64,000 bases of DNA, from assembly GCA_001632435.1 (NCBI GenBank), contig KV423975.1, positions 39,145 through 103,144 on the forward strand, written 5' to 3'. The translations under genes were made by a program, and so were the position numbers. The notes under the pieces are model-generated. The model was given only the letters and a program-made list of their open reading frames with translations. It ran no database searches and was not told the origin of the DNA. The stretch comes from Calocera cornea HHB12733. Its lineage: Eukaryota; Basidiomycota; Dacrymycetes; Dacrymycetales; Dacrymycetaceae. Positions within the stretch are counted from its first letter, which is position 1; every line of letters starts with the position of its first letter. Below are positions 1 through 64,000 of the stretch, piece after piece.

Positions 1-177
1 TTCCATCCAACTGTTTTCCTGCTGAAACTGAGCTATTGCTCATTCTCTGTCTGAGATCAGTTGCTGACAAGGGAGTGATTGGCTTCTGTAGGGGGCCAAG
101 GGACTTGGGCTGGGAAGCTTTGGGAAGCTGACATATAAGTCCCATCCCTTCACTCTCACTCTGACCACCATCTATGA

Positions 178-268
178 TCTTCCCTCCTCCCCCACTCCCA
201 CTCCCTGCTCCCTCCCCACTCCCTCCCCACTCCTGCTTCCCATCCCATCCCATCCTATCCCATCCCAT
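178..268. repeat. Pyrimidine/CCCAT microsatellite
   Basis: The stretch is almost pure C/T with CCCACTCC units that grade into perfect CCCAT repeats. A second (CCCAT)n tract lies at about 3937-3960. Slippage repeats with no coding signal. Confidence 0.85.
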
Positions 269-581
269 TGTCAGGACAAGCAATCAAAGCAACTAGGCTC
301 TCAATTGGAAACCCTTCAATAGATGAGCAGATAGTGTGAGGGCACACAGTCTAGCAAGGCTGCTGACTGAGACAAAGAAGCTGAAGACACAAGGGTTCAG
401 GTGAGGTCATGGCTGACAGTATCCAATAATCAACCACTTGTGCCCTTTGTAAATCCAAATAGGAGATACGTGGGACTTCAAAGGGAGTTCAGACAGAGCA
501 AGCAGAGGTTAGAGAGATTTCAGATGTTTGGAGCGGGAGGATGGATGTGATGACCAGGCTTTCTCACAAGACTATGGATAT

Positions 582-604
582 TCCTCAGAAATCAGATCTA
601 AGGA
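582..604. repeat. CCTCAGA...TCTGAGG palindrome, copy 1
   Basis: Imperfect palindrome of the form CCTCAGAaATCAGATCTaAGG, followed about 25 nt later by TATATAC. Four further copies lie at 2497-2520, 2726-2747, 3504-3525 and 6073-6098. I infer a core-promoter block of one repeat family. Confidence 0.6.
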
Positions 605-1515
605 GAAGCTACTGAAGGTACTGAAGGTTATATACAAAAAGAGCAAACATAGCCTCAGCTTCTCCCAAAAACACCAAAGTGAGACCCAACACTGCCTGAA
701 GCACTGCTGACCACAGCATTACTTATTCAAACACAGCCGAGTACTGCCCTGCACAGCTGAAGGGTCACAGCCTTGCTGAGCCTTGGCTAATCCTATGCCA
801 ATATATCCAAAGTTGGTATTTGGTAGACCGAAGATGTTGCCTGAGAGCCGAAAATGTTGAAAGTAGTCGAATACCTGTGAACCTGCTGATAATAGCTGAA
901 GTTGGGGCAAAGTTGGTGTCCCCTGACAAATAGGAGGTAATCAAAGTAGTAGATTGGACACAGAGTCTAATGCCTAGGTTCCTGTGAGGGCAACCCTAGG
1001 CCCTCTGCAGGCACAACCATACTCAGGGGGCCTGAGCAGGCCCAAATATTCCAGCATCAAAGTCTGTCTCAACTGCCGGAGGGGAGTAGGCCACATGCCA
1101 CATGGTGTGGCATGGGGGGAGGTATGTACGGTTGCACTACTGGCAATGGGCATTGTATTGTGCCAATCACTGCAGCAGGGGCAAGTCATAATTGACAAGG
1201 TCCTTTGGTGCTACATCATAAGGGATATCACAGTGGGGGACATTGCCGGATGGGAGGGTGCACTGCTGAACATAAATCTCAATGCTGTCAAGGGCTGTGA
1301 AAGGGCCTTGGATAATGCCCTCACTAGTTGACCTTCTTCAGGGGGGAGCACCGCAGGATACTGTTAAGACCGTTCTATATTGCAAGAGACGTCTAGATAC
1401 AGCACTAGGAAGGTGGCCGCAGGGAAGGAAGAAGATAGAGAACGAAGGGGACGGAGAATGACAGAAAATTACCATAGGCAGGAGCCCGAGTCCCGGCGAG
1501 GCTCGGGTGTATAGG

Positions 1516-1682
1516 TGTGGCCCCAGTGGGGCCCGGGAATGCGGCTCCGGCATGTTGAGAGGGCGTCAGGGATCACCTGGGTGCACAGCCCCTCGGGGGG
1601 GGCTCCGGAGATGCGGCTCCGGTATGTTGAGAGGGCGTCAGGGTTTAGCCCTCGGCATGCAGCCCCAGTGGGGCCCAATAGT
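1516..1682 (+). repeat. Tandem duplication, ~73-bp unit
   Basis: GCGGCTCCGGCATGTTGAG occurs near 1541 and again (one change) near 1614, each followed by AGGGCGTCAGGG. Both copies are bordered by GC-rich blocks of the type CAGCCCC..GGGG, and GCCCCAGTGGGGCCC appears on both outer sides (about 1518 and 1663). Confidence 0.75.
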
Positions 1683-2384
1683 TGATGTTCAGGAAATATT
1701 AGGAGTGTCGTATATGAAAGTTGTAGGAGTGGTGTGAATGGAATTCTGGGTAAGCAGGGCTTACAGGCTGTCATTGCCGCAACAGTCATGCAGTTGGTGC
1801 AGGGGTACTAAGGTGTCTCACAAGCACACTAATGGAGGAGTGACAGCAGCGGGTGTGGTGCTGCTGCCTTTTGGTTGCTGCAATGGCTTTGTGTTGCAAG
1901 GAGCTTGCTCAGATAGTTGTAAACAGCACTGTGGCATATACCTAATGCCATGCGTGCTGACCCAATCACCTGGTCGGCAACAGTATGCCACAAGTAGGTG
2001 TGTCTGTCTGGCCAGGCCATATCAGATGCATGTAGTCATGCAGTGCAGTCACCACTCTTGGGTGCCACACCTAACCTTGCCATGTTGCAACAGGTTGTCA
2101 CACTGTGTTGCTAGGCTGTGGGCTGCCAGGCCAAGTCACACTGTGTCAGCCCTGTCAAAAGTATTGAAGTCCTTGTCACAAGATGTGACAGTGTCAGGGG
2201 ACACTCTATTTTCCTACTTTATTCGGCCCTTACTCGCTCCAGAAGCACTTCCCAGCATGGAATCCAGCCTTCAGGGTCCAGGCCTATGGCCCAGAGTGTG
2301 GCCCGGACAACCGTGCAGCCATGAGTCTGGCCACTCACCACGACTCAGCATGACTGACTACAACTCACACATGCGCAGCCACAC

Positions 2385-2460
2385 TTGACTCATAGTGACC
2401 CATGATACGCCCCATGATGTGTCCCATGAGACACTCCATGGCCTGACCCATGCAGATCTG
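2385..2460. repeat. CCCATG short-motif cluster
   Basis: Degenerate TGACCCATGA units recur every 13-20 bp; a second cluster of the same motif lies at 3618-3712. The cluster at 2385-2460 immediately precedes a TATATAG and a copy of the TCAGATC-type palindrome at 2497-2520. Confidence 0.6.
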
Positions 2461-4028
2461 TAGGGTATATAGATGTGGGCTCTAGGCCCCCTGGCTCCTC
2501 AGATCTGGTCTCTGAGGACTCTCCACTGTACACCCGTACTCTGTAGTCTCTATAGTCACCTCATCTATCCTATTCTCCACTCTATCCTTGCCCACCCAAC
2601 CTACTCTATCGCTCTACCATTGACTCCAATCTCCGTCTACTCTTGGCGGCCTTGTAGGGTTACTGTATGCCCTCACAGACAGCCAGAGCAAAAATGAGTG
2701 AGATTCAGCCAGGACCCTAGGGGATTCCTGTGAGATCAAATCTAAGGATATACAGACTCCTCCATGAAGGTATATATGCTAAAGAGAAAATAGAAGTAAA
2801 GTGAAAGCAAATGGAAGCAAACCTGTGGATTGATCCTATGGAGGACCTAGGCCCCTAGGGCCACACTCCCTATTGCAGTCTATGACACTTGCCACCTGTC
2901 TGTCTTGGCTGCAGGCCTCAACAAGACTCTTGCCACATGCTTGCCGCTCAACCCTTGCACCTCTGCCTGCCGTCACAGCAAATGCAGCTGGTGGCAGTCT
3001 GCCACCCAGTCCTTGCATCTCTGTCTGTCCTTCATAGTGTAGTGTCCTTGCTGTTGGTGCTGCTGCATGCTCTGTCATGTGTGGCATCTTCTCTGTCAAT
3101 CCTCACTCATGTGTAGGGGGTCCAATGTCACTATCGCACCCTCACTGTTGGTTGGCCTGCCCTCCACAGGTACTTGTCAAGAGTTGCAGGTGCCATGAGG
3201 CAGTGTTGTTGTATGCTTGCCACATTGGGTCTGCATCCTCTGCCTGTGGGTTTAGTTGCCAATGGCAGGTGGAATAGTGCCGTTGCAGGCAACAGCCTTG
3301 TTGTCCATGCCCCAGCCAGGCCCTCTTGTCATCTGTCGACACAGTATACTGTCCTTGTACTCCAATGACCTCAGGTCTCAAGTTATTGGGTTTGTTGCAA
3401 GGAACTGTTACATGTGTTGCTGGCCTGCTTTAGGGATGGTTGCAGACCAACTCAGGGGCTGTGTCAGGTTGCCATGGGACAGTTCCCTACTTTGGTAGTG
3501 AATTCCTGAGAGATCAGCTCTGAGGCTGATCAACCCCTACAGTGCTCCTATTTATAACCAGACATCCATGTACCCTGAATAAATCCATGAAGAAAGGTGT
3601 GGGGAAACATTACCTCTGTTCTATGGCTTGACCCATGGCTTTGACCCATGACTTGACCCATATGCTCACCCATGCTGTGCCCCATGGCACACCCACCCCA
3701 TGAGTGTTCCATGAGTGTGAAGCTTTGGTGTTGATTACCTTCCAATCATTGTCACTTGAGGTCAATTGGTGTTGTTTGGCAAGTGTCCTTAGTCAGTACT
3801 TTGGAGTTAGGCCAGAGCCTAGAGTTGGTTGATGCATCCAAATATAGGGACTTCAGTGGCCAACCAGTGGAAGGTATTGGCTGATTCAAGGGATCATAGG
3901 GCTTGGGTTAGGTTGAAAGAACGTGTACCCTGACACCCATCCCATCCCATCCCATCCCTTGCCCCCCCTGCTGTGCTCACTCTACCCCTCCAACTTGCCC
4001 ATACTGCACTCTGGCCCACCTGCTTTGA

Positions 4029-4559
4029 GTTAATTCTTCTGGTAACCCCTCTACAGAGGCAGCATTCCCCTAATGGCACCCCAGGGAGCAATTTCTCAAA
4101 ATGGCCCCTCCTAAACTGGAGCCAAGAGTTAATGTACATTAGACTAGTGAATATCACAATAGTAGAGCATAGTGAATTGATTTGAAGCACATTCTTAGCT
4201 TTTAGCCTTCTGGAAGTGGCCCAACCAAGCTGCTTCCATGAATTTTTGTGAGTTTTGAGAGAGAAAGCAAATGCAGAAAAGCATTTCTGTATGCTATTTG
4301 CAATTAGGGCATATATGGTTTTTTTTGAGTAAATGGAGGATTCATTTTGAGCTCCAGCATGATACTGCTTATGTACAAGAAACAGTGATCAAAAGGCACT
4401 TGAAAGTCACTTCATTATGGTACTGTTAATAAAATAGTCACTACTCCAAGGTGTGTTAACTCTCAGCCCTGGTCAGGGAGGGGCCATTTCAAGAAATTGC
4501 TCCCATGGGGGCCATTGGGGGAACACTGCCTCTGTAGAGGGGCTACCAGAAGAATTAAC
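4029..4559. mobile_element. MITE-like inverted-repeat element
   Basis: Two arms of about 110-140 bp (roughly 4029-4140 and 4448-4559) are imperfect reverse complements. The left arm begins GTTAATTCTTCTGG and the right arm ends CCAGAAGAATTAAC; both contain CCCCTCTACAGAGGCAG or its complement. The roughly 300-bp centre encodes nothing recognisable. No clear target-site duplication is visible, so ends are approximate. Confidence 0.75.
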
Positions 4560-4793
4560 TTGCCTGCTTGCCTCCTGTGCCATTCCCTACCTGCTGCACT
4601 CCCCCAACTGCTAGGCTCATCCTGCCAACTTCCCTCTTGCAGCCTATTTGTGAACCTCCTCTGGAGGGCCAAATAAGGCAGTTTGGTGCATATATGTGCC
4701 TAGCATCAACATGTTTAAGCTCATTCTAAGGTGAGTATACTTCAAGTAGTACAAACTATTTTGCCCATTGGTGTATAAACAACACATTAATGT

Positions 4794-5552
4794 ACTTTAG
4801 CGGTTAGCGGGTCACAGCAGTTTGTGGGTCACTCCACACAGCCACGGCACCTGTTACTTTGTGCATGTAATTTCTCCATCAACACAGTGTCAAATTCATT
4901 CTAGAAGGGAATAAGGACTGCAGTCAGATTATTTGCTCTAGCTTACAGCTTTTATCCATCTGTTTCTGCTGTCCCTAAAGGCTGCCTGACCACTTCTATG
5001 CTGCACAGCCACAATTTTCAAGTCTGACTTTAAAGTACAACAGCAGATGCAATACTGCTCATACAACCTCTACACTGCATGAAACATCTGTTATGTATCT
5101 GTACCAGATGCCTACAGGAAGAATTTCAGTGCAGAGGCCTGGTTGTGGTATTTCTGACCATCAGAGTGCCAGATAAGGGCATGATGGGACAAACTGCCAA
5201 GTCGAGGCATTTTCAACAGAAACCCTCTTGCATACTGCTTATTGATCTATTCATTAGAGTCCCCCACATGCACCAGTAATCATCTGGACATTGTTGCATC
5301 AGCTGTCAGTCTTAGAAGTCAGACTCAAAAGGTGTGGCTGTGTATCATAGAAGTGGTCATACAGTTGTTTGGGGCAAGCAAAAAGGTTAAGTTCAAGTGG
5401 TGTACTAGAGCAGATAGTCCCACTGCAGTCCTTGGTCCTTGCTAGAATGAATTCAGCAATGTGTTGACAGAGAAATTACATGCACAAAGTAACAGGTACT
5501 GTGGCTGTGTGGAGTGACCCACAAACTGCTGTGACCCGCTAACTGCTAAAGT
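4794..5552. mobile_element. Foldback/MITE element with long arms and ATGT flanks
   Basis: Inverted repeats extend about 270 bp from each end (4794-~5060 and ~5285-5552), starting ACTTTAGCGGTTAGCGGG and ending with the complement. Shared landmarks include GGGTCACTCCACACAGCCAC near both ends and TGACCACTTCTATG further in. The element is flanked by ATGT on both sides (4790-4793 and 5553-5556), consistent with a 4-bp target duplication. No transposase is encoded in the short central part. Confidence 0.8.
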
Positions 5553-5679
5553 ATGTTAGTACTAGTGAAAGTGCAATATTGTAATTACAGTGGTGACAAA
5601 AAGGTTTGCACCACACCCTGAGTGACATGTTGGCCCTGCTTGTTGTGAGGGCACGCAACCCACAATAGGACAAGCCGGA

Positions 5680-6450
5680 GGAACCGGAATAGGTGGGAAG
5701 GGTGTAGAGGATGTTGTCTAAGCTATTCCGATTCCCTGGAATGTGATAGAGTCCAATTCCGCTTCTGTTTGGTGGCTGGGGGTCCGGAACGGGTGATTCC
5801 GGATATTTGGTGAAGTGGTTGACTTGTGGGGCCAAGTCCGAGGAGGGGGATAGATGGGGAATGTGTAGGAGAACACACTACAACCAATTCCGAAGGGGCG
5901 GAGTTGATATTGAGCTATTCCGGCTCCGTTTGAGGATGGGAGGTCGGAATGACGCAATTCCGGAGTTGGCAGTCCGGAATAGGAATTGGCAGGTGTAGAA
6001 GGGCAAGCAGAGAGCGGAATAGGTATGAGATGAGATGCTGGGTTACTATTTCCCACAGGAGGTTGCGGGGAATCCTCAGAGATCAGATCTGAGGACTCCC
6101 GTACTATCCTACTCTACTATATATAGGAATTCGGAGTGCACCGCTATCCAAAACATGTCGGAAGTGTTGTCTAGCCTTCCTGTGCCCTTGTATAGCCTAT
6201 TCCGATCCTGCACTGCCCATTCCGCTTGTTGGAACAGCATTCCAGTGATGCATCGCCTTGGGGCGGTGCAGAGGTTGCGCATGGCTATGCAAGGGTGGGA
6301 ATGGACTGGAATACCTGGAGAACCTTTGGAATAGGAGCCTGGGCATTGCCTGAGGCAGGGACATCTTGTCCTGTCCCATTCCGTTCCATATTGAGCTGTT
6401 CCATGGGGTTTCAAGGTGTCGCGGAGTTCGGAATATCGGAATAGGCTTCG
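5680..6450. repeat. ATTCCG/CGGAATA motif array inside the transposon
   Basis: About twenty or more copies of TATTCCG, ATTCCG, CGGAAT or one-mismatch versions occur in both orientations at irregular 15-60 bp spacing, far above chance. The array separates the left terminal repeat from the transposase. At 6073-6098 it contains a palindrome copy followed by CTATATATAGG, so this may be a second element nested in the transposon. Confidence 0.7.
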
Positions 6451-6722
6451 GAGTTGCTGTAGTGCCCTGACACTTGTGCAATGTAAGTCACGGTCATCCA
6501 GGCAGCCTTCTTGCCAAATCTAGATACTGGTTTAATATAAAACTGTAATCCCATCTATCCTGAAACCAGGGGAAGGCTTCTGACCGATTTTGGGCCTATC
6601 AATGCAAGGAGTAATGTGACTGAAGGTGCACAGACCATTGAGTGTGCAATCAGTCTAGGTGCATCTCACAGGCATAAAGACCAGCTTGTCTCCTCCGTAG
6701 CTTCCCACACACCACAGCAGAG

Positions 6723-7782
6723 ATGCCTGCAACACCTTTTACTCCTACTTGATGCCCCACAAGAACCTTTTCCAAGCTCACCCCAACCCGCCGGGCTCTG
6801 ATTGTGGGCTGGAAGGAGGCCGGTTGAACAGGGGGCCGGATTGCCAACACCTTGGCTGTCACCGCTCAACTGTGAACTGACTTACTCCGAAATATAAGAA
6901 GGCACCATCCTTCTACTGGCAGACACTGGTCTCTGGACGGCCCCCACACCTCTCAGACCATGATCAACAGCAAATGGTTCACTGGATCGACTCTGGTAAG
7001 GCACGCAACGGCAAGGACATCCACCACTGGCTCTTCCCCCATGTTTCAGGCTCAACTATCCACCTTGCCCATCGCCAGGAGGGCCTCTTTGGCCACATTT
7101 ATCACAAGAAATCTTTCCTTCCCAGGCATGCCATCAAGTACTGGCTGGCCTGGGCCAAGGCCGTTGAGCAGTGGACGGTAGACAACTGGCGCAAGGTCAT
7201 CTTCTCTGATGAATCAAAGTTCAACCTCTTTGGCTCAGATGGCAAGCTGTACTGCTGCCATTGCCCAGGAGACGAGCTCCTTCCTCAGAATGTGCACAAG
7301 ATTGTGAAGCACGGGGGCGGGTCAGTGATGGTCTGGGGATGCCTCGGCCCCTGGGGCACTGGCCGCTCTCTTGCATCAGAGGATGCTGCAACGCACTTGG
7401 ATACATCAAAATCCTTGACACTGCTCTTTGCAACTCTTGCATTGACCATGGCACACAGATGAAGAAGATGATCTTTCAGCAAGACAACACACCCATCCAT
7501 ACAGCCAAATGGACCAAGGCATTCTTCACCCACGAGCAAATCACAACACTCAACTGGCCGCCTTACTCTCCAGATCTGAACATCATTGAGAAAGCCTGGC
7601 ATGAGCTTGACCATCAAATCTGTGCTTGAGTCCCTCTTCTATCTAATGAGGATCAGCTGTGGACAATGCTGCAGGAGGGACGGGCGGGCCTGAACCTTGA
7701 GTACATAGATAAGCTGTACCACTCCATGCCTGATTGTGTAGCAGCTGTGATTGCAGCAAACGGGTACTGGATAGATTACTGA
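6723..7782 (+). pseudogene. Tc1/mariner DDE transposase, frameshifted
   Basis: The reading contains a helix-turn-helix part (LTPTRRALIVGWKEAG, about 6775), then the DDE core: FSDESKFNLFG (first Asp, about 7203), GGGSVMVWG (about 7314), QQDNTPIHTAKW (second Asp, about 7479) and NWPPYSPDLNIIE (about 7552), and the usual C-terminal SMPDCVAAVIAANG ending at TGA 7780-7782. At least one frameshift at about 7345-7440 separates the first from the second Asp block. Stops also occur near 6750 and 7627 in the expected frame. It encodes no functional enzyme; family assignment is secure. Confidence 0.9.
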
Positions 7783-7989
7783 CGGGCAATGTCATGACAC
7801 GGTTCAGGGTGTGGTGCAAAACTGTTTGTCACCACTGTAGTAGTAGCCATGGTAGTGATAAAATTGAGCTGTTTAGATACTGGATTTCAGAATGTGCTGA
7901 ACATGGCTCACTGTCTTCTTCTTATCAGTCACTTTGACTAAGAAAGCAAGAAGTTGATAATAAGCCCTCTCCATGGGCAATTACTACTT

Positions 7990-8320
7990 CTGGTACTCAG
8001 CAGTTTGCAGGGACTTAGTGATAGTGAAGCAATCCCTCAAGCAGACACAATCCCTCAAACAGAAGCAATTGCAAATATGGAATCAATACATTATCCCGGA
8101 AGCAAAGCCCTCAGCAGAAGTACTTAAATGAGGGGGCAAGAGCAAACTGCTCCAAGCTGCTGGCCAGAATTCAATTGCTTAGCGGAAATAAAACTGCTAG
8201 TGGAAATAAAATCTTGAGTGAAAGCAGAACACGAAGCGGGACCTCAGAAAGTGCGGGAGCAACAACTTCCAAACAGAAGCAAGAAACTATGAGTCCTTCA
8301 AAAGCAGAGTTATGGCCTCC
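7990..8320 (+). repeat. GGAAGCAAA-type short-motif array
   Basis: Degenerate units such as CCGGAAGCAAA, AGCGGAAATAAAA, CAGAAGCAA and GAAGCGGG recur about every 20 bp, all in plus orientation. The same unit builds the arrays at 38.1-38.45 and 41.75-42.27 kb. Confidence 0.6.
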
Positions 8321-8457
8321 AGTCATGAGAAGTCAGACCCCACAACTCATTTCACAAAGGCTGTGCAGCTCGTTGTCATCAATATTTACGTTACAAACAC
8401 GCTGCTCTCATACAGTTTCACTGGACCATGCAAGTTTACAAGCAACAAGCGCGATAC

Positions 8458-10529
8458 CTAACTGGGCTGACTTGGTAGAAATGCTGACGTTGGAGACCGT
8501 TCGTGCTGCTCTGCATCCCCATCTCTTCCTCTCGACTCGCAGTTCGTCACAGAATGGCCAGCAAGGGCCAGAGTCTCTCCATAAGCCGGCACTTTGGTCG
8601 GCTGTGGCTGCTGTTGGACCATTGATGCTGTCTGCACAGATGATGATGTCACCGCAGTAGGGGGACTGGCCTGGTAATACGGATAGTAGGAATAATATGC
8701 AGCGTTAAGCGGACTCGGAGTGACACCAGCCGATGGACTCTGGCCTACCCCGTTGAGCGCTCGCGGTGTAGCCGGACTGGTGGGCACAGAGGACGCGGGG
8801 GCTGTTGTACCTGAGGCTCCAGCTTGCAGGCTGACTCCACTGGTTTTTACCATGTTGAGGACTGCGGCCAATCCACTTAGCTGCGCAGGGTCCAGGAGAC
8901 TGAGGTTAATCGTGATATCCAACATCTGGCCATTCTCCCTTGTCCCAACGAGGACCGCAGGTGGGGGTGCGTTCGCTGATGATGCTTCAGTGGCCTGGAC
9001 GGGACGAATGCCGAGCGTTTCAAAGGCGGGCAGAACAGAGGCAGGGATTTGTAGCGGGATCGGGTGCGTCGGCACAGCACGCACGGGCGTTGCCGTTGTC
9101 AAGGATGCCATCCCAACCACCGATGTTGAAGTGGCTAACGGGGCTGTTTGGTCAATCGCAGCTGGTATATGAGCAGACGGAAGCGAGGCTTTGGTAGACG
9201 TCGGCACGGATGGCGCTGTCGGTGGTACCAAAGATGTTGCAACTGTTGGGGGCTGTGCCGCTGTAGAGGGAGACGGTACGTTCAGTGGAGTAATAGATGT
9301 AGCCGGGGATGTAGCTGGCGCATAAGATCCAGGAGTGGCAGCTGCTGATACTGTAGCAACCCCCGTTCGTTGAGCGGCTTGTGTTTGAGCTTGTGCATAG
9401 GCAGCCCACGCTTGAGCGTACTGCATATACGCAGCTCGGTAGTCTCCAGACTGTGCTTGTCGTTGTATCTCAGCACTGCTGATCGGGACAGCGCCGGTTG
9501 CAGCGGTATAACCGGCATATGGGTTACCCGGCGTCCTTGCAGTGGGCGAATGTGCTGCAGCCGATGCCTGAGCGACAGCGGCGAGCTGCGCGGTATACGC
9601 CTGGTACGCCTTCCTTGCCTCAGCTTGCTCCTTCTCCTTCTTCTCCCGGGCATCTTTCTCCATCTGCGCAAGCTGGTCTCGCGTGGCACGAATCTCGGTG
9701 TTGAGCAGCGCATTGTACCGTCGATCATCATCCAGAGCAAGAGACTGAACTTGATACAGCTGTTCTGATGGAGCCTCGTGCTAAATCGCTCAGGCTTCGT
9801 TCCACGTGCCGTACAAAGCTTAACACACCTTAGCTGATTTCGTTCTTATGCTATGGAATCGATCCTGGAGTGCCTTTCGACGCTTGAGTAGGGCCAGATT
9901 GCTTCTGAGATCTGCCGTTTGTGCGTCAATGATTTCCAAGGAGAAGCAATTGTCCTGACACACCTTGGACATCTTGACGAAGAGCCCCAGCCTCTTCGTC
10001 TTCTTTCTCTTTCCTCTTCAGATTCCGCGTTCTTGTTGAAAGGATGTCTTCATCGGGCTGCTGAAAGATGTGATACGGCAGTAGACGGTGGACAACATCA
10101 GTTGCATCTCTGAAGGGGGTCTTGTAGTCGGGATAGGTGACTGCAAGCTGGTCCGCAAGAATAGCTTGCGCCACTCTGGCTATGCGCTCAAACCCCGAAG
10201 CCTTCAGCGTCAAGCCAAGCTACATACCTGTGCGCGGCCTCTCGCATCAGGAGGGCATCTTCTTCCCTTGCTATCCGCTTCCTCTTGGCCGATTCCTTCT
10301 CGGTAGGCTCGTCAGCCTTTCGCTGTGTATTGTTGGGCTCGCCCTGACCGGCCGGTGTCACTGTGTTGTCTGCTGTCGCTTTCGATGTTGACGGCGCCAA
10401 TTGAGCCGCATAATAGGCAGCATAAGCAGCTGGCGAATACGACTGTCGGCGGGAGGCACTTGTAGAGGGCGAGGTAGGTGAGATTGCGGCTGCCTGGCGT
10501 TGTTCTGTCTGGGCCGGTGCGTGCGCCAT
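8458..10529 (-). CDS. GLTSCR-domain protein (putative SWI/SNF accessory subunit)
   Basis: Four exons (10228-10529, 9964-10175, 9829-9911, 8458-9780) give 639 aa. After an Ala/Ser/Pro-rich N-terminus comes the GLTSCR1/BICRA-type domain (about residues 95-200), recognised by PDYKTPF and DVVHRLLPYHIFQ and continuing as a charged helical stretch through exons 3 and 4. The roughly 400-residue C-terminal part is low complexity (Ala, Thr, Pro, Ser). In animals this domain defines a subunit of non-canonical BAF chromatin remodellers; the role in fungi is inference. All introns are 48-52 nt with GT-AG ends and keep the frame. The 3' end assumes the long last exon has no further intron. Confidence 0.8.
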
Positions 10530-11200
10530 GAATGGTCTTCCGCAACACGCGCAGACGCGTGATTCAGGGCTGGTCCCGTCACGGATTCAATTATTCCCAA
10601 ACGACGTACAACCCTTTGCCAGTGAGCAAGCAGTGAGTCATGTGTGTAGCTCAATGCGACATTGCAAGTTTACGACAGGCGTGCAGCAACCTCCTCCCCG
10701 CTTTGGTCAGACTCAGAACGTCACATGGCTTCTCCGCTTGATCCCACTGCTAGGGCTGCCCCTCACGTCCAGGCTCCCGGGCGCAACATGCTGCGTTTCT
10801 TCACTTTCCTTACCCGTGGCCGAGCAGGGTTAGAATTCTAGCTGTCCGCGAAGTCCACAGTCCTGTACCGCCAAAGTGGCACGGAACTGCTCACCAGGCA
10901 AACACTTACCCTTGCTTCCAGTGCAGTGCAATATTGATACCCACTATGGCAATGGAATCATCCGAAAACAGGAACGAAATGGGTTCGGGTTCGGCCCCAA
11001 GCACACATAAAACATTTAATTTCGTCATTTGAGCACATCATAAGAGGAGCGCATCGTGACGTTCATGGAGTATCATGAGGCGTCACTATTAGGGGATCAT
11101 AACTGGCGTTGAAAAGACATAAACCAGATGTACTGGTCTGGAGAAGTGAAATGAAACATCGCGGGCCATGTGCATCCGTGTCCGGTTTGGTGGGAGTCGC
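10530..11200. other. Intergenic, no gene seen
   Basis: Between the GLTSCR gene start and the 3' end of the opsin-related gene I find no conserved frame. It should hold the GLTSCR promoter and the opsin 3' untranslated region. Confidence 0.5.
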
Positions 11201-12185
11201 TTAAACGGCCCCAGCCTCAGCCATGGGAGCAGGCGCCCCACCGCCGAGCGGAACGCCCTTCTCGCCGGGTTGGTACTGCCTGCCGACACCGCCAACACCG
11301 ACGCCGGTCATGCCAAAGCGACTGTAGTCGAGGGTGCGCAGTTGGAACAGGTGCAGCGCCAGGAAGAACGGCATTGTGAACAGGTCGAGGATACCATAGA
11401 AAATCATCTCGCCGTCAGATGTGATGACGTTACCGCCCTCGGAGAGGCCCCACGAAATGGGGTAGATGAGCCAGATGAAGGCGAGGTACGCGGCTGCGGG
11501 CATGTTAGCATGATCAGAGCGGCTTTGTGGAGAAGCACTCACCACCACGCGTATGTAGGCTGCGCACATCATTTCCGACATAGCCAGCCGAAATTCGTCC
11601 TGGCCCAAGGAGGACGGAGACGACGTAGATAAGCGAAGCACAACCAAACCCATAGTAGCCCCACTTGTACGAGCTTGGGGTGAGCGCGCCGACAAGACCG
11701 CAGATAACGGACACGTCGATCATGAACATCGCGCCAAAGATGTCCGAGACGGGGAGTGCCGAGGCGAGTGCGACCTCGAGAACGAGGAGCGGACCCGTGA
11801 GGAACCACATCACATACCTACACCACTTTACCACTGTTAGCTTGGTTGAGATCAAGATGACTAGCAAGCTCACCCAGATGGCACGGGTTGCAGGCTCTCC
11901 GGCGTAGTCTTGGTGCCTGACCCCATAGAACTCAGCAGTGACAGGCGTCGCGCCAAGATCAGAGGCCATGGAGTAGTACACGATGGTGCCGACTGTGAGA
12001 ATGGCTATGGCAAGGATGTGGAACGCCCGGGTACCGCGTCGGCGGGAAAAGCTCCAGCCGACAAAGAGCAGGTCGGTAAGCAGGAAAGTGGCGAAGACGG
12101 CCCAGAGCCAGTCTGACCCATTCGTGTTGATGTCGATCCCGCTGTTACTCGGGTTCGCGTCGAGGGCGTAGTTACCGGCTGCCAT
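11201..12185 (-). CDS. Opsin-related protein (MRH1/YRO2 type) without retinal-binding lysine
   Basis: Three exons (11874-12185, 11543-11825, 11201-11493) encode 295 aa with seven membrane helices of the microbial rhodopsin fold. Helix C reads RYVMWFLTGPLLVLEVALA: the proton-acceptor Asp (Asp85 of bacteriorhodopsin) is Met and the donor Asp96 is Glu. Helix G reads GILDLFTMPFF, keeping the Asp212 equivalent but with Met at the Lys216 position that binds retinal. The other landmark WLIYPISWGLSEGG is intact. It should therefore not be a light-driven pump. Yeast and filamentous opsin-related proteins are plasma-membrane, stress-induced proteins; I infer a similar role. The soluble tail is Gly/Pro-rich. 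Confidence 0.9.
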
Positions 12186-13703
12186 TTCGTGAGTGGTGTT
12201 TGTGAGTATCGGGGGCTGGGGGATGACTCGTTTGAGGGCAGCTAGAGTGCTGGAGGGGTGTTGGCTGGCCCGGGACAGCTTTATATGCAATCTGAGAGGT
12301 ATGGCATGGTCCAGACCCACGGAGACGAAGCAGGAGTCGGTCACATACTTGGGGGGCTTTGCCCACCGACATGCTTCTCACGAGTAACCAGCTCGCCAGT
12401 TCGCGAGGTGCAATGACGTGACATGACGGCAAATCTCCAACCGATGAACGCCTCGAGTATGGCCAATCATCAGACACAAAGCGGCGCTTGCCCAAAGCAA
12501 GCGGAGGATAGTGTAGTCCTGCTGAATGTGAGTGAGCACATATTTCGAGAACATGAAGGCAATGATGCGAGAATGCGGGGAAGGAGGCAATGTTGTCGTT
12601 GTCGCCGCGGCGCTGTGGCGTCATCCTTACGGCAAGCGATCCGCACTCGCCCCTTCCCGAAGCTCTCGCCTTCCTTTCAAGGAGGCTCGTCTCTTCGCGA
12701 ACCCTAAGCCTGCCTCGCCCAGCACCGCTTCCAGGTAAGTAGTCTGGGAGCTCTATTAACAGTTCACGCATTTGCATCAGGACAAAACCAGAGATAGGGC
12801 GTGCCGGCGGTCGGCTCCCAATCCAGATGCGGATCATGGTGTGAAACGGTGGTCCGCCTGACTGTTGGAGCATGATGTTGTTTTCGAGGTCTATTCCGCG
12901 GAACTCTAGATCCTCGGCGTGCATCCAGACATTGGAGGACAATTGACTTTTGCGCTGTCACGTTGGTGAGCTTGTGACCTCCACCAGTTAGTACACCACC
13001 CATGACTCGCCTTTGCGCCGCTTTGTGCTCCAATGACCTGACGTAAACGCGGGGAGGGGTTTGCAGACATAGCCGTCTCGTCTATTAAGAATGGTAGAAT
13101 CACGGCTCGCGCATGCCAGCATATCGGGTAGTACTGACGAGAGTCTGGGCCAGTCACGTACCTCTGACCTTCTCGCACGGTGTATTTGGCAGAAGATTAG
13201 TTCGTAGCCAAATATGCGCTGTCTGCGCTCTAAATAAACGCGTGCAGCGGCCGGCCTTCTATCCCACCTGTTTTCGCCACGTGCCAGCAGCCGTTCGAGA
13301 GGTCAGGCTCGTCTTGTGGCTCGTTCCAGAACGCCAGCTGAGTCTCATCTGGTGCTCACCGTAATCTCCGAGGCAAGGAAGCAATGGGACTGAGCGGCGG
13401 CGGTTGCCGAAGATGCAGCTTGGCAGGTTCTAGCATTTCGAAACGACAAACGAAGTCGAGAACACGTTGAAATCCCTGAGTCCAAAGTGCAGAATCGAGT
13501 GTCTTGGTTGCCTGCATGGCTGAATGTAAAGCCATAATACGAAGGCAGGGCGTTCTCTCGGGATAACGACCCAAAGCCGAGGAGGAAGCGAGCAAGTCGA
13601 CTATATCTGGATGTATTGTCGTAATGAATTGCAGATGGAAAGTGCCAGAACAGGACGAGGATGGAAATGTACAGGAAGAGAGAGACGCCGCAAGGTCCGC
13701 AAA
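12186..13703. other. Intergenic, no supported gene
   Basis: A 256-codon minus frame (12172-12942) overlaps the opsin 5' end and looks like no family; the hydrophobic minus frame 13345-13731 overlaps the last NSA2 exon. Neither is called. Confidence 0.5.
12279..12285 (-). promoter_or_regulatory. TATA box of the opsin-related gene
   Basis: TATAAAG on the minus strand, about 95 nt upstream of the start codon at 12185, within GCATATAAAGC. Confidence 0.5.
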
Positions 13704-14651
13704 TCAAACCACTGGACAGACGCATCAGCATTGCACATACAGCCCCAGCTTAGCCGCACTCACACAATACAGCATTCACACAGCCGTCGTTCTCCGGGTT
13801 GTTGGTCACCTGAGCATACTTGCCCCATACCGCCTTCCCTCCAGTTGTGACGATACCCAGCTCGGAGACGTTGACCTCGATGACTGTGCCCTTTGTGAGG
13901 ACACCCAATGAAGTGTACATCGGTGATTGTGGGTTCTTCTTCACGCCGATTATCGGTAGCTGGAAGGTTGCCTGCAGATCCGGATGTGTGACATTCGCCT
14001 TCTTGACACGCAGACCCATTGGGCGGATGAAACGTTCGAGCTTGACAGGTTTGCGCGTAAAGCCCTCCCCAACGAACGTCGCCTTCGTAACCATCCGCTT
14101 CCATGCCTTCTTCTTCCCCTTTCCTGTCCGCAGCACCTTGAACACCTCCTCTTCCGCCACCCCACGCACTTTCGGTAGAGGCACGGAGTACTTTGCGGCC
14201 TTGTCCTTCCTCCGCTGCTTGACAGCCGAAGAAAGTGCCTTGGCATTGTTTTGTTGCTCGCGGTCAAGCAGGTAGGTGGGCAGTGCAGTGCCAGACTCTT
14301 CGGTGGAGGATGTCGTTTTGAGGTTCCGCTCGTCGTGCTGCTTGAGCGTCTTCTTAAGCTGCACCTTCTTAGCATACTGTGCTTGATGAAGAAGCTTCGC
14401 CTTGAAACCATGCATAGTCTGGGTCTTAGCAGACATGCGGTGGGCTTCACGAGCAGCGCGTTTCCGCCTGTATGGATTGTGAGTATGGCGACGAGAAGGA
14501 CAAATCAGAGAAACGCACTTCTTCTCCTCATAATCTAACCGCCGCCCATGCCGCTTGATGTGCTCTTCGATATATTCGTTCTGGGGCTAGATTGCAGAAA
14601 GCACGTCAGATACAGGTCTGACAGCGTCTGAATGCAGTACGAGCGTACCAT
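13704..14651 (-). CDS. NSA2: Ribosome biogenesis protein NSA2
   Basis: Exons 14649-14651, 14519-14586, 13764-14467 and 13704-13711 join to 260 aa, matching the family's usual length (261 in yeast). The protein begins [20 protein letters not shown] and ends [23 protein letters not shown], both hallmarks of NSA2, a pre-60S particle factor needed for 27S pre-rRNA processing in the nucleolus; the C-terminal half has the S8e-like fold. Two extreme exons are needed: the first contains only the ATG, the last only eight bases (T|TG GTT TGA completes Leu-Val-stop). Divergent from YIP1 with 336 bp between starts. Confidence 0.95.
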
Positions 14652-14987
14652 GTTAGCCTGTAACAGCAAGAGAGCGAGTATGGAGGAGGAAGGGCAGACG
14701 ACGAGCCAAAAGTTGAAAGCGCTCCCTCACGCGAACGGAGCCAAAACGAACCGTGATGGGCCGGAGTTGGGCTGGCCATTCAGTTGGTCCCGCCGTCATC
14801 ACGCGTCAGGGCCAAGGGCGCACTCCACGTTACCAGAGAGCACGGACGGGGCGACGCGCAGTGAAGACCATATTCAGCACCACGTAGATCCACCGCATTC
14901 ATCGATACCTCGCCTCACCCATCTCCTCTACGGCTTGCTTGCCTTCTGTCATACCGAACCCCGCTCAAAAAAGGACATTGAGTCTCA
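14652..14987. promoter_or_regulatory. Shared divergent promoter region NSA2/YIP1
   Basis: 336 bp separate the start codons of two divergent housekeeping genes. I see no obvious TATA box; co-regulation is possible but not shown by the sequence. Confidence 0.4.
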
Positions 14988-15931
14988 ATGTCCAACGTTC
15001 TCTTTGACCAACAAAACCCCTATGGACCTCCTCAAAGTCAATACTACGGCGCTTCGCCTTCCCACGCGCCTAACCTCCAATTCTACCAGTCGGACCCCTC
15101 CGGCTACAATGCATACAACCACCGACCAAGTTTAGAGGGAAACGTTGGGAGTGGCGCGGGCGTAGGTGGTGTGGGAGGCGCGGCGCCGTATGGACGAATC
15201 GAGGGACCATGGTGGTATGCGTTTGGAACAGGGGGACTAGAGGGCGAGCCCCCGTTGTTAGAAGGCCAGTAGCGAACTCGTTGTATCGGTGCCGTCTCCT
15301 GACCGTCCCTACAGAACTCGGAGTCAACTTCCATCACATACGCGCCAAATCGCTAACGGTTCTCAACCCCCTCCAACGAGTTGATGCTCGCATAATGGAT
15401 GATGCCGATCTAGCTGGTCCACTCCTTTTCTGCTTCTGCCTTGCCATGTTCCTTCTCATAGTATGTCATCCGTTTCTTTCGCTTAGCGGTCCGTTTTAAC
15501 AGCTCTACCTCTACAGAGTGGCAAGCCCCAATTCGGCTACATCTACGGTGTCGCTTTGCTCGGCACCACAAGCGTATACGCGCTTCTGAATTTAATGAGC
15601 GAAACCGGAATTGACGCATACCGGACGGCGTCAGTATTAGGCTATTGTCTCCTGCCGATGGTCGCCGTGGGTGCATTGAGCGTGGGAGTGAAGCTCGAGT
15701 GCGTCTGTACATTGGTATTTGTTGCGTTTACTTACCAGGACCAGTGGCATGCTCGGCTACATCGTCTCCCTGCTCAGCGTATCATGGTGCACGTACTCCG
15801 CAAGCGCCATCTTCTGTGCTGTACTCGCGATGCACGACCAGCGTCTGCTCGTCGCATATCCCGTTGCGCTGCTATATGGATGTTTTGGGCTCTTGACGGT
15901 GTTCAATGTCGGTGGCGTTGTGAAGTCATAG
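14988..15931 (+). CDS. YIP1: Golgi/ER vesicle-transport membrane protein YIP1 (YIPF5 family)
   Basis: Four exons (14988-15264, 15315-15460, 15517-15698, 15739-15931) give 265 aa. The cytosolic N-terminus is Gln/Tyr/Pro-rich with a glycine run. It is followed by the conserved [17 protein letters not shown], then [11 protein letters not shown] and [12 protein letters not shown], and five hydrophobic helices ending FNVGGVVKS. Yip1 binds Ypt/Rab GTPases and acts in COPII vesicle formation and ER-Golgi traffic. The first intron has no usable GT donor in the right phase; GAAG|GC with acceptor CTACAG gives a perfect family match, so it appears to be a GC-AG intron. Intron 3 is only 40 nt. Confidence 0.93.
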
Positions 15932-17283
15932 GTCACTTTTCGACGGCGACAATGTGCCAGGAAGAGCAGATGTGCGCAGAGTGGCGAGCGTCTTGTGAGG
16001 GTCACCGGTTCTCGAACAGGACTTCAGGGGGACTTGCAGCCATGAGAGTCAATGCGCTCCAGAGATAGCTTCCTGGGCTTGGGACCAATATATTCACGTG
16101 ATGTCTCTTTGTCAACTGTACCGATGCCGATCAGCGGCCGTTATCACTTGAGCCTTTCTCCGCAGAGGTGTCTTTTTGCATGCTGCCACAGAGGTTCTAT
16201 ACGCATTGTGGGTGGATCCCTGCAACATTTCCATGATGTGCTAGCCCCAGTGTGGGACCGATCGTGCTTGCAAGGTGGCCTGGAGGTGAAGGCGAGAACG
16301 TACCACCACGGCGTGAACGGATAGGTGATCACGACCGTTTCAATCGGGCATTGCTCTCGCCACCCCCATTGAAGGCGCAAAACGGCGACGTTAGAGCTTC
16401 TCCCCGACAGCGTCTGTGAGGCTCCACGGAGACACGGCTGCCTCACGCCACAGTACGATGTGATCCACACAATGTATGCTGGACCCAAGAAACATTGTTT
16501 CGCGCTGTCGCGTTTCAAGCCATGGTACGGTGAATATAACGACGTGGGTTGAACGTTCATTGTAGCATACTGCTGTCCACCGGGGCTTAATGTAAGCACG
16601 CCGGCCCATTCAACCTGGCCCTTTCTGAGAGAGGGGCTTTCTACCACGAACGCGACCCCGATCGAAGGGGTCTATTTATTGTTATAAGTAAGTTATCCAG
16701 TTCCAATTGATAATTGATCGCGAGGTCACATGCAGAGTTGGTCAGGTACGTCCCTCCGGACGCTTCCGCTCAATTTCCCAGTCTTCCTAAGGAAAAGAAG
16801 CGCCTGCACCGCCTCGCACTGCACGCACAGCCCAGACTGTCGCAGTCGTTCCGGACCTTCCAACCCAAGATCCTGTCAGCGCTTGTCCGTCGGCGACACG
16901 GTCACGTTCGAACGTGCTTACTGGAGTCATGCCCTGGGTGTTGCTTCTCTCCGCGCTCGGTGCGACCCAAAGCAACTGGGGACCTTGATGTCCTGCACAG
17001 GTTACATCGTCATTGGTCCTCCAACAGACCCCATCACCGATCGGCAGGCGCATGTTGCTGAGGGATGAGAAATTTGTATGGCTTGGTAGTCTAACTGTTT
17101 CGAATGTTACCCGCCCGCCACTCCCGTCCACGACCCACTAAAATGTCACGTATATCAGTCGCCGAGCTCGACCTCTATACTCACCCTTTCCCTCCCCTCC
17201 GCGGTGTACTGTAGGCTGTCTCGCGCATCGGGCAGCGGCTTGGCCGTCCTGCACCCTCACACCGCTCGGCGGAGAGTGTCACT
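15932..17283. other. Intergenic, no supported gene
   Basis: 1.35 kb with overlapping frames on both strands (for example 16144-16647 minus and 16714-17061 plus), none with recognisable motifs. Confidence 0.5.
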
Positions 17284-19015
17284 ATGTCGTCGATTACGGC
17301 ATCAGATCTAACCCAAGATGAGCTCAATGAGCTCGTCATGCACGGGTTGACAATTAATGTAAGCCCCTGTGTGTGTACGCCAAGGTGCCTTGCACTCACG
17401 AGACGCTACACAGCGACTTTATGGTGAGGGAGCCAACATCCTCGTTCCGAGACTCGTCCCTGATTGTTCCGATGTCAAGTTGCTGCTTTAGCTTGGATGG
17501 TTTACGGCGCGTAGCCACCACCTTTCTCTATGCTCTGCGTAGCTGACCCTTCTTCAGAACACTTTATTACGCTGGATAAAGAGGCAAGTATCTGACGATA
17601 CATACTCCTTTCGACTTCTCACTCAATATGGTGCAGATAGTGTATATGTGGTACTGGAGCAAGCGCATAGAAGTCGGTCGCATATTGTTCTTCCTGGTGA
17701 CTTATCTCCCGAAGACAGGCCTACGTTACGCTGACCATAGCACAGAATCGCTATGGAGTCCCATTGGAGTTCATACCCATTGTGATCGGTGGGCTAGGTC
17801 ATACTGTAAACCATCAACAGTGCTTACTAGATTTCCAGGGAACATAATGCCGTATCCCACTGAAGACGTACGTGTCTATTTTGTGTGTGGATGAATCAGT
17901 CACCGGCATCTAACTCCAAATGTTTTATAGTTGTGCGTTCTCCGTAGTGCTCATGTAGAGGCACGGACCAACCGCTGAGTAGCTGCCACGCGTGGTACTC
18001 CTTTCAACAATTTAGCAATCTGGCAAGTCTGGCTGTCGTGCAGCGTACGTACTATTTGTACACTTTTTGTTATCTGTTTCTGATGCTTTCGTCCAAGTTT
18101 GCCTCATGTTGCGAACTTGGGCATTATTTGGTGCTCGCCGCAACGTGTTGATTGGACTGTCTGTTTTCATGATTGTAGGTGTGACTAGCCCGTGACCCAT
18201 GTCATCTACTGACGCCGTATCAGGCATGCGCCTTTGCAAGTGGTGTAATCATTGCCTTAACTGGGGGAGGCAGTGCATGTAAGTAGAATCTAGCTTAACC
18301 TGCGGGGTTCGCAGCTGAGGCACAGCAGTCATCATTGATCCCACATTGACGATGGTGGGCTGCGACAATATCAAACCACTGGACGACCGTTTCTACATTG
18401 TGTGGATTCCCATCATAGTGTTCGACTTCGTCTTGTGCATTCTGTCCATCATCAAGGTATTAGAGCACCGTCAGTAGTCTCTTGTGGACGCAACAAAACG
18501 AGCCACCGACAATGTTTTCTTATTTGTTTTGCAGGGCGAGACGACGTGCACAGCCCATTGGTGGACCTGCTCCATCGAGACGGGTTGGCTTACTTTGCAC
18601 TCAGTCTAAGTAAAGAGCTTCACGCGGGCGTGACCTTGTGGCTGTAGCTGATATATTCACAGGCCTCGGTATGTTGAATGCCTGTATGTACGCAATAGCG
18701 CCGGTATGTAAGCAGCGATCCCGCACAAGTTCAACACTCATCTGTTGCGAAGCTGCATCTCAAGCCCCTCGGAGTACCGTATGTCATCCTTTGACTACGA
18801 CGAGCTTGTCTCACAAATTTCTACCCAGAGTTCTTTCCTCTGTTCTCTGCGTCGCTTGTTCTAGGATGTTGCTAAACGTTCGTTCCATGGCGGGAACGCA
18901 ACGGCCGACATTGTCCGAAGTGTCACCGCCAGTGGAAAATTCCAATTTAACAACAATGGACAACATCGTATTCGAGCAGAGCGAGGAGCGTTCATATCCA
19001 ATGAGTCTTGTGTAA
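17284..19015 (+). CDS. DUF6533-type multi-pass membrane protein, copy 1
   Basis: Paralogue of the gene at 20473-22247 with the same intron grid. Exons I can place: 17284-17358, 17414-17423, 17480-17506, 17558-17583, 17637-17696, 17746-17788, 17983-18044, 18098-18174, 18224-18278, 18329-18469, 18535-18609, 18663-18703, 18753-18778, 18829-19015. The N-terminal domain reads VAALAWMVYEHFITLDKE then WSKRIEVGRILFFLNRY, the DUF6533 pattern, followed by further helices (LRTWALFGARR, IPIIVFDFVLCILSIIK) and PLVDLLHRDGLAYFAL. The join across 17790-17982 is unresolved: an exon near 17838-17868 and two extra bases are needed. Two donors are GC (17507, 17584). Probably functional, possibly decaying. Function of the family is unknown. 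Confidence 0.7.
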
Positions 19016-20472
19016 AAGTGGGTCCATTTGTCACGCATGTATTTTTTTTATTGTTGTACCAGTTGCCGTATACCTCTCCCTACCCTAAATTCAGATGCCT
19101 CATCACGGACAGCGTTGTGGGCTCCTGCCATTGAGTCAAAGTGGGAGCGTGAAATAGGTCCAATCCGAAATCATACTTCAATACGTCGCTCGTGCTAAAG
19201 GATCATATGCTCAGAAGGGGAGGGCACAAGGATTCAGAGCAGGAAGTCAAGGTTCAGTTAGAAGACATGTGGGGCCCGAGAAGCGCCCACCGGATTCGGA
19301 AAGCGCGCTAGATCGACATCCGATTCATGCGCCTCGGGCACATTCTGCAATTAGGAGTCAGGAGGCGGGCGAATCGTATAAAGTCATGTCCTTTGTCGAG
19401 TGCTCCTGTAGATCTTTGCTTCACAGATGCACACCGAGCTCACTGGCACCGACCATGCTCCTCCTCCTGCGCTTCCATCCCATAACACGTGCTGAAGCTG
19501 TGCTCCTAATTTGGCTGTGTGCTCTCCTCAGCTTCCATCAGGTCCGCTTCGCACTGCGTTCTGCTCTTGCTTCTGTTACACACAGGAGTTGTGTCCTCCT
19601 TCTAGCTGCTGCCTACTTGAGTTCTAGCTTACCTTGTTATCAAGTGAACACCCGTATCTCCCTGAGGGATCGGCTCGGATCAAAGGCGTTACCCCGATCC
19701 GGATTTGAAGCTGGACCCCATGCAAGGCTTGTTAGCAGCTTGGGAGTTACAGGAACCGCTCTATGGTTTGCCACTGTCATGCGGCAACTTCCTATGTCCG
19801 GAGCAAACATGCCGGAAGATATTCCTACCCCACTGGTCTACGCGTCTTCCACAGCAAGGGAATACATTTTGCTGTGTTGACGTTATCCGCTCGTGCGCCG
19901 CCGCATTTTGCCTCATGTTCGTACAGCCACAAGCGTGAGTAGAGCGGTCCTTGTCCTCCGCTTTCCCCAAAGGACTCGGCTAACCCGGCCTCAGGAATTT
20001 CTGCGACCTGGGCCATTGATTCTGTTGCTCTTGTTACGGCAGGTCTGCTGCCGGGTGGGAATGCTGGTGCTCCACGTGCCCTTCTGCCTTTGTCCACATG
20101 CCACCTCGCATCTCATGATCTCCTACCCTTAACGCTGGAACACGCAATCCGACGTCCATGGACTATCATGATGACAGCGACGACGACGAAGCGTCTCAAT
20201 CTCCGCTCATCCCTAGATACAAGAATATGCGACTCTGTCCATTATCTAAGGCTTTCCGGGGCTGCGCACTCAATCCGGTATCGCCTCAGGGGCTAGCCGA
20301 CGTCCCATGGACCCACATCCCCCGACTCCCGACCCCGCGCTAGCGGGTATATACGCGTTGTTGACAAGTCCGGCAGTCGATGTACCCCCCAGTGTCTCAG
20401 TGTACATTATCTCCACTTTGGCAAGCTACTCTCCAGAGATACCCAGCGCGAGCTTGCCGCAGTTGTAACACC
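19016..20472. other. Spacer between the two DUF6533 paralogues
   Basis: A 203-codon plus frame at 19269-19880 is Leu/Ser-rich with no recognisable domain and no conserved counterpart that I can name. I do not call a gene here. Confidence 0.45.
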
Positions 20473-22247
20473 ATGGCCTCAAGCACGAATCCGTTGGACC
20501 TTCAGGATATCGTCCGATCTGCTTTGATTCTGAACGTGAGTCGTCAGAAGCGCGTCAGAAGCGGGGCCTCATGTTTCGACTAGCAAGTCTACAGTGAAGC
20601 TGCTTCCGTCCCTAATGAGACATTCATCTGACTATACCCTTCTATAGTCGGCTCCTTGGCATTCATCCTTTACGGTGGGCATCTTCATGACAACAGGCAT
20701 TTGTACGAGCTCTAATTCCACCCTCGTACAGACCACTTCCTGACCCTGCATGAAGAGGTACGGTCTGTGGGCGAACTTGTGATGAGTCAGCGCTTATCAT
20801 CTCGCATTCTAGGTCCGCTACATGTGGCCCTGTGATCGAATAGAGATTGGCAAGATCTTGTTCTTCCTCGTATGCATGCGTCTCTCAGAGCCGCGGATAT
20901 CAGTCTGACACAACGACCAGAATCGATATCTCGTCCCGGCCGAATACGCAGTAACACTCTACGGTACGGGTCACCGGCCTGCGTAGACTGCGTGCTAACG
21001 ATCTGGCAGGATTCCTTGCTACTCCCAGCATAACAGTATGTCCATATGGCATACATCTTCGGCATATGCTCATACCTCCTCTTCAGGTATGCAAGGCACT
21101 GTACACGTTCCAAGAATTCTCTTCCCTTGCAAGCTTGGCTGTGGTTCAAAGTGAGTCTTCATGACTTTCCACTGAAGTAGAAGAAGGATCGAAACTGACC
21201 TAACCTCAGTTGTGCTGCTAACTCGGACCTGGATCCTCTGGGGTGCAAGCAAGCTGCTCCTCGCAACGCTCATTATCTTTCTCGTCGGGTGCCTATATGC
21301 GACAGGCATCCTCCTCCGCTTCATCAGCAATGGACAAGACTGTACGTTTGATGTGTTCTTCTCCCGCCGCCGTGTGCTAATGTCAGCTAGTCCTTGTTGA
21401 TCCAGAGCTGAACATTGGCTGTGTCGTCATTCAGGATCCTGACCCATGGTTCTGGACGTTCTGGCTACCAATCATCGCCTTCGACCTCGTGCTTTTCCTG
21501 CTCACGCTCGTCAAGGTGATCCAGCACCGGCGGGAGGTGATTCACGGTCCGCTTGTCGACATCTTACACCGGGATGGCCTGATCTACTTCGCGCTAAGCT
21601 TAGGGCTGGGCGTGGCAAATATGATCATTTTTGCGTTAGCCCCTGTGCACCTCAAGTCAATTGCCCTCCCGTATGTCCACCTTTCCTCCCTGGCATCATG
21701 CATGCTGACAAGTAACAGTCTCATGACCGCGACCCTGTGCGTAACGTGCTCCCGCATGCTCCTCAACGTCCGACACGTTGGGGAACACATTCCCTCGCCA
21801 GAGCCGTCGGAGAGCACGTTTGGTTTCCGCGCCGATGGTTTCGAGCTCGACGTTCTGCGGCGGCGGCACCGCTCGGCAGACTTTGTTCAGCTCTCGCCAC
21901 TCTCTCCTGAACTGCCATCGCCCATTCGCCGCGCAGATGACTGGCGCCGCAAAGTGCAGGTTGTAACGGACCCGAGTAGCAGCGGAGGTGTACACAGCAT
22001 GCAAGCTTCTGTGGTGTCGGCTGGCACCGGCAGCAGTGGCAGTAACTACAGCCAAGGCGCACTAAGTGCCTTCCGCTTCGACTCGCCAATCGCCCCGACG
22101 GCGCTGCCCACTGGTAGGAGGGACAGGTCCTTCTCCCTTGCGTCAACCGCGCTGACATCGCCGGTGTCGCCGCCATCGACGACGTCGGACACACCTTTGA
22201 GGACTCTGCGTGAGGAGCGAGAGATGCACATCGGGTTGGCCGTTTGA
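20473..22247 (+). CDS. DUF6533-type multi-pass membrane protein, copy 2
   Basis: Eleven exons (20473-20535, 20584-20593, 20648-20674, 20732-20757, 20813-20869, 20921-20963, 21010-21035, 21087-21150, 21210-21341, 21391-21670, 21719-22247) give 418 aa in one frame. The DUF6533 domain is IGSLAFILYDHFLTLHEE then DRIEIGKILFFLNRY. About seven hydrophobic segments follow, then the conserved GPLVDILHRDGLIYFALSL, MLLNVRHVGE, and a 150-residue Ser/Pro-rich cytosolic tail absent from copy 1. Exon 2 is only 10 nt, at the same phase as in copy 1. Such proteins are abundant and of unknown function in Agaricomycetes. The two copies are a tandem duplication that has diverged in sequence but kept exon lengths 10, 27, 26 and 43. 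Confidence 0.88.
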
Positions 22248-22743
22248 TGGATTGACGAGGAGCCATTGACAAGGATCACGACTCATCACGGACTGCATTG
22301 CTACTGACGATCTCCACGACTATGATATCCCTTTGTACGATCCCCCCCATTGTGAGAATAGCAAGTGTGATACCAATCTATACCATGTTATGTTATGTGC
22401 TTGGCAAACAGGTGGTCGGCGCCCGTGGCGGAGGCGAGTGAACGACCTCCGACTCGCGAGGACGTCTGTCCCTCATTGCACCGCGCCTGGACCCTGAAGG
22501 CGATCCTTCGCTTCCCGCCGCTCACCATCCAGAGTACATTGAGACCCGCTCAAGTTGTCTCGGCTTGCTTGGACAGGGTCGCCTGCGCTCATAAATACTT
22601 CATGAACGATTGGCCATCATGCAGCCCTGTCTCCTCCTGTCTCCTCGCAGCTCGAAAGCTCGACGCACCCTCCGATCCCCCGTCACTGAAGTCCAAACAT
22701 CCTCCCACTTTCCCTCCATCGCAGGAGCTAAGTTCTCCTGATA

Positions 22744-23616
22744 ATGTCGAGTGCTGAGAGCTGGCCATGTTGGGAGGACCCGGTTGTGATCGCCGCGCGC
22801 GACTTCTGTCTCAAAGTCGGCATGGAGCAGCCCCCATCCGACCGTTATGCTTGGGATAGGTGGAACATGGCTCACGTGCATACAATGTGTGTACCGCTCA
22901 CACTGGACTGCAGCAACCTTCTGACGATGCGAGTAGCCTGATGAACCGCCTTGAGGCGACGTACAAGAACGCATCGCACATCGCTGCGAACGACTATGCC
23001 ACATATTGGGCTGTCGCATACGCGGATGTTCACTTCGTGCTCGATCACCACGTCTCGGAAGAAGAGTTCTACTTCCCATGCTTAACGGGTGGCATCATGG
23101 AGCCGAATACAAAACAGCATGCGGTGCGCTTGATACCTGCGTATGGCGAACTTTGAATGACAGTGCTTCCAGGAGTTCGCCAAGCAAGTCGAGGACACAC
23201 TTATGTACCTAGGCACGGTTGATCCGTCGAAGCAGGACTCCCAGCCCTTCTCCGCTTCGGCATTCCGAGCGTCCATCGAAGTCTGGCTGCGCACTGGAGC
23301 CCAGCACATGCACGATGAGCTGACCACGCTTGAAGCCGAGAACCTGAAGCAAGCCGGTGTGACGTTGCAGCAGCTGGAGGACGCGATCAAGTCAGTCGCC
23401 AAGCACCGAGCCGAGACTGAGGACGTGCACGCCTTGCCTGCAATGATGTACGCCGATCCAGGCACCAAGTTCCCGAGCGACGCGCCGTGGTTCGTACCCA
23501 ACTTACTCGCACCAGCCATGGCGTACGCGACGGGGTTGGGGAGGATGAAGTACTATTGGAAAGCGAGGCGGTGGGAGACGACGGCGCCGAACGCGCACCC
23601 GCAATCTTTAAGTTAG
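22744..23616 (+). CDS. Hemerythrin-like HHE-domain protein
   Basis: Three exons (22744-22886, 22934-23123, 23173-23616) give 258 aa. Putative iron ligands lie in four helices: WNMAHVHT, VLDHHVSEEEFYFP, a central helix, and GAQHMHDELTTLE, matching the H...HxxxE...HxxxE pattern of hemerythrin-like four-helix bundles. A C-terminal extension of about 90 residues ends in basic sequence near KYYWKARRW. Family members bind a di-iron centre and oxygen, nitric oxide or serve iron sensing; the substrate here is not known. The first intron is 47 nt and its use removes an out-of-frame segment. No signal peptide, so probably cytosolic. Confidence 0.85.
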
Positions 23617-23999
23617 CGCCTTCATCGATACTGTACCTGTCTATTCATAAGCCAATGCTGTCCGTGTCACTAGAAATAGAAAACACTCTATCCCCCTCGC
23701 CAAGTTGCGCCTGTCGAGAGTTACGCGCTTCGAGTCGAGCGATGTACCGTCCCGGTTCTAGCACGGCTCGCTGTCCCCGCTGCTGTCAACAGTTACTGCT
23801 GTGCACCATGCGATGGAACACAAACTTCGGTGCATAAACGTTCCGCTCACGCACCGCATCAATGCATGGAAGTCATATCGGATCATAGCATTAACCCTAG
23901 ACTTTACGTAGTTTTGGTGCAATGCGAACCTCCGAAGAGAACCGAAGGCAGGAGCAGAAAGTATGCAACATCGACGACCTCAGCGCACCCTCAGACCCC
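23617..23999. other. Convergent 3' intergenic region
   Basis: Lies between the 3' ends of the hemerythrin-like gene and the uS2 gene; nothing coding seen. Confidence 0.5.
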
Positions 24000-24702
24000 T
24001 CACCAGGCAGCTCCCTGCTGGTCGTACGTCGCCGGCTCTGCAGCCCAGTCGGTTGCCGCCTGACCAGGCTCTGCAGACCAGTCTAGACCCGGCTCCTGCG
24101 CAATGCCGGCCGCCAGAGCAGGGTTGATACCTGTCGTACCGGCACCCTGCACATCCCAGTCCTGCAGACCGGGCTGCACAACATCCTCCGCACCAGCTGC
24201 AGCAGCGAGTGCCGCAGACTTGGCCGCAGCCTCATCAGCCTGCTGCTTCTCCACCTCCTCGGGATCGCGGTAGAAGAACATGTCGACCATAACGCTCCAG
24301 CCATCGGTAGTGCGGGGGACTGTTCCGCGAAGACGGAGGACCTCACGGCAAAGCATCCACCAGAGAAGACCGACAGCGTGGCGCGACTTGTTGTTGGTGG
24401 GGATGGCAATATCGACGAACTTGAGCGGGGCATCGGTGTCGCAGAAGGCAATGACGGGAATGTTAACATAGGACGCCTCACGGATGGCCTGGTGGTCCGT
24501 CCGCGGGTCGGTGACGACAATGATACGGGGCTCTTTGAACGAGCGGGTGATGTAGTTGGTGAAGTTACCGGGAGTGAAACGACCAGCGATCGCCTGCGCG
24601 CCGGTGCTAGCAGCAAACTTCAACACGGCACGCTGACCATACGGCCGCGAGGAGATGACGCAGATGTCGTTCGGGTTTTCGATGGCAGCGAGCACACGAG
24701 CG

Positions 24703-24733
<31 letters not shown>

Positions 24734-24934
24734 TGTTGATGATGTGAATGCCTACAATAACGTCAATATAGCGTCCGGCCAACGTCCTGGACGGTGCTCA
24801 CCGTCAACACGCCTCTTCCACACATACGGCGCCATCTGCTTGTCGCAGTTCTTAGAACCGATGTGGGCCTGGGCGGCCAGCATCATCTGGAGATCCTCAT
24901 CTGTCGCGCTGAGAGCAGATGGTAATTTTGACAT
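24000..24934 (-). CDS. RPS0: 40S ribosomal protein S0 (uS2)
   Basis: Two exons (24802-24934, 24000-24751) give 294 aa. It starts [19 protein letters not shown] and contains the uS2 signatures [41 protein letters not shown] [11 protein letters not shown] and [17 protein letters not shown]. The C-terminal acidic/Ala-Gln-rich tail with DW repeats (WDVQG, LDWSA, TDWAA) is usual for eukaryotic S0/RPSA. The protein sits at the head-body junction of the small subunit and is needed for late 20S rRNA maturation. Upstream sequence to 25412 probably includes a 5' UTR intron, which I cannot place. Confidence 0.97.
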
Positions 24935-25412
24935 GTCGGGCTCTAAGAAACAAGTCAGCAATGCTATTCTGTCGGATATTGTCATATACGGTCGCTGCGC
25001 AGTAGGGACGGTCGCTGCACGGCTGCAGTGCATCCATCCAATGGACACAACATCCATCCATCGCAATGATCTGGCCTCAAGCCAGACGTTCCACGTCACC
25101 TCCCCCAAGCCACTGCCCTCTGCAGCAAGAGCGAAAGAGCAATAATACTGACCAGAAGTTGTGTTGAGGACGACTCGGACGAGGAGGAGGACGACCTTGA
25201 CGCTCTCTCTCCAAAATTGCGGTTGCTTCACAAGGGTTGCTTCCGTTCATGTCCACTTCTCTGCTTCCGTTGGTGGCGGTGCTCTCCACCAGGCGACTCA
25301 TGCGCATGCCGATGCCGAGCCTGTAGCTGAAGTTTATATGTTCAAGTTACTACTCTACGAGTGCCTGCCTAACAATGCTACAACGGAAAGTGCAAAGTGT
25401 ATACAGTTTGGC
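24935..25412. other. uS2 promoter / DAAO 3' region
   Basis: Tandem minus-strand spacing between the uS2 start and the stop codon of the D-amino-acid oxidase gene; no conserved frame. Confidence 0.45.
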
Positions 25413-26785
25413 TCACTCCGACACCTTCAGATTGTCAACGCTGCATGTGACTTCAGCAGCGAAGCCCTCCTTCAGCAGTTTGACGGCTTCCATCGCGCTT
25501 CCCCAGGAGCTCTGATACCCTTGCCCACCGTGTCTGTGTCACCGCGTCAACCGCCAGACAAGGCTCTCCCAGTCACAAAGCTCACCCGTAGTTGTACACG
25601 ATGGGCACCTTCTTGCCTTCCGCGTTCGGTACCTCAACCACGTCTCTCGCCAAGCGCACGCCGCCCTTGCGGCCAGGCCTCAACCCGCATCCTGCCTCGA
25701 CGATGAGCGGTTTCAGGTCGTCAGCGGTCGGAGTGCGACCGGAGGCGAGTACTTCGGGAGGTGCGAGCTCCGGACACAGCTGGATCGCGCCCTCGAGGAT
25801 CTGATCGTGGGTTTCCTCGCGTGGCTTGGGGTACCAGTCGCCGTAGAGCCATGTCCCGCCAAGAATCACCTAAGCAACTTCAGCAACGGCGGCATCCCAG
25901 GCTCTCAGACCCGGACCCACATCACCGCAAGGTCTGGGGATGATGTAGCTTGACACCCCAGGTAGATGCTTTGAGCCCATACACTCCTTGATCCACGGCG
26001 CGTGGATCAACACAGTCTGTCCGCGGATGGGGAACACGTCTTCGTCCTCAACACCACCGAGCGTCCTCGCCCCGATGCCCGCGCAGATGACGAGCGCGTC
26101 TGGCTTTTCGCAGAAAGCTCCCTCGAGGACCTGGTTGATATGCTGCACCTGCGCGCGCACGACACGTCCGCCTCTGGTCAGGACCTGCGAGTACAGCCAA
26201 GGGAGGTACCGCCAGACGTCGAACGTCACAGATGTGAAGCACGTTCCGGATGTCGCGCCAAGACGCAGCTCATCGGGGCCAAGCTTACGATACTGCCAGG
26301 TATGTTAGTGGATCTGTATAACGGAGCGGCGGAAACCATACATCAGGCATTACACCATCGAGCGGGTCCGGCTTCTCCAACGGCTCATGGTAGTAATGGA
26401 TGATCGGGAGGCGCATGAACAACTTTGCAGTCGGGCTTCCTGGCTCCGACATCTTCCACACCACTTCAAACGTGTCCATATCGAGCTCTGCCGTCCCTCA
26501 GAACGACATCTACGCGCTACCAGCAAGGGCACTCACTGAATTGTCGCTTATCGTCGCCTGCCATGCTTGAGTGGTTCGCACCCGCAAAGTTGCTCGTGTA
26601 CCGGATGTCCCGGGGATCGCCTGGGAAGAGTTGGGCGATCACGACGACATCGTAGCCGGCGTCGAGGATCTTGATGGCAGTCGAGAGACCGACGACGCCT
26701 TGAAGGGCCGAGTCGCGTTAGTGCTCTGGCCAACCCACTTCTAAACAAACCACCTACCTGCTCCTAGCACTGCAACAGTTGGCAT
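25413..26785 (-). CDS. DAO1: D-amino-acid oxidase (FAD-dependent)
   Basis: Six exons (26758-26785, 26537-26698, 26342-26487, 25921-26292, 25586-25869, 25413-25533) give 370 aa, the usual length. The N-terminal FAD fold is VAVLGAGVVGLSTA; DIRYTSNFAGANH follows, then ALVICAGIGARTLGG, FPIRGQTVLI, the C-terminal RPGRKGGVRL with the substrate-binding Arg, and HGGQGYQSSWGSA. The enzyme oxidises D-amino acids to 2-oxo acids, ammonia and hydrogen peroxide, normally in peroxisomes. The C-terminus reads NLKVSE, so no canonical SKL-type peroxisomal signal is present. Exon 1 (28 nt) ends inside the GxGxxG motif. Confidence 0.93.
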
Positions 26786-27125
26786 TATGGTCGTTCTGTT
26801 GAAGAAGTGATAACCATGTCGGCCGATCCGCTATTGCGCACATGTCCATATCCGTCTATCAGCTCTTCCCCAGCCATTGCCGTTCAGTGACTCAGGCCGC
26901 AGTGGGCGCATATGGCGCTGTCGTTCCCCGGCACCGACGATAACCGCAGGGTCCTGTTCCGCACCAATCGGATGAGTCGTCGGGCGCTTGTTCACAGGCT
27001 CTTATTCCTGTGATCTCCCTACGTCCCGCAACAAGCAATAATATGCGAAACGATGTACGACAACCAACGATAGGCGCTGGTGCGCCAAAAACATGGTTGT
27101 ATTGTATTATTTATATGATGGAGCT
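26786..27125. other. Intergenic, DAAO promoter side
   Basis: 340 bp between the DAAO start and the stop of the upstream flavin monooxygenase on the same strand; nothing coding seen. Confidence 0.45.
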
Positions 27126-29113
27126 TTACTCGAGCACGCCCTCTCTGGGCATCAGCCCGTCCTCTATGGCCATGATCTGCAGCGTCAGGAAGCGAGAGTA
27201 GGACCTGGCAAGCTGGAAGTTCTGTAATCGAGACTCTCAGATCGGCCTTTCCGAAGTCTCGAGAAAGAGAACTTACGCCGCCCATGCACCAGAAGCACGG
27301 ATGTCCAGTACTCCTCCAAATGCCTTTGATCTCGCCCTCCGTATCGACGCCCCACACCTCGCTAGTCTGCCCTGCGATCTCTGACCCGAAGATCTTCTCG
27401 CAAGTGGTGTTCATCGTGTCGTAACCGGTTGCAAGCACAACCAAGTCAGCCGGAAGGACGACGCCGTCCTTAAACTTAACGCCTTCCTTGACGAATTCGT
27501 CGACTTCGACGCCCTGCTTCACCTTGATCTTGCCTTCGGCTATGAGGGAGCTACAACCGACATCAATGTAGTATCCCTATCTCATGTCATAAGCATGCGA
27601 CTGGCATATGAAGCGGAGATACATACACCGCCTCTTCGGTAATACTTGATGAACAATCCGCTGGTGTTCTTATCGACTTTGAACCCGGCTTTGGCCAGAC
27701 CATCATGTATGGGCTTGTCATCCTTGAGCAAGAGCGGCGCGACGGCCTGATGCATCTTCTCCAGTAGGAGAATGGGTGTCGAGATGTGGATGTAGTCTGC
27801 GTCCTCCACGAATGGACCGTTCTCGTCGTACATCCCCTCAAGCAATGTGTTCAATCCCGGGGAGCTGGTCAGCACTAGCGTCTCGCTCCTTTGCACCATC
27901 GTTACGTGCGCGCCGTTCTCATACAAGTCCTGCGCGATATCGTGTCCCGAGTTGCAGCAACCTACGATCACCACGTTCTTCCCTTTCCATTTCTCTCCCC
28001 CCTCATGACCCGAGGAGTGCACCAGCGTGCCATCGAAGGCATTCATGTTTCGGAATCGGGGAACGTTCGGTTCACCAGATGCGCCGGTTGCTTGTACGAC
28101 ATGTTTCGGGTGCAGTACGCGCTCGGTCCCGTCAGCCCGCCGAACTGGTACAGACCACGCGCCAGTCTGGCGGTCGTATGTGGTGCCGGGGAGGACCGTG
28201 CAACCAGTCCATACGTTCAGCTCCATCGCTTCAACATAGAGCTCGAACCAGTTTGCAAGCTTGTCTTTGGGGGTGAAGATCGGCCAGTTGGCGGGGTATG
28301 GCTGGTGGTGGTCAGTCAGCGGCGCTCGATCGAAGATAGATCAAAAAGACGAGCACACCAGATACGGGAAATGGTCAGCGTAGACTGGGTCGTGCAGCAC
28401 CAAGCTCTTGTACCTCTTCCGCCAGCTGTCACCCACTCGCTGGTGCTTCTCAACCAGCAAACAGCTTACGCCTCCCATCCCAAGCCGCGCAGCGACCATC
28501 AGCCCGCCCTGACCAGCGCCAACGACGACGACTGTGGGCTCCTCGTCAAGAAACTCGCGTTTCCTCTGGCGCCCGTCCAGCCAGTTCGTACGATTGGTTT
28601 CCGAGTGGTGCTGCGTCCCGAGCGGTCGGCGCAAGCCCGTGGGCGGTAGGTGCTTATCCAGCTCGTGCAGTCCCAGGAGGAGGGAATAGATCTTGAGCTC
28701 TCCCGAGGCATCCGGTTTCAGACGCATGACCCCGCGCCCATTGCCGATCCCGGGCAGCTGAAACACGACAAAGACGATGTGGAATGTCTCTCCGCCGCCG
28801 ATGAGGGATGCACCGGGGAGGATGTCCAGACCTTGCTCGAGCTTAAGGGCTTGAATCGTAGGGAAGGTACGGTTGACAAAGAAGGGTACAAGCTCGGCGG
28901 CAGGGACAGAGTGAAACTGCCATGAGGAGACAAGCAGACTGCAGAGATCGTGTCAGCGAATAGTGGTGAAGCGGAGAGGAGTGCGCACTCTCTGTACCAC
29001 CCATTTTCGAGGAATTGCTCAGCGAACAGCTGAGGATCCTTCTTCTCCAGCACGTTTCCCAGCTTGCTCACAAACTGCTCTACAGCTGCCTTGTCCTCAG
29101 CCATGGTCGCCAT
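27126..29113 (-). CDS. Flavin-containing monooxygenase with NTF2-like N-terminus, copy 1
   Basis: Five exons (28989-29113, 28359-28938, 27627-28301, 27277-27576, 27126-27221) give 591 aa. Residues ~1-160 resemble the NTF2-like domain that precedes this class in fungi. The FAD motif is VVVVGAGQGGLMVAARL, then GDSWRKRY and the VYADHFPYLPYPANWP block, NADPH motif VVIVGCCNSGHDIAQDL, and the FMO/YUCCA-like LATGYDTMN. It should oxygenate a soft nucleophile using FAD and NADPH; the substrate is unknown. The start at 29113 is chosen over 29104 because both are in frame and 29113 is first. A paralogue lies at 38922-41341 with four shared and eight additional introns. Confidence 0.92.
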
Positions 29114-29734
29114 CCTCACAAGGCGCGTTGAACGCCACGTATCTCACGCATGCTATCGGTTTATATAGCATTCCTGCTGCACCCGTGCTGTTCGCGACCG
29201 GTCGGTGTTCTTGGAGGGTCACGAGAGGGCGCGAGTTCGGCTGCCGTATCCGAAGTGGATTGCTTGCGCCAATAGGGGTAACGCGTCGGCGGAATATCCA
29301 CCCGGCCCTCACCGATGTACCTGGCCGAACTATAAAGGGCAGCGTGTAGGTGCGAATAGAACGCGAACATGTGCCAGCTACAAGATACCCATGGTTAGCG
29401 TCGGTTGACAATATCCGTCGATGATGATCGACTAGAGTTTATCAGCCATAAAACTTCTCAACTGGATGCGGCGCGTCCCCGACAGGCTATACGCTCCGCA
29501 TAGTTTATCTACTCTACAGGCCGATGCGATACATCTACACATAGGGCACGAACCTTTCCAGAGTTGCTTAAGGCCTAGCAACCATGACCAAAATCAAATC
29601 GTGGAGATGGACCTCACTTAGGGCACAAGCCATCAGCCTTGCCAGACGGCGTTACTAACAGGATACGTAAGTGCAACATTGTGCGTTCCCATAAAGGCAA
29701 AGAAAGGATACAACATAGTCGATTGGTTACATGC
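29114..29734. other. Intergenic, monooxygenase promoter
   Basis: Apart from the TATA box at 29160-29167, no feature recognised; the far end is 3' flank of the U2AF small-subunit gene. Confidence 0.45.
29160..29167 (-). promoter_or_regulatory. TATA box of flavin monooxygenase copy 1
   Basis: TATATAAA on the minus strand, about 50 nt upstream of the predicted start codon. Confidence 0.5.
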
Positions 29735-30603
29735 TCAGCGACCAGGTCTCCAGCGGTCTTCGCCAGTGGGGGCCCCACCGCCCGGCCTCCAGCGATCCTC
29801 GCCCGTCGCGCCTCCTCCTCCGCCCGGCCTCCACCTATCCTCTCCCGTGCTGCTCGGCGGGGCGGGTCTGTACCTGTCCTCGCCGGTACCCGCCCTTCCT
29901 GGGCTCCTGCTCCTCTCACGCTTGGTAGCGCTCGGCGGCTGCCATCCAGCACCCGCGACTGCGGTCGAGTTCTCCTTGCCCTGCATACGTCGCTCGAGTC
30001 GCTGGCTCGCGTCGAGAGACTTGACGAGGTCCTTGTTCGCGATACGCAGATGCATGAAGTTGCAGTATCCGCCGCGGTTACACTCGCCGTTCTCGTTCTG
30101 CCTACAGCAGGCCTCGCGGAAGTCGGTCACAGGCGAGAGCTCGGCGTACAGGGGGCGGCCCGCGTACCAGCGATCGTTGAGCGCGTCCACCGCCGCCTGA
30201 GCCTCTGCTTCCCACTCATATCGGGCGTAGACGTTACCGATCAGGTGGTCGCCGATGTTGTCGCAGACGTGGAGCTCGAGCAGGTGGCCGAACTTGGACA
30301 GCTCAATGTAAAGGTCCTCGTATAGCTGGTCGAAGTTGTCCTGCAGCTCCTGGCTGGATAGCTTGCAGTTCGGGTCATGCGCGGGGTTGTGGTAGACATT
30401 GTTGAGCAGGATAGTCTGCGAGAAAGGTGGCTTGATGTGCTTGCGAGAGCAACGGTCGCCGTGCCTGCACGCGCCGATCTGGGGAGTTCATGTCAGTATT
30501 GACTCATCCACAGTGACAGCTAGAAAGAACGTACCTTGTAGTAGAATGAACAGTTCACCCTGTCCTGCTCTGTGCCGAAGATGTTGGCCAAATGTGAAGC
30601 CAT
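29735..30603 (-). CDS. Splicing factor U2AF small subunit
   Basis: Two exons (30535-30603, 29735-30478) give 270 aa. The sequence starts [20 protein letters not shown] and carries the first CCCH zinc finger (C18, C27, C33, H37). An RRM-like UHM domain follows (about residues 45-145, with [12 protein letters not shown] and [20 protein letters not shown]), then the second CCCH finger [20 protein letters not shown]. The tail holds three to four repeats of [10 protein letters not shown] instead of the RS-rich tail of animals. This protein recognises the 3' splice-site AG with the large subunit. The zinc finger is split by the 56-nt intron. Divergent from ADA2. Confidence 0.96.
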
Positions 30604-31066
30604 TTTGAACACCGGGATGGAGAGATGAGCAGTGAGTAAGTAGTAAGCGCTGAAGCACTGCGCTTGCCAGAAAGTTGACTGTTGTGGCCCGCCGTCCCCA
30701 CCGCTTCTTATATACGCAGGGGCTGTGCACTCGCTTAGTCAGCCACTCAAAGCTTCCAGCAGCGTCTGGCAGCGCGCCGCCGCACTCAGGGTTGCCGCAC
30801 GGCTGGACACTTCCACACGACGACGAGCACGGCAATAACGACAGCGAGCTCGCATCGGCCGCGTCGACTGCAATCGCACCTCACTATATACCTACTGGAC
30901 GCACTGCTATCTGGGGAAGCGACGGCGATCGATTAGATTGTCCCTGGCCCGGATCCAAATTACTCCGGCACGCGTCCCTGACCTGTCCACCGTCAGCATC
31001 TCCCTACTCTCACGACCTCTTGGTCCCCAGCCATTCTCTATCTTTCTCTCTATCTGCTGGGCGACG
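30604..31066. promoter_or_regulatory. Divergent promoter region U2AF1/ADA2
   Basis: 463 bp between divergent start codons. A minus-strand TATATAAG lies at 30707-30714 and a plus-strand CTATATA at 30884-30890, one for each direction. Confidence 0.4.
30707..30714 (-). promoter_or_regulatory. TATA box of the U2AF small-subunit gene
   Basis: TATATAAG on the minus strand about 105 nt upstream of the ATG at 30603, within the 463-bp divergent region shared with ADA2. Confidence 0.5.
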
Positions 31067-33226
31067 ATGACCGTCTCCAAGTCGCGCAAGTCGCAGTCGA
31101 CCTCGAAAGAGGGGCAAGACCGCTACTCGTGCGATACATGCGACGCAGACATCACAAACTTCATCCGCATCAAGTGCGCAGCTGTGGGGTGCGAGGAGAT
31201 CGACCTGTGCCCAAAGTGCTTCTGCGAGGGAAGGGAGGTGGGGCCACATAAAGCGTGGCATGACTATAAGGTCATAGTGAGTGTGGGCAAGAATGGCAGT
31301 TGGAACGATACTGAGCTCGGTGCAGGACCAGCCGACTTACCCCATCTATGCGGAGGATTGGGGCGCCGATGAGTATGAACAACCATACCGCCCGTTCGAT
31401 CTGTACTAATCAAGGTACCAGGGAGCTCATGCTTCTGGAAGGCATCCTCGCATCTGGACTGGGTGACTGGCAAGGCGTCTCGGACAAGCTCTTCGGCCTC
31501 CGTTCCAAGGCCGACATCGAGAAGCACTACCGTGAAGTTTACCTCTCCTCCCCGACCTGGCCCCGTGTCGAGAAGCGCACCTTTCCCTTCTACAATAGGT
31601 CCGACTTCCTCGCGCAGAAGCGACGGCGGATCAAGCAGATGTCCGATGCCCCGCCTCCTCCACCGCCGCCGAAAGCGCCCACCTCCGGCCCTGCGAACCA
31701 CGAGATCACGGGCTACATGCCCGGCCGGCTGGAGTTCGAGCACGAGCTCGTACATGAGGCAGAAGAGGCTATTGCCGATCTGCACTTCGGGATCGTCCTG
31801 CAGTACGGCGGGGATGAGCAGCCCGAGGCGGAGGCGGAACCGGAGCCAGAGCCAGAGGAGACGGACGGGGACGGGGATGATGAGGATGGACCGCAGGAGG
31901 ATCCGGAGCCGCCTGAGCCGCCAATACAGACCGAGGAACCGGAAGAAGTGGAAGTGAAGCTCAGCTTGATCAAGGGGTACTATGATAAGCTGGACAAGCG
32001 GATCAGGGCGAAGCAGGTCGTCTTCCAGCGTGGGCTGCTGGATTACAAGAAGGTGCGTGGAGCGATCACACCGCATTGTGCAAGTCCTGACTCGACATTC
32101 AGCTACAGCTGGCGGAGAGGAAGCGGCCAAAGGAGGAGAGGGAGATGTACCAGCGACAAAAGCCGTTTGCGCGCGTGCAAACGGCCGAGGACTTCGAGGT
32201 GTTCGTAGACGGCCTCATGTGTAAGTGTCATTCGCACTGCCTGTCATTCTCGTATGCTGATTTCCTCTGCAGACGAGACGGCATTGAAGAAGCGAATCAT
32301 GGAATTGCAGCAGATGCGGCGAGAGGGTGTTGTCAGCACCGTCGACGTCGAGCGGTACGAGAAGGACAAGGCACAGCATGCGAGCCACCGCGCGTATGTC
32401 GACCGCGCGTACTCACAGTCCAAATCTGTGCGGAATTCGCTCGCGCCTGGAGATCGCGACAGCTTGCCCCCTATTGCGCGTGGAAGCCCTGCTGTGCCTG
32501 TTGCTCCAGGCATGCGGGTACGCAAGCCTCGTAAGTCGCCTTGTGCTTTCAGGCGTGACAGTTTTGAGTCTGACTGTGCGCTCAGCTCCTCCACTCAACC
32601 TCGCCAACGCCCACTCCATCCACCTCCTCACACCTGCCGAGCAAGTCTTCTGCAGTACAATGCGCATTCTGCCCAAACCGTTCTTGGGTATGAAGGAGGC
32701 GCTTGTACGCGAATTCGCCCGCCGGAACGGCAAGATGACACGGCGCGAGGCACGCGAGGTGCTGAAGATTGACGTCAACAAGGTTGGCCGGATATGGGAC
32801 TTCCTCAAGGACTGTGGGCTGCTCCAGCTAGCTAATGAGGAGCCTCCCGCCCCTCCGGCGCCAACCGCCGTCAAGTCGCCGGTCAAGTCGCCGTCCAAGC
32901 CGCCGTCTTCCGCTGTGAAGGCAGGTACATCTCTCACTCCTCCGCCTGGCGGACCCGGGCTAGTACGACCACCATCCGCTTTGGGCAACAAGCCTTTCGC
33001 GCCGTCACCGCTGAAGAACGCCTCGCACCCTAACCCTCCAACGCCTGCGTCAAACGGCTCACCACCGAAGTCGTTATTGGGGTCTTCTTTGGCACGACCT
33101 TCTTCTGCGCTGGGCAAGAAGCCGCCTTCCGGCACCGGACCGCCACTGTCACGAACACCATCTCATCAGTCGCTGAAGAATGGCACAGGTCGGCACAGTG
33201 TCAATGGGAGCAGCGGGGAGCAGTAG
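31067..33226 (+). CDS. ADA2: SAGA coactivator adaptor ADA2
   Basis: Six exons (31067-31276, 31326-31372, 31422-32052, 32103-32220, 32273-32530, 32586-33226) give 634 aa. A ZZ zinc finger (residues ~18-70; CDTCDADI...CPKCFCEG...H) is followed by a SANT domain (ELMLLEGILASGLGDWQGVSD), the ADA2 signature GYMPGRLEFEHELVHEAE, a Pro/Glu-rich acidic insertion, and a C-terminal SWIRM-like domain from LLTPAEQVFCSTMRILPKPF to VGRIWDFLKDCGLLQ (about 430-500). About 135 further residues are Pro/Ser-rich. ADA2 couples Gcn5 acetyltransferase to nucleosomes in SAGA. Longer than yeast Ada2 (434 aa) because of the insertion and tail. Confidence 0.95.
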
Positions 33227-33468
33227 CGGTTGCTATTTCATGGGGACGCTTGTTGTATTTGTAGAACTGGAATCGCCGATGGCCGACGCGTCGCTCGCAT
33301 ATCGAGAACAACTACTCGTCTTGCTTGAGATGCCCTCTTGGGCGGATAATAATACATTGTATTCCCCGCTTCTCATGTCTACTGTGGGGCCACACACGAA
33401 CGATCCTCCGTTAGGTTCCGGACGAAAGCAGGCGCAAAGGTCCTTCGCTTCTCCCTGCCTCCACGCAG

Positions 33469-34045
33469 CTAGTCGCCATACATCCTCTGGACACGCTTCA
33501 ATATTGAGTCTTTGGAGGGATCTGGTCATGACAATAAGCCCCAGTCTGAAAGGTAGCCGGGAACGACGCACCGTAAGGATGATCCTTAGACGGGATCTCC
33601 AGCACCGTCGGGAACGCGTCTTGGTACTTCTCGACAGTCAACCTTATCCTCTCAGCAATCTGGGTGGGGCATTCATGTCAGGGTTGAACAAGAAGAATAA
33701 GGGGATTGAACGCACATGCTGGTTGATCAGTAGGATCGCGATGTCTTTCCGCTCCGTGAACTCATTGAAGGCAGCTTCTATGGTCGATGTTTGCGTTTCT
33801 GTTGACACCGTCAGTCTCATGTCTGGCATATATGATGCCATAAGCACGCACTGCTATCAACAACCAAGAAGTTCTTCTTCTGGTGCGAGTTGATGTGCCC
33901 AATGCCGGCAAGGAGCAGGCCCGTTATCGAGTCCTACATCACCCGGGTGCGTCAGTCGGGCTATCTATGATTCTGACGCCGTGCGCACCTCGTCTCCAAT
34001 GACTGCAATCAGGATACGATCGGCATAGTTGGATGTCGAAGTCAT
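33469..34045 (-). CDS. VMA7: V-type ATPase subunit F
   Basis: Five exons (33989-34045, 33852-33933, 33716-33798, 33572-33659, 33469-33521) give 120 aa, the family length. Signatures: [54 protein letters not shown] and [16 protein letters not shown] near the C-terminus. Subunit F belongs to the central stalk of the vacuolar proton pump. Every intron is 50-56 nt. It converges on ADA2 (243 bp between stops) and diverges from the GH88/GH105-type gene with 186 bp between starts. Confidence 0.95.
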
Positions 34046-34231
34046 CGTGAAAGCCTGGTGGTGAAGATGTAGAGGCTATGGACAGAAGGCCCCGGCGTCG
34101 ATGGTCCCCAGTCCCGGAGCCGAAGTGAATTACAGCATCACAGCCACCTCTCAGGAGGCCCGCGTGCTTCTCTGATCACCCGACCATACACGCAGCATGT
34201 GCGCTTCGACAATGGTTAGAGTGGTATCACC

Positions 34232-35525
34232 ATGTCCACCTTGGAGCATCCTCAGGAGATAATCGAACGTGTGAAGAATGCGATGCTATGCATGGTATGT
34301 GCCAGAGCCTGCAGGTGGGATGAGGGTGCAGCGCACTGACCCACACGACAGCAACGCGCTTCCTGGGAGCAAGGCACGGCCGCACAGGCTTTGCTAGAGC
34401 TTCATGATGCGTTTCCGGCACAGCATGGGATACAATGGCTGATATGCCTTGCTCATGATAGTGCGTAGTTGGCGCTTCTGCGCTGGCCGTATCTGATGCC
34501 TGTGCAGGCATCGTCCGCCAGGACGTGGAGGGTCGGTTAGGCGTGAGACTGAATAGAGGCGATCCTGGCGCGACCGACGCCATATCACCTGTGCCTGCTA
34601 TACTGAGAGCATACAAGGAAACAGGGGAGGAGGTATTCCTGTCTGCGGCGAAGCAAGCCATCGATTTCATCACGGTACGCGCCCCAAAGACGAAGGATGG
34701 TATCGTCAGCCGTTCGTACTAGTTCTGCTTTGAACGATGCCTCCTCTAAAGCACGACACAGACCGAACAGATGGGGTAACCCTTTGGGTGGATGCTCTCT
34801 ACATGGCTCCCCCTTCGCTCGCCGAAGCTGGCGTGGCGTGGAAGGACCAGTCTCTCCTAGACGAAGCGGTCAAGCAGATCAGGGGCTACGTCAGTGGCCT
34901 TTGGGATCATGACAAGCATCTCTTCTCCCACATCTACAACGTCGATGCCGGCAAGTTTGATCGCCAAGCCTTTTGGGGCGTAGGCAATGGGTGGGCGGTC
35001 GCGGGGATGATCAGGTGCGTAACTCTGTACGGCACTCTCGTGCGGTCCACTGAGGTGTCCTTTAGAGTTTATGCACTCTTACCCCACACGATGACCAAGG
35101 ACAAGGAATACATCTTATCGGTGACACTCGATACGGTATCGGCTATGCTTTCCTACCTTCGATCTGACAGCTTGCTGCACGACGTAGTCGACGACTCTAG
35201 CACATTTGTCGATACCAACGGTCCCCAGCAAGTCGCGTACACAATATTCCGCCTAGAGAAGCTCGGGTTGCTACCAACGGACAAACAAGACGAATGGATG
35301 AGCAAAGCGGCTGCTATACGAAAGGCGGCTCACCGCAAGGTCGACAAGTACGGCTTGGTGAGAGAAGTTTGCGGATCACCAACTTTCGATAGTGCGTTTA
35401 CGGTCAAAGCTTGCCAGACTCGGCGTATAAGAGAGCTAATCGTTTAAATAGAGCCAGGCGTGGCAACCGAAGGTCAAGCCTTCTTTCTTCTGATGGAGGC
35501 TGCCTATCAGCAACTGCAGATATGA
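34232..35525 (+). CDS. GH88/GH105-type unsaturated glycuronyl hydrolase
   Basis: Six exons (34232-34294, 34352-34460, 34508-34704, 34752-35014, 35066-35391, 35452-35525) give 343 aa. Recognisable six-hairpin glycosidase blocks: RASWEQGTAAQALLE near the N-terminus, TLWVDALYMAPPSLA with the catalytic-region Asp, FWGVGNGWAVAGM, and the C-terminal GVATEGQAFFLLMEAA. These enzymes hydrate the terminal unsaturated uronic acid left by pectin/rhamnogalacturonan lyases. There is no signal peptide, so it would act on imported oligosaccharides in the cytosol. The exon 3/4 join uses donor ATC|GTCAGC (47-nt intron) and is the least certain. Confidence 0.85.
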
Positions 35526-35851
35526 ACTAGCTGTAATGATAGCAATTCTATCCAGTGGTAGAGGAGAGATACTGACGAGATTATTAGGCTGATACCCCAC
35601 ACTAGTGCTTAAACAGATTCGGCGGAATGTATTGGTCTGAATGAGAAGTCAAGGGTCTTGCGTCAGCCGGCGCACGGGAGAGCCTAATTAGGGTTGCACG
35701 GCATAGCCAAGCGCTCGTTGAAATAGGATCCCGTTGCGGTCGTGAGGCGCTGCGCTTTACCGAACTAGCTGATGGTCATCTCTAGGGGTTGCGGTCTGGG
35801 GGCTACTTAAGGCTGCGACTCCTCTCAGCCTTGTTCGAGTCGACCAGCAAC

Positions 35852-37987
35852 ATGAAGTCGTTCTCGCTCCTAGCTTTGGCGTTGCCATTTTTGCTCGGCT
35901 CCGCGGCTTTTGATCTTCGGGAGGAATACGATCAGATGGTCGTGCGACTTAGTCGGTTCAACTTGAGTAGCCTGCAGCTTCCTTCGCTTCCGTCTCTGTT
36001 TTCGAGCTTCGCGACAAATCACACAGACGCCCAGCAACAATTGGCCATTCATGCTCTCACGTCATTTGTTGGCAACAAAAGCACCGGTTTTTTGCCTCAT
36101 CTGGAATGCGATGGGTGCCTAAGTCTCGTGTCTATTCTGAAGGTCGGTCGTAATTGTATTCGGGACCAACATTCTCTGACGGATGCACACCACGATGATA
36201 GGATCTAGCCGAGATCGGCACTGATGCGCTCAAAGATGCCGCGAAAGCCGCATGCGAAGCTTCGGGCTTGGAAGATAAGGATGTATGCGATGGCCTCGTG
36301 GATCAGCAGATGCCGACTATTGCGACTGTCCTCCGCAACATTACCGGAACTGGATATGCGGCGCAGCTATTTTGCGCCAACATTGTTGGTGTCTGTGCCT
36401 ACCCTGCTCTCGAGAACACGACCGTCACCTTCCCACCGTTCGCTCCGTCCTTTCCACCTCCGCCTTCGACCGAGGAGGCTTACTTAACGGTGGTGCACTT
36501 GTCTGACTGGCATTACGATCCTCTTTATAAGGCCGGGACCGAGGCACAATGCACAAAGCCGCTCTGCTGTCGCGGTTTCAACGCCAGCTCACCGGACAAG
36601 GCTTCTCGTCCGGCCTCCCAGTGGGGAGCTTACCAGTGCGATACACCACTGGCTCTCGGTGTCAGTGCCCTGCAAAGCATCGAGCCTATCCTCGGATCCT
36701 CTCCTACCTTCTCGATTTTCACTGGAGATCTCCCGCCCCACGATGTGTGGGCGACCAGTGAGGAAGGTGTTGTCTCAGTAAGTGATCTCAACGGTGTCTT
36801 TCCATCTTGTTCTTACACGTGCTCTAGATCGCATCGCTTTCATGTCAGCTGTTCAAGCAGTACCTCAAGACGGCGGTCTATCCTGCGATAGGGAATCATG
36901 AGACGAGCCCTGTCAATTTGAACCCCATTCCCTTCCCTCCTACGAATCAATACTTATACAATAATTTGACCCTGGACGACTGGGTCGACTGGTTGGATGA
37001 AGATGCTCTAGAGTTCGCCCGCGCCAATCGTGGATCGTATGCGACGAGCCCCTTACCTGGCATGAAGATCCTCAACGTGAACAGGTCAGGTCTGGGATCA
37101 CGTGGGATGGATGGCATGCTGATTCAGATTCCAGCAACTTCTGTTACGTCGATAACTTCTGGCTCTACGGAGATTGGGTTGAGGTAGACCCCACAGGCCA
37201 GCTTGCGTGGCTTGCGGAGGAACTTGCAATTGCCGAAGCGGAAGGAGAGAAGGTTTGGATCATCATGCATGTTGCGACTGGACTAAGCGACTGCTTGCGC
37301 AACTGGAGCAACCTGCATGATCAGATCGTCAAGCGCTTCCACAGCACGATTGTCGGTGTGTTTTCTGGCCATACGCATCGGTAAGTGATGATCTCTGGAG
37401 CGTCAAATTGCCGTTGACCCGGACGCAGCGACGAGTATGAGCTCTTCTGGAGCGATGACGGCAACAAGACACCGGCGAACGCCATTGTCATGAACTGGAT
37501 CGGACCATCTGTCACGCCGTTTACTCAGCTGAATCCTGGATGGCGGGAGTACAAGGTCCATCCGACCACGTTTGAGATCATGGAGTCTTATACATACATC
37601 GCCGACCTCTCTCTTGCTTCCGAATGGGATGCCGAAGGCATCGACCCGGAATGGTTCCTTGAGTACTCCGCCAGGGATTACCTTCCTTCCTGGCCAAAGG
37701 ATTCGCCACTCAACGCGACTTTCTGGGCGTTAGTCACAGCTTCCTTCGAGGAGGACGATGAGCTTTGGCAAGAATTCTACCGGTACAGGAGCAAGTCCGG
37801 TCCCGAAGCCGAGGGAGGTTGCTCCGGCGACTGCAAGTCGGATATCATCAATGGCCTGAGATCCGGAAACAGCGTCACGGCGATCCATTCCAGCTCATTT
37901 GGTCCCGATGAGCCTCACAAGGCTGTAGATGCATCGGATACGAAGCCATGGACGAAAGGCCTGTGCAGACTTCACACACATTATTGA
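35852..37987 (+). CDS. Acid sphingomyelinase-like secreted phosphodiesterase
   Basis: Five exons (35852-36146, 36209-36777, 36828-37084, 37135-37380, 37429-37987) give 641 aa. A signal peptide (MKSFSLLALALPFLLGSAA) is followed by a saposin B-like segment with paired cysteines (residues ~75-185), a Pro-rich linker, and the calcineurin-like phosphoesterase domain: HLSDWHYDPLY, FTGDLPPHD, IGNHET, IIMHV and SGHTHRDE supply the metal-binding Asp/His/Asn set. The C-terminal region contains the cysteine pair CSGDC. The family cleaves sphingomyelin to ceramide and phosphocholine; since fungi lack sphingomyelin, the true substrate is uncertain. A possible unspliced 3' end means the last residues may differ. 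Confidence 0.93.
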
Positions 37988-38921
37988 GGCACCGCCGGAC
38001 GGGAGGGTTGGAGGGGACTTATTTCTTGCTTCTGGCACAGCCTTCTTTTGAAATCGACCGTCTATACCGCATTCATATTGCCATAGTTTCGACTTACGAC
38101 AGAATGTTTGACATATCTGCGATATTATTCGGTGAGCGCACGCAATCGCGGGAATCGGGTGAAAAAGCAGGCGTAGCAAAGAGATTTGCTTTGCTTCAGT
38201 TTTGGTGTTTGCCTCCGCTGAGCTGTTAGTCTCCGCTCTGTTTTTTGGGCTCCCTCTGCCGCCCCCTCTTTTCTGTTTATTTCTGGAAAACAAGGACTTC
38301 CGCTCTACCATTTGTTTCCGCTGTACATAACTAATGCGGAGGAACCTAATAGGGAAGCAAAAGAGAGCACGAGGAGCTATTTACGCAGCAGCATACAAGG
38401 CAGCGGAGTCAAATTTAGGCACGGAAGCGAATCCCATAGCGGCGAGTGACACCGTGCAGAGTCCAGACTTCAACGTTGAACCAGTTAGCGCGAATGGGCT
38501 GACTTGGCGAAACATGTGAGTCTTCCCACTCCCGTCGGGGGCTCTGTACGGCTTTTGGTTAAACCACATCAAGCCCACATATGCGACGTGTCCTCATCGT
38601 CTGCCTGATGCTGCTGCGCTCCCCTTTGTATAAACTGGCTGTCTGTTTGGACTCATTCGCAAGCCTCGGAGTTCCGTTGTGCTCCACTGCCACGCTGGCA
38701 CAGTTCCGTCCTTGCTTCTTCCCAACGGTCCACAGCCGTACACAGGTCGCTTGTTCCCTGCAGTGCGGCTTCCGGAATGCTTCGTGTTATCGCTGTCAGA
38801 TGCTCGCGGGGCTCGGGCCGACTGTGCTGTCCTTTAGTCAATACTCACCTCGGCATGGGGACAGATATAACACGCCCGCACGCCAACGTCCCCAGCGCAA
38901 CTTGCGGCTACATATCACATC
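37988..38921. other. Intergenic with GGAAGCAAA-type array
   Basis: About 38110-38430 holds TTTGCCTCCGC/TTTCCGCT units on the left and CGGAGG/GGAAGCAAA/CGGAAGC units on the right, so unit orientation switches near 38330. The rest is unremarkable; no gene seen. Confidence 0.55.
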
Positions 38922-41341
38922 ATGACGGATCTGGTTGAGTCTGTCAAGGTACTGGTTGGAGAGATCAAAGATGCCATTCTTGCAGGCGAGAACAATAGGC
39001 TGTGCGACATGTTCGTCCCAGATGGATGTTACCGGGAGTGAGTCCCATGCGCCCCAATTGCACCAGCATTGCTGAGATACGATGATACAGCCTCCTGATA
39101 ACCTCTTGGGAGTTCAGCACCGTGCCTGCAACCAGTCTCAAAGAGTTCTTCGAGCGCCAGCCGCTGCCGAAGCTCGAGGATCTCAACTTGGACCCAGCTC
39201 ATGCGGTCGAGGAGGGCAGCCTTCCTGTCCAAGGCAGGGAGCTCATAACTACGTCCGTCTACTACCTCCTGGCAGGTGTTTAGCTTAGCGATGCTGTGAT
39301 AGGGCATTCCTTGTGTTCAACGTCCCAAACCTCGGAAAGGGTCGAGGCTTTATACGTGCCGTGAAGACTGACAATGGTGACCTGCGAATTTTTACCCTCT
39401 TCCTGGCTCTGCAGACGCTGTCGTCCCACCCAGAGGCTGTTGGACCCCTTCGTCCTTTGGGAACGGTGCATTCGTCTGACCACAATAGATCCAACTGGAT
39501 GCAACGTCGTGCTGCCCAACGGGAGTTCCTCGAAGAAGAGCCAGTCGTCCTTGTTGTAGGCGCTGGTCACTCGGGCCTTATGATAGCCGCCAGGCTCACC
39601 GTGAGCGGTATCCCCTGCCTGGTTGTGGAGAAGTCGGAACGTGTTGGAGATAGCTGGAGACAGCGCTACAGCTCACTCTGCACCCATGTCGTGGGTGGAT
39701 ATTTGACAGAACAATGCCTTTACTTACGTTGATGCAGTCAAGCTACGCTGACCACTTCCCATACCTGGTATGCTCATCTTCTGGCACGGTCGCTGTTACT
39801 GAGACAACCTCCAGCCATATCCTCCCAATTGGCCAGTCTTTGCTCCCAAAGATAAGCTGGCAGATTGGTTCGAGTATTACGCCGGAGCCATGGAGCTGAA
39901 TGTTGTGGGTCTGTTGCATGATTAGCTGTTTCCGCTGCTGAACGCTGCCGAAGTGGACCGGATGCACGATACTTCCCGGAACGGCATACGACCAATCGGA
40001 TTGTACGTGGTCCATCCCAGTTGTAAAGGGAGACGGGGAGAAACGAGTTCTCCGACCGAAACATATCGTGCAGGCTACTGGGCACAGGTGACACTTAACC
40101 TTACAATATATAATACAATTACTAATGTAGTGTAGCGGTGAACCCAAGATCCCAGCATTCCCCGGCATGGACACGTTCAAGGGTGTTGTCATGCACTCCT
40201 CGAAGTTCGACGATGGTGCTTCTTGGGCGGGGAAAAGGGCCGTTGTCATAGGTTGTTGCAACTCCGGTAATGAAGCCCAGCACTGTTTGCCTCTCGCTCC
40301 ATACCGACAAACTTTCAGGCCATGACATTGCGCAAAACTTGTACGAGAACGGCGCGGCCAAAGTCACCATGGTTCAGCGTAGCGCGACGCTGGTGTACAG
40401 TGCAACAGCTGTCGATGAGTATTACACGAAGGCAGGCCATGCCTGCTGTCGTTTCGACATTCTCTGATCGCTTACTCAGCCATTGTATGTCGAGGGTGGT
40501 CCACATCATGAGGTGTGAGGAAAATTTCATTTCCAGATTCAAGCCGACCATTCTGAAGGATGCGGACATCATCTCCCTTGGGACGCCCATGCCGCTGATG
40601 GAGAAAATTTGGGAAGGGAATGTTCCTTACATCAATAAGATGGACGCTGGACTTCACGAAGGCTTGGCCCAAGCTGGTTTCAGCTTGAATGATAATCCAA
40701 AGGGCATGTATTACCTGTACTACACGCGTGGAGGGGTAAGTCAGACCAGTCGCGCTACTGTGATTGAGCTTAAAATGGACGCAGGGTTACTACATCGACG
40801 TTGGCTGCAGTCAGCTGATATCAGACAAGAAGATAAATATCAAGCAAGGCGCCGGAGTGTCACGCTTCCTTCCGGACGGCATTGAGTTTCAGGATGGAAC
40901 TAGATTAACAGCCGACATTGTGATTCTTGCCACAGGGTGGGACACGATGAACACGACCTGCGAGAAGATCTTCGGACCAGAAATTGCTAGCAAAATGGGG
41001 GAAGTCTGGGGGATCGATCAGGGAGGAGAACTGAAAGGCATGTGGAGAAGCTCAGGTGAACAAACAGCAGTCCCGTCTCAACGATTGTAGCTGATGCAGA
41101 TGAAGGTCACCCGGGGTATGTTTGTTATCTGGGTAGATTCCCGTTTTGCTCACCCGTCGTCTGGAGTTTCTGGCACATGGGAGGAGTACGTGCTCCTGCT
41201 CCCTCATTTGGATTGCTAACGGAGGATATCTGTTCACAGAGCTTCTTGTTGGCGAGGGCATACTCGCGTTACCTCGCCCTTCAGATCATGGCGACGGAAG
41301 ATGATATCATGCCTCGAGTTGGAGTGTCGCCGTCATCATGA
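38922..41341 (+). CDS. Flavin-containing monooxygenase with NTF2-like N-terminus, copy 2
   Basis: Thirteen exons (38922-39037, 39091-39252, 39303-39687, 39738-39767, 39815-39904, 39954-40087, 40136-40266, 40319-40418, 40480-40735, 40785-41055, 41106-41115, 41167-41185, 41240-41341) keep one frame for 601 aa. FAD motif VLVVGAGHSGLMIAARL, NADPH motif VVIGCCNSGHDIAQNL and LATGWDTMNTTCEKIFGPE parallel copy 1. Four intron positions are shared with copy 1; eight more are unique, including one bounding a 10-nt exon. Around 40419-40555 the chosen splice is open but poorly conserved, whereas another frame (LYVEGGP) matches copy 1 and then breaks, so part of the gene may be eroding. Substrate unknown. 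Confidence 0.85.
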
Positions 41342-42746
41342 ACGTGTCTGACTCCATGAAGGATTATGGTACCATTGGCGCCAAAAGATCAGAATTAACA
41401 AGATTGCCTTACCTGGAGAAGCTGATGTACATTCTCAGTGTTGCATCAACGGGGCGGGATCGATCGAGATTTCTGCAATACCATCACCGAATGCTTCCCT
41501 CCGAACGATCCCTTTAGACAACAATTCGTAGTGGTCTTGAAGAACAAGTACCCTCGTTCATGAAAGGGGGCCCCGTTTAAGATCTACGAAGATACTCCGC
41601 GCACAGCTGGAATTTTGGCCCTGGTGGGCGCCAGAAGGCGGTCCTCGACATCTAGATACTGAAGCAAAGCCGAAGAGCACGTTTTCGCGTGGCCGGTGCC
41701 ATGTCCCCCTGGGCCCCGAGCGCAAGCGAAGGTCGCGTCAAGCAGGGTTACGGCCTCTAGACCCTTTGCTTCCGTTGACTAGGTTTGCCTCCGCCATGAG
41801 CTTGTGTCCGCGGTAGCTGTTGCTTCCGCGGCATAATCTGCCTCCGACGGGGAATTTAATTCCGCTACGACCTTTGCTTCCCTTGGGGACTTTGCCTCCG
41901 CTACACATTTCTTTCCGTGGAGGCAAATGTGGGCAGGCGGAAATAACATGACCGAGGGACATCAGCGAACGGATGCAAGTATCACAGCCGAAGTAAACCC
42001 CAAACCGGAGACAAATTCTACTGCCGGAAGCAAAGCTGAAAGCGGACTCATATACTACAGCGGAGGTGAAACGCCAAAGCGGAAGTAAAGCTCTTGGCGG
42101 ATACAAACTATTTTTCTGACGGATTGAAATGTCAGGGCGGAGGCAAATGGATTTACGGAAGCATGTGAGCGGAAGCAAATGAGTCCAAGGAAGCAAATGG
42201 AAAGCCGGAGGTAATTCAGCGGCAGCATAGGCAAACAGAACAGCAGAAGCAAACACCATAGCGGAGTTACGTGTCTCACTCAAGCTCTTGTCCTCCGGGC
42301 TCTTCACGTGACTTTGCAGACTGCCGTAATATCGGTTGGTTGGACATCCCTTAAGGGTTGTGGCGCAGGCGGCAAACCGGGGCTCACGGGCACGCATCTC
42401 CGTCTGAATCGCGGATGGGGTCTTGACATGTCCCTTTAGAGTGCACCTTTGACGGTTTTGGAGATTCAGTGGTCCTAGGCTCACTGACCTTGTCTTCTTA
42501 TGCGGCGAAAGCTACATGGAGTGACGGGCTCTGTTTGCATCGGGCGCCCAAGAATGTCCGAAGGTTACATAAACGTATCTCAGGTCGAATAAAGTATACA
42601 GCCTGTATAGAGGGGCCTGGGCCACTTGGCGGGCGCGCGGCACGCACATGGCTCAGGGATGCTCACCCGTCTGGCCAAGGCATCCGGCGGCCGCCGATTT
42701 ATCTATTCTAGTATGCCACAGGAACCGGGAGCGCCGTTAGAGGCCC
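41342..42746. other. Intergenic around the inverted array
   Basis: Apart from the array at 41755-42265, no gene is supported. The left 400 bp are 3' flank of the monooxygenase and the right 480 bp 3' flank of the seven-helix gene. Confidence 0.5.
41755..42265. repeat. Inverted array of ~19-bp GCGGAAGCAAA units
   Basis: About nine degenerate units read TTTGCTTCCGC (for example near 41763, 41784, 41891), then from about 41930 some eighteen units read GCGGAAGCAAA (near 42024, 42079, 42135, 42169). Spacing is close to 17-21 bp throughout. The two orientations meet at about 41910-41930. No coding capacity is evident; the minus frame 41738-42484 is a by-product of the repeat. Confidence 0.8.
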
Positions 42747-43765
42747 TTAGACGTAAGTGCCCTCGTTCTTCTGGCCCAATGCGAGTTGCTCGCCGTTGCC
42801 GTACGGGGGGGAAGTGGTGCTGGAACCGAGCATCATCTGTGCAGTCTCGCCACCTGCAAAGAACCAGATACGTGCGTCGACCAGGATGAGGGAGACGGAG
42901 ACGAGCCACTCCATGGCACCCTGTAGGATGTAGAACTTGACTTGGGTGTCGGTGCTGATGAGTGCAGCGAGGGACGGACTGGCCGTCACACTCGAGAGGC
43001 GGTAGGCGGGGATAATAACGAGGATACAGCTGACAGCGAGAAGGTAGAGGGTGCGATAGACGCCGAGATGCGGGTGTGTGATTAGCAGGAGCAGCGAGAC
43101 GAGTATGAGGAGGCCGCAGACTGCCAGGCAGAGGGCGACGGAGACGACACGGAGTGTCTGCACTTGGGATGCGGTGGAGGCATTGTTGATTGCACCAGAG
43201 TATTGAGCAGCTGCAGCGATGCCAAGAGCACTGGGACCCTCATCAGCGGGTTGATCCAGAAATGAACGAAGGCAACGTACATGGCGGTAATCAGGGCAAG
43301 GTGCATGATCCTGACGATCCTCTGCAGACTAAAGCGCCCCTCTGGGAGTGCCCAGCGCGTCTCCGCCGCAGGGGGAACGTCGGTTCTCCACATGTGGCTC
43401 TTGAGGAGTTCGATCATAAGATCAGCGAGAACGATGAAGCCGATACCGAGCAGGACTTGCTCCGCAATGAAGGCGCCCAGGTTCGGGACCGGGTTATTCG
43501 GCAAGCTGGCCGAGTGGGCCTCGCTCGCACGCAGACCAAATGTCGCTATACGCATGATTGCGAAGAGAGTCAAGCGGATAAAGGTCCACATGAGCCTCAA
43601 AGGGCGGCGGTACGTGTGTGTCCGCCAGATGCATGCCGGTAGGAGAAGGCCATAGAGGACGCAGAAGAGGATTGCTGGTGCAAAATCGGGTTGCGTCGGG
43701 ATGCCACCGCTGATGCTGGGTAGAGATCCAACGGTACCGTAAGGGTCAGTGGTGTTGAAAGACAT
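42747..43765 (-). CDS. Seven-helix integral membrane protein, unassigned
   Basis: Two exons (43281-43765, 42747-43230) joined by a 50-nt intron give 322 aa. Seven hydrophobic segments are clear: APAILFCVLYGLLLPACIW, FIRLTLFAIMRIATFGLRA, an IAEQVLLGIGFIVLADLMI helix, HLALITAIALGIAAAA (across the splice), VVSVALCLAVCGLLILVSLL, LYLLAVSCILVIIPA and MEWLVSVSLILVDARIWFF. The N-terminus is short and extracellular-looking, the C-terminus short and Ser/Gly-rich. The layout recalls fungal RTA1-like and related 7-TM families, but I do not recognise a defining motif. Confidence 0.8.
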
Positions 43766-45008
43766 CGTAGGAGGCGGTCGTTCGTGGTGGGGTGGTCGCG
43801 CGAGCCAAGGGCGAGGTGGGCGTAAGCTCGTGAGGTGAGGGGCAATGGAAGGCTGGGATGTGTGAGAGACGACTCAGACACCTTCAGGGGATGTTTTGAA
43901 GGCGTGTGCTGGCTGTCTTGTGCAACCAGCCATCCCGAAAGCTGGGGTGCCTTTTATGCGCCTCCTCAGGCTTGCCCCGTCGTCTCTGGATATTGAACCG
44001 GGGTAAATCACCGCCAGACGCGGAGCAAGCCACATGACGAAATTTTCAATGTCATGTCTCGCCGTGCAACCCCTTCTCTAGTGTGAAGAGAGGATAAGCA
44101 GGATCATCTGTCTAGGACTTTGCAAGCTAAACCGCCGAATTCGTCGGAGACAACAGCCAAGGCAGAGCTGCGGTGCTGCGGGGGCTGAAATGTCTAAGGG
44201 TCCCCTCTTTTGCTTCCTCCCGGTCTCGGATCAAGCACGACATCCGACGTCCACAATCCGTACATCAATAACATGAAGCAAGGGAGAAGCGCACTTGAGT
44301 CCTGTGGCCGGACATTGAAGGACTTCCGATCTTTGTGACAATCGTTGCTGCGCTTTGCACTCAGCAACCGTAGAGCGGAAGCAAACCTGGGTTGAGTGGA
44401 TACGAAACATAGGGAAGTTCCTGGCCAACGGAGTTGGTCCAGGTCTTGGGAGGCAGAATTACAACGGTTGTAAGGGTCCAAGTGATCGGAAGCATTTGTT
44501 CTAGAAGGTTCTTTGCGTCAGGTGGACGCGGAGGGACGCCCACTGATCGAGGGTTAGCTTTCGTGCCGAAAGACTTCGTGTCATATCAAGACTTGTGTCA
44601 TATCAATCACGTAGTTAGTATTTATTGAGAAAGTGCCGAGGGTGTTGTTGGAATTGGCATTTGAATTACAAGACAGGAACTACAGGAATACAGGAATAGG
44701 TTCAGTAGTGAGTGTCAGTGTGGCGTCTCTAGTGTATCAGTGAGACGCGTGGGGCTTATATGGCTGTCCTCAAGTGCAGTGTACTGTAATAGGGGCTAGG
44801 TTCTGTAGTGTTGAGAGTCACCGTGCACGGAGGGGATGTACAATGATGGCTGGTTAGGGTTTTGGCCAATGAATATAGGTGAAGTGTTATTCGGAGCGGT
44901 GCACGTAGGAGTACAGTGTACTATCGATATAGAGGTTGGGTAATAGGTGAAGGAAAATAGCGGAATGCCCTAGTTTTGGACATCCATGGATGATATCTGT
45001 TATACATT
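43766..45008. other. Gene-free junction between core DNA and the AT-richer block
   Basis: No conserved frame. Isolated GGAAGCAAA-type motifs occur near 44207, 44378 and 44487. To the right of about 44570 the sequence becomes visibly more AT-rich and stays so to about 63.5 kb. Confidence 0.5.
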
Positions 45009-46175
45009 TCAGTAAGGGAGTCTGTTGGTGATGGGACTGCTTGCCAGGTATACTAATGAGGCGTGATTGAGTTGAATGGTGTCGTTTATCAGTCGCTGCG
45101 ATGTTGTGCCGCACTCAACCCTCAGGTTGCCGCCTTTATCGATCTGGATGTTGAGGCTGCTGGCGATTTTGATGGCTGGGAGGAGTAGGCACATTGACGA
45201 ATTTCGATATCTGATGTTTGTGTTAAGTAACATGGACAGTACTGTTGTGATGTAGTGAGATACTTGAATGACATAGTATTGGGTATGTTGGCTTGAATAC
45301 AAATGTCGGGCCGGACCGTCCGCTCATTGTATGATGTATAGTCTGTATTCATAGTGATGGGGTTCGTGGGTATGAAACGGAGGAGCACAGTAGCTTGGGT
45401 AATGTGGGTGCTCAATATTGCTGCACGAAAAGCCTGTGGATCGATAGCTCGTTCGACGAGCCTGTGGGGACGTGAGATGGTAGGAGGGTATGTATAGATC
45501 GGCGTACAGATGGTCACGATCGAAGAGGGCATGTATGGGGTAGGGTATCTCTTGTACGTCGTAGGTAAATCGAAGGTGTACTTTGTGCTTGCTTGTGTGG
45601 GTACTGTGGCAGAGGTGAGCGGACTCGTGATTTCAGATGATGTGCATACAAGGAGAGTTCCAGTTTGTGTCCGGGTCCAGGGTAGGACAGCTGCAGTGAA
45701 AAGCGTCGTTTACGTTTGAGGAACTGTAACAGTGAGCTGTTGTCCATTGCAGTTGTATTAGTGGTTAGGGAGAAGCGAGGTGTGGTTGAATGCTGAGAGT
45801 CGGGTGCTCCGACGTAATGCTGGAGTGCTAGGGAGAGAGGATATAACTCTATGGTCGCTGTGTATGCCATATTGGGGAGTCGTGGGATGTCTGCCTTCCA
45901 TTGATCGAAATAGTCCTTTGGTAGATATATGCGCCCTATTATGTTCGGTGTTGGTAGAGTGGGAGGGAATGTCGGCCCACGAACCGCGGATATCGTCGTT
46001 CCTTGAGGATATGTAGATGCCCTCGGGGACTAGGTGGACATATGCGGTCTGAAGAGGTGTCAGTGTTATCCGATGGTCTTATTTGAGCAGAGGACAGCCA
46101 ACCCACGTCTGCTAAGAACATAGGGAGTATATTGCGAGTGAAGTGGTAGACGTCTGCTGAGTATGCTTGAAACGG
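45009..46175 (-). CDS. Rad1-like 9-1-1 checkpoint clamp subunit
   Basis: Six exons (46107-46175, 45985-46048, 45650-45935, 45508-45603, 45264-45461, 45009-45210) keep one frame for 305 codons; the start exon lies upstream, perhaps an ATG at about 46228. Sequence order matches Rad1: AYVHLVPEGIYISS, then IRGRIYLPKDYFDQW, a TIELYPLSLALQ strand, RFSLQLSYPGPGHKLELSL, HLLVERAIDPQAFRAAIL, and the C-terminal block CLLLPAIKIASSLNIQIDKGG that corresponds to the 'LKALALSSKVSIRTDERG' region of Rad1. Length (~305) fits. In the 9-1-1 ring Rad1 joins Rad9 and Hus1 on damaged or stalled DNA. The copy is highly diverged; family assignment rests on pattern order rather than strong identity. Confidence 0.7.
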
Positions 46176-46539
46176 CTAGAGTCCGGTAAGCAATCGGATA
46201 GGTCATTTGGGTGGGATGCAGACCATCGTACTCGTCGTATGAGCAGGACTGATGTTAGTCCTTAGGGCTTGCGGTAACACTGAGCATAGGCATACGGTGG
46301 TGTGTTGGAGGAGATCTTTATTATGGCTGGTTGTGGTTGCAATGAGAGCCAGACTGGATAAGTGTTAGTAGTGGAACAGGTGGTAGCGTCTGCCCTGGAT
46401 GCGTAATCGTTTGAACGGTGTCAGGGTTGGCGCCCGGCGGAAGCAAATGCTCGCGCAGTCATGGGCCTGTTCGGTTTACAATGCTGCATTGGTAGTACAA
46501 CCTGGTTAGGCACTCACTCGACTATGTTGCCTGCTGTTC

Positions 46540-47014
46540 TTATCGAAGTTGAAGACGATGCAGATGCACCAATGCACCCTGTGGTCCATAGGTCGGAGGG
46601 TGCACTTTTGGAGTGTATAGTTGGGGAGCGTTCAGAACGAGGGTCATCAGCCAGAGCTGAATTGGCTCGTCGGCAGATGTGGACAAGTGAAGAGTCATAT
46701 CTAGTGGAGGCTCAGATATGTCAGGGGTGCACATTGGCAGAGGGGGAGAGGTTGGTGAATTTGGTGGAGCATGCTGCTATGGCTCGCTTGAGGTGCGCAC
46801 TTACTTTCGGCCTGGTCGTCCAAGTTGTGGCTGAACCTGGTATGTTACTAGGGGCGTTACTGGTTGGGAACAGCGTGTTGCAAATGAAGGTGTGCATATC
46901 GTCGCGTTTGGTATACTGTGCTCACTGTGTCTGTCTTCTATACGATACTACTCTTATGGGCACCGATTGTACTTGGTGGTCGTCCTGGCTGCAATTATCG
47001 TTGATGTCTGACAT
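46540..47014 (-). CDS. Small unassigned protein divergent from the Helitron helicase
   Basis: A start at 47014 (MSDINDNCSQDDHQ) precedes one or two introns; the last exon, from about 46776, is Pro-rich and ends with MTLHLSTSADEPIQLWLM and GALVHLHRLQLR before TAA at 46540. The closing beta-strand pattern resembles the ends of the proteins at 54403-55770 and 58022-59103. Exact exons between 46776 and 46970 are unresolved. Its start codon lies about 40 bp from the left limit of the helicase frame, suggesting a very short shared promoter. Confidence 0.35.
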
Positions 47015-47052
47015 TCGCTGTTTGATGTGATGCTCGATGTGATGTTCATGTT

Positions 47053-50000
47053 GTGGATGTTGTTCTCTGTGATGCAGATGTACAGATTGTGCGTTTGGTT
47101 GGATCTGCTGATGATGATGGAAGTCGGCTGTCGATTGTTGGAAGGGATCTCGAGGATGTTTACAGATATGTTGGACCATCTATGTCCCTGCGAGCTGCAA
47201 TGTCGTCTGGCTGGACGAAGGATAATGGTTATGTATTATTAGAGGTCAGCGTCCTTAACTCGTTGTTGGAGGTGTATTCCTTTTTCAGTAGGAAAGACAT
47301 CGTGGAGCTGTGTGGTTTCCATGGCATAAGGGCCAGCCGTTTCACTAAAGGAGCCGCGAGACAAGTGCTCACAGACCATGCATGCTCGTCTTTGTGCAAA
47401 CGGGTGCCCTTTTACGCATTCAAGCCCATGCATATTCAACGTTCTGCTGCTTTTCCCGGTACATACCGTCATAATGGATCGCAGAAGCGGGTAGCAGAGC
47501 ATGATCATGGTGGTGCACGAAAGCGTATCCGGCTGAATAGAGACATTGACCAACCAGGAGCGAAGAGTTTCCCGCCGGATGAGAATAATGATTTGGTGCG
47601 TAGTATCATTGAAGAATATCAGAGTAAGGCGAGTCCTGAGTGGCTGAGGGAGGTCGCCTGTGCAGCATGTGGGGAACACATCAGTTGTGGGCTAGTTTCA
47701 AATGTCGCCGTCTCATCAGTTCCCTTTAGTCTACTGCGACCTGATGAGGGTTTTCCGGTACATTTATATCCTGCAACCTATTCCATTACTGAGTATGAAG
47801 GGGCGTTCTTGCACCCTAGAGGACTGTCGAGTTTGTGGAGGAAGGAAGGACATGTAATGCTTTGTCCCGGTTGCCGTAGAGATCTTATTATTAACAAGAC
47901 AATGCCCGCGTTAGCCCTGTGTAACAGATTCTACTACGCATATGAACATATGCCTGCAGAAGTAGCTGAGGCTTTTAAGCAGTGTACTTTTGTGGATTTG
48001 AGGTTGGTCGCTAGGTTCAGTGCCAGTAATATATGCTTTGCATATCGTGATGACCCATCTAAAGATGGTTTATTTGGGAACCATGTGTCTGGAGCTCAGC
48101 GGTTCTGTCGAGGAAATACTGTGATCTTACCGCGAGATCACATCAGAGTGGAGGATGTCTTACCACCTTCCGTGGATGTACTTAAGTCAGCCTTCACGAC
48201 TGTGTTTGCCGCAGCCGATGCATTGGACGAGATGGCAATCAGGAGACTAGCTCCTCTAAAGGCATCCAGTGCCCGGGTGCGGACCTTATTGAGCTTCCTC
48301 ATTTCTTGCAATTCCGCATATGCTAGTGGTGCTGGCAAAGATGGTGTGGTTGTTAGCGAGTCCAACCTCAGGGAGATATTTCTTGGGGAGGGCGAACAGG
48401 AGCAAGTTGGACGCGAGGATATTTTACCGGAGTGTATAGAAATCGGTCACCTAAAGAGTGTGTGCAATGATATGCAAACAGATATCGCGGGCCGCAATGA
48501 GTATGAGGGCATATCGGCGTCGGCAGAGGAGTTCTTTATGGAGGCGTGTGGCTTTGTGAAGGGTGATGTTTCCGGTGAAAAATATAGGTCTATGAAAGCA
48601 GAGTGTCTACAGCATTGCTTAGGTGGGAAGCCTTTCTTGTTAAGTCGGAGTGGTAGTACACCGGTAGTAGATCGGCAGAACCATTTGTTGCTTGGAGGAT
48701 TGTTTCCACATTTGGACCCCTTTAATATTGGTGGGTTTGATCATCCGCAGAGGCGGAAGAAGGTAGATATGGCAAAGCAGCTGTCTCATTTGTTGAAGTT
48801 GTATGATGGTCCTTTTGCAAGAGATGCTCAATTTGCCTTCATCTATCATAACATTCTGCAGAAGAGGCGAAGCACACTGGATACGTTCTTTCGCGTCAAA
48901 GAGAGAGAAGTGAGCCAGTTACTGCTGGATATTGGAAAGGTGCCTATCGACACATTTGGTAAATTGGCGGGGAAGCTGAGCGCGGAGCCGACTTACCAAG
49001 CTGAACAACGAGCCGAGAAACTGGCATTGAAAGTTCTGGAGCGTATGAACGTAGTTCGGCGGGATGTACCTGGAACTAATGGTTATAAGCGGGCAAGACG
49101 CAACGAGATCAGGTCGTTAATTTACAAGCTGGGTGCCCCTGCTCTGTATATTACCATTACTCCCACAGATATCGATAGTGCTCTAGTTGGTCTGCTTGCT
49201 AATGAGTCTGAAGACGGAAATAAAACCTGGAAAGAGGGAGAATCATACAGTTCTAAGATGAAGCGGGCAGCTAGGGTTGCGAGAAATCCTGCGGCCGCTG
49301 CGAGGTCGTTCCACCAGACCATGTCTCGTTTCATTGACATCATATTGCGCTATGGCAGGGGTGAGGGTTTATTTGGGGTATGCTCTGGCATTTATGGTAT
49401 GGTCGAGGCTCAGGGTAGAGGTACGCTTCATTGTCATATGTTGGTCTGGTTGGATGGACACGTGGGACCACAAGCAATGAGAGATCGCATGGAGCACGAT
49501 AGTGAATGGAAAGAACGCATCTTCAAGTGGTTGGAGAGACACATACACTGTGAGCTGCCCGGAACATCGAGTGTGGTGGGTGAGCCTGCAGGGCCTCTTC
49601 CTAAACCTAAGCATGTTGCCAGCGATGTAAATCCATGTACCCTTCCGGGACCTTCTATCTCTGATATGGATGCAGATGCGTTCTGGCCCGCATTTCATGC
49701 GCATGTGAAGGAGCTTGTAGAGGAATGCAATTGGCACGAACACAGATTGACGTGCTTCTCTCGGCTCAAGAAAGGTGCTTTAAAGGGTGATGCTACGTGT
49801 AGGATGGGTATCGATGGTACTACTAGGGCTGAGACTACAGTCGACCCTCAGTCCGGTTCCATCCAGCTTCGGAGGTTACATCCTCGTATTAATGAATACA
49901 ATGATGTGATCATGTTTCTCTTGAAGTGTAACATGGACATTCAATTTATTGGCTCTGGTGAAGGAGCTAAAGGGGCGATCCATTATATTACCGATTATAT

Positions 50001-52947
50001 TACGAAACCCTCTTTACCTACACACATTGGTTTGAATGCGTTGGGACTGGCGTTGCAAAAGGCTGGACCGGACGTTCAAGTGCTGGAAGGGCGCGACGCG
50101 AGGCTTCTCTTAAATCGATTAGTCAATGCAATGATGTCTCGTCAAGAGATGTCTCATCAGCAGGTGATGAGCTACTATGTGGGTGGAGGTGACGTTTATT
50201 GCATGCATCGATTCAGCGTACTTCACTGGGGGTCATTCGATCGGTTGATTCGAAAGTGGGAGAATGAAGAGATTATTCGGGTTGGGCCATGGGGTGTTCC
50301 CTCAGATAGTGACGCTGCGTGTAATGAGGATGAAGGTAATCGAGGTTCGGGAGATCCAGAGTACGTGCTTAGTTTTCGTCGGGAATCCATCACGGCGACA
50401 AACCAAGAATTGGATTACAGGGAGAGACCTAATGATACGGCCTTTGAGGTGTTGTGCCTCTATGATTTCATTGGTTCCACATATAAGGAGATATTTCCCA
50501 ATGCCGGTGACGAGGCCTCGGTGGGTACAGAACTCGGCATCGCAGATGGAGTAGGCCCCTCCGGGAATCGTGTAGAGAGGGAGTTCGCGCTTCGGAGGGG
50601 TCGACCTCGCTTGCCACGTGGTACCCTTGGCCTGAACCATCCCCAGAGAGGCACTCACAGACTTCGTCTGAGTGACAAGCCCATGGTACCTGTGATATTA
50701 GGACCGTCTCTCCCGCGGTGTGATCGATCGTTGGAGGAGAAGAATCAGTGGTGCCGAGCTGTTCTCATATTGTTTAAGCCATGGAGAACGTTGGGAGATC
50801 TGCGACTCCTTGGAGAAACATGGGAACAGGCGTATGACAGAACTGATTTCGGGGAGAAACATCTACAGACGATTAAGAATATTGGTGTTCTCAATGAATG
50901 TAGGGATGCGAGGGCTCATCGTACTACCGAGACTAATGGTGATCAAGTAGTATATTCTGGCAGCTTTGAGGGGGATCTTAGGGCCGATGAAAGGCTTAAT
51001 GGATCGGAGGATGAGTGGGATGAACATACTGTCGAGGGTTTGAGATATAGAAGACGGTTGGCTATGGTGGCTGCCACGGTCGATAGATACGTTGGCACGT
51101 TACCGGAATCTGATGGAACAGAAGAAATTGGATATCAGAGTTTGACTAACCCCTTTATGAGTGTGGCAAGACGGACAGGAGAGGATGGGGCGCAAGTAAA
51201 ACAGTTCTTGTCTGTTATGACTGAGCTGCGACGACAGCGCAGGCCTACTGTTGTGGAACGAGAGCATCACTTATGGAGCGCTGACGAACCAATGAGACCA
51301 CCCGAGGTTCGGTTGCAGGCGCTGGAGTTGGGTAGTTCAGTGAATGGTTCTGATGGTGCTGAGAGATTGACCACATTCTGTGCTCCTCTTGCAATTTCGG
51401 CTTCGCCTGTGGAAACCATTATTGACAGGTTCTCTTTAAGGAACAATGCAGATCAAACCCGTGTGTTAGACATCGTTGGCAAGCACCTAGCGGAGAGAAG
51501 CGCGGAGCAATTGTTGATGTATGTGTCTGGTGTAGGGGGCACTGGTAAGAGTCATGTAATCAAAAGTATCGTTGGGCTGTTTCAGCTGATGGGGCGGGAG
51601 CATAACTTGATGTTAAGTGCTCCTACTGGTGCAGCCGCGATCTTGATTAATGGCTACACTATTCATGCGTTAACTTTCCTACCGAAGTCTAAATTTAAGC
51701 CGGACTTGTCTGAGTTAGAACGCATCTGGCGGAACATAGATTACCTGATATTAGACGAAGTCTCAATGGTTTCGGCTTTGTTTTTGGATCAAGTGTCGGA
51801 ACGTATCTCTCAGGCTAAAGGCGTCTCAGATCTACCATTCGGTGGAGTTAACGTTTTGTTCTTTGGAGATTTTGGTCAGTTGAATCCAGTCAGGCAAGCA
51901 GCAGTGTACGCGTATTCGGTTACGAGCAATGTATCATTCTCGACAGCCCAATCATCACTCGGTCAGTCTGCTGTTAATGGGGCGAGGTTATGGAGACAGG
52001 TCAATCGCGTGGTCGAACTGAAGTATAGTATGCGGCACAGAAACGATCCTAAGTGGGCTAATTTACTTGGTCGCATTAGATTGGGAGAGGGTTGGTCGGG
52101 TGGTAGGCGTTCCCTGGATTGTGAGAGCGGAACAGGGCAGAATTATACGATGTCTGACATGGAGGTGTTGCGAAGCCGGGTACTTCAGCGTGTTGTTGAA
52201 CAGGACCCAAATATTATGAAGCAGTTTCAGGATGCACCTGTTATTACATGCACGAGGGAGATGCGAGACGAGCTCAATCGTGCCCTGTCTTTGGCACATG
52301 CGGCTAGGGTGCGGCAAGTGTTACACTCATACCACGCGAAAGATACCCAGGAGAGAGTTCATCTCATAGGGGAAGCACAGCAGAGAATGTGGCGGGCACC
52401 GTCCTCTGTGACCGGGGATGCTTTAGGCCGACTCCCTCTGTTTCTGGGAATGCGTGTCCTAGTTACGGAAAATATAGCTATATCAATTAATATAGTGAAT
52501 GGAGCGGAGGGAGTAGTTGTTGGTATTCGATATAGTGAAGATGTAATTGGGAACCGGTATGCGGATGTAGTGTTCGTCAACATTCCAGGTTGCGGTTTGG
52601 TCCACCCCTCCCTCCCAGAAAACGTCGTCCCTGTTGTTCCCGTACGTTCTTACTTTAAGTGGAGGGGAGATGGAGGAGTGATGTACAGAATTTCGAGGGT
52701 CCAGGTACCTTTGGTTCCGGCGTATTCTTTGACCGATTATAAGAGTCAAGGACGCACTTTTCAGAGAGCCGTACTCGATCTTGCTAGCTGTCGTTCTACT
52801 GCAAGCATGTATGTGATGCTGTCGAGAGTCCCGACGCTCGATGGTGTATTGATTCTTCGTGAATTTAATAGTAAACATGTATATGGACGTATCGACCCGG
52901 CGTTGCGTAACGAGTTCAGTAGGCTGAAAGTTATAGCGACTCACTGA
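47053..52947 (+). CDS. Helitron-type replication initiator/PIF1-like helicase
   Basis: One uninterrupted frame of about 1,960 codons. Around residues 285-340 is a DUF6570-like block (MPALALCNRFYYAYEHMPAE). The Helitron Rep domain follows: ALYITITPTD (~690), GMVEAQGRGTLHCHMLVWL with the HUH-type HxH (~790), and the paired tyrosines HYITDYITK (~976). VMSYYVGGGDVYCMHRF is also typical. The C-terminal third is a PIF1-family SF1 helicase: GVGGTGKSH Walker A (~1493), YLILDEVSM Walker B (~1564), FFGDFGQLNPV and ALTDYKSQGRTF-like motif near the end. No in-frame ATG occurs before 47182, so either translation starts there (1,921 aa) or an upstream exon exists. This enzyme nicks and unwinds DNA for rolling-circle transposition. 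Apparently intact. Confidence 0.93.
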   Translation: MDVVLCDADVQIVRLVGSADDDGSRLSIVGRDLEDVYRYVGPSMSLRAAMSSGWTKDNGYVLLEVSVLNSLLEVYSFFSRKDIVELCGFHGIRASRFTKGAARQVLTDHACSSLCKRVPFYAFKPMHIQRSAAFPGTYRHNGSQKRVAEHDHGGARKRIRLNRDIDQPGAKSFPPDENNDLVRSIIEEYQSKASPEWLREVACAACGEHISCGLVSNVAVSSVPFSLLRPDEGFPVHLYPATYSITEYEGAFLHPRGLSSLWRKEGHVMLCPGCRRDLIINKTMPALALCNRFYYAYEHMPAEVAEAFKQCTFVDLRLVARFSASNICFAYRDDPSKDGLFGNHVSGAQRFCRGNTVILPRDHIRVEDVLPPSVDVLKSAFTTVFAAADALDEMAIRRLAPLKASSARVRTLLSFLISCNSAYASGAGKDGVVVSESNLREIFLGEGEQEQVGREDILPECIEIGHLKSVCNDMQTDIAGRNEYEGISASAEEFFMEACGFVKGDVSGEKYRSMKAECLQHCLGGKPFLLSRSGSTPVVDRQNHLLLGGLFPHLDPFNIGGFDHPQRRKKVDMAKQLSHLLKLYDGPFARDAQFAFIYHNILQKRRSTLDTFFRVKEREVSQLLLDIGKVPIDTFGKLAGKLSAEPTYQAEQRAEKLALKVLERMNVVRRDVPGTNGYKRARRNEIRSLIYKLGAPALYITITPTDIDSALVGLLANESEDGNKTWKEGESYSSKMKRAARVARNPAAAARSFHQTMSRFIDIILRYGRGEGLFGVCSGIYGMVEAQGRGTLHCHMLVWLDGHVGPQAMRDRMEHDSEWKERIFKWLERHIHCELPGTSSVVGEPAGPLPKPKHVASDVNPCTLPGPSISDMDADAFWPAFHAHVKELVEECNWHEHRLTCFSRLKKGALKGDATCRMGIDGTTRAETTVDPQSGSIQLRRLHPRINEYNDVIMFLLKCNMDIQFIGSGEGAKGAIHYITDYITKPSLPTHIGLNALGLALQKAGPDVQVLEGRDARLLLNRLVNAMMSRQEMSHQQVMSYYVGGGDVYCMHRFSVLHWGSFDRLIRKWENEEIIRVGPWGVPSDSDAACNEDEGNRGSGDPEYVLSFRRESITATNQELDYRERPNDTAFEVLCLYDFIGSTYKEIFPNAGDEASVGTELGIADGVGPSGNRVEREFALRRGRPRLPRGTLGLNHPQRGTHRLRLSDKPMVPVILGPSLPRCDRSLEEKNQWCRAVLILFKPWRTLGDLRLLGETWEQAYDRTDFGEKHLQTIKNIGVLNECRDARAHRTTETNGDQVVYSGSFEGDLRADERLNGSEDEWDEHTVEGLRYRRRLAMVAATVDRYVGTLPESDGTEEIGYQSLTNPFMSVARRTGEDGAQVKQFLSVMTELRRQRRPTVVEREHHLWSADEPMRPPEVRLQALELGSSVNGSDGAERLTTFCAPLAISASPVETIIDRFSLRNNADQTRVLDIVGKHLAERSAEQLLMYVSGVGGTGKSHVIKSIVGLFQLMGREHNLMLSAPTGAAAILINGYTIHALTFLPKSKFKPDLSELERIWRNIDYLILDEVSMVSALFLDQVSERISQAKGVSDLPFGGVNVLFFGDFGQLNPVRQAAVYAYSVTSNVSFSTAQSSLGQSAVNGARLWRQVNRVVELKYSMRHRNDPKWANLLGRIRLGEGWSGGRRSLDCESGTGQNYTMSDMEVLRSRVLQRVVEQDPNIMKQFQDAPVITCTREMRDELNRALSLAHAARVRQVLHSYHAKDTQERVHLIGEAQQRMWRAPSSVTGDALGRLPLFLGMRVLVTENIAISINIVNGAEGVVVGIRYSEDVIGNRYADVVFVNIPGCGLVHPSLPENVVPVVPVRSYFKWRGDGGVMYRISRVQVPLVPAYSLTDYKSQGRTFQRAVLDLASCRSTASMYVMLSRVPTLDGVLILREFNSKHVYGRIDPALRNEFSRLKVIATH

Positions 52948-53069
52948 AGTGTTTTATTACAGTGTTCGCTGATATGAGACTGAATAGCTATTAGCTATTG
53001 GGACTGAGGGGCCAAGGTATTCCATCCGGTGAGACAGCTCCTACATATAGGTTGAAATTGCCAGGTAGG

Positions 53070-54011
53070 TCAATGGGTAACGGTACTATTTGGAATCCAC
53101 CCCAGTTGATGCAAGGCTGATAGTGCAGCTATCTTATAGGCCTCTCTCTTGGACTGACCTACACCGTGACCAGAAGGCTCCGTATCGTCTTCCACTTTCA
53201 TACCAGTGAGCTTGAGCATAGACTTTTGTGGATAGATTACGTACAATATATATAGCCTGTCCATGTCAAATTGTGACCGGGACCTGTTGATGTTGCGAAT
53301 TCTCTGATCTGTAACCCTCGGTGAGTTGCAAATTGTTTGAGGTAGAACAGGGGTCGTATTTGTATGTCATGAAAGGTGACTTCGGTAGGATGGCGTCGTT
53401 GAGAATCGTCAATGTCGACAGGGGATGCATTTGGGTCCAAAGGGAACGCGAGTGGAGTAGGTGTTGAGGAGGTACTGAGGCCGGAGTAAGGCTGGTGGTG
53501 GCCGCTATCTGGGAGCTGGGGGAGCACTGGTTGAAATATCATTTCCGATGGTAGGAAAGTGGTCATCCAGCGGCTGAGTAGTGCACGTGCGAAAGCCGAT
53601 TGAGACAGGAGGGCGAGCGCTCCAAAGTATGCGTCCAGGTGTGCGGTGGATATGCTGTCACCTTCAGATAGCAATATGTGCTCTGTCAGTGTGTCGCTTG
53701 TTTGGGCCCATTTGGAGTACTCGTTGCATTGATATAGTTGAGATTCCAATCGCTTGGGGAAATGTTGTCAGCACTAGCAGATGGGGCTGGTGGGAGTAGA
53801 ATACCAGGATAGAGCTCAGGGACTCTGTGGGATATTTGGTTTTGAGTGCACCAATAGAGGTAACGAGTAGAAAATGACGACCGAGCTCTCGGAGTGCCTG
53901 GGTTGATATTTCGGAATGTAGGCAAGGTATCCATTGGGAGGTGACGCCAATCCCCCGGATCACGTCCCAGAGCTTTTGATCGTCGATCGGTTCGTTGAAC
54001 CTCGAATTCAT
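53070..54011 (-). CDS. RNase III-fold plus dsRBD protein, catalytically defective
   Basis: Exon 1 (53805-54011) and exon 2 (53752 to about 53240) share a frame; a last exon ends at 53070. Exon 1 contains TQALRELGRHFLLVTSIG, where active RNase III has LEFLGD, and exon 2 has TAHLDAYFGALALL, where active enzymes have DVFEAYIGAL. Three of four metal-binding acids are missing. A double-stranded-RNA-binding domain follows: LKQFATHRGLQIREF, TGPGHNLTWTG and GHGVGQSKREAYKIAALSAL. It may resemble mL44-like or other pseudo-RNase III proteins. The join between exons 2 and 3 (53235-53262) is one base out under any GT-AG choice I tried, so a frameshift or missed site remains. Confidence 0.6.
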
Positions 54012-54402
54012 GACGAGGAGTACCGAAGGTGGGTGCCACAGATTCCTGGTAATGTGTCGCAGTGTACACTATGCTATATAGGTTTCAGGGCGTCCAGGCA
54101 TTGTCGTATACCAAGGAAGTCTTGGTTCTTGAGGTATTCCGGTGCATGCGTTATATGCGCTGAGGCGTTGTGTTGATCATCTAGTAGTCTGTAGTATTTC
54201 CTCATCTATCCTCATCCACCCTGCCGCAGTCTGTGGTATTGCCTTGCCCGATAGGGTCCCAGCGGGGGCCTCCCTTTATAGCAGGTCCGACGGGAAGCAG
54301 TAAAGTTGCACATATATATTGTTTGTAAGGTGTACGAATGCACAGACCTGTATTGGTGAGGAAGAGGTATATATTTGGGGCGTACGCCTGTGCACAGATC
54401 AG

Positions 54403-55770
54403 TTACCAGCTAACATCGTTCTGCTCTTCATCCATCGGCCCCGGAATGTCTCTAGCGCCAGGGACAAGGATGTTCACCGTCTGTAGTTGGAACTCAACGG
54501 ATCGAGTCTTGCCCTCACCACGGCGGGAATGAATTCGCATTTCGAGCACGACCAGATCACCCCGATTGATGGAGTCGACCGAGCATTGCTCTCTGTCTCT
54601 GATGCTCCGCTCGGCTAGATACACGTTTGTGAATAGGTTGCCCTGAAGAACGGTGTTATCACCGTGGTATGTATGCAATAAGCGATATGGATCACTCACA
54701 GGAGATTCACGGGGTGCGCCATAGGAGGTCTGCCATCTGCTTGCTTGGATATTAAGGAAACTATCTTGTGTCGTGCCTATAACTGTTAGCATCCTGGCCT
54801 AGACTGAAAAGAAGAGGAACTCACGGTCGTTGGGCAAGCTGTATTCGTTGTACAGGCGAGAGGCAGCCACAGAATCCAACGTCGTGAGAGGTTTAATCAC
54901 GATCGACACCCGCCGCAAAGGCAGCCCATCCACGTTGCGAAAATCGGTCGAGATGACGACCCCGGATACATATACCTTAATCGCACTATTGCGTTTCCCA
55001 ACGACGAAGTTACGCATGTCCAAGAACGAGTCCATGCGACCGAACTCCAAGTCGAAAGGAACTTTCGTAATGTAGTATGTGCCCCGCTGAGCATCCGCCT
55101 CTTTCCGCATACTCAGGATCCTTCTGTACTCGATGAGTAACACCGAGGAGAGTCCATTATGGACCTACCTCTGAATAGGACGTGGTATCTTCTCAAGGTC
55201 TGGCGGGTCTGGACGGTCACTTTCAGACAGTGAGATCCTGAGATCCAATGAGTGGGCTGAGTGACGTAATGTTATGTCCAACTCACGAAGATATCGATTC
55301 GTCATCCGATTCCACAGTGTTACTTCCCTCCGTATTCGAAATTGTATTGGAATCCGTTGCAGTGCTGATCACAAAGGGTCTTAATCCAGTAGGTTCGGCA
55401 TCAAGACTAGGAAGCAGATAAGACGTTATGAGGATGATATGAGGAGTAACATACCCGACTGGGTGACTCGTGGGAACTTCTTCTGGAATCAAGACATCTT
55501 GTGGATGAACGAGGAACGGATCATTGGTAGAATCCTTTGCGCTTGACATCGGTGAGTATGAAGAAGTGGCTGCGGTTATGATTTACATACGTGTCGTACC
55601 TGTACTCCTCGGTATGACTAAGGGGTTCAGCAGGAGGGCTCGAAGGCGGAGGATCTGCAGCGTCCATTCTAGAGGTCCGTTAGAACCAATCAGAGTACTT
55701 CTTGCATATGTACGCACTTAGCTTTCTTCGCCTTGTCGTGCTCTCCTGTACTCTTGCGCTTGGGTGCCAT
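54403..55770 (-). CDS. Unassigned protein, seven exons
   Basis: Exons 55718-55770, 55600-55668, 55455-55541, 55287-55406, 55169-55237, 54825-55123 and 54403-54776 give 356 aa in one frame. The N-terminus is basic (MAPKRKSTGEHDKAKKA, a likely nuclear signal), followed by Pro/Ser and acidic low-complexity sequence to about residue 150. The C-terminal 200 residues look like a folded beta-rich domain (IKVYVSGVVIST, RRVSIVIKPL, RGDLVVLEMRIHSRR, SVEFQLQTVNILVPG). The last strand pattern recalls an OB-fold, but I do not recognise a family. Consistent intron frames argue for a real gene. Confidence 0.65.
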
Positions 55771-55820
55771 GCTTCTTGGGTGCGGTTCGGAATAAGATGG
55801 TTGGAATAGGTGTTGGTGGC

Positions 55821-56165
55821 TCACGACCCACTCGCAGTTATAGAGCGTCTTATACTTTCGCAGACATAGTCCTCATGTGATATGGATAAGACAGGTGAAT
55901 ATGCTATCATGGGTTTCGCATGTTGTACGTGGTGTGCCAAGTGGTGTGAAATAGAATCGAATTTACTTAACATGATGTGCAGCCTCTCCTGTCCTGACAG
56001 GGTCGATGGAATGGGTTCGGATGTGACACGCACGCCATCTATAATGGAGCAAAACAGACGGTGGCGAGGAACCCCTAGAAGTTTTGCCCATGTGTCGCAC
56101 ATGACGTGGTCCGCGTCGCGCGTCAATGAAGGGTCCACTGGGAGACTGTTGCACCATGGAAGCAA
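55821..56165 (-). CDS. Small unassigned ORF
   Basis: A single frame of 114 codons (MLPWCNSLPVDPSLTRDADH ... SHEDYVCESIRRSI) 50 bp upstream of the previous gene on the same strand. Composition looks protein-like (balanced, amphipathic segments), but I cannot assign a family; it may be a fragment or an exon of a larger gene. Two GGAAGCAAA motifs lie just upstream at about 56158-56180. Confidence 0.35.
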   Translation of the reverse strand: MLPWCNSLPVDPSLTRDADHVMCDTWAKLLGVPRHRLFCSIIDGVRVTSEPIPSTLSGQERLHIMLSKFDSISHHLAHHVQHAKPMIAYSPVLSISHEDYVCESIRRSITASGS

Positions 56166-56261
56166 ATTGAGGGAAGCAAATAGAGCTAGCCCCTAAACCC
56201 ACACCGCAAGCGTAACTGTAAGTTAATATGAGTGCAATATTAATATAGAGTCAAATGTAAG

Positions 56262-56302
56262 TAATATTAGGTCATAGCTCATCAATGCAAGAGCAAGTTG
56301 GA
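56262..56302. repeat. Left arm of an inverted repeat pair
   Basis: AATATTAGG...ATCAATGCAAGAGCAAG matches the reverse complement of about 57400-57447. The pair encloses the heptamer satellite and could mark the ends of an insertion of roughly 1.2 kb. Confidence 0.6.
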
Positions 56303-56959
56303 ACCACGAAGATAGTCTTTGAGGAAGAGGAAGAGATGGGAGATGGAATATGGGAAGGAATTCAAGGCAGGTAGCACACAGTTAGAGCAAAGAGAGTTGA
56401 TTTCTTGCAGTCTATATAATTTGTACTTGAATACACATCAGGTGTGCAGTCATAATTAGTGTTGGGGAGAGGGTGTTGGGTTAAGGGTTAGCTGTATTTT
56501 GATTGTATGGCAGTGCAAATAGCCTCTACACTGAACTGTCTTTATCCTGAAAGCATAATGTGGGCCTCATGACATGCATCACATGGGTGAAATGTACTCA
56601 GAGGCCCTCCACTCCCAGAGTTCCCCTTGCTTCATTATATACTAGGGTAACCTGGCTCACCTTGTTCATCATATTTGGTCCCAATTGGACCTTTTCTTGT
56701 TTGGTACCCATCTTACAGTACCTGTCTTGCAGTGCCCATCTTACAGACCTACCCATCTTGCATGATTGGGCTACCAAAGAGGGGGAAGAAACATCATCCA
56801 AAGACATGAACTACGATGTACAGTAGTGGCATCAGGTTCTGTGCCATTGACATATATATACCTCCTTCATTCACTGCTGTACCCCTGTGTCTGGTCACTG
56901 TGGCACACAACATATCAATTTCCCTTAGTCTAACTGTATTGGCCTACCCTTGAATGCCC

Positions 56960-57382
56960 TCCCGTCTCTCGTCTCCCGTCTCTTGTCTCCCGTCTCTTGT
57001 CTCCCGTCTCCCGTCTTGCGTTTCCGTCTTGCGTATCCCATCTTGCGTCTCCCATCTTGCGTCTCCCATCTTGCATCTTGCGTCTCCCATCTCCCGTCTT
57101 GCATCTCGCATCTTGCGTCTTGCGTCTCCTGTCTCCTGTCTCCCGTCTGCCATCTCCCATCTCCCGTGTTGCGTCTCGCATCTCCCGTCTCCCATGTTGC
57201 GTCTCCTGTGTCCCGTCTCCCGTCTTGCATCTTGCGTCTCCCGTCTCCCATCTTGCGTCTTGCGTCTCCCGTCTCGCATCTCCCGTTGTCTTGTGTCTTG
57301 TGTCTTGTGTCTTGTGTCTTGTGTCTCGCTTCTCACATCTCCTCTCTCCCGTCTCCCATCTCCCGTCTCCTGTGTCCCTTTT
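56960..57382. repeat. Heptanucleotide satellite (YRTCTYS)n
   Basis: About 60 tandem 7-mers such as CGTCTCC, CGTCTTG, CATCTTG, CATCTCC and TGTCTCC fill the interval, with a run of TTGTGTC variants near 57292-57326. All six frames are open because no unit forms a stop; those frames are not genes. Confidence 0.92.
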
Positions 57383-58021
57383 GAAAGCTATTTGCCAAAA
57401 TTCCAGCTTGCTCTTGCATTGATTTATTGAAGCCTAATATATTTTATATTTCAATGCACACTAATTGGGCAGTCATGTTAGTGTTAGGGTTGGGGTATAG
57501 GGTTAGGGTTAGCTTTATTTTGCTTCTATTGTGTGGCAGCGCACATGGCGCTTCCGCTCTGAGGGGACCCTTCTCTTGTGCGAAAGGACGAGTCCACCCC
57601 GCACAGCCACTGGACCCTTGCCCGCACGTGGGCGAAACATGTGCGGGTTCATGGCCACGGTCTGATCTGCTTCATTATAGATGTTACAGAGAACGACCGG
57701 GCTTCTATCTATATTGATTAGACTTGCACGGCAACTTGAAGCTGTAGCGTGGTTTGTTTGTTCTACACATCTCATTGCACAATCTACATAAGGGGCATCG
57801 CCATTTATGCATCTATATTGATGTATGCGAACGGTGACGGATATATGTCCTGAAGCCAATCCTTTGCCCAAGGGGCCGACAGGGTGCAGAACGCCGTACG
57901 ATAGCATGGCCACAAATGGGCTCTGGAGTATCGGTTATATAACCGGTCTACACTCTATTCGTACACTGGACTGACTTGTGCGCGTTCTTGCACCAAGCTT
58001 AAGGCCATTGCATTGGACGAC

Positions 58022-59103
58022 ATGTCCTTGTTTATCCAAGGTAAGCGTCTGGACTTGAGATGAACTGTTTGACCCACTAGTTTATTTCTCCAGGTACTGA
58101 CGGCGTACTATTGCGTGATCGATGGGGCTTTCCAGAAGCCACTCTAGCATCGGACAACCCGGCTCATTTGTCCACGTTCCCTCCTTCCTACGAGGGTGTT
58201 TGCCATCTCCTTACGATTTGCTCGAAGACGAACATCATCGATAAAGGACACCACACTGACATCATGGCCGATCTGGGCGACAATGGCTCCTCTTCCCTTG
58301 CGATTCTGCGACTTCAAGGCTTCCTGAAGCATACCAAGATTGGTACGTATGGTAATTGGGATGGGTAAGCTTAGTGTGCTGTAGTGGTTGTGCGTCGCGG
58401 CTAACTCAACTAGGAATTCTGATAACTGCATGTCTGCGATCAACGCCATTCACCTGGAGCCCGGTTCCGGCGCGTTTGGCGCTATATGGGTGGATACATG
58501 GAGGGCTATTGATCATGTTCGCAGGTGGTATGGTGCGATGACCCATGCGATATGTGCAGATAGAGTGAGGATTAGTGATATGGACAGCATTCGTTGCTCG
58601 CGTCGTGTCTTCTCGCGGGTGAGCAGAGCAAACGTGTCTTGTTGGATGATGTCTAACGTTATGACAGTACCGCAACGAGTCTTATATCGCATCCGGAAGA
58701 GGGAATCAGATGCTCGATGCGGCTTTGACCCGGGTTAGCCATCAATGGTACCCAGAGGTCCCTGCTCTATTGGGTGTACGCCGAAGCGATGGTCGGGTGT
58801 CCCATGGACATCCTGCCGTCTTTCATGATGGCGATTTCGTTGACATCGCGATTTCATTCGATGTGGTTGAACGCCCTGGCAACACGTTCAACCTGTATCT
58901 CAAGTTGGAGCACCTCGTCCAATTGGCTGCCCATGATAGTCTGTATTCATCTGTGAAGGCTTATCTCCTTCTTTTGTTGGTCACCGCTGATATGTTAACA
59001 GTCTACGCTTCACATACGTGGGATCCAAATTCCTTCTACAACCATGAATGTACAGCGTGCAACCTTGGAGTTCGTAGAAGACGAGGTGGAGGCATCCCCT
59101 TGA
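58022..59103 (+). CDS. Unassigned protein, five exons
   Basis: Exons 58022-58040, 58094-58346, 58414-58618, 58668-58952 and 59002-59103 give 287 aa. N-terminal region: MSLFIQGTDGVLLRDRWGFP. The middle contains AINAIHLEPGSGAFGAIWVD, and the C-terminal part a beta-rich stretch (HDGDFVDIAISFDVV, FNLYLKLEHLVQLAAH). It closes with an acidic tail, EFVEDEVEASP. The penultimate intron (49 nt, CTGAT branch site) is preferred over read-through, because read-through inserts a hydrophobic LLLLL segment. No family recognised; its strand pattern resembles the end of the protein at 54403-55770. Confidence 0.6.
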
Positions 59104-59219
59104 AGAGATCATCGCTTCATTATCAGTCTGTACCAGTCATCTTTACCAGCCAGAATGAAATTCGGTCCATCTCTGAGAAACGGCTGTGAGCAGTCCTCCT
59201 TAAGATAGGAGACGGATAT

Positions 59220-59980
59220 CTGACATTCTCACTGTCTATGAGGAGCTACGAAGAACTTTAAGAGCTGCACATGTAGCGGTTGTAACATCTTACCTGTTCA
59301 GCAGGAGAGAAGTCCGTCGGAAGACTGAGCAGTTCTGCAACTCGCTTCGGTGTTTGACCGTGCAATATATCCGCAAGCCCTTTACATGCCAGCAAGCTGT
59401 TTCTGAAATGAGCTCCTGTATCGGAATGCCATGTGAATGTATGTACACAAGACCGCGTATGTCGAGGTAATCTGCAGTCTGTAGAGTGTGTTCAGCAGTG
59501 ACTCTGATTGATGTTTATATTTCACCTCAAGTATAGCAAGTCTGACTTTATTGTCAGTCCGGTATACGAGCGTGGACGTATACTCACATTTCGCGCGAAT
59601 CTTGCCCAATGTAGCCCATCTCCCAATCGGAGAAAACGTGGTCTGGTCCGGCCTTTTCCGCGGGATCGCTGTTCTCGAAATGGTTGCACCAAACCAGCAC
59701 CTTGTGCAATAAAATGAGTCTATCGGAATCTGAGAGATGTGGATTCACTTGCCTTTGTTAGCATTGTAGATGACACATTGGGTAGGGGAATGCCAGTAGA
59801 ATTGTCATACGCAGCTAGTGACGAGCTCAGTGTTCGGAATCGTTTTATGCGGTGAACAGTACCATGAATACAGTCCATCACCACCCCGATATGTCTTGCC
59901 GTTTCTGTGGAAATCTCAGATCGTTGACCCTCGCGAGATATAAGGATAATTTTGGTAGGTTCGAGGTGGATGGTTGTCAT
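59220..59980 (-). CDS. Skp1-like protein
   Basis: Exons 59863-59980, 59753-59814, 59588-59700, 59526-59541, 59447-59478 and 59294-59396 give 148 aa before a final exon that I cannot fix (end near 59190-59293). Skp1 signatures in order: KIILISREGQRSEIS, GIPLPNVSSTMLTKVLVWC, DWEMGYIGQDSREILAILE, TADYLDIRGL and GLADILHGQTPKRVAELL followed by PTDFSPAEQ. Skp1 bridges cullin to F-box proteins in SCF ubiquitin ligases. This copy is diverged from the usual near-invariant sequence. Exon 4 is 16 nt, and the intron after exon 2 begins AAG|GCAAGT, a textbook GC donor. Its 3' end converges on the gene at 58022-59103. Confidence 0.8.
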
Positions 59981-60208
59981 CTTGCTGACCGTAAGTGCAA
60001 TGATTAGGGGTTGTGATACTCAAGTCGTATTTATGCAAAGCAGAATTGTTGTTCCAAGGAGAGATGTGTGAATATTGTGTGTGCACATCAGCCCTAGGGT
60101 TTGGGATGTTGGCGATACGTTGACACCGTATCTTACGGAATACTTCATGGCATAGAGGAAAATTAGTAGCTATGAAGTATATGTGCTTTTTCTGTCATAA
60201 CGAAGGGT

Positions 60209-60852
60209 TTGATCTCGGAAGCAGGGTCTCTTCTTCCAATTGGCTTACGCACCGCCTCGCGCACAGTAAGCCTGATTGGGTGGCGTGTGGACTCGAATGC
60301 GTATGGCTGGGTGTCCCTAACCTGCGTTTATGACCAGGGGAGTCGTGCAATCGTGCACTACACCGCTTCTTCTGTCTGCACGTACGTTGGGAGACAGACT
60401 GCTCTGACTTATGCCTCTGGATTTCTTGACAATATACTACTGTGAGATGGCTGATATCGCATGCACCTGCGCATCATCGAGTGAATGGTCCCTCCGAGGC
60501 GGATCGAGATGGAATGTACCTTAGTACTGCCTCCTATGTCTATCACAGTTCCTGGGCTATCCATTTGCTCTTGATTGGTGAATCTGGGGTGGCTGCGCTC
60601 GACTGTATGAGCAACCTCTGGTCTGTGGATCCGACTGGATGTGGAATAGGACCCAGCCGCAAAGCCATGGTCGGTCACGTGTTCCCTCGTGCGTGATTAC
60701 CTGTCCAGCTGCATTTGGCGTGGTCCCCTCCTTCGCACCAACCACCACCGTGAAGCTCTCATTGGTGGCACTGGACTACAATCATAATCTCAAAGCCAAT
60801 CCAATAAAGTCTGGGATTGTTATGGAAGCTGTACTGCCGGTGGGGGATGTAT
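60209..60852 (+). CDS. Possible unassigned multi-exon gene
   Basis: Pieces in compatible phase can be chained: a segment ending near 60267, one at about 60339-60382, one from about 60444 containing GMYLSTASYVYHSSWAIHLL, and a last one with FGVVPSFAPTTTVKLSLVAL to about 60852. No start codon fits cleanly, and one intron would be only about 35 nt. It may be the 5' part of the Rad9-like gene or a separate diverged gene. No family recognised. Confidence 0.3.
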
Positions 60853-60902
60853 CGAGTGAGTACCTCTACGTTCCACTGTACCTTCTGTCTGTATGCGTGC
60901 TG

Positions 60903-63242
60903 ATGTCGTTGGAAGCATTGGTCCAGTCACTCTCGTGCTTGTCAATGTATGCGGATGACATACAGCTACTCGTATCGATGGACTCGGTATGCAGTCAGGT
61001 TCTACTCACGTTGTATGAGGGTGCTCAATGTTTCCTAGATGAAGATCTCCGCTACAAACTTATCTAAGTCGGTATATGGTCGTCTCGAACTGGAATCCTC
61101 TTTCTTCAGTTCCTACACGGTTCACTCGACGGATGCATCTAGTCCTCCTACACTCAGGCGTCAACGTCAGGATTTGCAAATCAAAGCATCGGTCAAGGCG
61201 AAGCTGCTGTTGTCTTATCTCAGACGTGCCACCGTAGAGCGTGGTGTCAAGTATGTGAAGATATCTATAAGGGATCCTTCCCTCCATACCGGATCATCCA
61301 CCGCAAAAGACTTCTCAGATGACGAGGACGGTCGGCTCGAGACTAGGTTGTTGTTAGATTTCATTTGCGAGAAAGGTATGTGGTCGTTAACTATGTCAGA
61401 GGGTAGCGACCTAACGCATATATGTGGCTCAGACGTCGAAAAGCGACATCGTATACTTCTGGAGGATGTAGATGAGCTATTGGCACCTGCTCCTCCGGAG
61501 GATGGGAAGGAAAGCGTGGTCGTGCTGAACAACTCGAACCTCCGTGACTTGTTAGGGCGCATACAACCTGCTGCTGGAAAGTCGGATGGACAAATCACGT
61601 GTGAGCTGAATCCTACGTCTATGCTATTACGTGTAACGGCTGGTGAGCGTCCTATTCTATGTGTTTCTAGGTGTGTACTGAGCCCATATCACTGGTTGCA
61701 GATGGTGCAGAGTTCTGGCGGGAGATAACTGCTGAGGGTGAGGACCTTGAGCGCTATGATGTACAAGGACCTTCGATTACGGCAGCGTTCCATATCAGAG
61801 AGTTCGCTGTGAGTTCTTTCCTGTCATTTGATTTACTCCGATAATAATTGATGTATAGGCGTCCCTTTGCTTCGCTCGTGATATCTGCAAACACCTCAGT
61901 CTTACGTTTCATGGCTCAGAACGGATCCTAATGCTGGACGTGCGACCGAGCTATCCGGAGGAGAAGGAACTCGACAATTGGCAGTTTCGTGCATACTTTG
62001 CCACCGGCCCCGGCTTGTATCCTGTGACCGGCCGCCGACGAAAGCGTGAAAGGGATGATGAGCATGTTTTGCTCTCTAAAAGGCCGAGGTATCTGGAATT
62101 CTCAAGCGGAAGGTCCAACATATCCATCAATTCCTCGAAACATGATGCCAGCATAATCACTGCAAGCTCTACTCCCGTGCGCAAGACCGTTCTTACGTCT
62201 CTACCACAGCAGGACACTACCATTGAAGGTGGTACACCCCATAATGCTAAGGCTACAACATCTCAGTTCCAGTCCATGCGTGTCCCTCGGTTCTCGCTGC
62301 CGGTTGTATCCACCCCCCGCGCTGGTACTTCATCGTTGAATAATAGAGCGAACGAAATTCACTCGACAACATTCGGATCTACTCAAGATGCTCTGGCTTC
62401 CATACATCCCTCTCGAACCACTCTTGAGCGTCTCACCTCCGTTGGGGAGCAGCCATTCGATAATGTGGTTGGAACGAATCGGAGGGAAAGGTCCAACCGA
62501 GGGGTCAATTCGAACACGAAGACTGTGGCTACTGGTGTGGCATCTGATTCGTCTGAAACCGTTGCAGAAGCCACAATGCCGAGCAATCATTACGTGCAGC
62601 ACGATAGTCAAGTTATCACAAGTCAGGTCCAACCAAATGCACCGTCTCAAGGCAGTCCCGGTGCTTCCTACCGATCAATCTCTAGCTTTGATTTCGTCTC
62701 CCAGGCGAACCGTCTGGAAAGAGAAAACTCAGCTGCGACACTTGAAGCTATGGTTAAACTGCAACATGCATACCATGAATCGGTCGCGGATGACGACGAC
62801 CACCTGGACGAGTGGGCGTCACTACCTAGTGGTGTTCAATCTGACATTCAGCAAGAAGATGGATGGACGGGCAGAGGTCATCCTCTTTCAAACATCGATC
62901 GTTCTATAGGCAACCTGCAAAATGACGCTTCGCCCCTCATATCCTCGGTCGAGCATGAAAATCTCGGACCCCTTACGACTTCCAGCAACCCTTCTCGCAC
63001 GGCACACAACCATAGGGATTCCAAGCACATTCCAGTGGAGAATAGAGTCAGGTACACCATCCGTGGTCCACCGGTGAGTCCCTTCCGTGTCTGGGGAACG
63101 GCGCTAATTTCCCACTATGCAGGTGCTACCGGGTGCTCAAGAAGTGAGACGTAGCAGGTATGCCCGATTGGATCGTCTGAATGATGGAACATCGTCCGCC
63201 GAGCCTGAGTTTTCGCAAACTCAGAAGAAAAGTAGAGGATAA
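60903..63242 (+). CDS. Rad9-like 9-1-1 checkpoint clamp subunit
   Basis: Exons 60903-60986, 61039-61642, 61702-61808, 61859-63073 and 63123-63242 give 709 aa. The N-terminal clamp domain matches Rad9 in order: LEALVQSLSCLSMYADDIQL, ISATNLSKSVYGRLELESSF (Rad9 'ATNSSKSAYCRF'), ASVKAKLLLSYLRRATVERG, and the second clamp domain EDLERYDVQGPSITAAFHIR then EFAASLCFARDICKHLSLTF (Rad9 'YDVYEPPIPIAFHLREF'). From about residue 300 a 400-residue Ser/Thr-rich tail follows, with a KRERDDEHVLLSKRPR nuclear signal, as expected for the Rad9 phospho-tail. Rad9 pairs with Rad1 and Hus1 to signal DNA damage. It is strongly diverged but apparently intact. Confidence 0.82.
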
Positions 63243-63649
63243 TGTATGTATAACCTGGCTGGTCTCAAAAACGTACTTCTGGGAAGCGGTATAGCCCTAC
63301 TGATAATGAATCTGCTTTGTGGACGAGGTGCAAGCATGTATTGGGAGTAGATTACGTCGGGCTGAGTTGCGTTCTGGCTGATGGACTGTGATTTTTCAGG
63401 TTTTGTACAAGAGAACGATTATCATTTACGTATCATACGCATGTCCTATAGTTTTATACATGGCTAATAGAACATGCGTGCAGCAGTATTTGGGGGTGTA
63501 TGCGGTGGAAAGGAACATCTGACGCAGCTAGTGTCTGACCGTCCCTGTGTTGGTTGTAGTTCGTCGAACAGGACAGCGTGAAAGATCGGAGATATTATGA
63601 GTATAGCATGCACGTATAGTAGTTATGTGATAATACAGTCAACGATAGG
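63243..63649. other. Intergenic, no gene seen
   Basis: AT-rich flank between the Rad9-like gene and the tandem repeat; nothing recognisable. Confidence 0.45.
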
Positions 63650-64000
63650 ATAGGATATAGACGCTGTCCGACCATTCTCGGGCTGGTTGGGTCCTTCGAA
63701 CTCGACACCGTCCAAGATCGCAGGAGCAGCACCCTAGGATGCACCTCGAGGATGTGAGGATGCAGTCGACCGTAAGATAGGTTGCAAGCGTGATCGGATC
63801 ATTCTGGGGCTCGTTGGACCCGTTGCACTAGATAGCATGCAAGAGCGCGGGAGCCACACCGTAGGATGCACCTGGAAGATGTGAGGATGCACTCCACCAT
63901 AAGATAGGATGCAGGCGCGATCCGACCATTCTTGGGCTGGTTCGGCCCGTCGCACTTGACAGCGTGCAAGAGCGGGGGAGCCACACAGTAGGATGCACCT
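63650..64000. repeat. 127-bp tandem repeat, continues past window
   Basis: TCCGACCATTC-type landmarks recur at 63667, 63794 and 63921, exactly 127 bp apart, and GGATGCACCT and GATGTGAGGATGCA recur in register. At least 2.7 copies are visible, with roughly 85% identity by eye. Confidence 0.9.

Follow-up and report, generated by a model that had tools for sequence, protein, structure and literature searches.

A Helitron2-type transposon of about 41.5 kb in Calocera cornea encloses Rad9-like, Rad1-like and SKP1-like genes

In Calocera cornea HHB12733 (Dacrymycetes), Rad9-like and Rad1-like genes lie, with high confidence, inside a mobile Helitron. The element is a Helitron2-type transposon of ~41.5 kb (C62:83562-125044). 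Its 5' part occupies the window, the stretch of 64,000 nucleotides that was analysed, from 44418 onward, and the remaining ~22 kb lie past the window's end. It contains Rep/PIF1, Rad9-like, two Rad1-like, SKP1-like, F-box and dsRBD-like genes and two conserved genes without assigned function, and related elements occur at other places in the same genome. The altered Rad9 and Rad1 copies, together with protein-degradation genes, suggest that the element may manipulate the host damage response while it is copied. The part past the window, the SKP1-like and dsRBD-like genes and the two conserved genes are absent from an earlier note on this DNA, which also assumed an Agaricomycete setting; the species is a dacrymycete. 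The features within the window are as follows.

44418..44482, plus strand: 5' terminus of the element, the hairpin TCCTGGCCAACGGAGTTGGTCCAGG plus ~40 bp, preceded by T
46159-46107, 46048-45985, 45935-45650, 45587-45264, 45210-45009, minus strand: Rad1-like gene, copy a; five exons, introns all GT-AG, start uncertain
46461..47030, plus strand: small ORF preceding Rep; a conserved counterpart in C8 (45% over 110 aa), no Pfam match
47053..52947, plus strand: Helitron Rep/PIF1 replicase-helicase, an intact 1964-aa frame
53073..54068, minus strand: X2, dsRBD-like gene, conserved in C28, C86 and C8; splice model approximate
54403..55224, minus strand: X1, conserved gene without assigned function (NCBI model P0001, 339 aa, start further upstream)
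58081..59100, plus strand: Y, conserved gene without assigned function or Pfam match
59289..59980, minus strand: SKP1-like gene, exon joints approximate
60822..63242, plus strand: Rad9-like gene; 716 aa encoded in six exons, with a tail rich in Ser and Thr
63667..64000, no strand: 127-bp tandem repeat that runs on past the window, with an assembly gap of 2355 N and then the repeat again at C62:105.5-105.9 kb

The Rep/PIF1 frame, described earlier as intact, matches Helitron_like_N (2.4e-30), PIF1 (1.2e-21) and DUF6570 (6.1e-16) and contains the motifs HCHM, ITDYITK and GGTGKS. It is 51-62% identical to the Reps of C8 and C28. Three features place the element with Helitron2: Rep (HUH) and a PIF1-type helicase in one protein, an asymmetric terminal inverted repeat, and a hairpin at both termini (from folding of both ends, without a shuffle control). 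The inverted repeat consists of CCTGGCCAACGGAG at the 5' end and its inverse CTCCGTTGGCCAGG at C62:125010, ~22 bases before the 3' end. The element's ends and flanks lack the 5'-TC, 3'-CTRR and A/T insertion of canonical Helitron1, and an AP-type endonuclease domain, a Helentron trait, was not found in Rep (Pfam, E 0.1). A T precedes the 5' end in all eight copies read (13 found), and the 3' ends are CCTAT in four of four read. This pattern is compatible with T^T insertion, an empty site not being among the sequences seen. According to PMC5148889, Helitron2 elements such as FoHeli of Fusarium oxysporum insert by T (TTTT^T/C) and Helentrons by TT.

The 65 bp of the 5' terminus are the sole conserved stretch upstream of Rep among the window, C28 and C8. 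Genome-wide, this end occurs at 13 places at up to 3 mismatches, and the backwards control gives 0. It is identical at C39:8850-8914, where a deletion derivative of ~417 bp joins it to an identical 37-bp 3' end that lies 41 kb away in the C62 element. The element's ends are fixed because this derivative shares both of them; the 3' end is based on one derivative. An end near 54 kb, at the limit of the skewed stretch, was considered and is ruled out because C39 joins the 5' end to the far 3' end. No 3' end at up to 1 mismatch was found for C28, C8 or C86, and terminus searches found no further terminus within C62:83.6-125.0 kb, where 2355 N are unseen. Two 538-bp copies at C92 and C140 have the same kind of ends and are 98% identical to one another. 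The 3'-end search also gives an exact 14-mer match at C42:131808; its pattern occurs at 37 places, against 5 in the backwards control. With the termini located, the clamp-type genes are inside the element and not merely adjacent. The earlier note had tied them to the replicase, which stands, but had placed them beside it.

The Rad9-like gene (Rad9L) passes the PF04139 cut-off (68.9 bits vs 25), with Pfam Rad9 values of 4.1e-9 on the raw frame and 6.1e-19 on NCBI model P0008. Its earlier identification holds; the five exons from 60903 proposed with it are replaced by six from 60822, separated by five GT-AG introns of 49-60 nt. The AlphaFold model is of low confidence (pLDDT 34.9). Its fold matches, among the 50 listed of 801, are all PCNA, 9-1-1 or a herpesvirus clamp-like factor, with low TM, and a PDB sequence search gives no match. 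The window copy is 45% identical to host RAD9 at C27. Compared with C. viscosa RAD9, C27 is 84% and the window copy 45% identical. On these identities the window Rad9L is not the host RAD9 orthologue, C27 being the nearer to C. viscosa RAD9.

The Rad1-like gene (Rad1L) is present in two copies. Copy a does not reach the PF02144 cut-off of 24 (23.4 bits, 3.7e-5), its match spans just positions 10-119 of the 257 in the Pfam Rad1 profile, and an unspliced genome scan for the family finds nothing in the window. It was recovered through a weak match ~20 kb beyond the window's end. Copy b, at C62:123.5-124.75 kb, reaches 51.6 bits (8.7e-14) and is homologous to copy a; a PDB sequence search with it gives no match. 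The identity given to copy a earlier holds through this homology, whereas the six exons reported, without a strand, become five on the minus strand. A further Rad1-like sequence at C23 has no Rep nearby.

The conventional clamp genes, whose presence the earlier note had left to be looked for, are apart from the element, with RAD9 at C27, RAD1 at C222 and HUS1 at C169. The element's genes are therefore extra copies and not the host's only ones. The Hus1 family (PF04005), also sought near the element, is found only at C169 and not in the element (unspliced genome scan, E 0.1), so any element clamp would need host Hus1. By sequence family the element thus has two of the three subunits of the host 9-1-1 clamp (Rad9-Rad1-Hus1). 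Unlike the host genes, its copies are extra, diverged, carried in a transposon and without a Hus1 copy.

A gene block that includes Rad9L is common to four Helitrons (the window element, C28, C8 and C86), each with a Rep and the 5' hairpin. Gene content differs among copies. Rad1L is present in two of the four, the window element and C86, where it co-occurs with Rad9L. Two apparent faults of C86 were rejected: it does not lack Rep, whose frame starts at 8532 and enters 7373 N, and the break in its Rad9L frame is accounted for by an ordinary intron (four GT-AG options). Rad9L is detected with 4 of the 18 Reps of this Helitron family. The genome has six Rad9-family places. Four have a Helitron Rep at a distance of 15 kb or less, a limit picked after the data were seen (binomial 1.2e-6 for 18 Reps and 2.0e-5 for 37); the other two are C13 and C27, the latter being the host gene. 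With these counts and termini that enclose the genes, the association of Rad9-like genes with Helitrons is more than chance; the earlier note had called two clamp subunits beside one replicase unlikely by chance.

Among the other cargo, the SKP1-like gene is above cut-off for Skp1_POZ (8.7e-11) and Skp1 (7.3e-5), which places it in the SKP1 family. It matches 33 PDB sequences, all named SKP1 or synonyms (best 2e-15). The F-box gene lies beyond the window's end. For X2, the dsrm match is under cut-off in the window copy (0.03) and above it in the C28 copy (1.3e-5), with weak matches to PKR and RNase III. X1 occurs at 13 loci of the genome, 12 of them with a Rep on the same contig, and C. viscosa has four X1 proteins. 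Its AlphaFold model has pLDDT 33.8, and neither a fold search (E 0.001) nor a PDB sequence search gives a match. Pfam gives nothing above cut-off for X1, Y, the G genes or three ORFs between the F-box gene and Rad1L copy b.

In the Rad9L domain of C28 and C86, dN/dS is 0.253 over 299 codons, with dS at 1.5, near saturation. This ratio indicates that element-borne Rad9-like copies are constrained. For C27 and C8 the value is 0.166, a figure that includes the host branch. The C8 copy is 80% identical to host RAD9 over 2.2 kb of DNA, introns and ~130 bp upstream included, and joins host RAD9 before C. viscosa in the tree (support 90/95). It has the appearance of a host RAD9 gene captured recently, introns included. 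The tree was kept small, with 10 of 16 Agaricomycete Rad9 proteins, and excludes C13, which has a long branch. With p 0.10, 0.44 and 0.33 for three groupings in an AU test, a single capture (p 0.10) is not rejected, and the trees do not distinguish one capture of RAD9 from several.

Known systems share parts of this arrangement. FoHeli (PMC5148889) likewise has Rep with a PIF1-type helicase, an asymmetric terminal inverted repeat, hairpins at both ends and short non-autonomous copies, and it has a T at the insertion point, with which the C62 ends are compatible. Unlike FoHeli, the C62 element measures ~41.5 kb and carries at least 10 genes more, among them genes of the Rad9, Rad1, SKP1 and F-box types. 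HELPO1 of Pleurotus ostreatus (captured capA-capF) is also a basidiomycete Helitron with genes downstream of RepHel, but according to PMC4289320 their number is one to four and their type unknown or retroviral. The main text of that paper contains none of the words rad9, skp1 and checkpoint. Helentrons that carry deubiquitinases of OTU or tegument type (PMC9741609) also join a rolling-circle transposon to a ubiquitin-pathway function. Their protease domain lies inside Rep, whereas the C62 element has separate SKP1-like and F-box genes. Fungal TET/JBP dioxygenase transposons, Helitrons among them (PMC12730594), resemble it in carrying a host-type accessory gene, with a proposed anti-silencing role, in several transposon lineages. 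Theirs is an epigenetic enzyme; the C62 element carries clamp subunits. In the literature searched, no description of a Rad9-like/Rad1-like pairing in a Helitron was found.

The clamp-type genes are probably functional for the element and not passive freight. Given a function, checkpoint interference would be a likelier role than that of a processivity clamp. Rep would nick one strand, and the helicase would then displace single strand over tens of kilobases. On such single strand and 5' junctions, Rad17-RFC loads the 9-1-1 clamp, and the ATR-type checkpoint is fired there. The element's Rad9-like and Rad1-like pair could form hybrid clamps with host Hus1 at the 5' junctions. The divergence of their surfaces and tail might dampen or divert the signal, letting the very long intermediate survive. 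The SKP1-like, F-box and dsRBD proteins would act in addition against RNA silencing and ubiquitin pathways of the host. The statement as a whole, that a giant Helitron2-type transposon took up checkpoint and ubiquitin-ligase genes of the host, retained them and interferes with the checkpoint through hybrid clamps, is tentative and has somewhat less than an even chance. More tentative still is the specific form in which the variant clamp and the SKP1/F-box arm hold off or rewire the damage checkpoint during a single-stranded intermediate of >40 kb, with repeated capture of the clamp gene from the host.

Helitron-captured genes are often regarded as freight. Rolling-circle end-bypass may have swept up RAD9, RAD1, SKP1 and F-box genes that ride without serving the Helitron, a possibility of substantial but minority weight. 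Gene capture by Helitrons is known (PMC4289320 and PMC6431247), the C8 copy looks as if host RAD9 had simply been picked up together with its introns and upstream DNA, and gene content varies between copies. Passive carriage fits poorly with long intact frames and canonical introns, the same block retained in four diverged elements, the constraint between C28 and C86, and two subunits of one clamp plus SKP1 with an F-box gene in a single element.

It is unlikely that Rad9L and Rad1L serve as a processivity clamp that tethers Rep/PIF1 or host polymerases while the long element is copied, the checkpoint not being the target. The 9-1-1 complex is a signalling clamp, not a replication clamp, 14 of the 18 Reps are without a detected Rad9L, and the SKP1/F-box partner set points toward host manipulation. 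In favour of this role are the clamp families, by sequence and by listed fold matches, and the binding of host clamps by several transposon proteins (PMC5371812). Chance insertion, into a host gene island, of a shorter Helitron whose end lies near 54 kb is very improbable: strong GC skew ends there, in C118 nothing else of the block was found in the 4.7 kb after X1, and two of the six Rad9-family genes have no Helitron at hand, but C39 spans 41 kb from end to end, no other terminus was found in the sequence seen between them, and the block repeats in four Helitrons, with four of six Rad9-family places by a Rep.

One bounded element thus holds long intact genes for two clamp subunits and two ubiquitin-ligase parts, and has relatives in the same genome. 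This makes a concrete question testable: whether large rolling-circle transposons, like viruses, carry counter-measures to the host DNA-damage response. Fungal Helitrons would also span a broader range of sizes and cargo than is known so far.

The C. cornea genome searched here comprises 32.1 Mb in 302 contigs; Calocera is a dacrymycete, not an agaricomycete as an earlier note had placed it. In the window, which covers 39145-103144 of contig C62, the frame of the Helitron replicase-helicase (Rep) is intact, as claimed previously, and contains the HCHM, ITDYITK and GGTGKS motifs. The genes of the element appear in the following order.

Window, minus strand: Rad1-like gene, copy a (Rad1L a)
Window, plus strand: small open reading frame
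Window, plus strand: Rep
Window, minus strand: X2, dsRBD-like gene
Window, minus strand: X1, conserved gene
Window, plus strand: Y, conserved gene
Window, minus strand: SKP1-like gene (SKP1L)
Window, plus strand: Rad9-like gene (Rad9L)
C62 106.6-113.6 kb, beyond the window: G genes, no Pfam match over cut-off
Beyond the window, listed with the G genes: Pif1-type fragment
Beyond the window: F-box gene, Pfam 6.2e-5, over cut-off
Beyond the window, listed with the F-box gene: three ORFs, no Pfam match
Beyond the window, plus strand, last gene listed: Rad1-like gene, copy b (Rad1L b)

There are 2355 N directly past the window's end. The X1 model (window 54.4-55.2 kb) is 100% identical to C. cornea HHB12733 protein P0001 (CALCODRAFT_483846). 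A CTCCCGT-type minisatellite (56959-57371, within window stretch 56727-57684) is dispersed on many contigs at 68-91% identity.

The window Rad9L matches the Pfam Rad9 family (NCBI model P0008; 68.9 bits, cut-off 25), and its splice model contains six exons encoding 716 aa rather than the five exons reported earlier. The AlphaFold model is poor (pLDDT 34.9, alignment of five sequences). With this low-pLDDT query, the best 50 of 801 PDB fold matches (433 with E <=0.001) are all PCNA, 9-1-1 complex or herpesvirus PF-8 entries; among these 50, the best E is 1.7e-8 and TM by query is at most 0.16. The clamp-type matches support clamp identity but are not proof. Rad1L a, on the minus strand, has five exons in our model, not six, and its Pfam Rad1 match (23.4 bits, cut-off 24) falls short and covers the profile's first half. 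Its assignment is supported by homology to Rad1L b (C62:123.5-124.75 kb), which exceeds the cut-off at 51.6 bits and covers almost the entire profile.

The conventional genes that the earlier note proposed seeking are present elsewhere, with RAD9 on C27 and RAD1 on C222; host SKP1 is on C18. The Hus1-like neighbor it also proposed seeking is not found; an unspliced genome profile search at E 0.1 places the HUS1 family at C169 alone. The PF04139 (Rad9) search finds six places. The C27 gene (P0010), with 84% identity to C. viscosa RAD9 and 57% to Dacryopinax, is host RAD9. Identity to P0010 is 81% for C8, 45% for the window Rad9L, 31% for C86, 30% for C28 and 28% for C13. The window Rad9L and Rad1L are not the host copies.

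Upstream of Rep, the window, C28 and C8 share a single conserved sequence of ~60 bp, and further out there is no significant similarity. The conserved 5' sequence starts with the hairpin YCCTGGCCAACGGAGTTGGTCCAGG, whose pattern occurs at 13 places genome-wide with <=3 mismatches (backwards control, 0). A T precedes the 5' end in all eight read of the 13 found. The 3' end carries CTCCGTTGGCCAGG, the inverse of 5' CCTGGCCAACGGAG, in a hairpin fold, and is CCTAT in 4/4 read. Short non-autonomous relatives have these ends.

C39:8850-9266: ~0.4-0.5 kb, element's ends present
C92:10827-11364 and C140:164-701: 538 bp each, mutually 98% identical, same kind of ends

The first 65 bp of the C39 copy are identical to window 44418-44482, and after another 315 bp a 37-bp stretch repeats C62:125008-125044 exactly. 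Used as a DNA query, the last 137 bp before and including C62:125044 match C62 and C39 only. The C39 copy is thus a deletion derivative, and the C62 element spans 83562-125044. The strand that encodes Rep has a strong excess of G relative to C in window 44418-53000 (skew 0.236) and likewise near the C28 Rep (0.22), but a weak one near the C8 Rep (0.079); it could come from single-strand exposure.

In C28, C86 and C8, genes related to the window block occur in block order. The C28 and C86 block reads Rad9L (-), SKP1L (+), Y (-), X1 (+), X2 (+). The window block is inverted, because the C28/C86 block runs the opposite way and, in C28, sits in that orientation between Rep and the G genes. In C8, Rad9L, SKP1L, Y and X1 are ordered and oriented as in C28/C86, with an X2-like piece between SKP1L and Y. 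All four loci contain Rep and the 5' hairpin; the C86 Rep frame runs into 7373 N. The F-box-to-Rad1L b stretch is present again in C86. Two Rad1L queries match four places (C62 twice, C86 and C23) and find none in C28 or C8. X1 has 13 loci, 12 of them with Rep on the contig (exception, C82). The long Rep family, defined by Helitron_like_N match length, contains 17 of 36 Helitron Rep places, or 18 with C86, and Rad9L is detected with four of the 18.

Three other loci are recorded here. The C28 Rad9-like gene (17225-19306, minus strand) is one 694-aa frame that reads through three sites that are introns or alignment gaps in relatives. At C13:175571-178816, another Rad9-like gene, diverged to 28% identity with the host protein, adjoins a PIF1-like frame on the opposite strand; genome-wide searches place no Helitron_like_N, X1 or 5' hairpin there. 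At C23:204500-211500, a Rad1-like gene adjoins an F-box-like leucine-rich frame (judged by eye), ~105 kb from the sole Rep place on that contig.

Four of the six Rad9-family places lie <=15 kb from a Rep, a limit chosen post hoc with the data already seen (binomial 1.2e-6 with 18 Reps, 2.0e-5 with 37). Without the added C86 Rep, the count is 3/6 (7e-4). The termini are a stronger argument against chance than this statistic.

The C8 Rad9L is 80% identical to host RAD9 DNA over 2.2 kb, spanning introns and ~130 bp upstream. In the tree, it pairs with host RAD9 ahead of C. viscosa (support 89/96 and 90/95, two runs), and the C28 and C86 sequences form a separate clade (100/100). This grouping favours at least two captures of Rad9; a single clade of all four Rad9L is not rejected by the AU test (p 0.10). 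In the tree, amino-acid change is mostly on C8 (0.24, versus 0.02 for host RAD9). NG86 dN/dS is 0.253 in the Rad9L domain for C28 versus C86 (299 codons, dS 1.5); for C27 versus C8, with the host branch included, it is 0.166 in the domain (220 codons) and 0.457 in the tail (278 codons).

Searches mostly outside subscription papers and preprints return no title pairing Helitron with Rad9 or SKP1 and, for a transposon-captured 9-1-1 clamp, telomere work only. A review is the sole match for Helitron and sliding clamp, and the term 'giant helitron' is absent among the matches listed. The word rad9 does not occur in the main text of PMC12730594, PMC4289320, PMC6431247, PMC9741609 and PMC10799480.

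The structure of the element, its related copies and constraint are shown; the role of Rad9L and Rad1L is inferred. Checkpoint interference by the two ranks first. Passive freight, with both genes simply carried along in the element, ranks second, and a processivity clamp third. The usual loading site of 9-1-1 is the 5' junction of single strand. Under checkpoint interference, Rep would generate long single strands bearing such junctions, where Rad9L and Rad1L would take the place of the host subunits, joined by host Hus1. The window Rad9L tail, which starts at P0008 residue 401 and is 393 aa long, retains 8 SQ/TQ and is without the C-terminal FTPxF[KR]D seen in P0010 and P0011, an absence that would fit altered signalling.
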